Positions 1 to 64,000 of a DNA stretch of 64,000 bases are shown here, piece by piece. Made by a program: the position numbers and the translations under genes. Each line of letters begins with the position of its first letter. Position 1 is the first letter of the stretch. Source of the DNA: Muricea muricata (Eukaryota; Cnidaria; Anthozoa; Malacalcyonacea; Plexauridae); the NCBI GenBank assembly GCA_963855995.1, contig OY979717.1:33509997-33573996 (forward strand). Direction: 5' to 3'. The notes under the pieces were generated by a model. The model saw only the letters and a list, made by a program, of their open reading frames with translations. It made no database searches and was not told the origin of the DNA.

Positions 1-3
1 CAT

Positions 4-11
4 GTCCGGAC
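4..11. other. 8-bp palindrome GTCCGGAC, once per monomer
   Basis: A perfect dyad with a central CpG, present in most monomers at offset 4-11. Common variants break one arm: GTCTGGAC (1495, 2616, m3, m5), GTCCGAAC (3741, 4305), GTCCGGAG (188, 1121, 2990) and CTCCGGAC (748, 5612). Together with the next palindrome it forms a 28-bp dyad cluster. Whether a protein binds it is unknown. Confidence 0.85.
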
Positions 12-17
12 ACAGGC

Positions 18-31
18 AAAATGGCCATTTT
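18..31. other. 14-bp palindrome AAAATGGCCATTTT
   Basis: A perfect 14-bp inverted repeat with no spacer, centred 17 bp from the centre of the GTCCGGAC dyad. It is present in most monomers of both domains. It is destroyed where GGCC becomes ATCC (m11, m12, C monomers), where one base changes to AAAATTGCC (several A monomers and some m4 copies), or where AAACTGGCC occurs (5426, C monomers). Satellite dyads can extrude as cruciforms or bind dimeric proteins, but neither can be shown from sequence alone. Confidence 0.85.
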
Positions 32-1375
32 TTAGTATTTTAGGGGGTATTTCAAAAAAGTGCTTTAGGCAATGTAAACGTGGAGGTTTTCAGGCCAAAT
101 TTGGTCAGTAACTCTAATTTGGTATTCTAATCAAAATAACGATGGTTTGGTTACTATTTTAGAACTCAAGAAATTTTAGAAATTTTGCATGTCCGGAGAC
201 GGGCAAAATGGCCATTTTTCAGTATTTTTTGGGGTATTTCAAAAAAGAGCTTTAGGCAATGTAAAAGTGGAGGTTTTATGGCGAAATTTGATCAGGAACT
301 CTAATTAGGTATTCTGATCAAAATAAGGATGGTTTGGTTACTATTTGAGACTTCAAGAAATTTGAGAAATTTTGCATGTCCGGACACAGGCAAAATGGCC
401 ATTTTTTAGTATTTTAGGGGGTATTTCAAAAAAGTGCTTTAGGCAATGTAAATGTGGAGGTTTTCAGGCCAAATTTTGTCACTAACTCTAATTTGCTATT
501 TTGATGAAAATAAGGATGGTTTGGTTACTATTTGAGACATCAAGAAATTTGAGAAATTTTGCATGTCCGGACACAGGCAAACTGGCCATTTTTTAGTATT
601 TTGGGGGGTATTTCAAAAAAGTGCTTTAGGCAATGTGAAGGTTGAGGTTTTATGGCCAAATTTGGTCAGTAACTCTAATTTTTATTCTGATCAAAATAAG
701 GATGGTTTGGTTACTATTTGAGACATCAAGAAATTTGAGAAATTTTGCATCTCCGGACACAGCAAAATGGCCATTTTTCAGTATTTTAGGGGGTATTTCA
801 AAAAAGTTCTTTAGGCAATGTAAAAGTGGAGGTTTTTTAGCCAAATTTTTTCAGGAACTCAAATTTGGTATTCTGATCAAAATAAAGATGGTTTGGTTAC
901 TATTTGAGAGATCAAGAAATTTGAGAAATTTTGCATGTCTGGACACAGGCAAAATGCCCATTTTTTAGTATTTTAGGGGGTATTTCAAAAAAGTGCTTTA
1001 GGCAATGTAAACGTGGAGGTTTTCAGGCCAAATTTGGTCAGTAACTCTAATTTGGTATTCTAATCAAAATAACGATGGTTTGGTTACTATTTTAGACCTC
1101 AAGAAATTTTAGAAATTTTGCATGTCCGGAGACGGGCAAAATGGCCATTTTTCAGTATTTTTTGGGGTATTTCAAAAAAGAGCTTTAGGCAATGTAAAAG
1201 TGGAGGTTTTATGGCGAAATTTGATCGGGAACTCTAATTAGGTATTCTGATCAAAATAACGATGGTTTGGTTACTATTTGAGACTTCAAGAAATTTGAGA
1301 AATTTTGCATGTCCGGACACAGGCAAAATGGCCATTTTTTAGTATTTTAGGGGGTATTTCAAAAAAGTGCTTTAG

Positions 1376-3176
1376 GCAATGTAAACGTGGAGGTTTTCAG
1401 GCCAAACTTGGTCAGTAACTCTAATTTGGTATTCTAATCAAAATAACGATGGTTTGGTTACTATTTCAGACCTCAAGAAATTTTAGAAATTTTGCATGTC
1501 TGGACACAGGCAAAATGGCCATTTTTCAGTATTTTAGGGGGTATTTCAAAAAAGTGCTTTTGGCAAAGTAAAAGTGGAGGTTTTATGGCCAAAATTGGTC
1601 AGGAACTCTTATTTGGTATTGTGATAAAAATATTCATGGTTTGGTTATTATTTGAGACCTCAAGAAATTTTAGAAGTTTTGCATGTCCGGACACAGGCAA
1701 AATTGGCATTTTTCAGTATATTTTAGGGCATTTCAAAAAAGAGCAATAGGCAATGTAAAAGTGGAGCTTTTATGGCCAAAATTGGTCAGGAACTCTAATT
1801 TGGTATTCTGATCAAAATAAGCATGGTTTTGTTATTATTTGAGACATCAAGAAATTTGAGAAATTTTGCATGTCCAGACACAGGCAAAATTGCCATTTTT
1901 CAGTATTTTTTGGGGTATTTAAAAAAAGAGCTTTAGGCAATGTAAAAGTGGAGGTTTTATGGCCAAATATTATCAGGAACTCTAATTAGGTATTCTGATC
2001 AAAATAAGGATGGTTTGGTTACTATTTGAGACATCAAGAAATTTGAGAAATTTTGCATGTCAGGACACAGGCAAAATGGCCATTTTTTAGTATTTTAGGG
2101 GGTATTTCAAAAAAGTGCTTTAGGCAATGTAAACGTGGAGGTTTTCAGGCCAAACTTGGTCAGTAACTCTAATTTGGTATTCTAATGAAAATAACGATGG
2201 TTTGGTTACTATTTCAGACCTCAAGAAATTTTAGAAATTTTGCATGTCCGGAGACGGGCAAAATGGCCATTTTTCAGTATTTTTTGGGGTATTTGAAAAA
2301 AGAGCTTTAGGCAATGTAAAAGTGGAGGTTTTATTCCCGAATTTGATCAGGAACTCTAATTAGGTATTCTTATCAAAATAAGGATGGTTTGGTTACTATT
2401 TGAGACATCAAGAAATTTGAGAAATTTTTGATGTCCGGACACAGGCAAAATGGCCATTTTTCAGTATTTAGGGGGTATTTCAAAAAAGTGCTTTAGGAAA
2501 TGTAAACGTGGAGGTTTTCAGGCCAAATTTTGTCAGTAACTCTAATTTGCTATTCTGATCAAAATAAGGATGGTTTGGTTACTATTTAAGACATCAAGAA
2601 ATTGGAGAAATTTTGCATGTCTGGACACAGGCAAAATGGCCATTTTTCAGTATTTTAGGGGGTATTTCAAAAAAGTGCTTTTGGCAATGTAAAAGTGGAG
2701 GTTTTATGGCCAAAATTGGTCAGGAACTCTTGTTTGGTATTGTGATAAAAATATGCATGGTTTGGTTATTATTTGAGACCTCAAGAAATTTTAGAAATTT
2801 TGCATGTCTGGACACAGGCAAAATGGCCATTTTTTAGTTTTTTAGGGGGTATTTCAAAAAAGTGCTTTAGGCAATGTAAACGTGGAGGTTTTCAGGCCAA
2901 ATTTGGTCAGTAACTCTAATTTGGTATTCTAATCAAAATAACGATGGTTTGGTTACTATTTTAGACCTCAAGAAATTTTAGAAATTTTGCATGTCCGGAG
3001 ACGGGCAAAATGGCCATTTTTCAGTATTTTTTGGGGTATTTCAAAAAAGAGCTTTAGGCAATGTAAAAGTGGAGGTTTTATGGCCAAATTTGATCCGGAA
3101 CTCTAATTAGGTATTCTGATCAAAATAAGGATGGTTTGGTTACTATTTGAGACATCAAGAAATTTGAGAAATTTTG
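1376..3176 (+). repeat. Mosaic of Domain A monomers without a clean HOR
   Basis: Monomer starts are 1495, 1682, 1869, 2056, 2243, 2430, 2616, 2803 and 2990. The types are ones found in order elsewhere in Domain A (TGCTTTTGGC type at 1495 and 2616, GAGCAATAGG type at 1682, GGAGACGGGC type at 2243 and 2990), but the order is broken. The monomer at 2430 has GATG in place of CATG and lacks one T in its T run, so it is 186 bp. The TTCCCGAATTTG variant at about 2334 recurs at about 4582 and 12611. Confidence 0.65.
1495..1681 (+). repeat. Marker monomer type TGCTTTTGGC (Domain A)
   Basis: This type carries GTCTGGACAC, TGCTTTTGGC in place of TGCTTTAGGC, and GTATTGTGATAAAAATAT. Copies start at 1495, 2616, 5984, 9155, 14011 and 15876. 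Losing the TAG in TTTAGG removes a stop triplet, so an 85-codon frame opens across this and the next monomer. That is a by-product of the substitution, not evidence of a gene. The spacing 5984 to 9155 is 3,171 and 14011 to 15876 is 1,865, the two HOR lengths of Domain A. Confidence 0.8.
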
Positions 3177-3740
3177 CATGTCCGGACACAGGCAAAATGG
3201 CCATTTTTTAGTATTTTAGGGGGTATTTCAAAAAAGTGCTTTAGGCAATGTAAACGTGGAGGTTTTCAGGCCAAACTTGGTCAGTAACTCTAATTTGGTA
3301 TTCTAATCAAAATAACGATGGTTTGGTTATTATTTGAGACCTCAAGAAATTTTAGAAATTTTTCATGTCCGGACACAGGCAAAATTGCCATTTTTCAGTA
3401 TATTTTAGGGTATTTCAAAAAAGAGCAATAGGCAATGTAAAAGTGGAACTTTTATAGCCAAAATTGGTCAGGAACTCTAATTTGGTATTCTGATCAAAAT
3501 AAGCATGGTTTTGTTATTATTTGAGACATCAAGAAATTTGAGAAATTTTGCATGTCCGGACACAGGCAAAATTGCCATTTTTCAGTATTTTTTGGGGTAT
3601 TTAAAAAAAGAGCTTTAGGCAATGTAAAAGTGGAGGAGGTTTTATGGCCAAATTTGATCAGGAACTCTAATTAGGTATTCTGATTAAAATAAGGATGGTT
3701 TGGTTACTATTTGAGACATCAAGAAATTTGAGAAATTTTG
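3177..3740 (+). repeat. 3-monomer (564-bp) unit with 3-bp insertion, copy 1
   Basis: Three monomers start at 3177, 3364 and 3551. The third is 190 bp because GTGGAGG carries an extra GAG-type triplet (GTGGAGGAGG at about 3630). The unit is repeated at once to the right. Small differences from copy 2 include TTTCATG for TTGCATG at 3364 and GTGGAAC for GTGGAGC. Confidence 0.8.
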
Positions 3741-4304
3741 CATGTCCGAACACAGGGAAAATGGCCATTTTTTAGTATTTTAGGGGGTATTTCAAAAAAG
3801 TGCTTTAGGCAATGTAAACGTGGAGGTTTTCAGGCCAAACTTGGTCAGTAACTCTAATTTGGTATTCTAATCAAAATAACGATGGTTTGGTTATTATTTG
3901 AGACCTCAAGAAATTTTAGAAATTTTGCATGTCCGGACACAGGCAAAATTGCCATTTTTCAGTATATTTTAGGGTATTTCAAAAAAGAGCAATAGGCAAT
4001 GTAAAAGTGGAGCTTTTATAGCCAAAATTGGTCAGGAACTCTAATTTGGTATTCTGATCAAAATAAGCATGGTTTTGTTATTATTTGAGACATCAAGAAA
4101 TTTGAGAAATTTTGCATGTCCGGACACAGGCAAAATTGCCATTTTTCAGTATTTTTTGGGGTATTTAAAAAAAGAGCTTTAGGCAATGTAAAAGTGGAGG
4201 AGGTTTTATGGCCAAATTTGATCAGGAACTCTAATTAGGTATTCTGATTAAAATAAGGATGGTTTGGTTACTATTTGAGACATCAAGAAATTTGAGAAAT
4301 TTTG
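3741..4304 (+). repeat. 3-monomer (564-bp) unit with 3-bp insertion, copy 2
   Basis: Monomers start at 3741, 3928 and 4115. The GTGGAGGAGG insertion sits at about 4194, exactly 564 bp after that of copy 1, which is 3 x 187 plus 3. The first monomer carries GTCCGAACACAGGG. A single, non-duplicated version of this unit is found at 11768-12331. Confidence 0.8.
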
Positions 4305-5611
4305 CATGTCCGAACACAGGGAAAATGGCCATTTTTTAGTATTTTAGAGGGTATTTCAAAAAAGTGCTTTAGGCAATGTAAACGTGGAGGTTTTCAGGCC
4401 AAAATTGGTCACTAACTCTAATTTGGTATTCTAATCAAAATAACGATGGTTTGGTTACTATTTCAGACCTCAAGAAATTTTAGAAATTTTGCATGTCCGG
4501 AGACGGGCAAAATGGCCATTTTTCAGTATTTTTTGGGGTATTTGAAAAAAGAGCTTTAGGCAATGTAAAAGTGGAGGTTTTATTCCCGAATTTGATCAGG
4601 AACTCTAATTAGGTATTCTTATCAAAATAAGGATGGTTTGGTTACTATTTGAGACATCAAGAAATTTGAGAAATTTTTCATGTCCGGACACAGGCAAAAT
4701 GGCCATTTTTCAGTATTTTAGGGGGTATTTCAAAAAAGTGCTTTAGGAAATGTAAACGTGGAGGTTTTCAGGCCAAATTTTGTCAGTAACTCTAATTTGC
4801 TATTCTGATCAAAATAAGGATGGTTTATTTACTATTTTAGACATCAAGAAATTTGAGAAATTTTGCATCTCCGGACACAGAAAAATGGCCATTTTTCAGT
4901 ATTTTAGGGGGTATTTCAAAAAAGTTCTTTAGGCAATGTAAAAGCTGAGGTTTTTTAGCCAAATTTTTTCAGGAACTCAAATTTGGTATTCTGATCAAAA
5001 TAAGCATGGTTTTGTTATTATTTGAGACATCAAGAAATTTTAGAAATTTTGCATGTCCGGACACAGGCAAAATTGCCATTTTTCAGTATTTTAGGGGGTA
5101 TTTAAAAAAAGAGCTTTAGGCAATGTAAAAGTGGAGGTTTTATGGCCAACTTTGATCAGGAACTCTAATTAGGTATTCTGATCAAAATAAGGATGGTTTG
5201 GTTACTATTTGAGACATCAAGAAATTTGAGAAATTTTGCATGTCCGGACACTGGCAAAATGGCCATTTTTTACTATTTTAGGGGGTATTTCAAAAAAGTG
5301 CTTTAGGAAATGTAAACGTGGAGGTTTTCAGGCCAAATTTTGTCAGTAACTCTAATTTGCTATTCTGATAAAAATAAGGATGGTTTGGTTACTATTTGAG
5401 ACATCAAGAAATTTGAGAAATTTTGCATGTCCGGACACAGGCAAACTGGCCATTTTTTAGTATTTTGGGGGGTATTTCAAAAAAGTGCTTTAGGCAATGT
5501 AAACGTTGAGGTTTTATGGCCAAATTTGGTCAGTAACTCTAATTTTTATTTTGATCAAAATAACGATGGTTTGGTTACTATTTGAGACATCAAGAAATTT
5601 GAGAAATTTTG

Positions 5612-8600
5612 CATCTCCGGACACAGCAAAATGGCCATTTTTCAGTATTTTAGGGGGTATTTCAAAAAAGTTCTTTAGGCAATGTAAAAGCTGAGGTTTT
5701 TTAGCCAAATTTTTTCAGGAACTCAAATTTGGTATTCTGATCAAAATAAGCATGGTTTTGTTATTATTTGAGACATCAAGAAATTTGAGAAATTTTGCAT
5801 GTCCGGACACAGGCAAAATGGCCATTTTTCAGTATTTTAGGGGGTATTTCAAACAAGTGCTTTAGGAAATGTAAACGTGGAGGTTTTCAGGCAAATTTTG
5901 TCAGTAACTCTAATTTGCTATTCTGATCAAAATAATGATGGTTTGGTTACTATTTAAGACATCAAGAAATTTGAGAAATTTTGCATGTCTGGACTCAGGC
6001 AAAATGGCCATTTTTCAGTATTTTAGGGGGTATTTCAAAAAAGTGCTTTTGGCAATGTAAAAGTGGAGGTTTTATGGCCAAAATTGGTCAGGAACTCTTG
6101 TTTGGTATTGTGATAAAAATATGCATGGTTTGGTTATTATTTGAGACCTCAAGAAATTTTAGAAATTTTGCATGTCCGGACACAGGCAAAATTGCCATTT
6201 TTCAGTATATTTTAGGGTATTTCAAAAAAGAGCAATAGGCAATGTAAAAGTGGAGGTTTTATGGCCAAAATTGGTCAAAAACTCTAATTTGGTATTCTGA
6301 TCAAAATAAGCATGGTTTTGTTATTATTTGAGACATCAAGAAATTTGAGAAATTTTGCATGTCCGGACACAGGCAAAATGGCCATTTTTCAGTATTTTTT
6401 AGGGTATTTAAAAAAAGGGCTTTAGCCAATGTAAAAGTGGAGGTTTTATGGCCAAATTTGATCAGGAACTCTAATTAGGTATTCTGATCAAAATAAGGAT
6501 GGTTTGGTTACTATTTGAGACATCGAGAAATTTGAGAAATTTTGCATGTCCGGACACTGGCAAAATGGCCATTTTTTACTATTTTAGGGGGTATTTCAAA
6601 AAAGTGCTTTAGGAAATGTAAACGTGGAGGTTTTCAGGCCAAATTTGGTCAGTAACTCTAATTTTTATTCTGATCAAAATAACGATGGTTTGGTTACTAT
6701 TTGAGACATCAAGAAATTTGAGAAATTTTGCATCTCCGGACACAGCAAAATGGCCATTTTTCAGTATTTTAGGGGGTATTTCAAAAAAGTTCTTTAGGCA
6801 ATGTAAAAGCTGAGGTTTTTTAGCCAAATTTTTTCAGGAACTCAAATTTGGTATTCTGATCAAAATAAGCATGGTTTTGTTATTATTTGAGACATCAAGA
6901 AATTTTAGAAATTTTGCATGTCCGGACACAGGCAAAATTGCCATTTTTCAGTATTTTAGGGGGTATTTAAAAAAAGAGCTTTAGGCAATGTAAAAGTGGA
7001 GGTTTTATGGCCAAATTTGATCAGGAACTCTAATTAGGTATTCTGATCAAAATAAGGATGGTTTGGTTACTATTTGAGACATCAAGAAATTTGAGAAGTT
7101 TTGCATGTCCGGACACTGGCAAAATGGCCATTTTTTACTATTTTAGGGGGTATTTCAAAAAAGTGCTTTAGGAAATGTAAACGTGGAGGTTTTCAGGCCA
7201 AATTTTGTCAGTAACTCTAATTTGCTATTCTGATAAAAATAAGGATGGTTTGGTTACTATTTGAGACATCAAGAAATTTGAGAAATTTTGCATGTCCGGA
7301 CACAGGCAAACTGGCCATTTTTTAGTATTTTGGGGGGTATTTCAAAAAAGTGCTTTAGGCAATGTAAACGTTGAGGTTTTATGGCCAAATTTGGTCAGTA
7401 ACTCTAATTTTTATTCTGATCAAAATAACGATGGTTTGGTTACTATTTGAGACATCAAGAAATTTGAGAAATTTTGCATGTCCGGACACAGGCAAAATTG
7501 CCATTTTTCAGTATCTTAGGGGGTATTTCAAAAAAGTTCTTTAGGCAATGTAAAAGCTGAGGTTTTTTAGCCAAATTTTTTCAGGAACTCAAATTTGGTA
7601 TTCTGATCAAAATAAGCATGGTTTTGTTATTATTTGAGACATCAAGAAATTTGAGAAATTTTGCATGTCCGGACACAGGCAAAATGGCCACTTTTCAGTA
7701 TTTTAGGGGGTATTTCAAAAAAGTGCTTTAGGAAATGTAAACGTGGAGGTTTTCAGGCCAAATTTTGTCACTAACTCTAATTTGCTATTCTGATAAAAAT
7801 AAGGATGGTTTGGTTACTATTTGAGAGATCAAGAAATTTGAGAAATTTTGCATGTCCGGAAACAGGCAAACTGGCCATTTTTTAGTATTTTGGGGGGTAT
7901 TTCAAAAAAGTGCTTTAGGCAATGTAAACGTTGAGGTTTTATGGCCAAATTTGGTCAGTAACTCTAATTTTTATTCTGATCAAAATAAAGATGGTTTGGT
8001 TACTATTTGAGACATCAAGAAATTTGAGAAATTTTGCATCTCCGGACACAGCAAAATGGCCATTTTTCAGTATTTTAGGGGGTATTTCAAAAAAGTTCTT
8101 TAGGCAATGTAAAAGCTGAGGTTTTTTAGCCAAATTTTTTCAGGAACTCAAATTTGGTATTCTGATCAAAATAAGCATGGTTTTGTTATTATTTGAGACA
8201 TCAAGAAATTTGAGAAATTTTGCATGTCCGGACACAGGCAAAATGGCCATTTTTCAGTATTTTAGGGGGTATTTCAAAAAAGTGCTTTAGGAAATGTAAA
8301 CGTGGAGGTTTTCAGGCCAAATTTTGTCAGTAACTCTAATTTGCTATTCTGATCAAAATAAGGATGGTTTGGTTACTATTTAAGACATCAAGAAATTTGA
8401 GAAATTTTGCATGTCTGGACACAGGCAAAATGGCCATTTTTCAGTATTTTTTGGGGTATTTCAAAAAAGAGCTTTAGGCAATGTAAAAGTGGAGGTTTTA
8501 TGGCCAAATTTGATCCGGAACTCTAATTAGGTATTCTGATCAAAATAAGGATGGTTTGGTTACTATTTGAGACATCAAGAAATTTGAGAAATTTTGCATG

Positions 8601-8782
8601 TCCGGACACAGGCAAAATGGCCATTTTTTAGTATTTTAGGGGGTATTTCAAAAAAGTGCTTTAGGCAATGTAAACGTTGAGGTTTTATGGCCAAATTTGG
8701 TCAGTAACTCTAATTTTTATTTTGATCAAAATAACGATGGTTTGGTTACTATTTGAGACATCAAGAAATTTGAGAAATTTTG
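5612..8782 (+). repeat. Domain A 17-monomer HOR (3,171 bp), copy 1
   Basis: Seventeen monomers start at 5612, 5798, 5984, 6171, 6358, 6545, 6731, 6917, 7104, 7291, 7477, 7664, 7851, 8037, 8223, 8410 and 8597. The sum is 17 x 187 minus 8, the missing bases being in the 186-bp monomers. The same order restarts 3,171 bp later with very few differences that I could find (GGACTCAGG against GGACACAGG at about 5992/9163, CATCTCC against CATGTCC at 6731/9902). The real crossover lies a little to the left, in the shared segment about 5,480-5,503 and 8,651-8,674. Confidence 0.88.
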
Positions 8783-11700
8783 CATCTCCGGACACAGCAA
8801 AATGGCCATTTTTCAGTATTTTAGGGGGTATTTCAAAAAAGTTCTTTAGGCAATGTAAAAGCTGAGGTTTTTTAGCCAAATTTTTTCAGGAACTCAAATT
8901 TGGTATTCTGATCAAAATAAGCATGGTTTTGTTATTATTTGAGACATCAAGAAATTTGAGAAATTTTGCATGTCCGGACACAGGCAAAATGGCCATTTTT
9001 CAGTATTTTAGGGGGTATTTCAAACAAGTGCTTTAGGAAATGTAAACGTGGAGGTTTTCAGGCAAATTTTGTCAGTAACTCTAATTTGCTATTCTGATCA
9101 AAATAATGATGGTTTGGTTACTATTTAAGACATCAAGAAATTTGAGAAATTTTGCATGTCTGGACACAGGCAAAATGGCCATTTTTCAGTATTTTAGGGG
9201 GTATTTCAAAAAAGTGCTTTTGGCAATGTAAAAGTGGAGGTTTTATGGCCAAAATTGGTCAGGAACTCTTGTTTGGTATTGTGATAAAAATATGCATGGT
9301 TTGGTTATTATTTGAGACCTCAAGAAATTTTAGAAATTTTGCATGTCCGGACACAGGCAAAATTGCCATTTTTCAGTATATTTTAGGGTATTTCAAAAAA
9401 GAGCAATAGGCAATGTAAAAGTGGAGGTTTTATGGCCAAAATTGGTCAAAAACTCTAATTTGGTATTCTGATCAAAATAAGCATGGTTTTGTTATTATTT
9501 GAGACATCAAGAAATTTGAGAAATTTTGCATGTCCGGACACAGGCAAAATGGCCATTTTTCAGTATTTTTTAGGGTATTTAAAAAAAGGGCTTTAGCCAA
9601 TGTAAAAGTGGAGGTTTTATGGCCAAATTTGATCAGGAACTCTAATTAGGTATTCTGATCAAAATAAGGATGGTTTGGTTACTATTTGAGACATCGAGAA
9701 ATTTGAGAAATTTTGCATGTCCGGACACTGGCAAAATGGCCATTTTTTACTATTTTAGGGGGTATTTCAAAAAAGTGCTTTAGGAAATGTAAACGTGGAG
9801 GTTTTCAGGCCAAATTTGGTCAGTAACTCTAATTTTTATTCTGATCAAAATAACGATGGTTTGGTTACTATTTGAGACATCAAGAAATTTGAGAAATTTT
9901 GCATGTCCGGACACAGCAAAATGGCCATTTTTCAGTATTTTAGGGGGTATTTCAAAAAAGTTCTTTAGGCAATGTAAAAGCTGAGGTTTTTTAGCCAAAT
10001 TTTTTCAGGAACTCAAATTTGGTATTCTGATCAAAATAAGCATGGTTTTGTTATTATTTGAGACATCAAGAAATTTTAGAAATTTTGCATGTCCGGACAC
10101 AGGCAAAATTGCCATTTTTCAGTATTTTAGGGGGTATTTAAAAAAAGAGCTTTAGGCAATGTAAAAGTGGAGGTTTTATGGCCAAATTTGATCAGGAACT
10201 CTAATTAGGTATTCTGATCAAAATAAGGATGGTTTGGTTACTATTTGAGACATCAAGAAATTTGAGAAATTTTGCATGTCCGGACACTGGCAAAATGGCC
10301 ATTTTTTACTATTTTAGGGGGTATTTCAAAAAAGTGCTTTAGGAAATGTAAACGTGGAGGTTTTCAGGCCAAATTTTGTCAGTAACTCTAATTTGCTATT
10401 CTGATAAAAATAAGGATGGTTTGGTTACTATTTGAGACATCAAGAAATTTGAGAAATTTTGCATGTCCGGACACAGGCAAACTGGCCATTTTTTAGTATT
10501 TTGGGGGGTATTTCAAAAAAGTGCTTTAGGCAATGTAAACGTTGAGGTTTTATGGCCAAATTTGGTCAGTAACTCTAATTTTTATTCTGATCAAAATAAC
10601 GATGGTTTGGTTACTATTTGAGACATCAAGAAATTTGAGAAATTTTGCATGTCCGGACACAGGCAAAATTGCCATTTTTCAGTATCTTAGGGGGTATTTC
10701 AAAAAAGTTCTTTAGGCAATGTAAAAGCTGAGGTTTTTTAGCCAAATTTTTTCAGGAACTCAAATTTGGTATTCTGATCAAAATAAGCATGGTTTTGTTA
10801 TTATTTGAGACATCAAGAAATTTGAGAAATTTTGCATGTCCGGACACAGGCAAAATGGCCACTTTTCAGTATTTTAGGGGGTATTTCAAAAAAGTGCTTT
10901 AGGAAATGTAAACGTGGAGGTTTTCAGGCCAAATTTTGTCACTAACTCTAATTTGCTATTCTGATAAAAATAAGGATGGTTTGGTTACTATTTGAGAGAT
11001 CAAGAAATTTGAGAAATTTTGCATGTCCGGAAACAGGCAAACTGGCCATTTTTTAGTATTTTGGGGGGTATTTCAAAAAAGTGCTTTAGGCAATGTAAAC
11101 GTTGAGGTTTTATGGCCAAATTTGGTCAGTAACTCTAATTTTTATTCTGATCAAAATAAAGATGGTTTGGTTACTATTTGAGACATCAAGAAATTTGAGA
11201 AATTTTGCATCTCCGGACACAGCAAAATGGCCATTTTTCAGTATTTTAGGGGGTATTTCAAAAAAGTTCTTTAGGCAATGTAAAAGCTGAGGTTTTTTAG
11301 CCAAATTTTTTCAGGAACTCAAATTTGGTATTCTGATCAAAATAAGCATGGTTTTGTTATTATTTGAGACATCAAGAAATTTGAGAAATTTTGCATGTCC
11401 GGACACAGGCAAAATGGCCATTTTTCAGTATTTTAGGGGGTATTTCAAAAAAGTGCTTTAGGAAATGTAAACGTGGAGGTTTTCAGGCCAAATTTTGTCA
11501 GTAACTCTAATTTGCTATTCTGATCAAAATAAGGATGGTTTGGTTACTATTTAAGACATCAAGAAATTTGAGAAATTTTGCATGTCTGGACACAGGCAAA
11601 ATGGCCATTTTTCAGTATTTTTTGGGGTATTTCAAAAAAGAGCTTTAGGCAATGTAAAAGTGGAGGTTTTATGGCCAAATTTGATCCGGAACTCTAATTA

Positions 11701-11953
11701 GGTATTCTGATCAAAATAAGGATGGTTTGGTTACTATTTGAGACATCAAGAAATTTGAGAAATTTTGCATGTCCGGACACAGGCAAAATGGCCATTTTTT
11801 AGTATTTTAGGGGGTATTTCAAAAAAGTGCTTTAGGCAATGTAAACGTGGAGGTTTTCAGGCCAAACTTGGTCAGTAACTCTAATTTGGTATTCTAATCA
11901 AAATAACGATGGTTTGGTTATTATTTGAGACCTCAAGAAATTTTAGAAATTTT
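8783..11953 (+). repeat. Domain A 17-monomer HOR (3,171 bp), copy 2
   Basis: Repeats copy 1 monomer for monomer: 5984 to 9155, 6731 to 9902, 7664 to 10835, 7851 to 11022. Both copies share rare changes such as CCACTTTTCAG, CAGTATCTTAGG and ATTTTGATCAAAA near their starts. The last monomer (11768) is already of the type that continues into the right copy of the 3,177-5,611 segment, so the identity ends inside it at about 11,849. Confidence 0.86.
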
Positions 11954-13638
11954 GCATGTCCGGACACAGGCAAAATTGCCATTTTTCAGTATATTTTAGG
12001 GTATTTCAAAAAAGAGCAATAGGCAATGTAAAAGTGGAGCTTTTATAGCCAAAATTGGTCAGGAACTCTAATTTGGTATTCTGATCAAAATAAGCATGGT
12101 TTTGTTATTATTTGAGACATCAAGAAATTTGAGAAATTTTGCATGTCCGGACACAGGCAAAATTGCCATTTTTCAGTATTTTTTGGGGTATTTAAAAAAA
12201 GAGCTTTAGGCAATGTAAAAGTGGAGGAGGTTTTATGGCCAAATTTGATCAGGAACTCTAATTAGGTATTCTGATTAAAATAAGGATGGTTTGGTTACTA
12301 TTTGAGACATCAAGAAATTTGAGAAATTTTGCATGTCCGAACACAGGGAAAATGGCCATTTTTTAGTATTTTAGGGGGTATTTCAAAAAAGTGCTTTAGG
12401 CAATGTAAACGTGGAGGTTTTCAGGCCAAACTTGGTCAGTAACTCTAATTTGGTATTCTAATCAAAATAACGATGGTTTGGTTACTATTTTAGACCTCAA
12501 GAAATTTTAGAAATTTTGCATGTCCGGAGACGGGCAAAATGGCCATTTTTCAGTATTTTTTGGGGTATTTGAAAAAAGAGCTTTAGGCAATGTAAAAGTG
12601 GAGGTTTTATTCCCGAATTTGATCAGGAACTCTAATTAGGTATTCTTATCAAATTAAGGATGGTTTGGTTACTATTTGAGACATCAAGAAATTTGAGAAA
12701 TTTTTCATGTCCGGACACAGGCAAAATGGCCATTTTTCAGTATTTTAGGGGGTATTTCAAAAAAGTGCTTTAGGAAATGTAAACGTGGAGGTTTTCAGGC
12801 CAAATTTTGTCAGTAACTCTAATTTGCTATTCTGATCAAAATAAGGATGGTTTGGTTACTATTTTAGACATCAAGAAATTTGAGAAATTTTGCATCTGCG
12901 GACACAGCAAAATGGCCATTTTTCAGTATTTTAGGGGGTATTTCAAAAAAGTTCTTTAGGCAATGTAAAAGCTGAGGTTTTTTAGCCAAATTTTTTCCGG
13001 AACTCAAATTTGGTATTCTGATCAAAATAAGCATGGTTTTGTTATTATTTGAGACATCAAGAAATTTTAGAAATTTTGCATGTCCGGACACAGGCAAAAT
13101 TGCCATTTTTTAGTATTTTAGGGGGTATTTAAAAAAAGAGCTTTAGGCAATGTAAAAGTGGAGGTTTTATGGCCAAATTTGATCAGGAACTCTAATTAGG
13201 TATTCTGATCAAAATAAGGATGGTTTGGTTACTATTTGAGACATCAAGAAATTTGAGAAATTTTGCATGTCCGGACACTGGCAAAATGGCCATTTTTTAC
13301 TATTTTAGGGGGTATTTCAAAAAAGTGCTTTAGGAAATGTAAACGTGGAGGTTTTCAGGCCAAATTTTGTCAGTAACTCTAATTTGCTATTCTGATAAAA
13401 ATAAGGATGGTTTGGTTACTATTTGAGACATCAAGAAATTTGAGAAATTTTGCATGTCCGGACACAGGCAAACTGGCCATTTTTTAGTATTTTGGGGGGT
13501 ATTTCAAAAAAGTGCTTTAGGCAATGTAAACGTTGAGGTTTTATGGCCAAATTTGGTCAGTAACTCTAATTTTTATTCTGATCAAAATAACGATGGTTTG
13601 GTTACTATTTGAGACATCAAGAAATTTGAGAAATTTTG
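11768..13638 (+). repeat. Long-range duplicated segment, right copy
   Basis: Ten monomers that match 3,177-5,611 minus one 564-bp 3-mer. Monomer starts are 11768, 11955, 12142 (190 bp, with GTGGAGGAGG at 12221), 12332, 12519, 12706, 12893, 13079, 13266 and 13453. From about 12,890 this stretch also matches the 10-mer that follows at an offset of 1,865 bp, with a few differences (CATCTGC at 12893; a TTTTTAGT form at 13079 where the later copy has TTTTTCAGT). Confidence 0.75.
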
Positions 13639-15503
13639 CATCTCCGGACACAGCAAAATGGCCATTTTTCAGTATTTTAGGGGGTATTTCAAAAAAGTTC
13701 TTTAGGCAATGTAAAAGCTGAGGTTTTTTAGCCAAATTTTTTCAGGAACTCAAATTTGGTATTCTGATCAAAATAAGCATGGTTTTGTTATTATTTGAGA
13801 AATCAAGAAATTTGAGAAATTTTGCATGTCCGGACACAGGCAAAATGGCCATTTTTCAGTATTTTAGGGGGTATTTCAAACAAGTGCTTTAGGAAATGTA
13901 AACGTGGAGGTTTTCAGGCAAATTTTGTCAGTAACTCTAATTTGCTATTCTGATCAAAATAATGATGGTTTGGTTACTATTTAAGACATCAAGAAATTTG
14001 AGAAATTTTGCATGTCTGGACACAGGCAAAATGGCCATTTTTCAGTATTTTAGGGGGTATTTCAAAAAAGTGCTTTTGGCAATGTAAAAGTGGAGGTTTT
14101 ATGGCCAAAATTGGTCAGGAACTCTTGTTTGGTATTGTGATAAAAATATGCATGGTTTGGTTATTATTTGAGACCTCAAGAAATTTTAGAAATTTTGCAT
14201 GTCCGGACACAGGCAAAATTGCCATTTTTCAGTATATTTTAGGGTATTTCAAAAAAGAGCAATAGGCAATGTAAAAGTGGAGGTTTTATGGCCAAAATTG
14301 GTCAAAAACTCTAATTTGGTATTCTGATCAAAATAAGCATGGTTTTGTTATTATTTGAGACATCAAGAAATTTGAGAAATTTTGCATGTCCGGACACAGG
14401 CAAAATGGCCATTTTTCAGTATTTTTTAGGGTATTTAAAAAAAGGGCTTTAGCCAATGTAAAAGTGGAGGTTTTATGGCCAAATTTGATCAGGAACTCTA
14501 ATTAGGTATTCTGATCAAAATAAGGATGGTTTGGTTACTATTTGAGACATCGAGAAATTTGAGAAATTTTGCATGTCCGGACACTGGCAAAATGGCCATT
14601 TTTTACTATTTTAGGGGGTATTTCAAAAAAGTGCTTTAGGAAATGTAAACGTGGAGGTTTTCAGGCCAAATTTGGTCAGTAACTCTAATTTTTATTCTGA
14701 TCAAAATAACGATGGTTTGGTTACTATTTGAGACATCAAGAAATTTGAGAAATTTTGCATCTCCGGACACAGCAAAATGGCCATTTTTCAGTATTTTAGG
14801 GGGTATTTCAAAAAAGTTCTTTAGGCAATGTAAAAGCTGAGGTTTTTTAGCCAAATTTTTTCAGGAACTCAAATTTGGTATTCTGATCAAAATAAGCATG
14901 GTTTTGTTATTATTTGAGACATCAAGAAATTTTAGAAATTTTGCATGTCCGGACACAGGCAAAATTGCCATTTTTCAGTATTTTAGGGGGTATTTAAAAA
15001 AAGAGCTTTAGGCAATGTAAAAGTGGAGGTTTTATGGCCAAATTTGATCAGGAACTCTAATTAGGTATTCTGATCAAAATAAGGATGGTTTGGTTACTAT
15101 TTGAGACATCAAGAAATTTGAGAAATTTTGCATGTCCGGACACTGGCAAAATGGCCATTTTTTACTATTTTAGGGGGTATTTCAAAAAAGTGCTTTAGGA
15201 AATGTAAACGTGGAGGTTTTCAGGCCAAATTTTGTCAGTAACTCTAATTTGCTATTCTGATAAAAATAAGGATGGTTTGGTTACTATTTGAGACATCAAG
15301 AAATTTGAGAAATTTTGCATGTCCGGACACAGGCAAACTGGCCATTTTTTAGTATTTTGGGGGGTATTTCAAAAAAGTGCTTTAGGCAATGTAAACGTTG
15401 AGGTTTTATGGCCAAATTTGGTCAGTAACTCTAATTTTTATTCTGATCAAAATAACGATGGTTTGGTTACTATTTGAGACATCAAGAAATTTGAGAAATT
15501 TTG
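13639..15503 (+). repeat. Domain A 10-monomer HOR (1,865 bp), copy 1
   Basis: Ten monomers, 10 x 187 minus 5. The order equals the first ten monomers of the 17-mer (5,612-7,476; offset 8,027), then jumps back to monomer 1 at 15,504 instead of going on to the CAGTATCTTAGG monomer. A copy-specific change is TTGAGAAATCAAG at about 13,795, shared with 15,660. Confidence 0.87.
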
Positions 15504-17368
15504 CATCTCCGGACACAGCAAAATGGCCATTTTTCAGTATTTTAGGGGGTATTTCAAAAAAGTTCTTTAGGCAATGTAAAAGCTGAGGTTTTTTAGCCAA
15601 ATTTTTTCAGGAACTCAAATTTGGTATTCTGATCAAAATAAGCATGGTTTTGTTATTATTTGAGAAATCAAGAAATTTGAGAAATTTTGCATGTCCGGAC
15701 ACAGGCAAAATGGCCATTTTTCAGTATTTTAGGGGGTATTTCAAACAAGTGCTTTAGGAAATGTAAACGTGGAGGTTTTCAGGCAAATTTTGTCAGTAAC
15801 TCTAATTTGCTATTCTGATCAAAATAATGATGGTTTGGTTACTATTTAAGACATCAAGAAATTTGAGAAATTTTGCATGTCTGGACACAGGCAAAATGGC
15901 CATTTTTCAGTATTTTAGGGGGTATTTCAAAAAAGTGCTTTTGGCAATGTAAAAGTGGAGGTTTTATGGCCAAAATTGGTCAGGAACTCTTGTTTGGTAT
16001 TGTGATAAAAATATGCATGGTTTGGTTATTATTTGAGACCTCAAGAAATTTTAGAAATTTTGCATGTCCGGACACAGGCAAAATTGCCATTTTTCAGTAT
16101 ATTTTAGGGTATTTCAAAAAAGAGCAATAGGCAATGTAAAAGTGGAGGTTTTATGGCCAAAATTGGTCAAAAACTCTAATTTGGTATTCTGATCAAAATA
16201 AGCATGGTTTTGTTATTATTTGAGACATCAAGAAATTTGAGAAATTTTGCATGTCCGGACACAGGCAAAATGGCCATTTTTCAGTATTTTTTAGGGTATT
16301 TAAAAAAAGGGCTTTAGCCAATGTAAAAGTGGAGGTTTTATGGCCAAATTTGATCAGGAACTCTAATTAGGTATTCTGATCAAAATAAGGATGGTTTGGT
16401 TACTATTTGAGACATCGAGAAATTTGAGAAATTTTGCATGTCCGGACACTGGCAAAATGGCCATTTTTTACTATTTTAGGGGGTATTTCAAAAAAGTGCT
16501 TTAGGAAATGTAAACGTGGAGGTTTTCAGGCCAAATTTGGTCAGTAACTCTAATTTTTATTCTGATCAAAATAACGATGGTTTGGTTACTATTTGAGACA
16601 TCAAGAAATTTGAGAAATTTTGCATCTCCGGACACAGCAAAATGGCCATTTTTCAGTATTTTAGGGGGTATTTCAAAAAAGTTCTTTAGGCAATGTAAAA
16701 GCTGAGGTTTTTTAGCCAAATTTTTTCAGGAACTCAAATTTGGTATTCTGATCAAAATAAGCATGGTTTTGTTATTATTTGAGACATCAAGAAATTTTAG
16801 AAATTTTGCATGTCCGGACACAGGCAAAATTGCCATTTTTCAGTATTTTAGGGGGTATTTAAAAAAAGAGCTTTAGGCAATGTAAAAGTGGAGGTTTTAT
16901 GGCCAAATTTGATCAGGAACTCTAATTAGGTATTCTGATCAAAATAAGGATGGTTTGGTTACTATTTGAGACATCAAGAAATTTGAGAAATTTTGCATGT
17001 CCGGACACTGGCAAAATGGCCATTTTTTACTATTTTAGGGGGTATTTCAAAAAAGTGCTTTAGGAAATGTAAACGTGGAGGTTTTCAGGCCAAATTTTGT
17101 CAGTAACTCTAATTTGCTATTCTGATAAAAATAAGGATGGTTTGGTTACTATTTGAGACATCAAGAAATTTGAGAAATTTTGCATGTCCGGACACAGGCA
17201 AACTGGCCATTTTTTAGTATTTTGGGGGGTATTTCAAAAAAGTGCTTTAGGCAATGTAAACGTTGAGGTTTTATGGCCAAATTTGGTCAGTAACTCTAAT
17301 TTTTATTCTGATCAAAATAACGATGGTTTGGTTACTATTTGAGACATCAAGAAATTTGAGAAATTTTG
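15504..17368 (+). repeat. Domain A 10-monomer HOR (1,865 bp), copy 2
   Basis: Follows copy 1 directly with the same monomer order, including the TGCTTTTGGC type at 15876 (14011 in copy 1). I saw no base difference from copy 1 in the parts I compared, so the duplication looks very recent. Confidence 0.87.
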
Positions 17369-17681
17369 CATCTCCGGACACAGCAAAATGGCCATTTTTC
17401 AGTATCTTAGGGGGTATTTCAAAAAAGTTCTTTAGGCAATGTAAAAGCTGAGGTTTTTTAGCCAAATTTTTTCAGGAACTCAAATTTGGTATTCTGATCA
17501 AAATAAGCATGGTTTTGTTATTATTTGAGACATCAAGAAATTTGAGAAATTTTGCATGTCCGGACACAGGCAAAATGGCCACTTTTCAGTATTTTAGGGG
17601 GTATTTCAAAAAAGTGCTTTAGGAAATGTAAACGTGGAGGTTTTCAGGCCAAATTTTGTCACTAACTCTAATTTGCTATTC
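17369..17681 (+). repeat. Partial third 10-mer switching to 17-mer sequence
   Basis: The monomer at 17369 begins as monomer 1 of the 10-mer (CATCTCC, ACAGCAAAA) but by about 17,403 has CAGTATCTTAGG, the signature of monomer 11 of the 17-mer (7477, 10651). The next monomer (17555) has CCACTTTTCAG and GTCACTAAC as at 7664 and 10835. A template switch therefore lies at about 17,385-17,402, less than 320 bp from the domain boundary. Confidence 0.75.
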
Positions 17682-17695
17682 TGATCAAAATAACG
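17681..17695. other. Junction of Domain A and Domain B
   Basis: The monomer starting at 17555 is chimeric. Up to 17,680 it has A-specific sequence (GTCACTAACTC, ATTTGCTATT). From 17,695 it has the tail of Domain B monomer m7 (GATGGTTTTGTTACTATTTT, then ATTTTAGACGTCC). CTGATCAAAATAAC between them is common to both types, so the crossover lies in 17,681-17,695. The monomer stays at 187 bp and in register. Confidence 0.82.
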
Positions 17696-17741
17696 ATGGT
17701 TTTGTTACTATTTTAGACATCAAGAAATTTTAGAAATTTTA

Positions 17742-18676
17742 GACGTCCAGACACAGGCAAAATGGCCATTTTTCAGTATTTTAGGGGATATTTCAAAAAA
17801 GAGCTTTAGGCAATGTAAAAGTGGAGGTTTTTTGGCCAAATTTGGTCAGGAACTCTAATTTGGTATTCTGATCAAAATAAGGATGGTTTCGTTAGTATTT
17901 GAGATATGAGGAAATTTGAGAAATTTTGCATGTCCGGACACAGGCAAAATGGCCATTTTTTAGTATTTTAGGAGGTATTTCAAAAAAGTGGTTTAGGCAA
18001 TGTAAACGTGGAGGTTTTATGGCCAAATTTCGTCAGGAACTCTAATTTGGTATTCTGATCAAAATAAGGATGGTTTGGTTACTATTTGAGACATCAGGAA
18101 ATTTGAGAAATTTTGAATGTCCGGACACAGGCAAAATGGCCATTTTTTAGTATTTTAGGGGGTATTTCAAAAAAGTGCTTTAGGAAATGTAAACGTGGAG
18201 GTTTTCAGGCCAAATTTCGTCAAAAACTCTACTTTGGTATTCTGATATAAATAACGATGGTTTGGTTACTATTTGAGACATCAAGAAATTTGACAAATTT
18301 TGCATGTCCGGACACAGGCAAAATATCCATTTTTCAGTATTTTTTGGGGTATTTAAAAAAAGTTCTTTGGGCAATGTAAAAGTGGAGGTTTTCAGGCCAA
18401 ATTTGGTCAGTAACTCTAATTTTCTATTGTGGTCAAAATAACGATGGTTTGGTTACTATTTGAGACATCAGGAAATTTGAGAAACTTTGCATGTCCGGAC
18501 ACAGGCAAAATATCCATTTTTCAGTATTTAAGAGGGTTTTTAAAAAAAGTGTTTTAGGCAATGTAAAAGTGGAGGTTTTATGGCCAAATTTCGTCAGGAA
18601 CTCTAATTTTGTATTCTGATCAAAATAAGGATGGTTTGGTTACTATTTGAGACATCCAGAAATTTGAGAAATTTTG
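17742..18676 (+). repeat. Partial Domain B HOR, m8 to m12 (935 bp)
   Basis: Five monomers, starting at 17742, 17929, 18116, 18303 and 18490, complete the first 12-mer after the domain junction, which cuts into m7. m8 here has GTCCAGAC in place of GTCCGGAC, and m11 has TTTTTTGGGG where later copies have TTTTAGGGGG. Confidence 0.8.
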
Positions 18677-20917
18677 CATGTCCGGACACAGGCAAAATGG
18701 CCATTTTTCAGTATTTTAGCGGGTATTTGAAAAAAGTGCTTTAGGCAATGTAAAAGTGGAGGTTTTATGGCCAAATTTTGTCAAAAACTCTACTTTGGTA
18801 TTCTGATCAAAATAAGGATGGTTTGGTTACTATTTGAGACATCAAGAAATTTGAGAAATTTTGCATGTCCGGACACAAGCAAAATGGCCATTTTTTAGTA
18901 TTTTAGGGGGTATTTCAAAAAAGTGCTTTAGGAAATGTAAACGTGGAGGTTTTATGGCCAATTTATGTCAGTAACTCTAATTTGGTATTCTGATAAAAAT
19001 AAGGATGGTTTGGTTACTATTTGAGACATCAAGAAATTTGAGAAATTATGCATGTCTGGACAAAGGCAAAATGGCCATTTTTCAGTATTTTAGGTGGTAT
19101 TTCAAAAAAGTACTTTAGGCAATGTAAAAGTGGAGGTTTTATGGCCAAATTTGGTCAGGAACTCTAATTTGGTATTCTGATCAAAATAAGGATGGTTTGG
19201 TTACTATGTGAGACATCAAGAAATTTACAAATGTTGTATGTCCGGACACTGGCAAAATTGCCATTTTTCAGTATTTTTTGGGGTATTTCAAAAGAGCTTT
19301 AGGCAATGAAAAAGTGGAGGTTTTATCGCCAAATTTGGTCAGGAACTCTAATTTGGTATTCTGATTAAAATAAGGATGGTTTGGTTACTATTTTAGACAT
19401 TGAGAAATTTGAGAAATTTATCATGTCTGGACACAGGCAAAATGGCCATTTTTGAGTATTTTTTGGGGTATTTCAAAAAAGAGCAATAGGCAATGTAAAA
19501 GTGGAGGTTTTATGGCCAAAATTGGTCAGGAACTCTAATTAGGTATTCTGATCAAAATAAGGATGGTTTGGTTACTATTTGAGACATCAAGAAATTTGAC
19601 AAATTTTGCATGTCCGGACACAGGGAAAATGGCCATTTTTTAGTATTTTAGGGGGTATTTCAAAAAAGTTCTTTAGGAAATGTAAACGTGGAGGTTTTCA
19701 GGCCAAATTTGGTCAGTAACTCTAATTTTCTATTCTGATCAAAATAACGATGGTTTGGTTACTATTTGAGACATCAAGAAATTTGACAAATTTTGCATGT
19801 CCGGACACAGGGAAAATGGCCATTTTTTAGTATTTTAGGGGGTATTTCAAAAAAGTGCTTTAGGAAATGTAAACGTGGAGGTTTTATGGCCAATTTATGT
19901 CAGTAACTCTAATTTTGTATTCTGATCAAAATAACGATGGTTTTGTTACTATTTTAGACATCAAGAAATTTTAGAAATTTTAGACGTCCGGACACAGGCA
20001 AAATGGCCATTTTTCAGTATTTTAGGGGATATTTCAAAAAAGAGCTTTAGGCAATGTAAAAGTGGAGGTTTTTTGGCCAAATTTGGTCAGGAACTCTAAT
20101 TTGGTATTCTGATCAAAATAAGGATGGTTTCGTTAGTATTTGAGATATGAGGAAATTTGAGAAATTTTGCATGTCCGGACACAGGCAAAATGGCCATTTT
20201 TTAGTATTTTAGGAGGTATTTCAAAAAAGTGGTTTAGGCAATGTAAACGTGGAGGTTTTATGGCCAAATTTCGTCAGGAACTCTAATTTGGTATTCTGAT
20301 CAAAATAAGGATGGTTTGGTTACTATTTGAGACATCAGGAAATTTGAGAAATTTTGCATGTCCGGACACAGGCAAAATGGCCATTTTTTAGTATTTTAGG
20401 GGGTATTTCAAAAAAGTGCTTTAGGAAATGTAAACGTGGAGGTTTTCAGGCCAAATTTCGTCAAAAACTCTACTTTGGTATTCTGATATAAATAACGATG
20501 GTTTGGTTACTATTTGAGACATCAAGAAATTTGACAAATTTTGCATGTCCGGACACAGGCAAAATATCCATTTTTCAGTATTTTAGGGGGTATTTAAAAA
20601 AAGTTCTTTGGGCAATGTAAAAGTGGAGGTTTTCAGGCCAAATTTGGTCAGTAACTCTAATTTTCTATTGTGGTCAAAATAACGATGGTTTGGTTACTAT
20701 TTGAGACATCAGGAAATTTGAGAAACTTTGCATGTCCGGACACAGGCAAAATATCCATTTTTCAGTATTTAAGAGGGTTTTTAAAAAAAGTGTTTTAGGC
20801 AATGTAAAAGTGGAGGTTTTATGGCCAAATTTCGTCAGGAACTCTAATTTTGTATTCTGATCAAAATAAGGATGGTTTGGTTACTATTTGAGACATCCAG
20901 AAATTTGAGAAATTTTG
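18677..20917 (+). repeat. 12-mer HOR, 2,241 bp
   Basis: All twelve types are in order (18677, 18864, 19051, 19237, 19422, 19609, 19796, 19983, 20170, 20357, 20544, 20731). The unit is 2 bp shorter than the canonical 2,243 because the A6 tract of m4 has only four A (at about 19,290). m1 carries TATTTGAAAAAAG, a variant also seen in the unit at 39,790. Confidence 0.85.
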
Positions 20918-23900
20918 CATGTCCGGACACAGGCAAAATGGCCATTTTTCAGTATTTTAGCGGGTATTTCAAAAAAGTGCTTTAGGCAATGTAAAAGTGA
21001 AGGTTTTATGGCCAAATTTTGTCAAAAACTCTACTTTGGTATTCTGATCAAAATAAGGATGGTTTGGTTACTATTTGAGACATCAAGAAATTTGAGAAAT
21101 TTTGCATGTCCGGACACAAGCAAAATGGCCATTTTTTAGTATTTTAGGGGGTATTTCAAAAAAGTGCTTTAGGAAATGTAAACGTGGAGGTTTTATGGCC
21201 AATTTATGTCAGTAACTCTAATTTGGTATTCTGATAAAAATAAGGATGGTTTGGTTACTATTTGAGACATCAAGAAATTTGAGAAATTATGCATGTCTGG
21301 ACAAAGGCAAAATGGCCATTTTTCAGTATTTTAGGTGGTATTTCAAAAAAGTACTTTAGGCAATGTAAAAGTGGAGGTTTTATGGCCAAATTTGGTCAGG
21401 AACTCTAATTTGGTATTCTGATCAAAATAAGGATGGTTTGGTTACTATGTGAGACATCAAGAAATTTACAAATGTTGTATGTCCGGACACTGGCAAAATT
21501 GCCATTTTTCAGTATTTTTTGGGGTATTTCAAAAAAGAGCTTTAGGCAATGAAAAAGTGGAGGTTTTATCGCCAAATTTGGTCAGGAACTCTAATTTGGT
21601 ATTCTGATTAAAATAAGGATGGTTTGGTTACTATTTTAGACATTGAGAAATTTGAGAAAATTATCATGTCTGGACACAGGCAAAATGGCCATTTTTGAGT
21701 ATTTTTTGGGGTATTTCAAAAAAGAGCAATAGGCAATGTAAAAGTGGAGGTTTTATGGCCAAAATTGGTCAGGAACTCTAATTAGGTATTCTGATCAAAA
21801 TAAGGATGGTTTGGTTACTATTTGAGACATCAAGAAATTTGACAAATTTTGCATGTCCGGACACAGGGAAAATGGCCATTTTTTAGTATTTTAGGGGGTA
21901 TTTCAAAAAAGTGCTTTAGGAAATGTAAACGTGGAGGTTTTATGGCCAATTTATGTCAGTAACTCTAATTTTGTATTCTGATCAAAATAACGATGGTTTT
22001 GTTACTATTTTAGACATCAAGAAATTTTAGAAATTTTAGACGTCCGGACACAGGCAAAATGGCCATTTTTCAGTATTTTAGGGGATATTTCAAAAAAGAG
22101 CTTTAGGCAATGTAAAAGTGGAGGTTTTTTGGCCAAATTTGGTCAGGAACTCTAATTTGGTATTCTGATCAAAATAAGGATGGTTTGGTTAGTATTTGAG
22201 ATATGAGGAAATTTGAGAAATTTTGCATGTCCGCACACAGGCAAAATGGCCATTTTTTAGTATTTTAGGAGGTATTTCAAAAAATTGGTTTAGGCAATGT
22301 AAACGTGGAGGTTTTATGGCCAAATTTCGTCAGGAACTCTAATTTGGTATTCTGATCAAAATAAGGATGGTTTGGTTACTATTTGAGACATCAGGAAATT
22401 TGAGAAATTTTGAATGTCCGGACACAGGCAAAATGGCCATTTTTTAGTATTTTAGGGTGTATTTCAAAAAAGTGCTTTAGGAAATGTAAACGTGGAGGTT
22501 TTATGGCCAATTTATGTCAGTAACTCTAATTTGGTATTCTGATAAAAATAAGGATGGTTTGGTTACTATTTGAGACATCAAGAAATTTGAGAAAATTTGC
22601 ATGTCTGGACAAAGGCAAAATGGCCATTTTTCAGTATTTTAGGTGGTATTTCAAAAAAGTACTTTAGGCAATGTAAAAGTGGAGGTTTTATGGCCAAATT
22701 TTGTCAGGAACTCTAATTTGGTATTCTGATTAAAATAAGGATGGTTTGGTTACTATTTTAGACATTGAGAAATTTGAGAAATTTATCATGTCTGGACACA
22801 GGCAAAATGGCCATTTTTGAGTATTTTTTGGGGTATTTCAAAAAAGAGCAATAGGCAATGTAAAAGTGGAGGTTTTATGGCCAAAATTGGTCAGGAACTC
22901 TAATTAGGTATTCTGATCAAAATAAGGATGGTTTGGTTACTATTTGAGACATCAAGAAATTTGACAAATTTTGCATGTCCGAACACAGGCAAAATGGCCA
23001 TTTTTTAGTATTTTAGGGGGTATTTCAAAAAAGTGCTTTAGGAAATGTAAACGTGGAGGTTTTATGGCCAATTTATGTCAGTAACTCTAATTTGGTATTC
23101 TGATCAAAATAAGGATGGTTTGGTTACTATTTGAGACATCAAGAAATTTTAGAAATTTTGCATGTCCGGACACAGGGAAAATGGCCATTTTTTAGTATTT
23201 TAGGGGGTATTTAAAAAAAGTTCTTTAGGAAATGTAAACGTGGAGGTTTTATGGTCAAATTATGTCAGTAGCTCTAATTTGGTATTCTGATCAAAATAAC
23301 GATGGTTTGGTTACTATTTTAGACATCAAGAAATTTTAGAAATTTTAGACGTCCGGACACAGGCAAAATGGCCATTTTTCAGTATTTTAGGGGATATTTC
23401 AAAAAAGAGCTTTAGGCAATGAAAAAGTGGAGGTTTTTTGGCCAAATTTGGTCAGGAACTCTAATTTGGTATTCTGATCAAAATAAGGATGGTTTGGTTA
23501 GTATTTGAGATATGAGGAAATTTGAGAAATTTTGCATGTCCGGACACAGGCAAAATGGCCATTTTTTAGTATTTTAGGAGGTATTTCAAAAAAGTGGTTT
23601 AGGCAATGTAAACTTGGAGGTTTTATGGCCAAATTTCGTCAGGAACTCTAATTTGGTATTCTGATCAAAATAAGGATGGTTTGGTTACTATTTGAGACAT
23701 CAGGAAATTTGAGAAATTTTGAATGTCCGGACACAGGCAAAATGGCCAGTTTTTAGTATTTTAGGGGGTATTTCAAAAAAGTGCTTTAGGAAATGTAAAC
23801 GTGGAGGTTTTCAGGCCAAATTTCGTCAAAAACTCTACTTTGGTATTCTGATATAAATAACGATGGTTTGGTTACTATTTGAGACATCAAGAAATTTGAC

Positions 23901-24282
23901 AAATTTTGCATGTCCGGACACAGGCAAAATATCCATTTTTTAGTATTTTAGGGGGTATTTAAAAAAAGTTCTTTGGGCAATGTAAAAGTGGAGGTTTTCA
24001 GGCCAAATTTGGTCAGTAACTCTAATTTTCTATTGTGGTCAAAATAACGATGGTTTGGTTACTATTTGAGACATCAGGAAATTTGAGAAACTTTGCATGT
24101 CCGGACACAGGCAAAATATCCATTTTTCAGTATTTAAGAGGGTTTTTAAAAAAAGTGTTTTAGGCAATGTAAAAGTGGAGGTTTTATGGCCAAATTTCGT
24201 CAGGAACTCTAATTTTGTATTCTGATCAAAACAAGGATGGTTTGGTTACTATTTGAGACATCCAGAAATTTGAGAAATTTTG
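20918..24282 (+). repeat. Rearranged 18-monomer stretch of B types
   Basis: The order is m1-m5, m7 (m6 missing at 21852), m8, m9, an m10/m2 hybrid (22413), an m3/m4 hybrid (22600), m5, two m2/m7-like monomers (22974, 23161), then m8-m12. It is 18 x 187 minus 1. The four monomers 22413-23160 recur twice in tandem at 29,134-30,629. The missing m6 and the hybrids are what unequal exchange between 12-mers would leave. Confidence 0.75.
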
Positions 24283-25030
24283 CATGTCCGGACACAGGCA
24301 AAATGGCCATTTTTCAGTATTTTAGCGGATATTTCAAAAAAGTGCTTTAGACAATGTAAAAGTGGAGGTTTTATGGCCAAATTTTGTCAAAAACTCTACT
24401 TTGGTATTCTGATCAAAATAAGGATGGTTTGGTTACTATTTGAGACATCAGGAAATTTGAGAAATTTTGAATGTCCGGACACAGGCAAAATGGCCATTTT
24501 TTAGTATTTTAGGGGGTATTTCAAAAAAGTGCTTTAGGAAATGTAAACGTGGAGGTTTTCAGGCCAAATTTCGTCAAAAACTCTACTTTGGTATTCTGAT
24601 ATAAATAACGATGGTTTGGTTACTATTTGAGACATCAAGAAATTTGACAAATTTTGCATGTCCGGACAGAGGCAAAATATCCATTTTTCAGTATTTTAGG
24701 GGGTATTTAAAAAAAGTTCTTTGGGCAATGTAAAAGTGGAGGTTTTCAGGCCAAATTTGGTCAGTAACTCTAATTTTCTATTGTGGTCAAAATAACGATG
24801 GTTTGGTTACTATTTGAGACATCAGGAAATTTGAGAAACTTTGCATGTCCGGACACAGGCAAAATATCCATTTTTCAGTATTTAAGAGGGTTTTTAAAAA
24901 AAGTGTTTTAGGCAATGTAAAAGTGGAGGTTTTATGGCCAAATTTCGTCAGGAACTCTAATTTTGTATTCTGATCAAAACAAGGATGGTTTGGTTACTAT
25001 TTGAGACATCCAGAAATTTGAGAAATTTTG
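24283..25030 (+). repeat. 4-mer unit m1/m9, m10, m11, m12 (748 bp)
   Basis: Four monomers of exactly 187 bp. The first starts as m1 (here AGCGGATATTTC and TTAGACAATG) and ends as m9 (CAGGAAATTTGAGAAATTTTGA). The same 4-mer type is at 34,930-35,677. It looks like a deletion product of the 12-mer that lost m2-m9. Confidence 0.8.
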
Positions 25031-27451
25031 CATGTCCGGACACAGGCAAAATGGCCATTTTTCAGTATTTTAGCGGATATTTCAAAAAAGTGCTTTAGAC
25101 AATGTAAAAGTGGAGGTTTTATGGCCAAATTTTGTCAAAAACTCTACTTTGGTATTCTGATCAAAATAAGGATGGTTTGGTTACTATTTGAGACATCAAA
25201 AAATTTGAGAAATTTTGCATGTCCGGACAAAGGCAAACTGGCCATTTTTTAGTATTTTAGGGGGTATTTAAAAAAAGTTCTTTGGGCAATGTAAAAGTGG
25301 AGGTTTTATGGCCAAATTTGGTCAGTAACTCTAATTTTCTATTCTGATCAAAATAAGGATGGTTTTGTTACTATTTGAGACATCAAGAAATTTGAGAAAT
25401 TTTGCATGTCCGGACACAGGCAAAATATCCATTTTTCAGTATTTCAGGGGGTACTTAAAAAAAGTTCTTTGGGCAGTGTAAAAGTGGAGGTTTTCAGGCC
25501 AAATTTGGTCAGTAACTCTAATTTTCTATTCTGATCAAAATAAGGATGGTTTGGTTACTATTTGAGACATCAAGAAATTTGAGAAATTTTGCATGTCCGG
25601 ACACAGGCAAAATATCCATTTTTCAGTATTTTAGGGGGTATTTAAAAAAAGTTCTTTGGGCAATGTAAAAGTGGAGGTTTTCAGGCCAAATTTGGTCGGT
25701 AACTCTAATTTTCTATTCTGATCAAAATATCGATGGTTTAATTACTATTTGAGACATCGGGAAATTTGAGAAACTTCCGGACACAGGAAAATATCCATTT
25801 TTCAGTAGTTAAGGGGTTTTTTAAAAAAAGTGTTTTAGGAAATGTAAAAGTGGAGGTTTTATGGCCAAATTTCGTCAGGAACTCTAATTTTGTATTCTGA
25901 TCAAAATAAGGATGGTTTTGTTACTATTTGAGACATCCAGAAATTTGAGAAATTTTGCATGTCCGGACAGAGGCAAAATGGCCATTTTTCAGTATTTTAG
26001 CGGGTATTTCAAAAAAGTGTTTTAGGCAATATAAAAGTGGATCTTTTATGGCCAAATTTCGTCAAAAACTCTACTTTGGTATTCTGATCAAAATAAGGAT
26101 GGTTTGGTTACTATTTGAGACATCAAGAAATTTGAGAAATTTTGCATGTCCGGACACAGGCAAACTGGCCATTTTTTAGTATTTTAGGGGGTATTTAAAA
26201 AAAGTTCTTTGGGCAATGTAAAAGTGGAGGTTTGCAGGCCAAATTTGTCAGTAACTCTAATTTTCTATTCTGATAAAAATAACGATGGTTTGGTTACTAT
26301 TTGAAACATCAAGAAATTTGAGAAATTTTGCATGCCCGGACACAGGCAAAATATCCATTTTTCAGTATTTTAGGGGGTATTTAAAAAAAGTTCTTTGGGC
26401 AATGTAAAAGTGGAGGTTTTCAGGCCAAATTTGGTCAGTAACTCTAATTTTCTATTCTGATCAAAATAACGATGGTTTGGTTACTATTTGAGACATCGGG
26501 AAATTTGAGAAACTTTGCATATCCGGACACAGGAAAAATATCCATTTTTCAGTATTTAAGGGGTTTTTTAAAAAAAGTGTTTTAGGCAGTGTAAAAGTGG
26601 AGGTTTTATGGCCAAATTTCGTCAGGAACTCTAATTTTGTATTCTGATCAAAATAAGTATGGTTTGGTTACTATTTGAGACATCCAGAAATTTGAGAAAT
26701 TTTGCATGTCCGGACACAGGAAAAATGACCATTTTTCAGTATTTTAGCGGGTATTTCAAAAAAGTGCTTTAGGCAATATAAAAGTGGAGGTTTTAGTGCC
26801 AAATTTGGTCAAAAACTCTACTTTGGTATTCTGATCAAAATAAGGATGGTTTTGTTACTATTTGAGACATCAAGAAATTTGAGAAATTTTGCATGTCCGG
26901 ACACAGGCAAACTGGCCATTTTTTAGTATTTTAGGGGGTATTTAAAAAAAGTTCTTTGGGCAATGTAAAAGTGGAGGTTTTCAGGCCAAATTTGTCAGTA
27001 ACTCTAATTTTCTATTCTGATAAAAATAACGATGGTTTGGTTACTATTTGAAACATCAAGAAATTTTAGAAATTTTGCATGTCCGGACACGGGCAAAATA
27101 TCCATTTTTCAGTATTTTAGGGGGTATTTAAAAAAAGTTCTTTGGGCAATGTAAAAGTGGAGGTTTTCAGGCCAAATTTGGTCAGTAACTCTAATTTTCT
27201 ATTCTGATCAAAATAACGATGGTTTGGTTACTATTTGAGACATCGGGAAATTTGAGAAACTTTGCATATCCGGACACAGGCAAAATATCCATTTTTCAGT
27301 ATTTAAGGGGGTTTTTAAAAAAAGTGTTTTAGGCAATGTAAAAGTGGAGGTTTTTTGGCCAAATTTGGTCAGGAACTCTAATTTGGTATTCTGATCAAAA
27401 TAAGGATGGTTTGGTTAGTATTTGGGATATGAAGAAATTTGAGAACTTTTG
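25031..27451 (+). repeat. C unit, derived 13-mer HOR (2,421 bp), copy 1
   Basis: Monomers start at 25031, 25218, 25405, 25592, about 25776, 25958, 26145, 26331, 26518, 26705, 26892, 27078 and 27265. The types run in rounds: AAACTGGCC monomer, AAAATATCC monomer, m12-like, m1-like. There are three rounds, the first with an additional AAAATATCC monomer. It is ten bases short of 13 x 187: eight in the truncated monomer and one in each of two AAATTTGTCAG monomers. The last monomer is fused to an m8-like tail (GGTTTTTTGGCC, GTTAGTATTTGGGATATG). Confidence 0.83.
25776..25957 (+). repeat. Truncated m12-like monomer (c4)
   Basis: Between GAGAAACT and TCCGGACACAGG the seven bases TTGCATG are missing, and one more base is missing in ACAGGAAAATATCC. 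This removes the CATG box and one arm of the GTCCGGAC dyad. The same deletion is at 45021, 53610, 57153 and 63686, so it is a heritable marker of C units. Confidence 0.85.
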
Positions 27452-29133
27452 CATGTCCGGACACAGGCAAAATGGCCATTTTTCAGTATTTTAGGGGGTA
27501 TTTCAAAAAAGTGCTTTAGGAAATGTAAACGTGGAGGTTTTATGGCCAATTTATGTCAGTAACTCTAATTTGGTATTCTGATCAAAATAAGGATGGTTTG
27601 GTTACTATTTGAGACATCAAGAAATTTGAGAAATTTTGCATGTCCGGACACAGGGAAAATGGCCATTTTTTAGTATTTTAGGGGGTATTTCAAAAAAGTT
27701 CTTTAGGAAATGTAAACGTGGAGGTTTTATGGTCAAATTATGTCAGTAGCTCTAATTTTGTATTCTGATCAAAATAACGATGGTTTGGTTACTATTTGAG
27801 ACATGAAGAAATTTTAGAAATTTTAGACGTCCGGACACAGGCAAAATGGCCATTTTTCAGTATTTTAGGGGATATTTCAAAAAAGAGCTTTAGGCAATGT
27901 AAAAGTGGAGGTTTTTTGGCCAAATTTGGTCAGGAACTCTAATTTGGTATTCTGATCAAAATAAGGATGGTTTGGTTAGTATTTGGGATATGAAGAAATT
28001 TGAGAAATTTTGCATGTCCGGACACAAGCAAAATGGCCATTTTTTAGTATTTTAGGGGGTATTTCAAAAAAGTGCTTTAGGAAATGTAAACGTGGAGGTT
28101 TTATGGCCAATTTATGTCAGTAACTCTAATTTGGTATTCTGATAAAAATAAGGATGGTTTGGTTACTATTTGAGACATCAAGAAATTTGAGAAATTTTGC
28201 ATGTCTGGACAAAGGCAAAATGGCCATTTTTCAGTATTTTAGGTGGTATTTCAAAAAAGTACTTTAGGCAATGTAAAAGTGGAGGTTTTATGGCCAAATT
28301 TGGTCAGGAACTCTAATTTGGTATTCTGATCAAAATAAGGATGGTTTGGTTACAATGTGAGACATCAAGAAATTTACAAATGTTGTATGTCCGGACACTG
28401 GCAAAATGGCCATTTTTCAGTATTTTTTGGGGTATTTCAAAAAAGAGCTTTAGGCAATGAAAATGTGGAGGTTTTATCGCCAAATTTGGTCAGGAACTCT
28501 AATTTGGTATTCTGATTAAAATAAGGATGGTTTGGTTACTATTTTAGACATTGAGAAATTTGAGAAATTTATCATGTCTGGACACAGGCAAAATGGCCAT
28601 TTTTGAGTATTTTTTGGGGTATTTCAAAAAAGAGGAATAGGCAATGTAAAAGTGGAGGTTTTATGGCCAAAATTGGTCAGGAACTCTAATTAGGTATTCT
28701 GATCAAAATAAGGATGGTTTGGTTACTATTTGAGACATCAAGAACTTTGACAAATTTTGCATGTCCGGACACAGGGAAAATGGCCATTTTTTAGTATTTT
28801 AGGGGGTATTTCAAAAAAGTTATTTAGGAAATGTAAACGACAAGGTTTTCAGGCCAAATTTGGTCAGTAACTCTAATTTTCTATTCTGATCAAAATAACG
28901 ATGGTTTGGTTACTATTTGAGACATCAAGAAATTTGACAAATTTTGCATGTCCGGACACAGGCAAAATGGCCATTTTTTAGTATTTTAGGAGGTATTTCA
29001 AAAAATTGGTTTAGGCAATGTAAACGTGGAGGTTTTATGGCCAAATTTCGTCAAAAACTCTACTTTGGTATTCTGATCAAAATAAGGATGGTTTGGTTAC
29101 TATTTGAGACATCAGGAAATTTGAGAAATTTTG
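27452..29133 (+). repeat. B-type monomers, irregular order
   Basis: Starts are 27452, 27639, 27826 (m8), 28013 (m2), 28200 (m3), 28386 (m4), 28573 (m5), 28760 (m6) and 28947 (an m9 front with AAAAAATTGG and an m1-like CGTCAAAAACTC back). m8 runs directly into m2, so m9-m12 and m1 are absent here. The monomer at 28760 has AAACGACAAGG instead of AAACGTGGAGG, a cluster of changes I saw nowhere else. Confidence 0.75.
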
Positions 29134-29881
29134 AATGTCCGGACACAGGCAAAATGGCCATTTTTTAGTATTTTAGGGTGTATTTCAAAAAAGTGCTTTA
29201 GGAAATGTAAACGTGGAGGTTTTATGGCCAATTTATGTCAGTAACTCTAATTTGGTATTCTGATAAAAATAGGGATGGTTTGGTTACTATTTGAGACATC
29301 AAGAAATTTGAGAAATTTTGCATGTCTGGACAAAGGCAAAATGGCCATTTTTCAGTATTTTAGGTGGTATTTCAAAAAAGTACTTTAGGCAATGTAAAAG
29401 TGGAGGTTTTATGGCCAAATTTTGTCAGGAACTCTAATTTGGTATTCTGATTAAAATAAGGATGGTTTGGTTACTATTTTAGACATTGAGAAATTTGAGA
29501 AATTTATCATGTCTGGACACAGGCAAAATGGCCATTTTTGAGTATTTTTTGGGGTATTTCAAAAAAGAGCAATAGGCAATGTAAAAGTGGAGGTTTTATG
29601 GCCAAAATTGGTCAGGAACTCTAATTAGGTATTCTGATCAAAATAAGGATGGTTTGGTTACTATTTGAGACATCAAGAAATTTGACAAATTTTGCATGTC
29701 CGGACACAGGGAAAATGGCCATTTTTTAGTATTTTAGGGGGTATTTCAAACAAGTGCTTTAGGAAATGTAAACGTGGAGGTTTTATGGCCAATTTATGTC
29801 AGTAACTCTAATTTGGTATTCTGATCAAAATAAGGATGGTTTGGTTACTATTTGAGACATCAAGAAATTTTAGAAATTTTG
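29134..29881 (+). repeat. 4-mer tandem duplication (748 bp), copy 1
   Basis: Monomers at 29134 (m10/m2 hybrid, TTAGGGTGTATTTC), 29321 (m3/m4 hybrid), 29508 (m5) and 29695 (CAAACAAG variant). The set repeats in the next 748 bp. Confidence 0.82.
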
Positions 29882-30629
29882 CATGTCCGGACACAGGCAA
29901 AATGGCCATTTTTTAGTATTTTAGGGTGTATTTCAAAAAAGTGCTTTAGGAAATGTAAACGTGGAGGTTTTATGGCCAATTTATGTCAGTAACTCTAATT
30001 TGGTATTCTGATAAAAATAGGGATGGTTTGGTTACTATTTGAGACATCAAGAAATTTGAGAAATTTTGCATGTCTGGACAAAGGCAAAATGGCCATTTTT
30101 CAGTATTTTAGGTGGTATTTCAAAAAAGTACTTTAGGCAATGTAAAAGTGGAGGTTTTATGGCCAAATTTTGTCAGGAACTCTAATTTGGTATTCTGATT
30201 AAAATAAGGATGGTTTGGTTACTATTTTAGACATTGAGAAATTTGAGAAATTTATCATGTCTGGACACAGGCAAAATGGCCATTTTTGAGTATTTTTTGG
30301 GGTATTTCAAAAAAGAGCAATAGGCAATGTAAAAGTGGAGGTTTTATGGCCAAAATTGGTCAGGAACTCTAATTAGGTATTCTGATCAAAATAAGGATGG
30401 TTTGGTTACTATTTGAGACATCAAGAAATTTGACAAATTTTGCATGTCCGGACACAGGGAAAATGGCCATTTTTTAGTATTTTAGGGGGTATTTCAAACA
30501 AGTGCTTTAGGAAATGTAAACGTGGAGGTTTTATGGCCAATTTATGTCAGTAACTCTAATTTGGTATTCTGATCAAAATAAGGATGGTTTGGTTACTATT
30601 TGAGACATCAAGAAATTTTAGAAATTTTG
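29882..30629 (+). repeat. 4-mer tandem duplication (748 bp), copy 2
   Basis: Monomers at 29882, 30069, 30256 and 30443 with the same variants as copy 1, including the rare CAAACAAG and GATAAAAATAGGG. The main visible difference is at the start: copy 1 begins AATGTCC as in m10, copy 2 begins CATGTCC. Confidence 0.82.
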
Positions 30630-31751
30630 CATGTCCGGACACAGGGAAAATGGCCATTTTTTAGTATTTTAGGGGGTATTTAAAAAAAGTTCTTTAGGAA
30701 ATGTAAACGTGGAGGTTTTATGGTCAAATTATGTCAGTAGCTCTAATTTGGTATTCTGATCAAAATAACGATGGTTTGGTTACTATTTTAGACATCAAGA
30801 AATTTTAGAAATTTTAGACGTCCGGACACAGGCAAAATGGCCATTTTTCAGTATTTTAGGGGATATTTCAAAAAAGAGCTTTAGGCAATGAAAAAGTGGA
30901 GGTTTTTTGGCCAAATTTGGTCAGGAACTCTAATTTGGTATTCTGATCAAAATAAGGATGGTTTGGTTAGTATTTGAGATATGAGGAAATTTGAGAAATT
31001 TTGCATGTCCGGACACAGGCAAAATGGCCATTTTTTAGTATTTTAGGAGGTATTTCAAAAAAGTGGTTTAGGCAATGTAAACGTGGAGGTTTTATGGCCA
31101 AATTTCGTCAGGAACTCTAATTTGGTATTCTGATCAAAATAAGGATGGTTTGGTTACTATTTGAGACATCAGGAAATTTGAGAAATTTTGAATGTCCGGA
31201 CACAGGCAAAATGGCCATTTTTTAGTATTTTAGGGGGTATTTCAAAAAAGTGCTTTAGGAAATGTAAACGTGGAGGTTTTCAGGCCAAATTTCGTCAAAA
31301 ACTCTACTTTGGTATTCTGATATAAATAACGATGGTTTGGTTACTATTTGAGACATCAAGAAATTTGACAAATTTTGCATGTCCGGACAGAGGCAAAATA
31401 TCCATTTTTCAATATTTTAGGGGGTATTTAAAAAAAGTTCTTTGGGCAATGTAAAAGTGGAGGTTTTCAGGCCAAATTTGGTCAGTAACTCTAATTTTCT
31501 ATTGTGGTCAAAATAACGATGGTTTGGTTACTATTTGAGACATCAGGAAATTTGAGAAACTTTGCATGTCCGGACACAGGCAAAATATCCATTTTTCAGT
31601 ATTTAAGAGGGTTTTTAAAAAAAGTGTTTTAGGCAATGTAAAAGTGGAGGTTTTATGGCCAAATTTCGTCAGGAACTCTAATTTTGTATTCTGATCAAAA
31701 TAAGGATGGTTTGGTTACTATTTGAGACATCCAGAAATTTGAGAAATTTTG
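30630..31751 (+). repeat. Partial HOR, m7-like then m8 to m12
   Basis: Starts are 30630 (ATGGTCAAATTATG and GTCAGTAGCTC, as at 23161 and 27639), 30817, 31004, 31191, 31378 and 31565. m11 has GGACAGAGGC and CAATATTTTAGG. Confidence 0.78.
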
Positions 31752-32686
31752 CATGTCCGGACACAGGCAAAATGGCCATTTTTCAGTATTTTAGCGGGTA
31801 TTTCAAAAAAGTGCTTTAGGCAATGTAAAAGTGGAGGTTTTATGGCCAAATTTTGTCAAAAACTCTACTTTGGTATTCTGACCAAAATAAGGATGGTTTG
31901 GTTACTATTTGAGACATCAAGAAATTTGAGAAATTTTGCATGTCCGGACACAAGCAAAATGGCCATTTTTTAGTATTTTAGGGGGTATTTCAAAAAAGTG
32001 CTTTAGGAAATGTAAACGTGGAGGTTTTATGGCCAAATTTCGTCAGGAACTCTAATTTGGTATTCTGATCAAAATAAGGATGGTTTGGTTACTATTTGAG
32101 ACATCAGCAAATTTGAGAAATTTTGAATGTCCGGACACAGGCAAAATGGCCATTTTTTAGTATTGTAGGGGGTATTTCAAAAAAGTGCTTTAGGAAATGT
32201 AAACGTGGAGGTTTTCAGGCCAAATTTCGTCAAAAACTCTACTTTGGTATTCTGATATAAATAACGATGGTTTGGTTACTATTTGAGACATCAAGAAATT
32301 TGACAAATTTTGCATGTCCGGACAGAGGCAAAATATCCATTTTTCAGTATTTTAGGGGGTATTTAAAAAAAGTTCTTTGGGCAATGTAAAAGTGGAGGTT
32401 TTCAGGCCAAATTTGGTCAGTAACTCTAATTTTCTATTGTGGTCAAAATAACGATGGTTTGGTTACTATTTGAGACATCAGGAAATTTGAGAAACTTTGC
32501 ATGTCCGGACACAGGCAAAATATCCATTTTTCAGTATTTAAGAGGGTTTTTAAAAAAAGTGTTTTAGGCAATGTAAAAGTGGAGGTTTTATGGCCAAATT
32601 TCGTCAGGAACTCTAATTTTGTATTCTGATCAAAATAAGGATGGTTTGGTTACTATTTGAGACATCCAGAAATTTGAGAAATTTTG
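31752..32686 (+). repeat. 5-mer unit m1, m2/m9, m10, m11, m12 (935 bp)
   Basis: Five monomers of exactly 187 bp. The second starts as m2 (GGACACAAGC) and ends as m9 (TTTCGTCAGG and an AGCAAATTTGAG variant). It is a 12-mer lacking seven monomers through an m2/m9 exchange. Confidence 0.8.
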
Positions 32687-34929
32687 CATGTCCGGACACA
32701 GGCAAAATGGCCATTTTTCAGTATTTTAGCGGGTATTTCAAAAAAGTGCTTTAGGCAATGTAAAAGTGGAGGTTTTATGGCCAAATTTTGTCAAAAACTC
32801 TACTTTGGTATTCTGATCAAAATAAGGATGGTTTGGTTACTATTTGAGACATCAAGAAATTTGAGAAATTTTGCATGTCCGGACACAAGCAAAATGGCCA
32901 TTTTTTAGTATTTTAGGGGGTATTTCAAAAAAGTGCTTTAGGAAATGTAAACGTGGAGGTTTTATGGCCAATTTATGTCAGTAACTCTAATTTGGTATTC
33001 TGATAAAAATAATAATGGTTTGGTTACTATTTGAGACATCAAGAAATTTGAGAAATTATGCATGTCTGGACAAAGGCAAAATGGCCATTTTTCAGTATTT
33101 TAGGTGGTATTTCAAAAAAGTACTTTAGGCAATGTAAAAGTGGAGGTTTTATGGCCAAATTTGGTCAGGAACTCTAATTTGGTATTCTGATCAAAATAAG
33201 GATGGTTTGGTTACTATGTGAGACATCAAGAAATTTACAAATGTTGTATGTCCGGACACTGGCAAAATGGCCATTTTTCAGTATTTTTTGGGGTATTTCA
33301 AAAAAGAGCTTTAGGCAATGAAAAAGTGGAGGTTTTATCGCCAAATTTGGTCAGGAACTCTAATTTGGTATTCTGATTAAAATAAGGATGGTTTGGTTAC
33401 TATTTTAGACATTGAGAAATTTGAGAAATTTATCATGTCTGGACACAGGCAAAATGGCCATTTTTGAGTATTTTTTGGGGTATTTCAAAAAAGAGCAATA
33501 GGCAATGTAAAAGTGGAGGTTTTATGGCCAAAATTGGTCAGGAATTCTAATTAGGTATTCTGATCAAAATAAGGATGGTTTGGTTACTATTTGAGACATC
33601 AAGAAATTTGACAAATTTTGCATGTCCGGACACAGGGAAAATGGCCATTTTTTAGTATTTTAGGGGGTATTTCAAAAAAGTTCTTTAGGAAATGTAAACG
33701 TGGAGGTTTTCAGGCCAAATTTGGTCAGTAACTCTAATTTTCTATTCTGATCAAAATAACGATGGTTTGGTTACTATTTGAGACATCAAGAAATTTGACA
33801 AATTTTGCATGTCCGGACACAGGGAAAATGGCCATTTTTTAGTATTTTAGGGGGTATTTCAAAAAAGTGCTTTAGGAAATGTAAACGTGGAGGTTTTATG
33901 GCCAATTTATGTCAGTAACTCTAATTTTGTATTCTGATCAAAATAACGATGGTTTTGTTACTATTTTAGACATCAAGAAATTTTAGAAATTTTAGACGTC
34001 CGGACACAGGCAAAATGGCCATTTTTCAGTATTTTAGGGGATATTTCAAAAAAGAGCTTTAGGCAATGTAAAAGTGGAGGTTTTTTGGCCAAATTTGGTC
34101 AGGAACTCTAATTTGGTATTCTGATCAAAATAAGGATGGTTTCGTTAGTATTTGAGATATGAGGAAATTTGAGAAATTTTGCATGTCCGGACACAGGCAA
34201 AATGGCCATTTTTTAGTATTTTAGGAGGTTTTTCAAAAAAGTGGTTTAGGCAATGTAAACGTGGAGGTTTTATTGCCAAATTTCGTCAGGAACTCTAATT
34301 TGGTATTCTGATCAAAATAAGGATGGTTTGGTTACTATTTGAGACATCAGGAAATTTGAGAAATTTTGAATGTCCGGACACAGGCAAAATGGCCATTTTT
34401 TAGTATTTTAGGGGGTATTTCAAAAAAGTGCTTTAGGAAATGTAAACGTGGAGGTTTTCAGGCCAAATTTCGTCAAAAACTCTACTTTGGTATTCTGATA
34501 TAAATAACGATGGTTTGGTTACTATTTGAGACATCAAGAAATTTGACAAATTTTGCATGTCCGGACAGAGGCAAAATATCCATTTTTCAGTATTTTAGGG
34601 GGTATTTAAAAAAAGTTCTTTGGGCAATGTAAAAGTGGAGGTTTTCAGGCCAAATTTGGTCAGTAACTCTAATTTTCTATTGTGGTCAAAATAACGATGG
34701 TTTGGTTACTATTTGAGACATCAGGAAATTTGAGAAACTTTGCATGTCCGGACACAGGCAAAATATCCATTTTTCAGTATTTAAGAGGGTTTTTAAAAAA
34801 AGTGTTTTAGGCAATGTAAAAGTGGAGGTTTTATGGCCAAATTTCGTCAGGAACTCTAATTTTGTATTCTGATCAAAATAAGGATGGTTTGGTTACTATT
34901 TGAGACATCCAGAAATTTGAGAAATTTTG
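32687..34929 (+). repeat. Canonical 12-mer HOR (2,243 bp)
   Basis: Complete m1-m12. Copy-specific changes include AATAATAATGG in m2 (about 33,008), GGAATTC in place of GGAACTC in m5 (about 33,541) and GGAGGTTTTTC in m9. m11 carries GGACAGAGGC. Confidence 0.86.
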
Positions 34930-35677
34930 CATGTCCGGACACAGGCAAAATGGCCATTTTTCAGTATTTTAGCGGGTATTTCAAAAAAGTGCTTTAGGCA
35001 ATGTAAAAGTGGAGGTTTTATGGCCAAATTTTGTCAAAAACTCTACTTTGGTATTCTGATCAAAATAAGGATGGTTTGGTTACTATTTGAGACATCAGGA
35101 AATTTGAGAAATTTTGCATGTCCGGACACAGGCAAAATGGCCATTTTTTAGTATTTTAGGGGGTATTTCAAAAAAGTGCTTTAGGAAATGTAAACGTGGA
35201 GGTTTTCAGGCCAAATTTCGTCAAAAACTCTACTTTGGTATTCTGATATAAATAACGATGGTTTGGTTACTATTTGAGACATCAAGAAATTTGACAAATT
35301 TTGCATGTCCGGACAGAGGCAAAATATCCATTTTTCAGTATTTTAGGGGGTATTTAAAAAAAGTTCTTTGGGCAATGTAAAAGTGGAGGTTTTCAGGCCA
35401 AATTTGGTCAGTAACTCTAATTTTCTATTGTGGTCAAAATAACGATGGTTTGGTTACTATTTGAGACATCAGGAAATTTGAGAAACTTTGCATGTCCGGA
35501 CACAGGCAAAATATCCATTTTTCAGTATTTAAGAGGGTTTTTAAAAAAAGTGTTTTAGGCAATGTAAAAGTGGAGGTTTTATGGCCAAATTTCGTCAGGA
35601 ACTCTAATTTTGTATTCTGATCAAAATAAGGATGGTTTGGTTACTATTTGAGACATCCAGATATTTTAGAAATTTTG
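34930..35677 (+). repeat. 4-mer unit m1/m9, m10, m11, m12 (748 bp)
   Basis: Same composition as 24,283-25,030 but with AGCGGGTATTTC, and the hybrid monomer is followed by CATGTCC rather than AATGTCC. The final m12 has CATCCAGATATTTTAG, a local variant. Confidence 0.8.
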
Positions 35678-38107
35678 CATGTCCGGACACAGGCAAAATG
35701 GCCATTTTTCAGTATTTTAGCGGGTATTTCAAAAAAGTGCTTTAGGCAATGTAAAAGTGGAGGTTTTATGGCCAAATTTTGTCAAAAACTCTACTTTGGT
35801 ATTCTGATCAAAATAAGGATGGTTTGGTTACTATTTGAGACATCAAGAAATTTGAGAAATTTTGCATGTCCGGACACAAGCAAAATGGCCATTTTTTAGT
35901 ATTTTAGGGGGTATTTCAAAAAAGTGCTTTAGGAAATGTAAACGTGGAGGTTTTATGGCCAATTTATGTCAGTAACTCTAATTTGGTATTCTGATAAAAA
36001 TAAGGATGGTTTGGTTACTATTTGAGACATCAAGAAATTTGAGAAATTATGCATGTCTGGACAAAGGCAAAATGGCCATTTTTCAGTATTTTAGGTGGTA
36101 TTTCAAAAAAGTACTTTAGGCAATGTAAAAGTGGAGGTTTTATGGCCAAATTTGGTCAGGAACTCTAATTTGGTATTCTGATCAAAATAAGGATGGTTTG
36201 GTTACTATGTGAGACATCAAGAAATTTACAAATGTTGTATGTCCGGACACTGGCAAAATGGCCATTTTTCAGTATTTTTTGGGGTATTTCAAAAAAGAGC
36301 TTTAGGCAATGAAAAAGTGGAGGTTTTATCGCCAAATTTGGTCAGGAACTCTAATTTGGTATTCTGATTAAAATAAGGATGGTTTGGTTACTATTTTAGA
36401 CATTGAGAAATTTGAGAAATTTATCATGTCTGGACACAGGCAAAATGGCCATTTTTGAGTATTTTTTGGGGTATTTCAAAAAAGAGCAATAGGCAATGTA
36501 AAAGTGGAGGTTTTATGGCCAAAATTGGTCAGGAACTCTAATTAGGTATTCTGATCAAAATAAGGATGGTTTGGTTACTATTTGAGACATCAAGAAATTT
36601 GACAAATTTTGCATGTCCGGACACAGGGAAAATGGCCATTTTTTAGTATTTTAGGGGGTATTTCAAAAAAGTTCTTTAGGAAATGTAAACGTGGAGGTTT
36701 TCAGGCCAAATTTGGTCAGTAACTCTAATTTTCTATTCTGATCAAAATAACGATGGTTTGGTTACTATTTGAGACATCAAGAAATTTGACAAATTTTGCA
36801 TGTCCGGACACAGGGAAAATGGCCATTTTTTAGTATTTTAGGGGGTATTTCAAAAAAGTGCTTTAGGAAATGTAAACGTGGAGGTTTTATGGCCAATTTA
36901 TGTCAGTAACTCTAATTTTGTATTCTGATCAAAATAACGATGGTTTTGTTACTATTTTAGACATCAAGAAATTTTAGAAATTTTAGACGTCCGGACACAG
37001 GCAAAATGGCCATTTTTCAGTATTTTAGGGGATATTTCAAAAAAGAGCTTTAGGCAATGTAAAAGTGGAGGTTTTTTGGCCAAATTTGGTCAGGAACTCT
37101 AATTTGGTATTCTGATCAAAATAAGGATGGTTTCGTTAGTATTTGAGATATGAGGAAATTTGAGAAATTTTGCATGTCCGGACACAGGCAAAATGGCCAT
37201 TTTTTAGTATTTTAGGAGGTATTTCAAAAAAGTGGTTTAGGCAATGTAAACGTGGAGGTTTTATTGCCAAATTTCGTCAGGAACTCTAATTTGGTATTCT
37301 GATCAAAATAAGGATGGTTTGGTTACTATTTGAGACATCAGGAAATTTGAGAAATTTTGAATGTCCGGACACAGGCAAAATGGCCATTTTTTAGTATTTT
37401 AGGGGGTATTTCAAAAAAGTGCTTTAGGAAATGTAAACGTGGAGGTTTTATGGCCAAATTTCGTCAGGAACTCTAATTTGGTATTCTGATCAAAATAAGG
37501 ATGGTTTGGTTACTATTTGAGACATCAGGAAATTTGAGAAATTTTGAATGTCCGGACACAGGCAAAATGGCCATTTTTTAGTATTTTAGGGGGTATTTCA
37601 AAAAAGTGCTTTAGGAAATGTAAACGTGGAGGTTTTCAGGCCAAATTTCGTCAAAAACTCTACTTTGGTATTCTGATATAAATAACGATGGTTTGGTTAC
37701 TATTTGAGACATCAAGAAATTTGACAAATTTTGCATGTCCGGACAGAGGCAAAATATCCATTTTTCAGTATTTTAGGGGGTATTTAAAAAAAGTTCTTTG
37801 GGCAATGTAAAAGTGGAGGTTTTCAGGCCAAATTTGGTCAGTAACTCTAATTTTCTATTGTGGTCAAAATAACGATGGTTTGGTTACTATTTGAGACATC
37901 AGGAAATTTGAGAAACTTTGCATGTCCGGACACAGGCAAAATATCCATTTTTCAGTATTTAAGAGGGTTTTTAAAAAAAGTGTTTTAGGCAATGTAAAAG
38001 TGGAGGTTTTATGGCCAAATTTCGTCAGGAACTCTAATTTTGTATTCTGATCAAAATAAGGATGGTTTGGTTACTATTTGAGACATCCAGAAATTTGAGA
38101 AATTTTG
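35678..38107 (+). repeat. 13-monomer variant of the 12-mer (2,430 bp)
   Basis: m1-m12 plus one additional monomer at 37360 that begins as m10 (AATGTCC) and ends as m9 (TTTCGTCAGG, AGGAAATTTGAG). The length is exactly 2,243 plus 187. Confidence 0.84.
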
Positions 38108-39789
38108 CATGTCCGGACACAGGCAAAATGGCCATTTTTCAGTATTTTAGCGGGTATTTCAAAAAAGTGCTTTAGGCAATGTAAAAGTGGAGGTTTTATG
38201 GCCAAATTTTGTCAAAAACTCTACTTTGGTATTCTGATCAAAATAAGGATGGTTTGGTTACTATTTGAGACATCAAGAAATTTGAGAAATTTTGCATGTC
38301 CGGACACAAGCAAAATGGCCATTTTTTAGTATTTTAGGGGGTATTTCAAAAAAGTGCTTTAGGAAATGTAAACGTGGAGGTTTTATGGCCAATTTATGTC
38401 AGTAACTCTAATTTGGTATTCTGATAAAAATAAGGATGGTTTGGTTACTATTTGAGACATCAAGAAATTTGAGAAATTATGCATGTCTGGACAAAGGCAA
38501 AATAGCCATTTTTCAATATTTTAGGTGGTATTTCAAAAAAGTACTTTAGGCAATGTAAAAGTGGAGGTTTTATGGCCAAATTTGGTCAGGAACTCTAATT
38601 TGGTATTCTGATCAAAATAAGGATGGTTTGGTTACTATGTGAGACATCAAGAAATTTACAAATGTTGTATGTCCGGACACTGGCAAAATGGCCATTTTTC
38701 AGTATTTTTTGGGGTATTTCAAAAAAGAGCTTTAGGCAATGAAAAAGTGGAGGTTTTATCGCCAAATTTGGTCAGGAACTCTAATTTGGTATTCTGATTA
38801 AAATAAGGATGGTTTGGTTACTATTTTAGACATTGAGAAATTTGAGAAATTTATCATGTCTGGACACAGGCAAAATGGCCATTTTTGAGTATTTTTTGGG
38901 GTATTTCAAAAAAGAGCAATAGGCAATGTAAAAGTGGAGGTTTTATGGCCAAAATTGGTCAGGAACTCTAATTAGGTATTCTGATCAAAATAAGGATGGT
39001 TTGGTTACTATTTGAGACATCAAGAAATTTGACAAATTTTGAATGTCCGGACACAGGCAAAATGGCCATTTTTTAGTATTTTAGGGGGTATTTCAAAAAA
39101 GTGCTTTAGGAAATGTAAACGTGGAGGTTTTATGGCCAAATTTCGTCCGGAACTCTAATTTGGTATTCTGATCAAAATAAGGATGGTTTGGTTACTATTT
39201 GAGACATCAGGAAATTTGAGAAATTTTGAATGTCCGGACACAGGCAAAATGGCCATTTTTTAGTATTTTAGGGGGTATTTCAAAAAAGTGCTTTAGGAAA
39301 TGTAAACGTGGAGGTTTTCAGGCCAAATTTCGTCAAAAACTCTACTTTGGTATTCTGATATAAATAACGATGGTTTGGTTACTATTTGAGACATCAAGAA
39401 ATTTGACAAATTTTGCATGTCCGGACAGAGGCAAAATATCCATTTTTCAGTATTTTAGGGGGTATTTAAAAAAAGTTCTTTGGGCAATGTAAAAGTGGAG
39501 GTTTTCAGGCCAAATTTGGTCAGTAACTCTAATTTTCTATTGTGGTCAAAATAACGATGGTTTGGTTACTATTTGAGACATCAGGAAATTTGAGAAACTT
39601 TGCATGTCCGGACACAGGCAAAATATCCATTTTTCAGTATTTAAGAGGGTTTTTAAAAAAAGTGTTTTAGGCAATGTAAAAGTGGAGGTTTTATGGCCAA
39701 ATTTCGTCAGGAACTCTAATTTTGTATTCTGATCAAAATAAGGATGGTTTGGTTACTATTTGAGACATCCAGAAATTTGAGAAATTTTG
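38108..39789 (+). repeat. 9-monomer variant of the 12-mer (1,682 bp)
   Basis: m1-m5 (38108, 38295, 38482, 38668, 38855), then an m10/m9 hybrid (39042), m10, m11 and m12, so m6-m9 are lost. m3 has AAAATAGCC and TTTCAATATT. The hybrid monomer has TTTCGTCCGG in place of TTTCGTCAGG. Confidence 0.84.
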
Positions 39790-42032
39790 CATGTCCGGAC
39801 ACAGGCAAAATGGCCATTTTTCAGTATTTTAGCGGGTATTTGAAAAAAGTGCTTTAGGCAATGTAAAAGTGGAGGTTTTATGGCCAAATTTTGTCTAAAA
39901 CTCTACTTTGGTATTCTGATCAAAATAAGGATGGTTTGGTTACTATTTGAGACATCAAGAAATTTGAGAAATTTTGCATGTCCGGACACAAGCAAAATGG
40001 CCATTTTTTAGTATTTTAGGGGGTATTTCAAAAAAGTGCTTTAGGAAATGTAAACGTGGAGGTTTTATGGCCAATTTATGTCAGTAACTCTAATTTGGTA
40101 TTCTGATAAAAATAAGGATGGTTTGGTTACTATTTGAGACATCAAGAAATTTGAGAAATTATGCATGTCTGGACAAAGGCAAAATGGCCATTTTTCAGTA
40201 TTTTAGGTGGTATTTCAAAAAAGTACTTTAGGCAATGTAAAAGTGGAGGTTTTATGGCCAAATTTGGTCAGGAACTCTAATTTGGTATTCTGATCAAAAT
40301 AAGGATGGTTTGGTTACTATGTGAGACATCAAGAAATTTACAAATGTTGTATGTCCGGACACTGGCAAAATGGCCATTTTTCAGTATTTTTTGGGGTATT
40401 TCAAAAAAGAGCTTTAGGCAATGAAAAAGTGGAGGTTTTATCGCCAAATTTGGTCAGGAACTCTAATTTGGTATTCTGATTAAAATAAGGATGGTTTGGT
40501 TACTATTTTAGACATTGAGAAATTTGAGAAATTTATCATGTCTGGACACAGGCAAAATGGCCATTTTTGAGTATTTTTTGGGGTATTTCAAAAAAGAGCA
40601 ATAGGCAATGTAAAAGTGGAGGTTTTATGGCCAAAATTGGTCAGGAACTCTAATTAGGTATTCTGATCAAAATAAGGATGGTTTGGTTACTATTTGAGAC
40701 ATCAAGAAATTTGACAAATTTTGCATGTCCGGACACAGGGAAAATGGCCATTTTTTAGTATTTTAGGGGGTATTTCAAAAAAGTTCTTTAGGAAATGTAA
40801 ACGTGGAGGTTTTCAGGCCAAATTTGGTCAGTAACTCTAATTTTCTATTCTGATCAAAATAACGATGGTTTGGTTACTATTTGAGACATCAAGAAATTTG
40901 ACAAATTTTGCATGTCCGGACACAGGGAAAATGGCCATTTTTTAGTATTTTAGGGGGTATTTCAAAAAAGTGCTTTAGGAAATGTAAACGTGGAGGTTTT
41001 ATGGCCAATTTATGTCAGTAACTCTAATTTTGTATTCTGATCAAAATAACGATGGTTTTGTTACTATTTTAGACATCAAGAAATTTTAGAAATTTTAGAC
41101 GTCCGGACACAGGCAAAATGGCCATTTTTCAGTATTTTAGGGGATATTTCAAAAAAGAGCTTTAGGCAATGTAAAAGTGGAGGTTTTTTGGCCAAATTTG
41201 GTCAGGAACTCTAATTTGGTATTCTGATCAAAATAAGGATGGTTTCGTTAGTATTTGAGATATGAGGAAATTTGAGAAATTTTGCATGTCCGGACACAGG
41301 CAAAATGGCCATTTTTTAGTATTTTAGGAGGTATTTCAAAAAAGTGGTTTAGGCAATGTAAACGTGGAGGTTTTATTGCCAAATTTCGTCAGGAACTCTA
41401 ATTTGGTATTCTGATCAAAATAAGGATGGTTTGGTTACTATTTGAGACATCAGGAAATTTGAGAAATTTTGAATGTCCGGACACAGGCAAAATGGCCATT
41501 TTTTAGTATTTTAGGGGGTATTTCAAAAAAGTGCTTTAGGAAATGTAAACGTGGAGGTTTTCAGGCCAAATTTCGTCAAAAACTCTACTTTGGTATTCTG
41601 ATATAAATAACGATGGTTTGGTTACTATTTGAGACATCAAGAAATTTGACAAATTTTGCATGTCCGGACGCAGGCAAAATATCCATTTTTCAGTATTTTA
41701 GGGGGTATTTAAAAAAAGTTCTTTGGGCAATGTAAAAGTGGAGGTTTTCAGGCCAAATTTGGTCAGTAACTCTAATTTTCTATTGTGGTCAAAATAACGA
41801 TGGTTTGGTTACTATTTGAGACATCAGGAAATTTGAGAAACTTTGCATGTCCGGACACAGGCAAAATATCCATTTTTCAGTATTTAAGAGGGTTTTTAAA
41901 AAAAGTGTTTTAGGCAATGTAAAAGTGGAGGTTTTATGGCCAAATTTCGTCAGGAACTCTAATTTTGTATTCTGATCAAAATAAGGATGGTTTGGTTACT
42001 ATTTGAGACATCCAGAAATTTGAGAAATTTTG
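39790..42032 (+). repeat. Canonical 12-mer HOR (2,243 bp)
   Basis: Complete m1-m12. m1 has TATTTGAAAAAAG and TTGTCTAAAACTC; the first change puts a stop in the frame that is open in other m1 copies. m11 has GGACGCAGGC. Confidence 0.88.
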
Positions 42033-44275
42033 CATGTCCGGACACAGGCAAAATGGCCATTTTTCAGTATTTTAGCGGGTATTTCAAAAAAGTGCTTTAG
42101 GCAATGTAAAAGTGGAGGTTTTATGGCCAAATTTTGTCAAAAACTCTACTTTGGTATTCTGATCAAAATAAGGATGGTTTGGTTACTATTTGAGACATCA
42201 AGAAATTTGAGAAATTTTGCATGTCCGGACACAAGCAAAATGGCCATTTTTTAGTATTTTAGGGGGTATTTCAAAAAAGTGCTTTAGGAAATGTAAACGT
42301 GGAGGTTTTATGGCCAATTTATGTCAGTAACTCTAATTTGGTATTCTGATAAAAATAAGGATGGTTTGGTTACTATTTGAGACATCAAGAAATTTGAGAA
42401 ATTATGCATGTCTGGACAAAGGCAAAATGGCCATTTTTCAGTATTTTAGGTGGTATTTCAAAAAAGTACTTTAGGCAATGTAAAAGTGGAGGTTTTATGG
42501 CCAAATTTGGTCAGGAACTCTAATTTGGTATTCTGATCAAAATAAGGATGGTTTGGTTACTATGTGAGACATCAAGAAATTTACAAATGTTGTATGTCCG
42601 GACACTGGCAAAATTGCCATTTTTCAGTATTTTTTGGGGTATTTCAAAAAAGAGCTTTAGGCAATGAAAAAGTGGAGGTTTTATCGCCAAATTTGGTCAA
42701 TAACTCTAATTTGGTATTCTGATTAAAATAAGGATGGTTTGGTTACTATTTTAGACATTGAGAAATTTGAGAAAATTATCATGTCTGGACACAGGCAAAA
42801 TGGCCATTTTTGAGTATTTTTTGGGGTATTTCAAAAAAGAGCAATAGGCAATGTAAAAGTGGAGGTTTTATGGCCAAAATTGGTCAGGAACTCTAATTAG
42901 GTATTCTGATCAAAATAAGGATGGTTTGGTTACTATTTGAGACATCAAGAAATTTGACAAATTTTGCATGTCCGGACACAGGGAAAATGGCCATTTTTTA
43001 GTATTTTAGGGGGTATTTCAAAAAAGTTCTTTAGGAAATGTAAACGTGGAGGTTTTCAGGCCAAATTTGGTCAGTAACTCTAATTTTCTATTCTGATCAA
43101 AATAACGATGGTTTGGTTACTATTTGAGACATCAAGAAATTTGACAAATTTTGCATGTCCGGACACAGGGAAAATGGCCATTTTTTAGTATTTTAGGGGG
43201 TATTTCAAAAAAGTGCTTTAGGAAATGTAAACGTGGAGGTTTTATGGCCAATTTATGTCAGTAACTCTAATTTTGTATTCTGATCAAAATAACGATGGTT
43301 TTGTTACTATTTTAGACATCAAGAAATTTTAGAAATTTTAGACGTCCGGACACAGGCAAAATGGCCATTTTTCAGTATTTTAGGGGATATTTCAAAAAAG
43401 AGCTTTAGGCAATGTAAAAGTGGAGGTTTTTTGGCCAAGTTTGGTCAGGAACTCTAATTTGGTATTCTGATCAAAATAAGGATGGTTTCGTTAGTATTTG
43501 AGATATGAGGAAATTTGAGAAATTTTGCATGTCCGGACACAGGCAAAATGGCCATTTTTTAGTATTTTAGGAGGTATTTCAAAAAAGTGGTTTAGGCAAT
43601 GTAAACGTGGAGGTTTTATTGCCAAATTTCGTCAGGAACTCTAATTTGGTATTCTGATCAAAATAAGGATGGTTTGGTTACTATTTGAGACATCAGGAAA
43701 TTTGAGAAATTTTGAATGTCCGGACACAGGCAAAATGGTCATTTTTTAGTATTTTAGGGGGTATTTCAAAAAAGTGCTTTAGGAAATGTAAACGTGGAGG
43801 TTTTCAGGCCAAATTTCGTCAAAAACTCTACTTTGGTATTCTGATATAAATAACGATGGTTTGGTTACTATTTGAGACATCAAGAAATTTGACAAATTTT
43901 GCATGTCCGGACACAGGCAAAATATCCATTTTTCAGTATTTTAGGGGGTATTTAAAAAAAGTTCTTTGGGCAATGTAAAAGTGGAGGTTTTCAGGCCAAA
44001 TTTGGTCAGTAACTCTAATTTTCTATTGTGATCAAAATAAGGATGGTTTTGTTACTATTTGAGACATCGGGAAATTTGAGAAACTTTGCATGTCCGGACA
44101 CAGGCAAAATATCCATTTTTCAGTATTTAAGAGGGTTTTTAAAAAAAGTGTTTTAGGCAATGTAAAAGTGGAGGTTTTATGGCCAAATTTCGTCAGGAAC
44201 TCTAATTTTGTATTCTGATCAAAATAAGGATGGTTTGGTTACTATTTGAGACATCCAGAAATTTGAGAAATTTTG
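42033..44275 (+). repeat. Canonical 12-mer HOR (2,243 bp), m4 TTGCC type
   Basis: Complete m1-m12. m4 has AAAATTGCC and ends GAGAAAATTATC, with GTCAATAACTC as a private change. m11 ends with GTGATCAAAATAAGG and CATCGGG rather than the older GTGGTC and CATCAGG form. From m4 on it matches 54,725-56,407 at an offset of 12,132 bp. Confidence 0.87.
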
Positions 44276-46696
44276 CATGTCCGGACACAGGCAAAATGGC
44301 CATTTTTCAGTATTTTAGCGGATATTTCAAAAAAGTGCTTTAGACAATGTAAAAGTGGAGGTTTTATGGCCAAATTTTGTCAAAAACTCTACTTTGGTAT
44401 TCTGATCAAAATAAGGATGGTTTGGTTACTATTTGAGACATCAAGAAATTTGAGAAATTTTGCATGTCCGGACAAAGGCAAACTGGCCATTTTTTACTAT
44501 CTTAGGGGGTATTTAAAAAAAGTTCTTTGGGCAATGTAAAAGTGGAGGTTTTATGGCCAAATTTGGTCAGTAACTCTAATTTTCTATTCTGATCAAAATA
44601 AGGATGGTTTTGTTACTATTTGAGACATCAAGAAATTTGAGAAATTTTGCATGTCCGGACACAGGCAAAATATCCATTTTTCAGTATTTTAGGGGGTACT
44701 TAAAAAAAGTTCTTTGGGCAATGTAAAAGTGGAGGTTTTCAGGCCAAATTTGGTCAGTAACTCTAATTTTCTATTCTGATCAAAATAAGGATGGTTTGGT
44801 TACTATTTGAGACATCAAGAAATTTGAGAAATTTTGCATGTCCGGACACAGGCAAAATATCCATTTTTCAGTATTTTAGGGGGTATTTAAAAAAAGTTCT
44901 TTGGGCAATGTAAAAGTGGAGGTTTTCAGGCCAAATTTGGTCGGTAACTCTAATTTTCTATTCTGATCAAAATATCGATGGTTTGGTTACTATTTGAGAC
45001 ATCGGGAAATTTGAGAAACTTCCGGACACAGGAAAATATCCATTTTTCAGTAGTTAAGGGGTTTTTTAAAAAAAGTGTTTTAGGAAATGTAAAAGTGGAG
45101 GTTTTATGGCCAAATTTCGTCAGGAACTCTAATTTTGTATTCTGATCAAAATAAGGATGGTTTTGTTACTATTTGAGACATCCAGAAATTTGAGAAATTT
45201 TGCATGTCCGGACAGAGGCAAAATGGCCATTTTTCAGTATTTTAGCGGGTATTTCAAAAAAGTGTTTTAGGCAATATAAAAGTGGATCTTTTATGGCCAA
45301 ATTTCGTCAAAAACTCTACTTTGGTATTCTGATCAAAATAAGGATGGTTTGGTTACTATTTGAGACATCAAGAAATTTGAGAAATTTTGCATGTCCGGAC
45401 ACAGGCAAACTGGCCATTTTTTAGTATTTTAGGGGGTATTTAAAAAAAGTTCTTTGGGCAATGTAAAAGTGGAGGTTTTCAGGCCAAATTTGTCAGTAAC
45501 TCTAATTTTCTATTCTGATAAAAATAACGATGGTTTGGTTACTATTTGAAACATCAAGAAATTTGAGAAATTTTGCATGCCCGGACACAGGCAAAATATC
45601 CATTTTTCAGTATTTTAGGGGGTATTTAAAAAAAGTTCTTTGGGCAATGTAAAAGTGGAGGTTTTCAGGCCAAATTTGGTCAGTAACTCTAATTTTCTAT
45701 TCTGATCAAAATAACGATGGTTTGGTTACTATTTGAGACATCGGGAAATTTTAGAAACTTTGCATATCCGGACACAGGAAAAATATCCATTTTTCAGTAT
45801 TTAAGGGGTTTTTTAAAAAAAGTGTTTTAGGCAGTGTAAAAGTGGAGGTTTTATGGCCAAATTTCGTCAGGAACTCTAATTTTGTATTCTGATCAAAATA
45901 AGTATGGTTTGGTTACTATTTGAGACATCCAGAAATTTGAGGGATTTTGCATGTCCGGACACAGGAAAAATGGCCATTTTTCAGTATTTTAGCGGGTATT
46001 TCAAAAAAGTGCTTTAGGCAATATAAAAGTGGAGGTTTTAGTGCCAAATTTGGTCAAAAACTCTACTTTGGTATTCTGATCAAAATAAGGATGGTTTGGT
46101 TACTATTTGAGACATCAAGAAATTTGAGAAATTTTGCATGTCCGGACACAGGCAAACTGGCCATTTTTTAGTATTTTAGGGGGTATTTAAAAAAAGTTCT
46201 TTGGGCAATGTAAAAGTGGAGGTTTTCAGGCCAAATTTGTCAGTAACTCTAATTTTCTATTCTGATAAAAATAACGATGGTTTGGTTACTATTTGAAACA
46301 TCAAGAAATTTTAGAAATTTTGCATGTCCGGACACGGGCAAAATATCCATTTTTCAGTATTTTAGGGGGTATTTAAAAAAAGTTCTTTGGGCAATGTAAA
46401 AGTGGAGGTTTTCAGGCCAAATTTGGTCAGTAACTCTAATTTTCTATTCTGATCAAAATAACGATGGTTTGGTTACTATTTGAGACATCGGGAAATTTGA
46501 GAAACTTTGCATATCCGGACACAGGCAAAATATCCATTTTTCAGTATTTAAGGGGGTTTTTAAAAAAAGTGTTTTAGGCAATGTAAAAGTGGAGGTTTTT
46601 TGGCCAAATTTGGTCAGGAACTCTAATTTGGTATTCTGATCAAAATAAGGATGGTTTGGTTACTATTTGAGACATCCAGAAATTTGAGAAATTTTG
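44276..46696 (+). repeat. C unit, 13-mer HOR (2,421 bp), copy 2
   Basis: Same order as copy 1 at 25,031, with the truncated monomer at 45021-45202 and internal spacings of 927, 747 and 747 bp between the m1-like monomers (44276, 45203, 45950, 46697). It differs from copy 1 at the right end: after GGTTTTTTGGCC it joins m12 ending in CATCCAG and passes straight into m1 of a canonical 12-mer. Confidence 0.86.
45021..45202 (+). repeat. Truncated m12-like monomer (c4)
   Basis: Same loss of TTGCATG and one further base as at 25776. A TAGTTAAGGGG variant follows. Confidence 0.85.
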
Positions 46697-46883
46697 CATG
46701 TCCGGACACAGGCAAAATGGCCATTTTTCAGTATTTTAGCGGGTATTTCAAAAAAGTGCTTTAGGCAATGTAAAAGTGGAGGTTTTATGGCCAAATTTTG
46801 TCAAAAACTCTACTTTGGTATTCTGATCAAAATAAGGATGGTTTGGTTACTATTTGAGACATCAAGAAATTTGAGAAATTTTG
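46697..46883 (+). repeat. Monomer m1 (reference)
   Basis: Diagnostic: AGCGGGTATTTC and TTTTGTCAAAAACTCTACTT. Keeps both palindromes. The one in-frame TAG of other monomers is replaced here, so a 74-codon frame with a TTG start runs into m2; it is not a gene. Confidence 0.88.
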
Positions 46884-47070
46884 CATGTCCGGACACAAGC
46901 AAAATGGCCATTTTTTAGTATTTTAGGGGGTATTTCAAAAAAGTGCTTTAGGAAATGTAAACGTGGAGGTTTTATGGCCAATTTATGTCAGTAACTCTAA
47001 TTTGGTATTCTGATAAAAATAAGGATGGTTTGGTTACTATTTGAGACATCAAGAAATTTGAGAAATTATG
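46884..47070 (+). repeat. Monomer m2 (reference)
   Basis: Diagnostic: GGACACAAGC, CCAATTTATGTCAG, CTGATAAAAATAAGG, and an ending GAAATTATG. Confidence 0.88.
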
Positions 47071-47256
47071 CATGTCTGGACAAAGGCAAAATGGCCATTT
47101 TTCAGTATTTTAGGTGGTATTTCAAAAAAGTACTTTAGGCAATGTAAAAGTGGAGGTTTTATGGCCAAATTTGGTCAGGAACTCTAATTTGGTATTCTGA
47201 TCAAAATAAGGATGGTTTGGTTACTATGTGAGACATCAAGAAATTTACAAATGTTG
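47071..47256 (+). repeat. Monomer m3 (reference, 186 bp)
   Basis: Diagnostic: GTCTGGACAAAGGC, TTAGGTGGTATTTC, AGTACTTTAGG, CTATGTGAGACATC and AATTTACAAATGTTG. It is one base shorter than the others, which explains the 2,243-bp rather than 2,244-bp period. Confidence 0.88.
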
Positions 47257-47443
47257 TATGTCCGGACACTGGCAAAATGGCCATTTTTCAGTATTTTTTG
47301 GGGTATTTCAAAAAAGAGCTTTAGGCAATGAAAAAGTGGAGGTTTTATCGCCAAATTTGGTCAGGAACTCTAATTTGGTATTCTGATTAAAATAAGGATG
47401 GTTTGGTTACTATTTTAGACATTGAGAAATTTGAGAAATTTAT
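47257..47443 (+). repeat. Monomer m4 (reference)
   Basis: Diagnostic: TATGTCCGGACACTGGC, AATGAAAAAGTGG, TTATCGCCAAATTTGG, CTGATTAAAATAAGG and GACATTGAG. Two haplotypes exist along the array, with AAAATGGCC or AAAATTGCC. Confidence 0.88.
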
Positions 47444-47630
47444 CATGTCTGGACACAGGCAAAATGGCCATTTTTGAGTATTTTTTGGGGTATTTCAAAA
47501 AAGAGCAATAGGCAATGTAAAAGTGGAGGTTTTATGGCCAAAATTGGTCAGGAACTCTAATTAGGTATTCTGATCAAAATAAGGATGGTTTGGTTACTAT
47601 TTGAGACATCAAGAAAATTGACAAATTTTG
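47444..47630 (+). repeat. Monomer m5 (reference)
   Basis: Diagnostic: GTCTGGACAC, TTTTTGAGTATTTTTTGGGG, GAGCAATAGG, CCAAAATTGGTCAGG, CTAATTAGGTATT and TTGACAAATTTTG. Confidence 0.88.
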
Positions 47631-47817
47631 CATGTCCGGACACAGGGAAAATGGCCATTTTTTAGTATTTTAGGGGGTATTTCAAAAAAGTTCTTTAGGA
47701 AATGTAAACGTGGAGGTTTTCAGGCCAAATTTGGTCAGTAACTCTAATTTTCTATTCTGATCAAAATAACGATGGTTTGGTTACTATTTGAGACATCAAG
47801 AAATTTGACAAATTTTG
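47631..47817 (+). repeat. Monomer m6 (reference)
   Basis: Diagnostic: ACACAGGGAAAATGG, AAAGTTCTTTAGGAAATG, TTTTCAGGCCAAATTTGG and TAATTTTCTATTCTG. Missing at 21,852 and present twice in the unit at 58,829. Confidence 0.87.
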
Positions 47818-48004
47818 CATGTCCGGACACAGGGAAAATGGCCATTTTTTAGTATTTTAGGGGGTATTTCAAAAAAGTGCTTTAGGAAATGTAAACGTGG
47901 AGGTTTTATGGCCAATTTATGTCAGTAACTCTAATTTTGTATTCTGATCAAAATAACGATGGTTTTGTTACTATTTTAGACATCAAGAAATTTTAGAAAT
48001 TTTA
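47818..48004 (+). repeat. Monomer m7 (reference)
   Basis: Diagnostic: ACACAGGGAAAATGG with GTGCTTTAGGAAATG, CCAATTTATGTC, TAATTTTGTATTC, GATGGTTTTGTTAC and the ending AATTTTAGACGTCC. Its tail forms the Domain A/B junction at 17.69 kb. Confidence 0.87.
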
Positions 48005-48191
48005 GACGTCCGGACACAGGCAAAATGGCCATTTTTCAGTATTTTAGGGGATATTTCAAAAAAGAGCTTTAGGCAATGTAAAAGTGGAGGTTTTTTGGCC
48101 AAATTTGGTCAGGAACTCTAATTTGGTATTCTGATCAAAATAAGGATGGTTTCGTTAGTATTTGAGATAGGAGAAAATTTGAGAAATTTTG
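48005..48191 (+). repeat. Monomer m8 (reference)
   Basis: Starts GACGTCCGG instead of CATGTCCGG. Diagnostic: TAGGGGATATTTC, GGTTTTTTGGCC, GGTTTCGTTAG and TTTGAGATA followed by a GAG-rich tail. Confidence 0.87.
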
Positions 48192-48378
48192 CATGTCCGG
48201 ACACAGGCAAAATGGCCATTTTTTAGTATTTTAGGAGGTATTTCAAAAAAGTGGTTTAGGCAATGTAAACGTGGAGGTTTTATTGCCAAATTTCGTCAGG
48301 AACTCTAATTTGGTATTCTGATCAAAATAAGGATGGTTTGGTTACTATTTGAGACATCAGGAAATTTGAGAAATTTTG
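48192..48378 (+). repeat. Monomer m9 (reference)
   Basis: Diagnostic: TAGGAGGTATTTC, AGTGGTTTAGG, TTTATTGCC (TTTATGGCC in units before about 32 kb), TTTCGTCAGG and CATCAGGAAATTTG. Confidence 0.87.
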
Positions 48379-48565
48379 AATGTCCGGACACAGGCAAAAT
48401 GGCCATTTTTTAGTATTTTAGGGGGTATTTCAAAAAAGTGCTTTAGGAAATGTAAACGTGGAGGTTTTCAGGCCAAATTTCGTCAAAAACTCTACTTTGG
48501 TATTCTGATATAAATAACGATGGTTTGGTTACTATTTGAGACATCAAGAAATTTGACAAATTTTG
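48379..48565 (+). repeat. Monomer m10 (reference)
   Basis: Starts AATGTCC. Diagnostic: TTTCGTCAAAAACTCTACTT and CTGATATAAATAACG. Last monomer of the unit with the intact AAAATGGCCATTTT dyad. Confidence 0.87.
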
Positions 48566-48752
48566 CATGTCCGGACACAGGCAAAATATCCATTTTTCAG
48601 TATTTTAGGGGGTATTTAAAAAAAGTTCTTTGGGCAATGTAAAAGTGGAGGTTTTCAGGCCAAATTTGGTCAGTAACTCTAATTTTCTATTGTGATCAAA
48701 ATAACGATGGTTTGGTTACTATTTGAGACATCGGGAAATTTGAGAAACTTTG
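48566..48752 (+). repeat. Monomer m11 (reference)
   Basis: Diagnostic: AAAATATCC (dyad lost), TATTTAAAAAAAGTTC, TTTGGGCAATG, CTATTGTGATC and GAAACTTTG at the end. An older form has CTATTGTGGTC. Confidence 0.87.
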
Positions 48753-48939
48753 CATGTCCGGACACAGGCAAAATATCAATTTTTCAGTATTTAAGAGGGT
48801 TTTTAAAAAAAGTGTTTTAGGCAATGTAAAAGTGGAGGTTTTATGGCCAAATTTCGTCAGGAACTCTAATTTGGTATTCTGATCAAAATAAGGATGGTTT
48901 GGTTACTATTTGAGACATCCAGAAATTTGAGAAATTTTG
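48753..48939 (+). repeat. Monomer m12 (reference)
   Basis: Diagnostic: AAAATATCAAT or AAAATATCCAT (dyad lost), TATTTAAGAGGG, TTTTTAAAAAAAGTG and CATCCAG. The AAAATATCAAT form is shared with the units at 48,940 and 58,829. Confidence 0.87.
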
Positions 48940-51182
48940 CATGTCCGGACACAGGCAAAATGGCCATTTTTCAGTATTTTAGCGGGTATTTCAAAAAAGT
49001 GCTTTAGGCAATGTAAAAGTGGAGGTTTTATGGCCAAATTTTGTCAAAAACTCTACTTTGGTATTCTGATCAAAATAAGGATGGTTTGGTTACTATTTGA
49101 GACATCAAGAAATTTGAGAAATTTTGCATGTCCGGACACAAGCAAAATGGCCATTTTTTAGTATTTTAGGGGGTATTTCAAAAAAGTGCTTTAGGAAATG
49201 TAAACGTGGAGGTTTTATGGCCAATTTATGTAAGTAACTCTAATTTGGTATTCTGATAAAAATAAGGATGGTTTGGTTACTATTTGAGACATCAAGAAAT
49301 TTGAGAAATTATGCATGTCTGGACAAAGGCAAAATGGCCATTTTTCAGTATTTTAGGTGGTATTTCAAAAAAGTACTTTAGGCAATGTAAAAGTGGAGGT
49401 TTTATGGCCAAATTTGGTCAGGAACTCTAATTTGGTATTCTGATCAAAATAAGGATGGTTTGGTTACTATGTGAGACATCAAGAAATTTACAAATGTTGT
49501 ATGTCCGGACACTGGCAAAATGGCCATTTTTCAGTATTTTTTGGGGTATTTCAAAAAAGAGCTTTAGGCAATGAAAAAGTGGAGGTTTTATCGCCAAATT
49601 TGGTCAGGAACTCTAATTTGGTATTCTGATTAAAATAAGGATGGTTTGGTTAGTATTTTAGACATTGAGAAATTTGAGAAATTTATCATGTCTGGACACA
49701 GGCAAAATGGCCATTTTTGAGTATTTTTTGGGGTATTTCAAAAAAGAGCAATAGGCAATGTAAAAGTGGAGGTTTTATGGCCAAAATTGGTCAGGAACTC
49801 TAATTAGGTATTCTGATCAAAATAAGGATGGTTTGGTTACTATTTGAGACATCAAGAAAATTGACAAATTTTGCATGTCCGGACACAGGGAAAATGGCCA
49901 TTTTTTAGTATTTTAGGGGGTATTTCAAAAAAGTTCTTTAGGAAATGTAAACGTGGAGGTTTTCAGGCCAAATTTGGTCAGTAACTCTAATTTTCTATTC
50001 TGATCAAAATAACGATGGTTTGGTTACTATTTGAGACATCAAGAAATTTGACAAATTTTGCATGTCCGGACACAGGGAAAATGGCCATTTTTTAGTATTT
50101 TAGGGGGTATTTCAAAAAAGTGCTTTAGGAAATGTAAACGTGGAGGTTTTATGGCCAATTTATGTCAGTAACTCTAATTTTGTATTCTGATCAAAATAAC
50201 GATGGTTTTGTTACTATTTTAGACATCAAGAAATTTTAGAAATTTTAGACGTCCGGACACAGGCAAAATGGCCATTTTTCAGTATTTTAGGGGATATTTC
50301 AAAAAAGAGCTTTAGGCAATGTAAAAGTGGAGGTTTTTTGGCCAAATTTGGTCAGGAACTCTAATTTGGTATTCTGATCAAAATAAGGATGGTTTCGTTA
50401 GTATTTGAGATATGAGAAAATTTGAGAAATTTTGCATGTCCGGACACAGGCAAAATGGCCATTTTTTAGTATTTTAGGAGGTATTTCAAAAAAGTGGTTT
50501 AGGCAATGTAAACGTGGAGGTTTTATTGCCAAATTTCGTCAGGAACTCTAATTTGGTATTCTGATCAAAATAAGGATGGTTTGGTTACTATTTGAGACAT
50601 CAGGAAATTTGAGAAATTTTGAATGTCCGGACACAGGCAAAATGGCCATTTTTTAGTATTTTAGGGGGTATTTCAAAAAAGTGCTTTAGGAAATGTAAAC
50701 GTGGAGGTTTTCAGGCCAAATTTCGTCAAAAACTCTACTTTGGTATTCTGATATAAATAACGATGGTTTGGTTACTATTTGAGACATCAAGAAATTTGAC
50801 AAATTTTGCATGTCCGGACACAGGCAAAATATCCATTTTTCAGTATTTTAGGGGGTATTTAAAAAAAGTTCTTTGGGCAATGTAAAAGTGGAGGTTTTCA
50901 GGCCAAATTTGGTCAGTAACTCTAATTTTCTATTGTGATCAAAATAACGATGGTTTGGTTACTATTTGAGACATCGGGAAATTTGAGAAACTTTGCATGT
51001 CCGGACACAGGCAAAATATCAATTTTTCAGTATTTAAGAGGGTTTTTAAAAAAAGTGTTTTAGGCAATGTAAAAGTGGAGGTTTTATGGCCAAATTTCGT
51101 CAGGAACTCTAATTTTGTATTCTGATCAAAATAAGGATGGTTTGGTTACTATTTGAGACATCCAGAAATTTGAGAAATTTTG
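48940..51182 (+). repeat. Canonical 12-mer HOR (2,243 bp)
   Basis: Complete m1-m12, nearly the same as the unit to its left and sharing its private changes AAGAAAATTGAC (about 49,855) and GAGAAAATTTGAG (about 50,415). Its own changes include ATGTAAGTAAC in m2 and GGTTAGTATTTTAG in m4. Confidence 0.89.
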
Positions 51183-53791
51183 CATGTCCGGACACAGGCA
51201 AAATGGCCATTTTTCAGTATTTTAGCGGGTATTTCAAAAAAGTGCTTTAGGCAATGTAAAAGTGGAGGTTTTATGGCCAAATTTTGTCAAAAACTCTACT
51301 TTGGTATTCTGATCAAAATAAGGATGGTTTGGTTACTATTTGAGACATCAAGAAATTTGAGAAATTTTGCATGTCCGGACACAAGCAAAATGGCCATTTT
51401 TTAGTATTTTAGGGGGTATTTCAAAAAAGTGCTTTAGGAAATGTAAACGTGGAGGTTTTATGGCCAATTTATGTCAGTAACTCTAATTTGGTATTCTGAT
51501 AAAAATAAGGATGGTTTGGTTACTATTTGAGACATCAAGAAATTTGAGAAATTATGCATGTCTGGACAAAGGCAAAATGGCCATTTTTCAGTATTTTAGG
51601 TGGTATTTCAAAAAAGTACTTTAGGCAATGTAAAAGTGGAGGTTTTATGGCCAAATTTGGTCAGGAACTCTAATTTGGTATTCTGATCAAAATAAGGATG
51701 GTTTGGTTACTATGTGAGACATCAAGAAATTTACAAATGTTGTATGTCCGGACACTGGCAAAATTGCCATTTTTCAGTATTTTTTGGGGTATTTCAAAAA
51801 AGAGCTTTAGGCAATGAAAAAGTGGAGGTTTTATCGCCAAATTTGGTCAGGAACTCTAATTTGGTATTCTGATTAAAATAAGGATGGTTTGGTTACTATT
51901 TTAGACATTGAGAAATTTGAGAAAATTATCATGTCTGGACACAGGCAAAATGGCCATTTTTGAGTATTTTTTGGGGTATTTCAAAAAAGAGCAATAGGCA
52001 ATGTAAAAGTGGAGGTTTTATGGCCAAAATTGGTCAGGAACTCTAATTAGGTATTCTGATCAAAATAAGGATGGTTTGGTTACTATTTGAGACATCAAGA
52101 AATTTGACAAATTTTGCATGTCCGGACACAGGGAAAATGGCCATTTTTTAGTATTTTAGGGGGTATTTCAAAAAAGTTCTTTAGGAAATGTAAACGTGGA
52201 GGTTTTCAGGCCAAATTTGGTCAGTAACTCTAGTTTTCTATTCTGATCAAAATAACGATGGTTTGGTTACTATTTGAGACATCAAGAAATTTGACAAATT
52301 TTGCATGTCCGGACACAGGGAAAATGGCCATTTTTTAGTATTTTAGGGGGTATTTCAAAAAAGTGCTTTAGGAAATGTAAACGTGGAGGTTTTATGGCCA
52401 ATTTATGTCAGTAACTCTAATTTTGTATTCTGATCAAAATAACGATGGTTTTGTTACTATTTTAGACATCAAGAAATTTTAGAAATTTTAGACGTCCGGA
52501 CACAGGCAAAATGGCCATTTTTCAGTATTTTAGGGGATATTTCAAAAAAGAGCTTTAGGCAATGTAAAAGTGGAGGTTTTTTGGCCAAATTTGGTCAGGA
52601 ACTCTAATTTGGTATTCTGATCAAAATAAGGATGGTTTCGTTAGTATTTGAGATATGAGGAAATTTGAGAAATTTTGCATGTCCGGACACAGGCAAAATG
52701 GCCATTTTTTAGTATTTTAGGAGGTATTTCAAAAAAGTGGTTTAGGCAATGTAAACGTGGAGGTTTTATTGCCAAATTTCGTCAGGAACTCTAATTTGGT
52801 ATTCTGATCAAAATAAGGATGGTTTGGTTACTATTTGAGACATCAGGAAATTTGAGAAATTTTGAATGTCCGGACACAGGCAAAATGGCCATTTTTTAGT
52901 ATTTTAGGGGGTATTTCAAAAAAGTGCTTTAGGAAATGTAAACGTGGAGGTTTTCAGGCCAAATTTCGTCAAAAACTCTACTTTGGTATTCTGATATAAA
53001 TAACGATGGTTTGGTTACTATTTGAGACATCAAGAAATTTGACAAATTTTGCATGTCCGGACACAGGCAAAATATCCATTTTTCAGTATTTTAGGGGGTA
53101 TTTAAAAAAAGTTCTTTGGGCAATGTAAAAGTGGAGGTTTTCAGGCCAAATTTGGTCAGTAACTCTAATTTTCTATTCTGATCAAAATAAGGATGGTTTT
53201 GTTACTATTTGAGACATCAAGAAATTTGAGAAATTTTGCATGTCCGGACACAGGCAAAATATCCATTTTTCAGTATTTTAGGGGGTACTTAAAAAAAGTT
53301 CTTTGGGCAATGTAAAAGTGGAGGTTTTCAGGCCAAATTTGGTCAGTAACTCTAATTTTCTATTCTGATCAAAATAAGGATGGTTTGGTTACTATTTGAG
53401 ACATCAAGAAATTTGAGAAATTTTGCATGTCCGGACACAGGCAAAATATCCATTTTTCAGTATTTTAGGGGGTATTTAAAAAAAGTTCTTTGGGCAATGT
53501 AAAAGTGGAGGTTTTCAGGCCAAATTTGGTCGGTAACTCTAATTTTCTATTCTGATCAAAATATCGATGGTTTGGTTACTATTTGAGACATCGGGAAATT
53601 TGAGAAACTTCCGGACACAGGAAAATATCCATTTTTCAGTAGTTAAGGGGTTTTTTAAAAAAAGTGTTTTAGGAAATGTAAAAGTGGAGGTTTTATGGCC
53701 AAATTTCGTCAGGAACTCTAATTTTGTATTCTGATCAAAATAAGGATGGTTTTGTTACTATTTGAGACATCCAGAAATTTGAGAAATTTTG
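51183..53791 (+). repeat. 12-mer/C-unit fusion, 14 monomers (2,609 bp)
   Basis: m1-m10 (51183 to 53051), then an m11 whose tail is of C type (CTATTCTGATCAAAATAAGG, 53052), then c2 (53239), c3 (53426) and truncated c4 (53610). The switch lies in m11, in TAATTTTCTATT shared by both types. The same fusion of the same length is at 61,259-63,867. Confidence 0.83.
53610..53791 (+). repeat. Truncated m12-like monomer (c4)
   Basis: Same eight-base loss as at 25776, in a C segment spliced behind m1-m11 of a 12-mer. Confidence 0.85.
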
Positions 53792-56407
53792 CATGTCCGG
53801 ACAGAGGCAAAATGGCCATTTTTCAGTATTTTAGCGGGTATTTCAAAAAAGTGTTTTAGGCAATATAAAAGTGGATCTTTTATGGCCAAATTTCGTCAAA
53901 AACTCTACTTTGGTATTCTGATCAAAATAAGGATGGTTTGGTTACTATTTGAGACATCAAGAAATTTGAGAAATTTTGCATGTCCGGACACAGGCAAACT
54001 GGCCATTTTTTAGTATTTTAGGGGGTATTTAAAAAAAGTTCTTTGGGCAATGTAAAAGTGGAGGTTTTCAGGCCAAATTTGTCAGTAACTCTAATTTTCT
54101 ATTCTGATAAAAATAACGATGGTTTGGTTACTATTTGAAACATCAAGAAATTTGAGAAATTTTGCATGCCCGGACACAGGCAAAATATCCATTTTTCAGT
54201 ATTTTAGGGGGTATTTAAAAAAAGTTCTTTGGGCAATGTAAAAGTGGAGGTTTTCAGGCCAAATTTGGTCAGTAACTCTAATTTTCTATTCTGATCAAAA
54301 TAACGATGGTTTGGTTACTATTTGAGACATCGGGAAATTTGAGAAACTTTGCATATCCGGACACAGGAAAAATATCCATTTTTCAGTATTTAAGGGGTTT
54401 TTTAAAAAAAGTGTTTTAGGCAGTGTAAAAGTGGAGGTTTTATGGCCAAATTTCGTCAGGAACTCTAATTTTGTATTCTGATCAAAATAAGTATGGTTTG
54501 GTTACTATTTGAGACATCCAGAAATTTGAGGGATTTTGCATGTCCGGACACAGGAAAAATGGCCATTTTTCAGTATTTTAGCGGGTATTTCAAAAAAGTA
54601 CTTTAGGCAATGTAAAAGTGGAGGTTTTATGGCCAAATTTGGTCAGGAACTCTAATTTGGTATTCTGATCAAAATAAGGATGGTTTGGTTAGTATGTGAG
54701 ACATCAAGAAATTTACAAATGTTGTATGTCCGGACACTGGCAAAATTGCCATTTTTCAGTATTTTTTGGGGTATTTCAAAAAAGAGCTTTAGGCAATGAA
54801 AAAGTGGAGGTTTTATCGCCAAATTTGGTCAGGAACTCTAATTTGGTATTCTGATTAAAATAAGGATGGTTTGGTTACTATTTTAGACATTGAGAAATTT
54901 GAGAAAATTATCATGTCTGGACACAGGCAAAATGGCCATTTTTGAGTATTTTTTGGGGTATTTCAAAAAAGAGCAATAGGCAATGTAAAAGTGGAGGTTT
55001 TATGGCCAAAATTGGTCAGGAACTCTAATTAGGTATTCTGATCAAAATAAGGATGGTTTGGTTACTATTTGAGACATCAAGAAATTTGACAAATTTTGCA
55101 TGTCCGGACACAGGGAAAATGGCCATTTTTTAGTATTTTAGGGGGTATTTCAAAAAAGTTCTTTAGGAAATGTAAACGTGGAGGTTTTCAGGCCAAATTT
55201 GGTCAGTAACTCTAATTTTCTATTCTGATCAAAATAACGATGGTTTGGTTACTATTTGAGACATCAAGAAATTTGACAAATTTTGCATGTCCGGACACAG
55301 GGAAAATGGCCATTTTTTAGTATTTTAGGGGGTATTTCAAAAAAGTGCTTTAGGAAATGTAAACGTGGAGGTTTTATGGCCAATTTATGTCAGTAACTCT
55401 AATTTTGTATTCTGATCAAAATAACGATGGTTTTGTTACTATTTTAGACATCAAGAAATTTTAGAAATTTTAGACGTCCGGACACAGGCAAAATGGCCAT
55501 TTTTCAGTATTTTAGGGGATATTTCAAAAAAGAGCTTTAGGCAATGTAAAAGTGGAGGTTTTTTGGCCAAATTTGGTCAGGAACTCTAATTTGGTATTCT
55601 GATCAAAATAAGGATGGTTTCGTTAGTATTTGAGATATGAGGAAATTTGAGAAATTTTGCATGTCCGGACACAGGCAAAATGGCCATTTTTTAGTATTTT
55701 AGGAGGTATTTCAAAAAAGTGGTTTAGGCAATGTAAACGTGGAGGTTTTATTGCCAAATTTCGTCAGGAACTCTAATTTGGTATTCTGATCAAAATAAGG
55801 ATGGTTTGGTTACTATTTGAGACATCAGGAAATTTGAGAAATTTTGAATGTCCCGACACAGGCAAAATGGCCATTTTTTAGTATTTTAGGGGGTATTTCA
55901 AAAAAGTGCTTTAGGAAATGTAAACGTGGAGGTTTTCAGGCCAAATTTCGTCAAAAACTCTACTTTGGTATTCTGATATAAATAACGATGGTTTGGTTAC
56001 TATTTGAGACATCAAGAAATTTGACAAATTTTGCATGTCCGGACACAGGCAAAATATCCATTTTTCAGTATTTTAGGGGGTATTTAAAAAAAGTTCTTTG
56101 GGCAATGTAAAAGTGGAGGTTTTCAGGCCAAATTTGGTCAGTAACTCTAATTTTCTATTGTGATCAAAATAACGATGGTTTGGTTACTATTTGAGACATC
56201 GGGAAATTTGAGAAACTTTGCATGTCCGGACACAGGCAAAATATCCATTTTTCAGTATTTAAGAGGGTTTTTAAAAAAAGTGTTTTAGGCAATGTAAAAG
56301 TGGAGGTTTTATGGCCAAATTTCGTCAGGAACTCTAATTTTGTATTCTGATCAAAATAAGGATGGTTTGGTTACTATTTGAGACATCCAGAAATTTAAGA
56401 AATTTTG
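53792..56407 (+). repeat. C-unit/12-mer fusion, 14 monomers (2,616 bp)
   Basis: c5 (53792), c6 (53979), c7 (54165), c8 (54352), then a monomer at 54539 that starts as c9 (ACAGGAAAAATGG, AGCGGG) and from about 54,598 is m3 (AGTACTTTAGG, CAAATGTTG), then m4-m12. The exchange maps to the A6 tract common to both types. Confidence 0.82.
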
Positions 56408-58828
56408 CATGTCCGGACACAGGCAAAATGGCCATTTTTCAGTATTTTAGCGGATATTTCAAAAAAGTGCTTTAGACAATGTAAAAGTGGAGGTTTTATG
56501 GCCAAATTTTGTCAAAAACTCTACTTTGGTATTCTGATCAAAATAAGGATGGTTTGGTTACTATTTGAGACATCAAGAAATTTGAGAAATTTTGCATGTC
56601 CGGACAAAGGCAAACTGGCCATTTTTTAGTATCTTAGGGGGTATTTAAAAAAAGTTCTTTGGGCAATGTAAAAGTGGAGGTTTTATGGCCAAATTTGGTC
56701 AGTAACTCTAATTTTCTATTCTGATCAAAATAAGGATGGTTTTGTTACTATTTGAGACATCAAGAAATTTGAGAAATTTTGCATGTCCGGACACAGGCAA
56801 AATATCCATTTTTCAGTATTTTAGGGGGTACTTAAAAAAAGTTCTTTGGGCAATGTAAAAGTGGAGGTTTTCAGGCCAAATTTGGTCAGTAACTCTAATT
56901 TTCTATTCTGATCAAAATAAGGATGGTTTGGTTACTATTTGAGACATCAAGAAATTTGAGAAATTTTGCATGTCCGGACACAGGCAAAATATCCATTTTT
57001 CAGTATTTTAGGGGGTATTTAAAAAAAGTTCTTTGGGCAATGTAAAAGTGGAGGTTTTCAGGCCAAATTTGGTCGGTAACTCTAATTTTCTATTCTGATC
57101 AAAATATCGATGGTTTGGTTACTATTTGAGACATCGGGAAATTTGAGAAACTTCCGGACACAGGAAAATATCCATTTTTCAGTAGTTAAGGGGTTTTTTA
57201 AAAAAAGTGTTTTAGGAAATGTAAAAGTGGAGGTTTTATGGCCAAATTTCGTCAGGAACTCTAATTTTGTATTCTGATCAAAATAAGGATGGTTTTGTTA
57301 CTATTTGAGACATCCAGAAATTTGAGAAATTTTGCATGTCCGGACAGAGGCAAAATGGCCATTTTTCAGTATTTTAGCGGGTATTTCAAAAAAGTGTTTT
57401 AGGCAATATAAAAGTGGATCTTTTATGGCCAAATTTCGTCAAAAACTCTACTTTGGTATTCTGATCAAAATAAGGATGGTTTGGTTACTATTTGAGACAT
57501 CAAGAAATTTGAGAAATTTTGCATGTCCGGACACAGGCAAACTGGCCATTTTTTAGTATTTTAGGGGGTATTTAAAAAAAGTTCTTTGGGCAATGTAAAA
57601 GTGGAGGTTTTCAGGCCAAATTTGTCAGTAACTCTAATTTTCTATTCTGATAAAAATAACGATGGTTTGGTTACTATTTGAAACATCAAGAAATTTGAGA
57701 AATTTTGCATGCCCGGACACAGGCAAAATATCCATTTTTCAGTATTTTAGGGGGTATTTAAAAAAAGTTCTTTGGGCAATGTAAAAGTGGAGGTTTTCAG
57801 GCCAAATTTGGTCAGTAACTCTAATTTTCTATTCTGATCAAAATAACGATGGTTTGGTTACTATTTGAGACATCGGGAAATTTGAGAAACTTTGCATATC
57901 CGGACACAGGAAAAATATCCATTTTTCAGTATTTAAGGGGTTTTTTAAAAAAAGTGTTTTAGGCAGTGTAAAAGTGGAGGTTTTATGGCCAAATTTCGTC
58001 AGGAACTCTAATTTTGTATTCTGATCAAAATAAGTATGGTTTGGTTACTATTTGAGACATCCAGAAATTTGAGGGATTTTGCATGTCCGGACACAGGAAA
58101 AATGGCCATTTTTCAGTATTTTAGCGGGTATTTCAAAAAAGTGCTTTAGGCAATATAAAAGTGGAGGTTTTAGTGCCAAATTTGGTCAAAAACTCTACTT
58201 TGGTATTCTGATCAAAATAAGGATGGTTTGGTTACTATTTGAGACATCAAGAAATTTGAGAAATTTTGCATGTCCGGACACAGGCAAACTGGCCATTTTT
58301 TAGTATTTTAGGGGGTATTTAAAAAAAGTTCTTTGGGCAATGTAAAAGTGGAGGTTTTCAGGCCAAATTTGTCAGTAACTCTAATTTTCTATTCTGATAA
58401 AAATAACGATGGTTTGGTTACTATTTGAAACATCAAGAAATTTTAGAAATTTTGCATGTCCGGACACGGGCAAAATATCCATTTTTCAGTATTTTAGGGG
58501 GTATTTAAAAAAAGTTCTTTGGGCAATGTAAAAGTGGAGGTTTTCAGGCCAAATTTGGTCAGTAACTCTAATTTTCTATTCTGATCAAAATAACGATGGT
58601 TTGGTTACTATTTGAGACATCGGGAAATTTGAGAAACTTTGCATATCCGGACACAGGCAAAATATCCATTTTTCAGTATTTAAGGGGGTTTTTAAAAAAA
58701 GTGTTTTAGGCAATGTAAAAGTGGAGGTTTTTTGGCCAAATTTGGTCAGGAACTCTAATTTGGTATTCTGATCAAAATAAGGATGGTTTGGTTACTATTT
58801 GAGACATCCAGAAATTTGAGAAATTTTG
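56408..58828 (+). repeat. C unit, 13-mer HOR (2,421 bp), copy 3
   Basis: Matches copy 2 at an offset of exactly 12,132 bp for every m1-like monomer (44276/56408, 45203/57335, 45950/58082, 46697/58829). A visible difference is AAATTTAAGAAATTTTG just before it, at about 56,391. Confidence 0.86.
57153..57334 (+). repeat. Truncated m12-like monomer (c4)
   Basis: Same loss of TTGCATG and one further base as in the other C units. Confidence 0.85.
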
Positions 58829-61258
58829 CATGTCCGGACACAGGCAAAATGGCCATTTTTCAGTATTTTAGCGGGTATTTCAAAAAAGTGCTTTAGGCAA
58901 TGTAAAAGTGGAGGTTTTATGGCCAAATTTTGTCAAAAACTCTACTTTGGTATTCTGATCAAAATAAGGATGGTTTGGTTACTATTTGAGACATCAAGAA
59001 ATTTGAGAAATTTTGCATGTCCGGACACAAGCAAAATGGCCATTTTTTAGTATTTTAGGGGGTATTTCAAAAAAGTGCTTTAGGAAATGTAAACGTGGAG
59101 GTTTTATGGCCAATTTATGTCAGTAACTCTAATTTGGTATTCTGATAAAAATAAGGATGGTTTGGTTACTATTTGAGACATCAAGAAATTTGAGAAATTA
59201 TGCATGTCTGGACAAAGGCAAAATGGCCATTTTTCAGTATTTTAGGTGGTATTTCAAAAAAGTACTTTAGGCAATGTAAAAGTGGAGGTTTTATGGCCAA
59301 ATTTGGTCAGGAACTCTAATTTGGTATTCTGATCAAAATAAGGATGGTTTGGTTACTATGTGAGACATCAAGAAATTTACAAATGTTGTATGTCCGGACA
59401 CTGGCAAAATGGCCATTTTTCAGTATTTTTTGGGGTATTTCAAAAAAGAGCTTTAGGCAATGAAAAAGTGGAGGTTTTATCGCCAAATTTGGTCAGGAAC
59501 TCTAATTTGGTATTCTGATTAAAATAAGGATGGTTTGGTTACTATTTTAGACATTGAGAAATTTGAGAAATTTATCATGTCTGGACACAGGCAAAATGGC
59601 CATTTTTGAGTATTTTTTGGGGTATTTCAAAAAAGAGCAATAGGCAATGTAAAAGTGGAGGTTTTATGGCCAAAATTGGTCAGGAACTCTAATTAGGTAT
59701 TCTGATCAAAATAAGGATGGTTTGGTTACTATTTGAGACATCAAGAAATTTGACAAATTTTGCATGTCCGGACACAGGGAAAATGGCCATTTTTTAGTAT
59801 TTTAGGGGGTATTTCAAAAAAGTTCTTTAGGAAATGTAAACGTGGAGGTTTTCAGGCCAAATTTGGTCAGTAACTCTAATTTTCTATTCTGATCAAAATA
59901 ACGATGGTTTGGTTACTATTTGAGACATCAAGAAATTTGACAAATTTTGCATGTCCGGACACAGGGAAAATGGCCATTTTTTAGTATTTTAGGGGGTATT
60001 TCAAAAAAGTGCTTTAGGAAATGTAAACGTGGAGGTTTTCAGGCCAAATTTGGTCAGTAACTCTAATTTTCTATTCTGATCAAAATAACGATGGTTTGGT
60101 TACTATTTGAGACATCAAGAAATTTGACAAATTTTGCATGTCCGGACACAGGGAAAATGGCCATTTTTTAGTATTTTAGGGGGTATTTCAAAAAAGTGCT
60201 TTAGGAAATGTAAACATGGAGGTTTTATGGCCAATTTATGTCAGTAACTCTAATTTTGTATTCTGATCAAAATAACGATGGTTTTGTTACTATTTTAGAC
60301 ATCAAGAAATTTTAGAAATTTTAGACGTCCGGACACAGGCAAAATGGCCATTTTTCAGTATTTTAGGGGATATTTCAAAAAAGAGCTTTAGGCAATGTAA
60401 AAGTGGAGGTTTTTTGGCCAAATTTGGTCAGGAACTCTAATTTGGTATTCTGATCAAAATAAGGATGGTTTCGTTAGTATTTGAGATATGAGGAAATTTG
60501 AGAAATTTTGCATGTCCGGACACAGGCAAAATGGCCATTTTTTAGTATTTTAGGAGGTATTTCAAAAAAGTGGTTTAGGCAATGTAAACGTGGAGGTTTT
60601 ATTGCCAAATTTCGTCAGGAACTCTAATTTGGTATTCTGATCAAAATAAGGATGGTTTGGTTACTATTTGAGACATCAGGAAATTTGAGAAATTTTGAAT
60701 GTCCGGACACAGGCAAAATGGCCATTTTTTAGTATTTTAGGGGGTATTTCAAAAAAGTGCTTTAGGAAATGTAAACGTGGAGGTTTTCAGGCCAAATTTC
60801 GTCAAAAACTCTACTTTGGTATTCTGATATAAATAACGATGGTTTGGTTACTATTTGAGACATCAAGAAATTTGACAAATTTTGCATGTGCGGACACAGG
60901 CAAAATATCCATTTTTCAGTATTTTAGGGGGTATTTAAAAAAAGTTCTTTGGGCAATGTAAAAGTGGAGGTTTTCAGGCCAAATTTGGTCAGTAACTCTA
61001 ATTTTCTATTGTGATCAAAATAACGATGGTTTGGTTACTATTTGAGACATCGGGAAATTTGAGAAACTTTGCATGTCCGGACACAGGCAAAATATCAATT
61101 TTTCAGTATTTAAGAGGGTTTTTAAAAAAAGTGTTTTAGGCAATGTAAAAGTGGAGGTTTTATGGCCAAATTTCGTCAGGAACTCTAATTTTGTATTCTG
61201 ATCAAAATAAGGATGGTTTGGTTACTATTTGAGACATCCAGAAATTTGAGAAATTTTG
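58829..61258 (+). repeat. 13-monomer variant of the 12-mer (2,430 bp)
   Basis: m1-m6, then a second m6-like monomer at 59950 (GTGCTTTAGG front as in m7, CAGGCCAAATTTGG back as in m6), then m7-m12. Length is 2,243 plus 187. m7 has AAACATGG and m11 starts CATGTGCGG. Confidence 0.84.
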
Positions 61259-64000
61259 CATGTCCGGACACAGGCAAAATGGCCATTTTTCAGTATTTTA
61301 GCGGGTATTTCAAAAAAGTGCTTTAGGCAATGTAAAAGTGGAGGTTTTATGGCCAAATTTTGTCAAAAACTCTACTTTGGTATTCTGATCAAAATAAGGA
61401 TGGTTTGGTTACTATTTGAGACATCAAGAAATTTGAGAAATTTTGCATGTCCGGACACAAGATAAATGGCCATTTTTTAGTATTTTAGGGGGTATTTCAA
61501 AAAAGTGCTTTAGGAAATGTAAACGTGGAGGTTTTATGGCCAATTTATGTCAGTAACTCTAATTTGGTATTCTGATAAAAATAAGGATGGTTTGGTTACT
61601 ATTTGAGACATCAAGAAATTTGAGAAATTATGCATGTCTGGACAAAGGCAAAATGGCCATTTTTCAGTATTTTAGGTGGTATTTCAAAAAAGTACTTTAG
61701 GCAATGTAAAAGTGGAGGTTTTATGGCCAAATTTGGTCAGGAACTCTAATTTGGTATTCTGATCAAAATAAGGATGGTTTGGTTACTATGTGAGACATCA
61801 AGAAATTTACAAATGTTGTATGTCCGGACACTGGCAAAATGGCCATTTTTCAGTATTTTTTGGGGTATTTCAAAAAAGAGCTTTAGGCAATGAAAAAGTG
61901 GAGGTTTTATCGCCAAATTTGGTCAGGAACTCTAATTTGGTATTCTGATTAAAATAAGGATGGTTTGGTTACTATTTTAGACATTGAGAAATTTGAGAAA
62001 ATTATCATGTCTGGACACAGGCAAAATGGCCATTTTTGAGTATTTTTTGGGGTATTTCAAAAAAGAGCAATAGGCAATGTAAAAGTGGAGGTTTTATGGC
62101 CAAAATTGGTCAGGAACTCTAATTAGGTATTCTGATCAAAATAAGGATGGTTTGGTTACTATTTGAGACATCAAGAAATTTGACAAATTTTGCATGTCCG
62201 GACACAGGGAAAATGGCCATTTTTTAGTATTTTAGGGGGTATTTCAAAAAAGTTCTTTAGGAAATGTAAACGTGGAGGTTTTCAGGCCAAATTTGGTCAG
62301 TAACTCTAATTTTCTATTCTGATCAAAATAACGATGGTTTGGTTACTATTTGAGACATCAAGAAATTTGACAAATTTTGCATGTCCGGACACAGGGAAAA
62401 TGGCCATTTTTTAGTATTTTAGGGGGTATTTCAAAAAAGTGCTTTAGGAAATGTAAACGTGGAGGTTTTATGGCCAATTTATGTCAGTAACTCTAATTTT
62501 GTATTCTGATCAAAATAACGATGGTTTTGTTACTATTTTAGACATCAAGAAATTTTAGAAATTTTAGACGTCCGGACACAGGCAAAATGGCCATTTTTCA
62601 GTATTTTAGGGGATATTTCAAAAAAGAGCTTTAGGCAATGTAAAAGTGGAGGTTTTTTGGCCAAATTTGGTCAGGAACTCTAATTTGGTATTCTGATCAA
62701 AATAAGGATGGTTTCGTTAGTATTTGAGATATGAGGAAATTTGAGAAATTTTGCATGTCCGGACACAGGCAAAATGGCCATTTTTTAGTATTTTAGGAGG
62801 TATTTCAAAAAAGTGGTTTAGGCAATGTAAACGTGGAGGTTTTATTGCCAAATTTCGTCAGGAACTCTAATTTGGTATTCTGATCAAAATAAGGATGGTT
62901 TGGTTACTATTTGAGACATCAGGAAATTTGAGAAATTTTGAATGTCCGGACACAGGCAAAATGGCCATTTTTTAGTATTTTAGGGGGTATTTCAAAAAAG
63001 TGCTTTAGGAAATGTAAACGTGGAGGTTTTCAGGCCAAATTTCGTCAAAAACTCTACTTTGGTATTCTGATATAAATAACGATGGTTTGGTTACTATTTG
63101 AGACATCAAGAAATTTGACAAATTTTGCATGTCCGGACACAGGCAAAATATCCATTTTTCAGTATTTTAGGGGGTATTTAAAAAAAGTTCTTTGGGCAAT
63201 GTAAAAGTGGAGGTTTTCAGGCCAAATTTGGTCAGTAACTCTAATTTTCTATTCTGATCAAAATAAGGATGGTTTTGTTACTATTTGAGACATCAAGAAA
63301 TTTGAGAAATTTTGCATGTCCGGACACAGGCAAAATATCCATTTTTCAGTATTTTAGGGGGTACTTAAAAAAAGTTCTTTGGGCAATGTAAAAGTGGAGG
63401 TTTTCAGGCCAAATTTGGTCAGTAACTCTAATTTTCTATTCTGATCAAAATAAGGATGGTTTGGTTACTATTTGAGACATCAAGAAATTTGAGAAATTTT
63501 GCATGTCCGGACACAGGCAAAATATCCATTTTTCAGTATTTTAGGGGGTATTTAAAAAAAGTTCTTTGGGCAATGTAAAAGTGGAGGTTTTCAGGCCAAA
63601 TTTGGTCGGTAACTCTAATTTTCTATTCTGATCAAAATATCGATGGTTTGGTTACTATTTGAGACATCGGGAAATTTGAGAAACTTCCGGACACAGGAAA
63701 ATATCCATTTTTCAGTAGTTAAGGGGTTTTTTAAAAAAAGTGTTTTAGGAAATGTAAAAGTGGAGGTTTTATGGCCAAATTTCGTCAGGAACTCTAATTT
63801 TGTATTCTGATCAAAATAAGGATGGTTTTGTTACTATTTGAGACATCCAGAAATTTGAGAAATTTTGCATGTCCGGACAGAGGCAAAATGGCCATTTTTC
63901 AGTATTTTAGCGGGTATTTCAAAAAAGTGTTTTAGGCAATATAAAAGTGGATCTTTTATGGCCAAATTTCGTCAAAAACTCTACTTTGGTATTCTGATCA
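61259..64000 (+). repeat. 12-mer/C-unit fusion, cut by the window end
   Basis: m1-m10, m11/C hybrid (63128), c2 (63315), c3 (63502), truncated c4 (63686) and the first part of c5 (63868). Repeats 51,183 onward at an offset of 10,076 bp. m2 has the private change GGACACAAGATAAATGG at about 61,455. The array continues past the window. Confidence 0.84.
63686..63867 (+). repeat. Truncated m12-like monomer (c4)
   Basis: Fifth copy of the eight-base deletion monomer, 10,076 bp after that at 53610. Confidence 0.85.

Follow-up and report, generated by a model that had tools for sequence, protein, structure and literature searches.

The locus raises the question of whether its tandem monomers form a true higher-order repeat (HOR), and what kind of array they belong to. 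The window, that is, the whole 64,000-bp stretch of DNA presented here (C2:33,509,997-33,573,996), lies on contig C2 (71,685,601 bp) of a 453-Mb assembly in 74 contigs, and it consists entirely of a 187-bp array for which TRF counts 342.7 copies. The array sits near the middle of this 71.7-Mb contig. We analyzed the contiguous stretch C2:33,499,997-33,748,996 (249 kb), of which the first 242 kb are array: satellite runs unbroken, except for twelve inserts, from 33,499,997 to about 33,741,980, where the array ends. Further left, five 5-kb samples reaching down to position 33,209,997 (45-300 kb left of the window) all proved to be satellite, and the array probably spans at least 532 kb if there is no gap between these samples. 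All 1,265 BLAST monomer matches within the 249 kb fall on the plus strand, giving the analyzed array a single orientation, and no second satellite was found in the 242 kb of array analyzed.

Decomposition of the 249-kb stretch yielded 1,251 monomers with a mean identity to the consensus of 93.9%, and average-linkage clustering at a 4% threshold sorted them into 61 clusters, or types (T), of which 16 are singletons. Of these monomers, 342 lie whole within the window, including 247 in positions 17,742-64,000, and the types of the window separate into two domains as follows:

1..17741, plus strand: left domain, another set of 187-bp monomers (type string and lag table)
17742: abrupt border where the left set gives way to the twelve types, at a monomer boundary (monomer-by-monomer differences)
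17742..64000, continuing to about window-relative 98,000, plus strand: 12-monomer HOR domain (type and order counts)

The monomer consensus contains three perfect palindromes of 14, 10, and 10 bp, namely, AAAATGGCCATTTT, TGTCCGGACA, and CCAAATTTGG, the first two of which are placed here:

Consensus columns 18-31: palindrome AAAATGGCCATTTT
Consensus columns 3-12: palindrome TGTCCGGACA, containing the sole CpG of the consensus

This CpG is changed to TpG or CpA in at least a fifth of the monomers (CCGGAC in 933 of 1,251, CTGGAC in 240, and CCAGAC in 29). The observed/expected CpG ratio was 0.445 across the 249 kb (counting the inserts and 7 kb of flanking sequence), versus 0.91-1.05 in four flank loci, a comparison that says little about the array because each monomer has about one CpG. 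Folding of four 150-base monomer pieces as single-stranded DNA was no better than that of shuffled sequences (z = 0.62, 1.10, -1.26, and 1.25), and a CENP-B box motif had no match on either strand of the 249 kb.

Twelve monomer types in a fixed order

Across positions 17,742-64,000, twelve types account for 221 of the 247 monomers, and their canonical order, counted from 17,742, is T4-T3-T14-T5-T13-T6-T1-T10-T12-T2-T7-T8. The preliminary description had claimed twelve distinguishable monomer types in fixed order, and this was borne out: 173 of the 246 adjacent pairs keep the canonical order, against a mean of 17.0 and a maximum of 31 in 2,000 shuffles. With clustering thresholds of 2, 3, 4, 5, and 6%, the number of in-order pairs was 127, 166, 173, 183, and 167 of 246, respectively, two of the twelve core types fusing at 6%; with 127 to 183 pairs in order over this range, the result does not depend on one threshold. 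Autocorrelation of the whole window gave its top peak at 187 and, among multiples of at least six units, its top peak at exactly 2,243, the two maxima that had been foreseen for a 12-monomer HOR. Monomers one HOR apart were also more alike than random pairs, the lag-12 identity in 17,742-64,000 being 0.9237 versus 0.9034 over 500 permutations (maximum, 0.9102); the rise of the mean from 0.903 to merely 0.924 is small because the canonical runs are interrupted.

Complete units running from T4 to T8 occur eight times in the 242 kb of array, five of them inside the window:

17,742, plus strand: start of a complete unit
41,098, plus strand: start of a complete unit
48,005, plus strand: start of a complete unit
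50,248, plus strand: start of a complete unit
60,324, plus strand: start of a complete unit

Six of the eight units measure 2,243 bp, and the remaining two measure 2,241 and 2,242 bp. Identity between units ranges from 99.24 to 99.96% (mean, 99.59%; 28 pairs from the eight complete units), whereas monomers within a unit are 84.5 to 94.7% identical (mean, 89.9%; 528 pairs). Distinguishable monomers are thus repeated in fixed order as a unit, and the copies of this unit are far more alike than the monomers inside it (99.6% versus 89.9%), as had been anticipated for a HOR. The positions from which the 2,243-bp spacing had originally been read (32,687, 34,930, 39,790, 42,033, 44,276, 46,697, 48,940, and 51,183) all proved to be base 1 of a T6. 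The deficit of one base against twelve full monomers had been attributed to a 186-bp third monomer, m3; with T6 taken as m1, m3 is T10, and all 14 copies of T10 in 17,742-64,000 measure 186 bp, so that 12 x 187 - 1 = 2,243. One such copy is located as follows:

40164..40349, plus strand: T10, 186-bp monomer (placed from the type string)

The 2,243-bp lag covers 45.1% of 17,742-64,000 at 95% identity or more over 187 bp, and other lags also cover sizeable parts of this region (33.7% for 748 and 30.8% for 2,430). No lag scores better in the window than lag 12; 25.5% of 235 lag-12 pairs reach at least 97% identity. Eleven canonical runs comprise six monomers or more (22, 6, 6, 17, 12, 9, 29, 37, 11, 8, and 18 monomers, in order). 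Deletions and duplications interrupt them, as does a variant cassette of 13 monomers (types 35 5 5 22 6 15 5 33 6 15 5 13 6). The longest runs and the cassette copies in the window are listed below:

17742..21851, plus strand: 22-monomer canonical run, one full unit and most of a second
31939..35116, plus strand: 17-monomer canonical run
39042..44462, plus strand: 29-monomer canonical run
44463..46883, plus strand: variant cassette, 13 monomers
46323..53238, plus strand: 37-monomer canonical run, the longest in the window
56595..59015, plus strand: variant cassette, second copy (end placed from the type string)
59950..63314, plus strand: 18-monomer canonical run

Three copies of the cassette were found, at 44,463, 56,595, and 67,232, the last beyond the window, with a mean identity of 0.9995; the cassette apparently arose where the HOR segment T14-T5-T13-T6 expanded locally. 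The array is therefore not a uniform, uninterrupted 12-mer, its longest run of 37 monomers amounting to about three units. This non-uniformity restricts any claim of uniformity and leaves the HOR itself intact. Of the preliminary description, the HOR stands, but the picture of a plain 12-mer array does not, since the runs are broken and 7-mer and LTR-bearing units dominate outside the window.

Layers on either side of the 12-mer domain

The left domain is composed mainly of types T16, T17, T20, T21, T25-T28, T36, and T37 and has patchy repeats of its own, for which the best lags below 60 are 43, 53, and 10 monomers. All five leftward samples (26 monomers each) belong to this left set, with best matches of 96-100% and a single cut monomer at 87%. 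The left domain further includes a divergent patch about 3.7-5.6 kb to the left of the window, made of singleton types 46-52 together with a single T2 and a single T3 (locus L031, C2:33,499,997-33,509,996).

To the right of the window, the 12-mer continues until about window-relative 98,000 and then gives way to 7-mers and to longer units that bear an LTR-like insert. Of two 7-mers, T4-T3-T1-T9-T2-T1-T11 is the commoner, with 23 copies at a mean identity of 99.5%, one of them within the 12-mer domain at 22,039; the other, T4-T3-T1-T9-T2-T7-T8, is present in eight copies that are 99.9% identical. Type T9 corresponds to the 5' part of T10 joined at column 92 to the 3' part of T31, with two differences; by difference lists, T12 fits equally well as the 3' source, also with two differences. 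From these sequences, T4-T3-T1-T9-T2-T7-T8 would be derivable from the 12-mer by removal of T14-T5-T13-T6 and fusion of T10-T12 as T9. We take the 12-mer to be the older of the two, since a single fusion is more economical than two independent splits, but the T1-T11 ending of the commoner 7-mer is left unexplained by this simple derivation and counts against the scheme. When every sixth 12-monomer block was compared with its best match, the mean identity came to 0.991 and 0.993 for the 12-mer and 7-mer/LTR domains, respectively, and to 0.962 for the left domain; this last value is biased downward because 147 monomers were compared there versus 429 and 674 in the other two. At the right edge of the array, the best match of the last monomers drops from 1.0 to 0.877 (0.97, 0.91, 0.89, and 0.88).

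Twelve inserts, each exactly 660 bp long and situated at the same monomer position, lie beyond the window in C2:33,630,533-33,740,972; one of them is located here:

L014:6537-7196: one 660-bp insert

The inserts are 99.1-100% identical (mean, 99.75%; 12 inserts) and are flanked on each side by the same ten bases in 12 of 12 cases, with two positions varying further left. Each can be read as TG...CA with CTGT duplicated at the target (4 bp) or, if another end is taken, with ACTGT duplicated (5 bp), a structure that fits a solo LTR. The simplest account of the twelve inserts is that one insertion was copied along with its surroundings by amplification of the array. Seven of their 11 spacings are 7.6-8.9 kb, and the rest are 6.5, 10.9, 14.5, and 19.2 kb.

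The right flank presented some features of its own. A reverse transcriptase piece was found at L026:3-734 (Pfam RVT_1, 1.5e-19), the only one of five flank protein pieces with a Pfam match, the other four giving none. This piece and the other LINE fragments of the flank may resemble cnidarian LINEs. The five flank loci had no match in Rfam. Tandem repeats are also present in this flank, namely, a 13-bp AT-rich repeat at L025:7786-8762 and a 16-bp repeat at 4486-4724.

Comparison with other satellites

Human and ape alpha satellite is built from monomers of about 171 bp that are more divergent than 90% alike, and human centromere arrays are homogeneous inside with a divergent edge. The array described here resembles alpha satellite in its roughly nucleosome-length monomers, in multimers of fixed order whose copies are more alike than their monomers, in its distinct adjacent domains, and in its divergent edge. 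It differs from alpha satellite in its monomer length of 187 bp, in a less regular HOR, in having no CENP-B box match in 249 kb, and in within-unit monomers that are 90% alike, those of alpha satellite being more divergent.

HORs had been said to be reported less often outside primates, a point that needs correcting: the excerpt of PMC4053949 states that, of 171 species for which Sanger data were available, 76 have clear HORs, and calls them widespread in plants and animals, and excerpts of PMC8022941 and PMC7368989 describe clear HORs on many chromosomes in the 186-bp CENP-A satellite of the stickleback. Many other species are already known to have such layered HORs. Stickleback Y monomers, as excerpted from the same two papers, are 89.5% alike on average. 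By description in these excerpts, the threespine stickleback satellite is like the present one in its near-equal monomer length, AT-richness, and clear HOR; the two differ in that CENP-A was demonstrated there and a centromere role is putative here. The stickleback as source was rejected: C2, at 71.7 Mb, is out of keeping with the sizes of its chromosomes, and the CpG ratio of 0.91-1.05 in four flank loci does not resemble the CpG depletion of vertebrates. The excerpt of PMC11394905 describes AbipSat01-187 of Adalia bipunctata, which is likewise a 187-bp monomer and pericentromeric by description but alternates with an 8-bp satellite and occurs in both orientations. Judged by this description, Adalia bipunctata was rejected as a source, the present array having one orientation and no second satellite in 242 kb. 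The assembly of that beetle also comprises 11 chromosomal and 103 unplaced scaffolds, as against 74 contigs here. The excerpt of PMC9005458 deals with a coral karyotype using repeated-gene markers, and no centromere satellite appears in it. For Eunicella, weighed as a possible source, a chromosome-level study of E. cavolini gives 17 chromosomes. The preliminary description held that the family may be undescribed; a 15-base piece of the monomer occurred in no paper text, a negative of little weight, since monomer sequences are seldom printed in articles. A search of the cnidarian and octocoral literature found no HOR centromere, which does not show that none is in print.

Alternative readings and the probable nature of the array

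Two of the alternatives that we weighed bear on the HOR itself. The array could be a patchwork of copied segments that lacks any true HOR, the 2,243-bp spacing being one of many, and long high-identity runs at many other lags (e.g., 65, 49, 37, and 162 monomers) as well as the 55% of the region that lag 2,243 leaves uncovered speak for such a view. However, high-identity runs in the window add up to 68 monomers at lag 12, more than at any other lag (34 for the next), the canonical order far exceeds that of shuffles, and according to the type string, long runs found here at the other lags link copies of the same 12-mer order. We consider this reading improbable: it is largely refuted by the order test, yet it still describes the array at large scale. 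Far less probable still is an assembly artefact, in which the assembler would have created or duplicated the monomer order. Large near-identical blocks, such as exact repeats of 6,919 bp (30.4 kb apart) and 5,443 bp (10.6 kb apart), speak for such an error, but the complete units differ from one another by 0.04-0.76%, the window is free of any N, and the 12-mer order is seen again in eleven separate runs. Moreover, usual HiFi reads are longer than 6,919 bp, the longest exact repeat in the 249 kb.

The remaining alternative accepts the HOR and concerns the role of the array, which could be heterochromatin with no part in the kinetochore, whether pericentromeric or interstitial, its HORs arising by unequal exchange as they may in any long satellite. 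Recombination alone suffices to produce HOR structure, and the array showed neither a CENP-B box match nor unusual folding. Against this, the array is long, lies mid-contig, and is one-directional where analyzed, and its homogeneity and edge decay are as in centromere arrays. We regard heterochromatin of this kind as rather unlikely, though a more serious competitor than the previous two.

The reading that we favor with reasonable confidence is that the window is part of the main satellite array of C2, a putative centromere or pericentromere core with layered HORs. The size of the array, its single orientation, mid-contig place, HOR layering, and edge decay argue for a centromeric or core pericentromeric satellite. 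On the other side stand the negative results for a CENP-B box in 249 kb and for unusual folding of four monomer pieces, and a genome search, with 2 of 214 candidates scored, in which the 13 matches listed were all on C2. We propose that several tens of types first arose within the 187-bp monomer family and that blocks of neighboring types were then repeatedly copied, presumably by unequal exchange or a similar process. Successive layers would have resulted, namely, the left set, the 12-mer, a derived 7-mer, and longer LTR-carrying units (mostly about 8 kb). The step from 12-mer to 7-mer may have involved the loss of T14-T5-T13-T6 and the fusion of T10 with T12 into T9, should it have run in this direction. 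Under this proposal, CENP-A chromatin would be expected on the homogeneous middle or right part (12-mer or 7-mer/LTR) and not on the divergent right edge.

More tentatively, the array may be a centromere assembled at chromosome scale, with HOR layers standing side by side that preserve the sequence of expansions, as they do in human centromeres; its bearer would be a marine invertebrate and, to judge by the LINE fragments of the flank, perhaps a cnidarian. If the array is a centromere, it would offer a readable record of HOR growth outside primates, in which two monomers fused, four were lost, and a marker insertion traveled with the units. The array would then also provide a test, in a distant species, of the rule that the youngest and most homogeneous layer holds the kinetochore.
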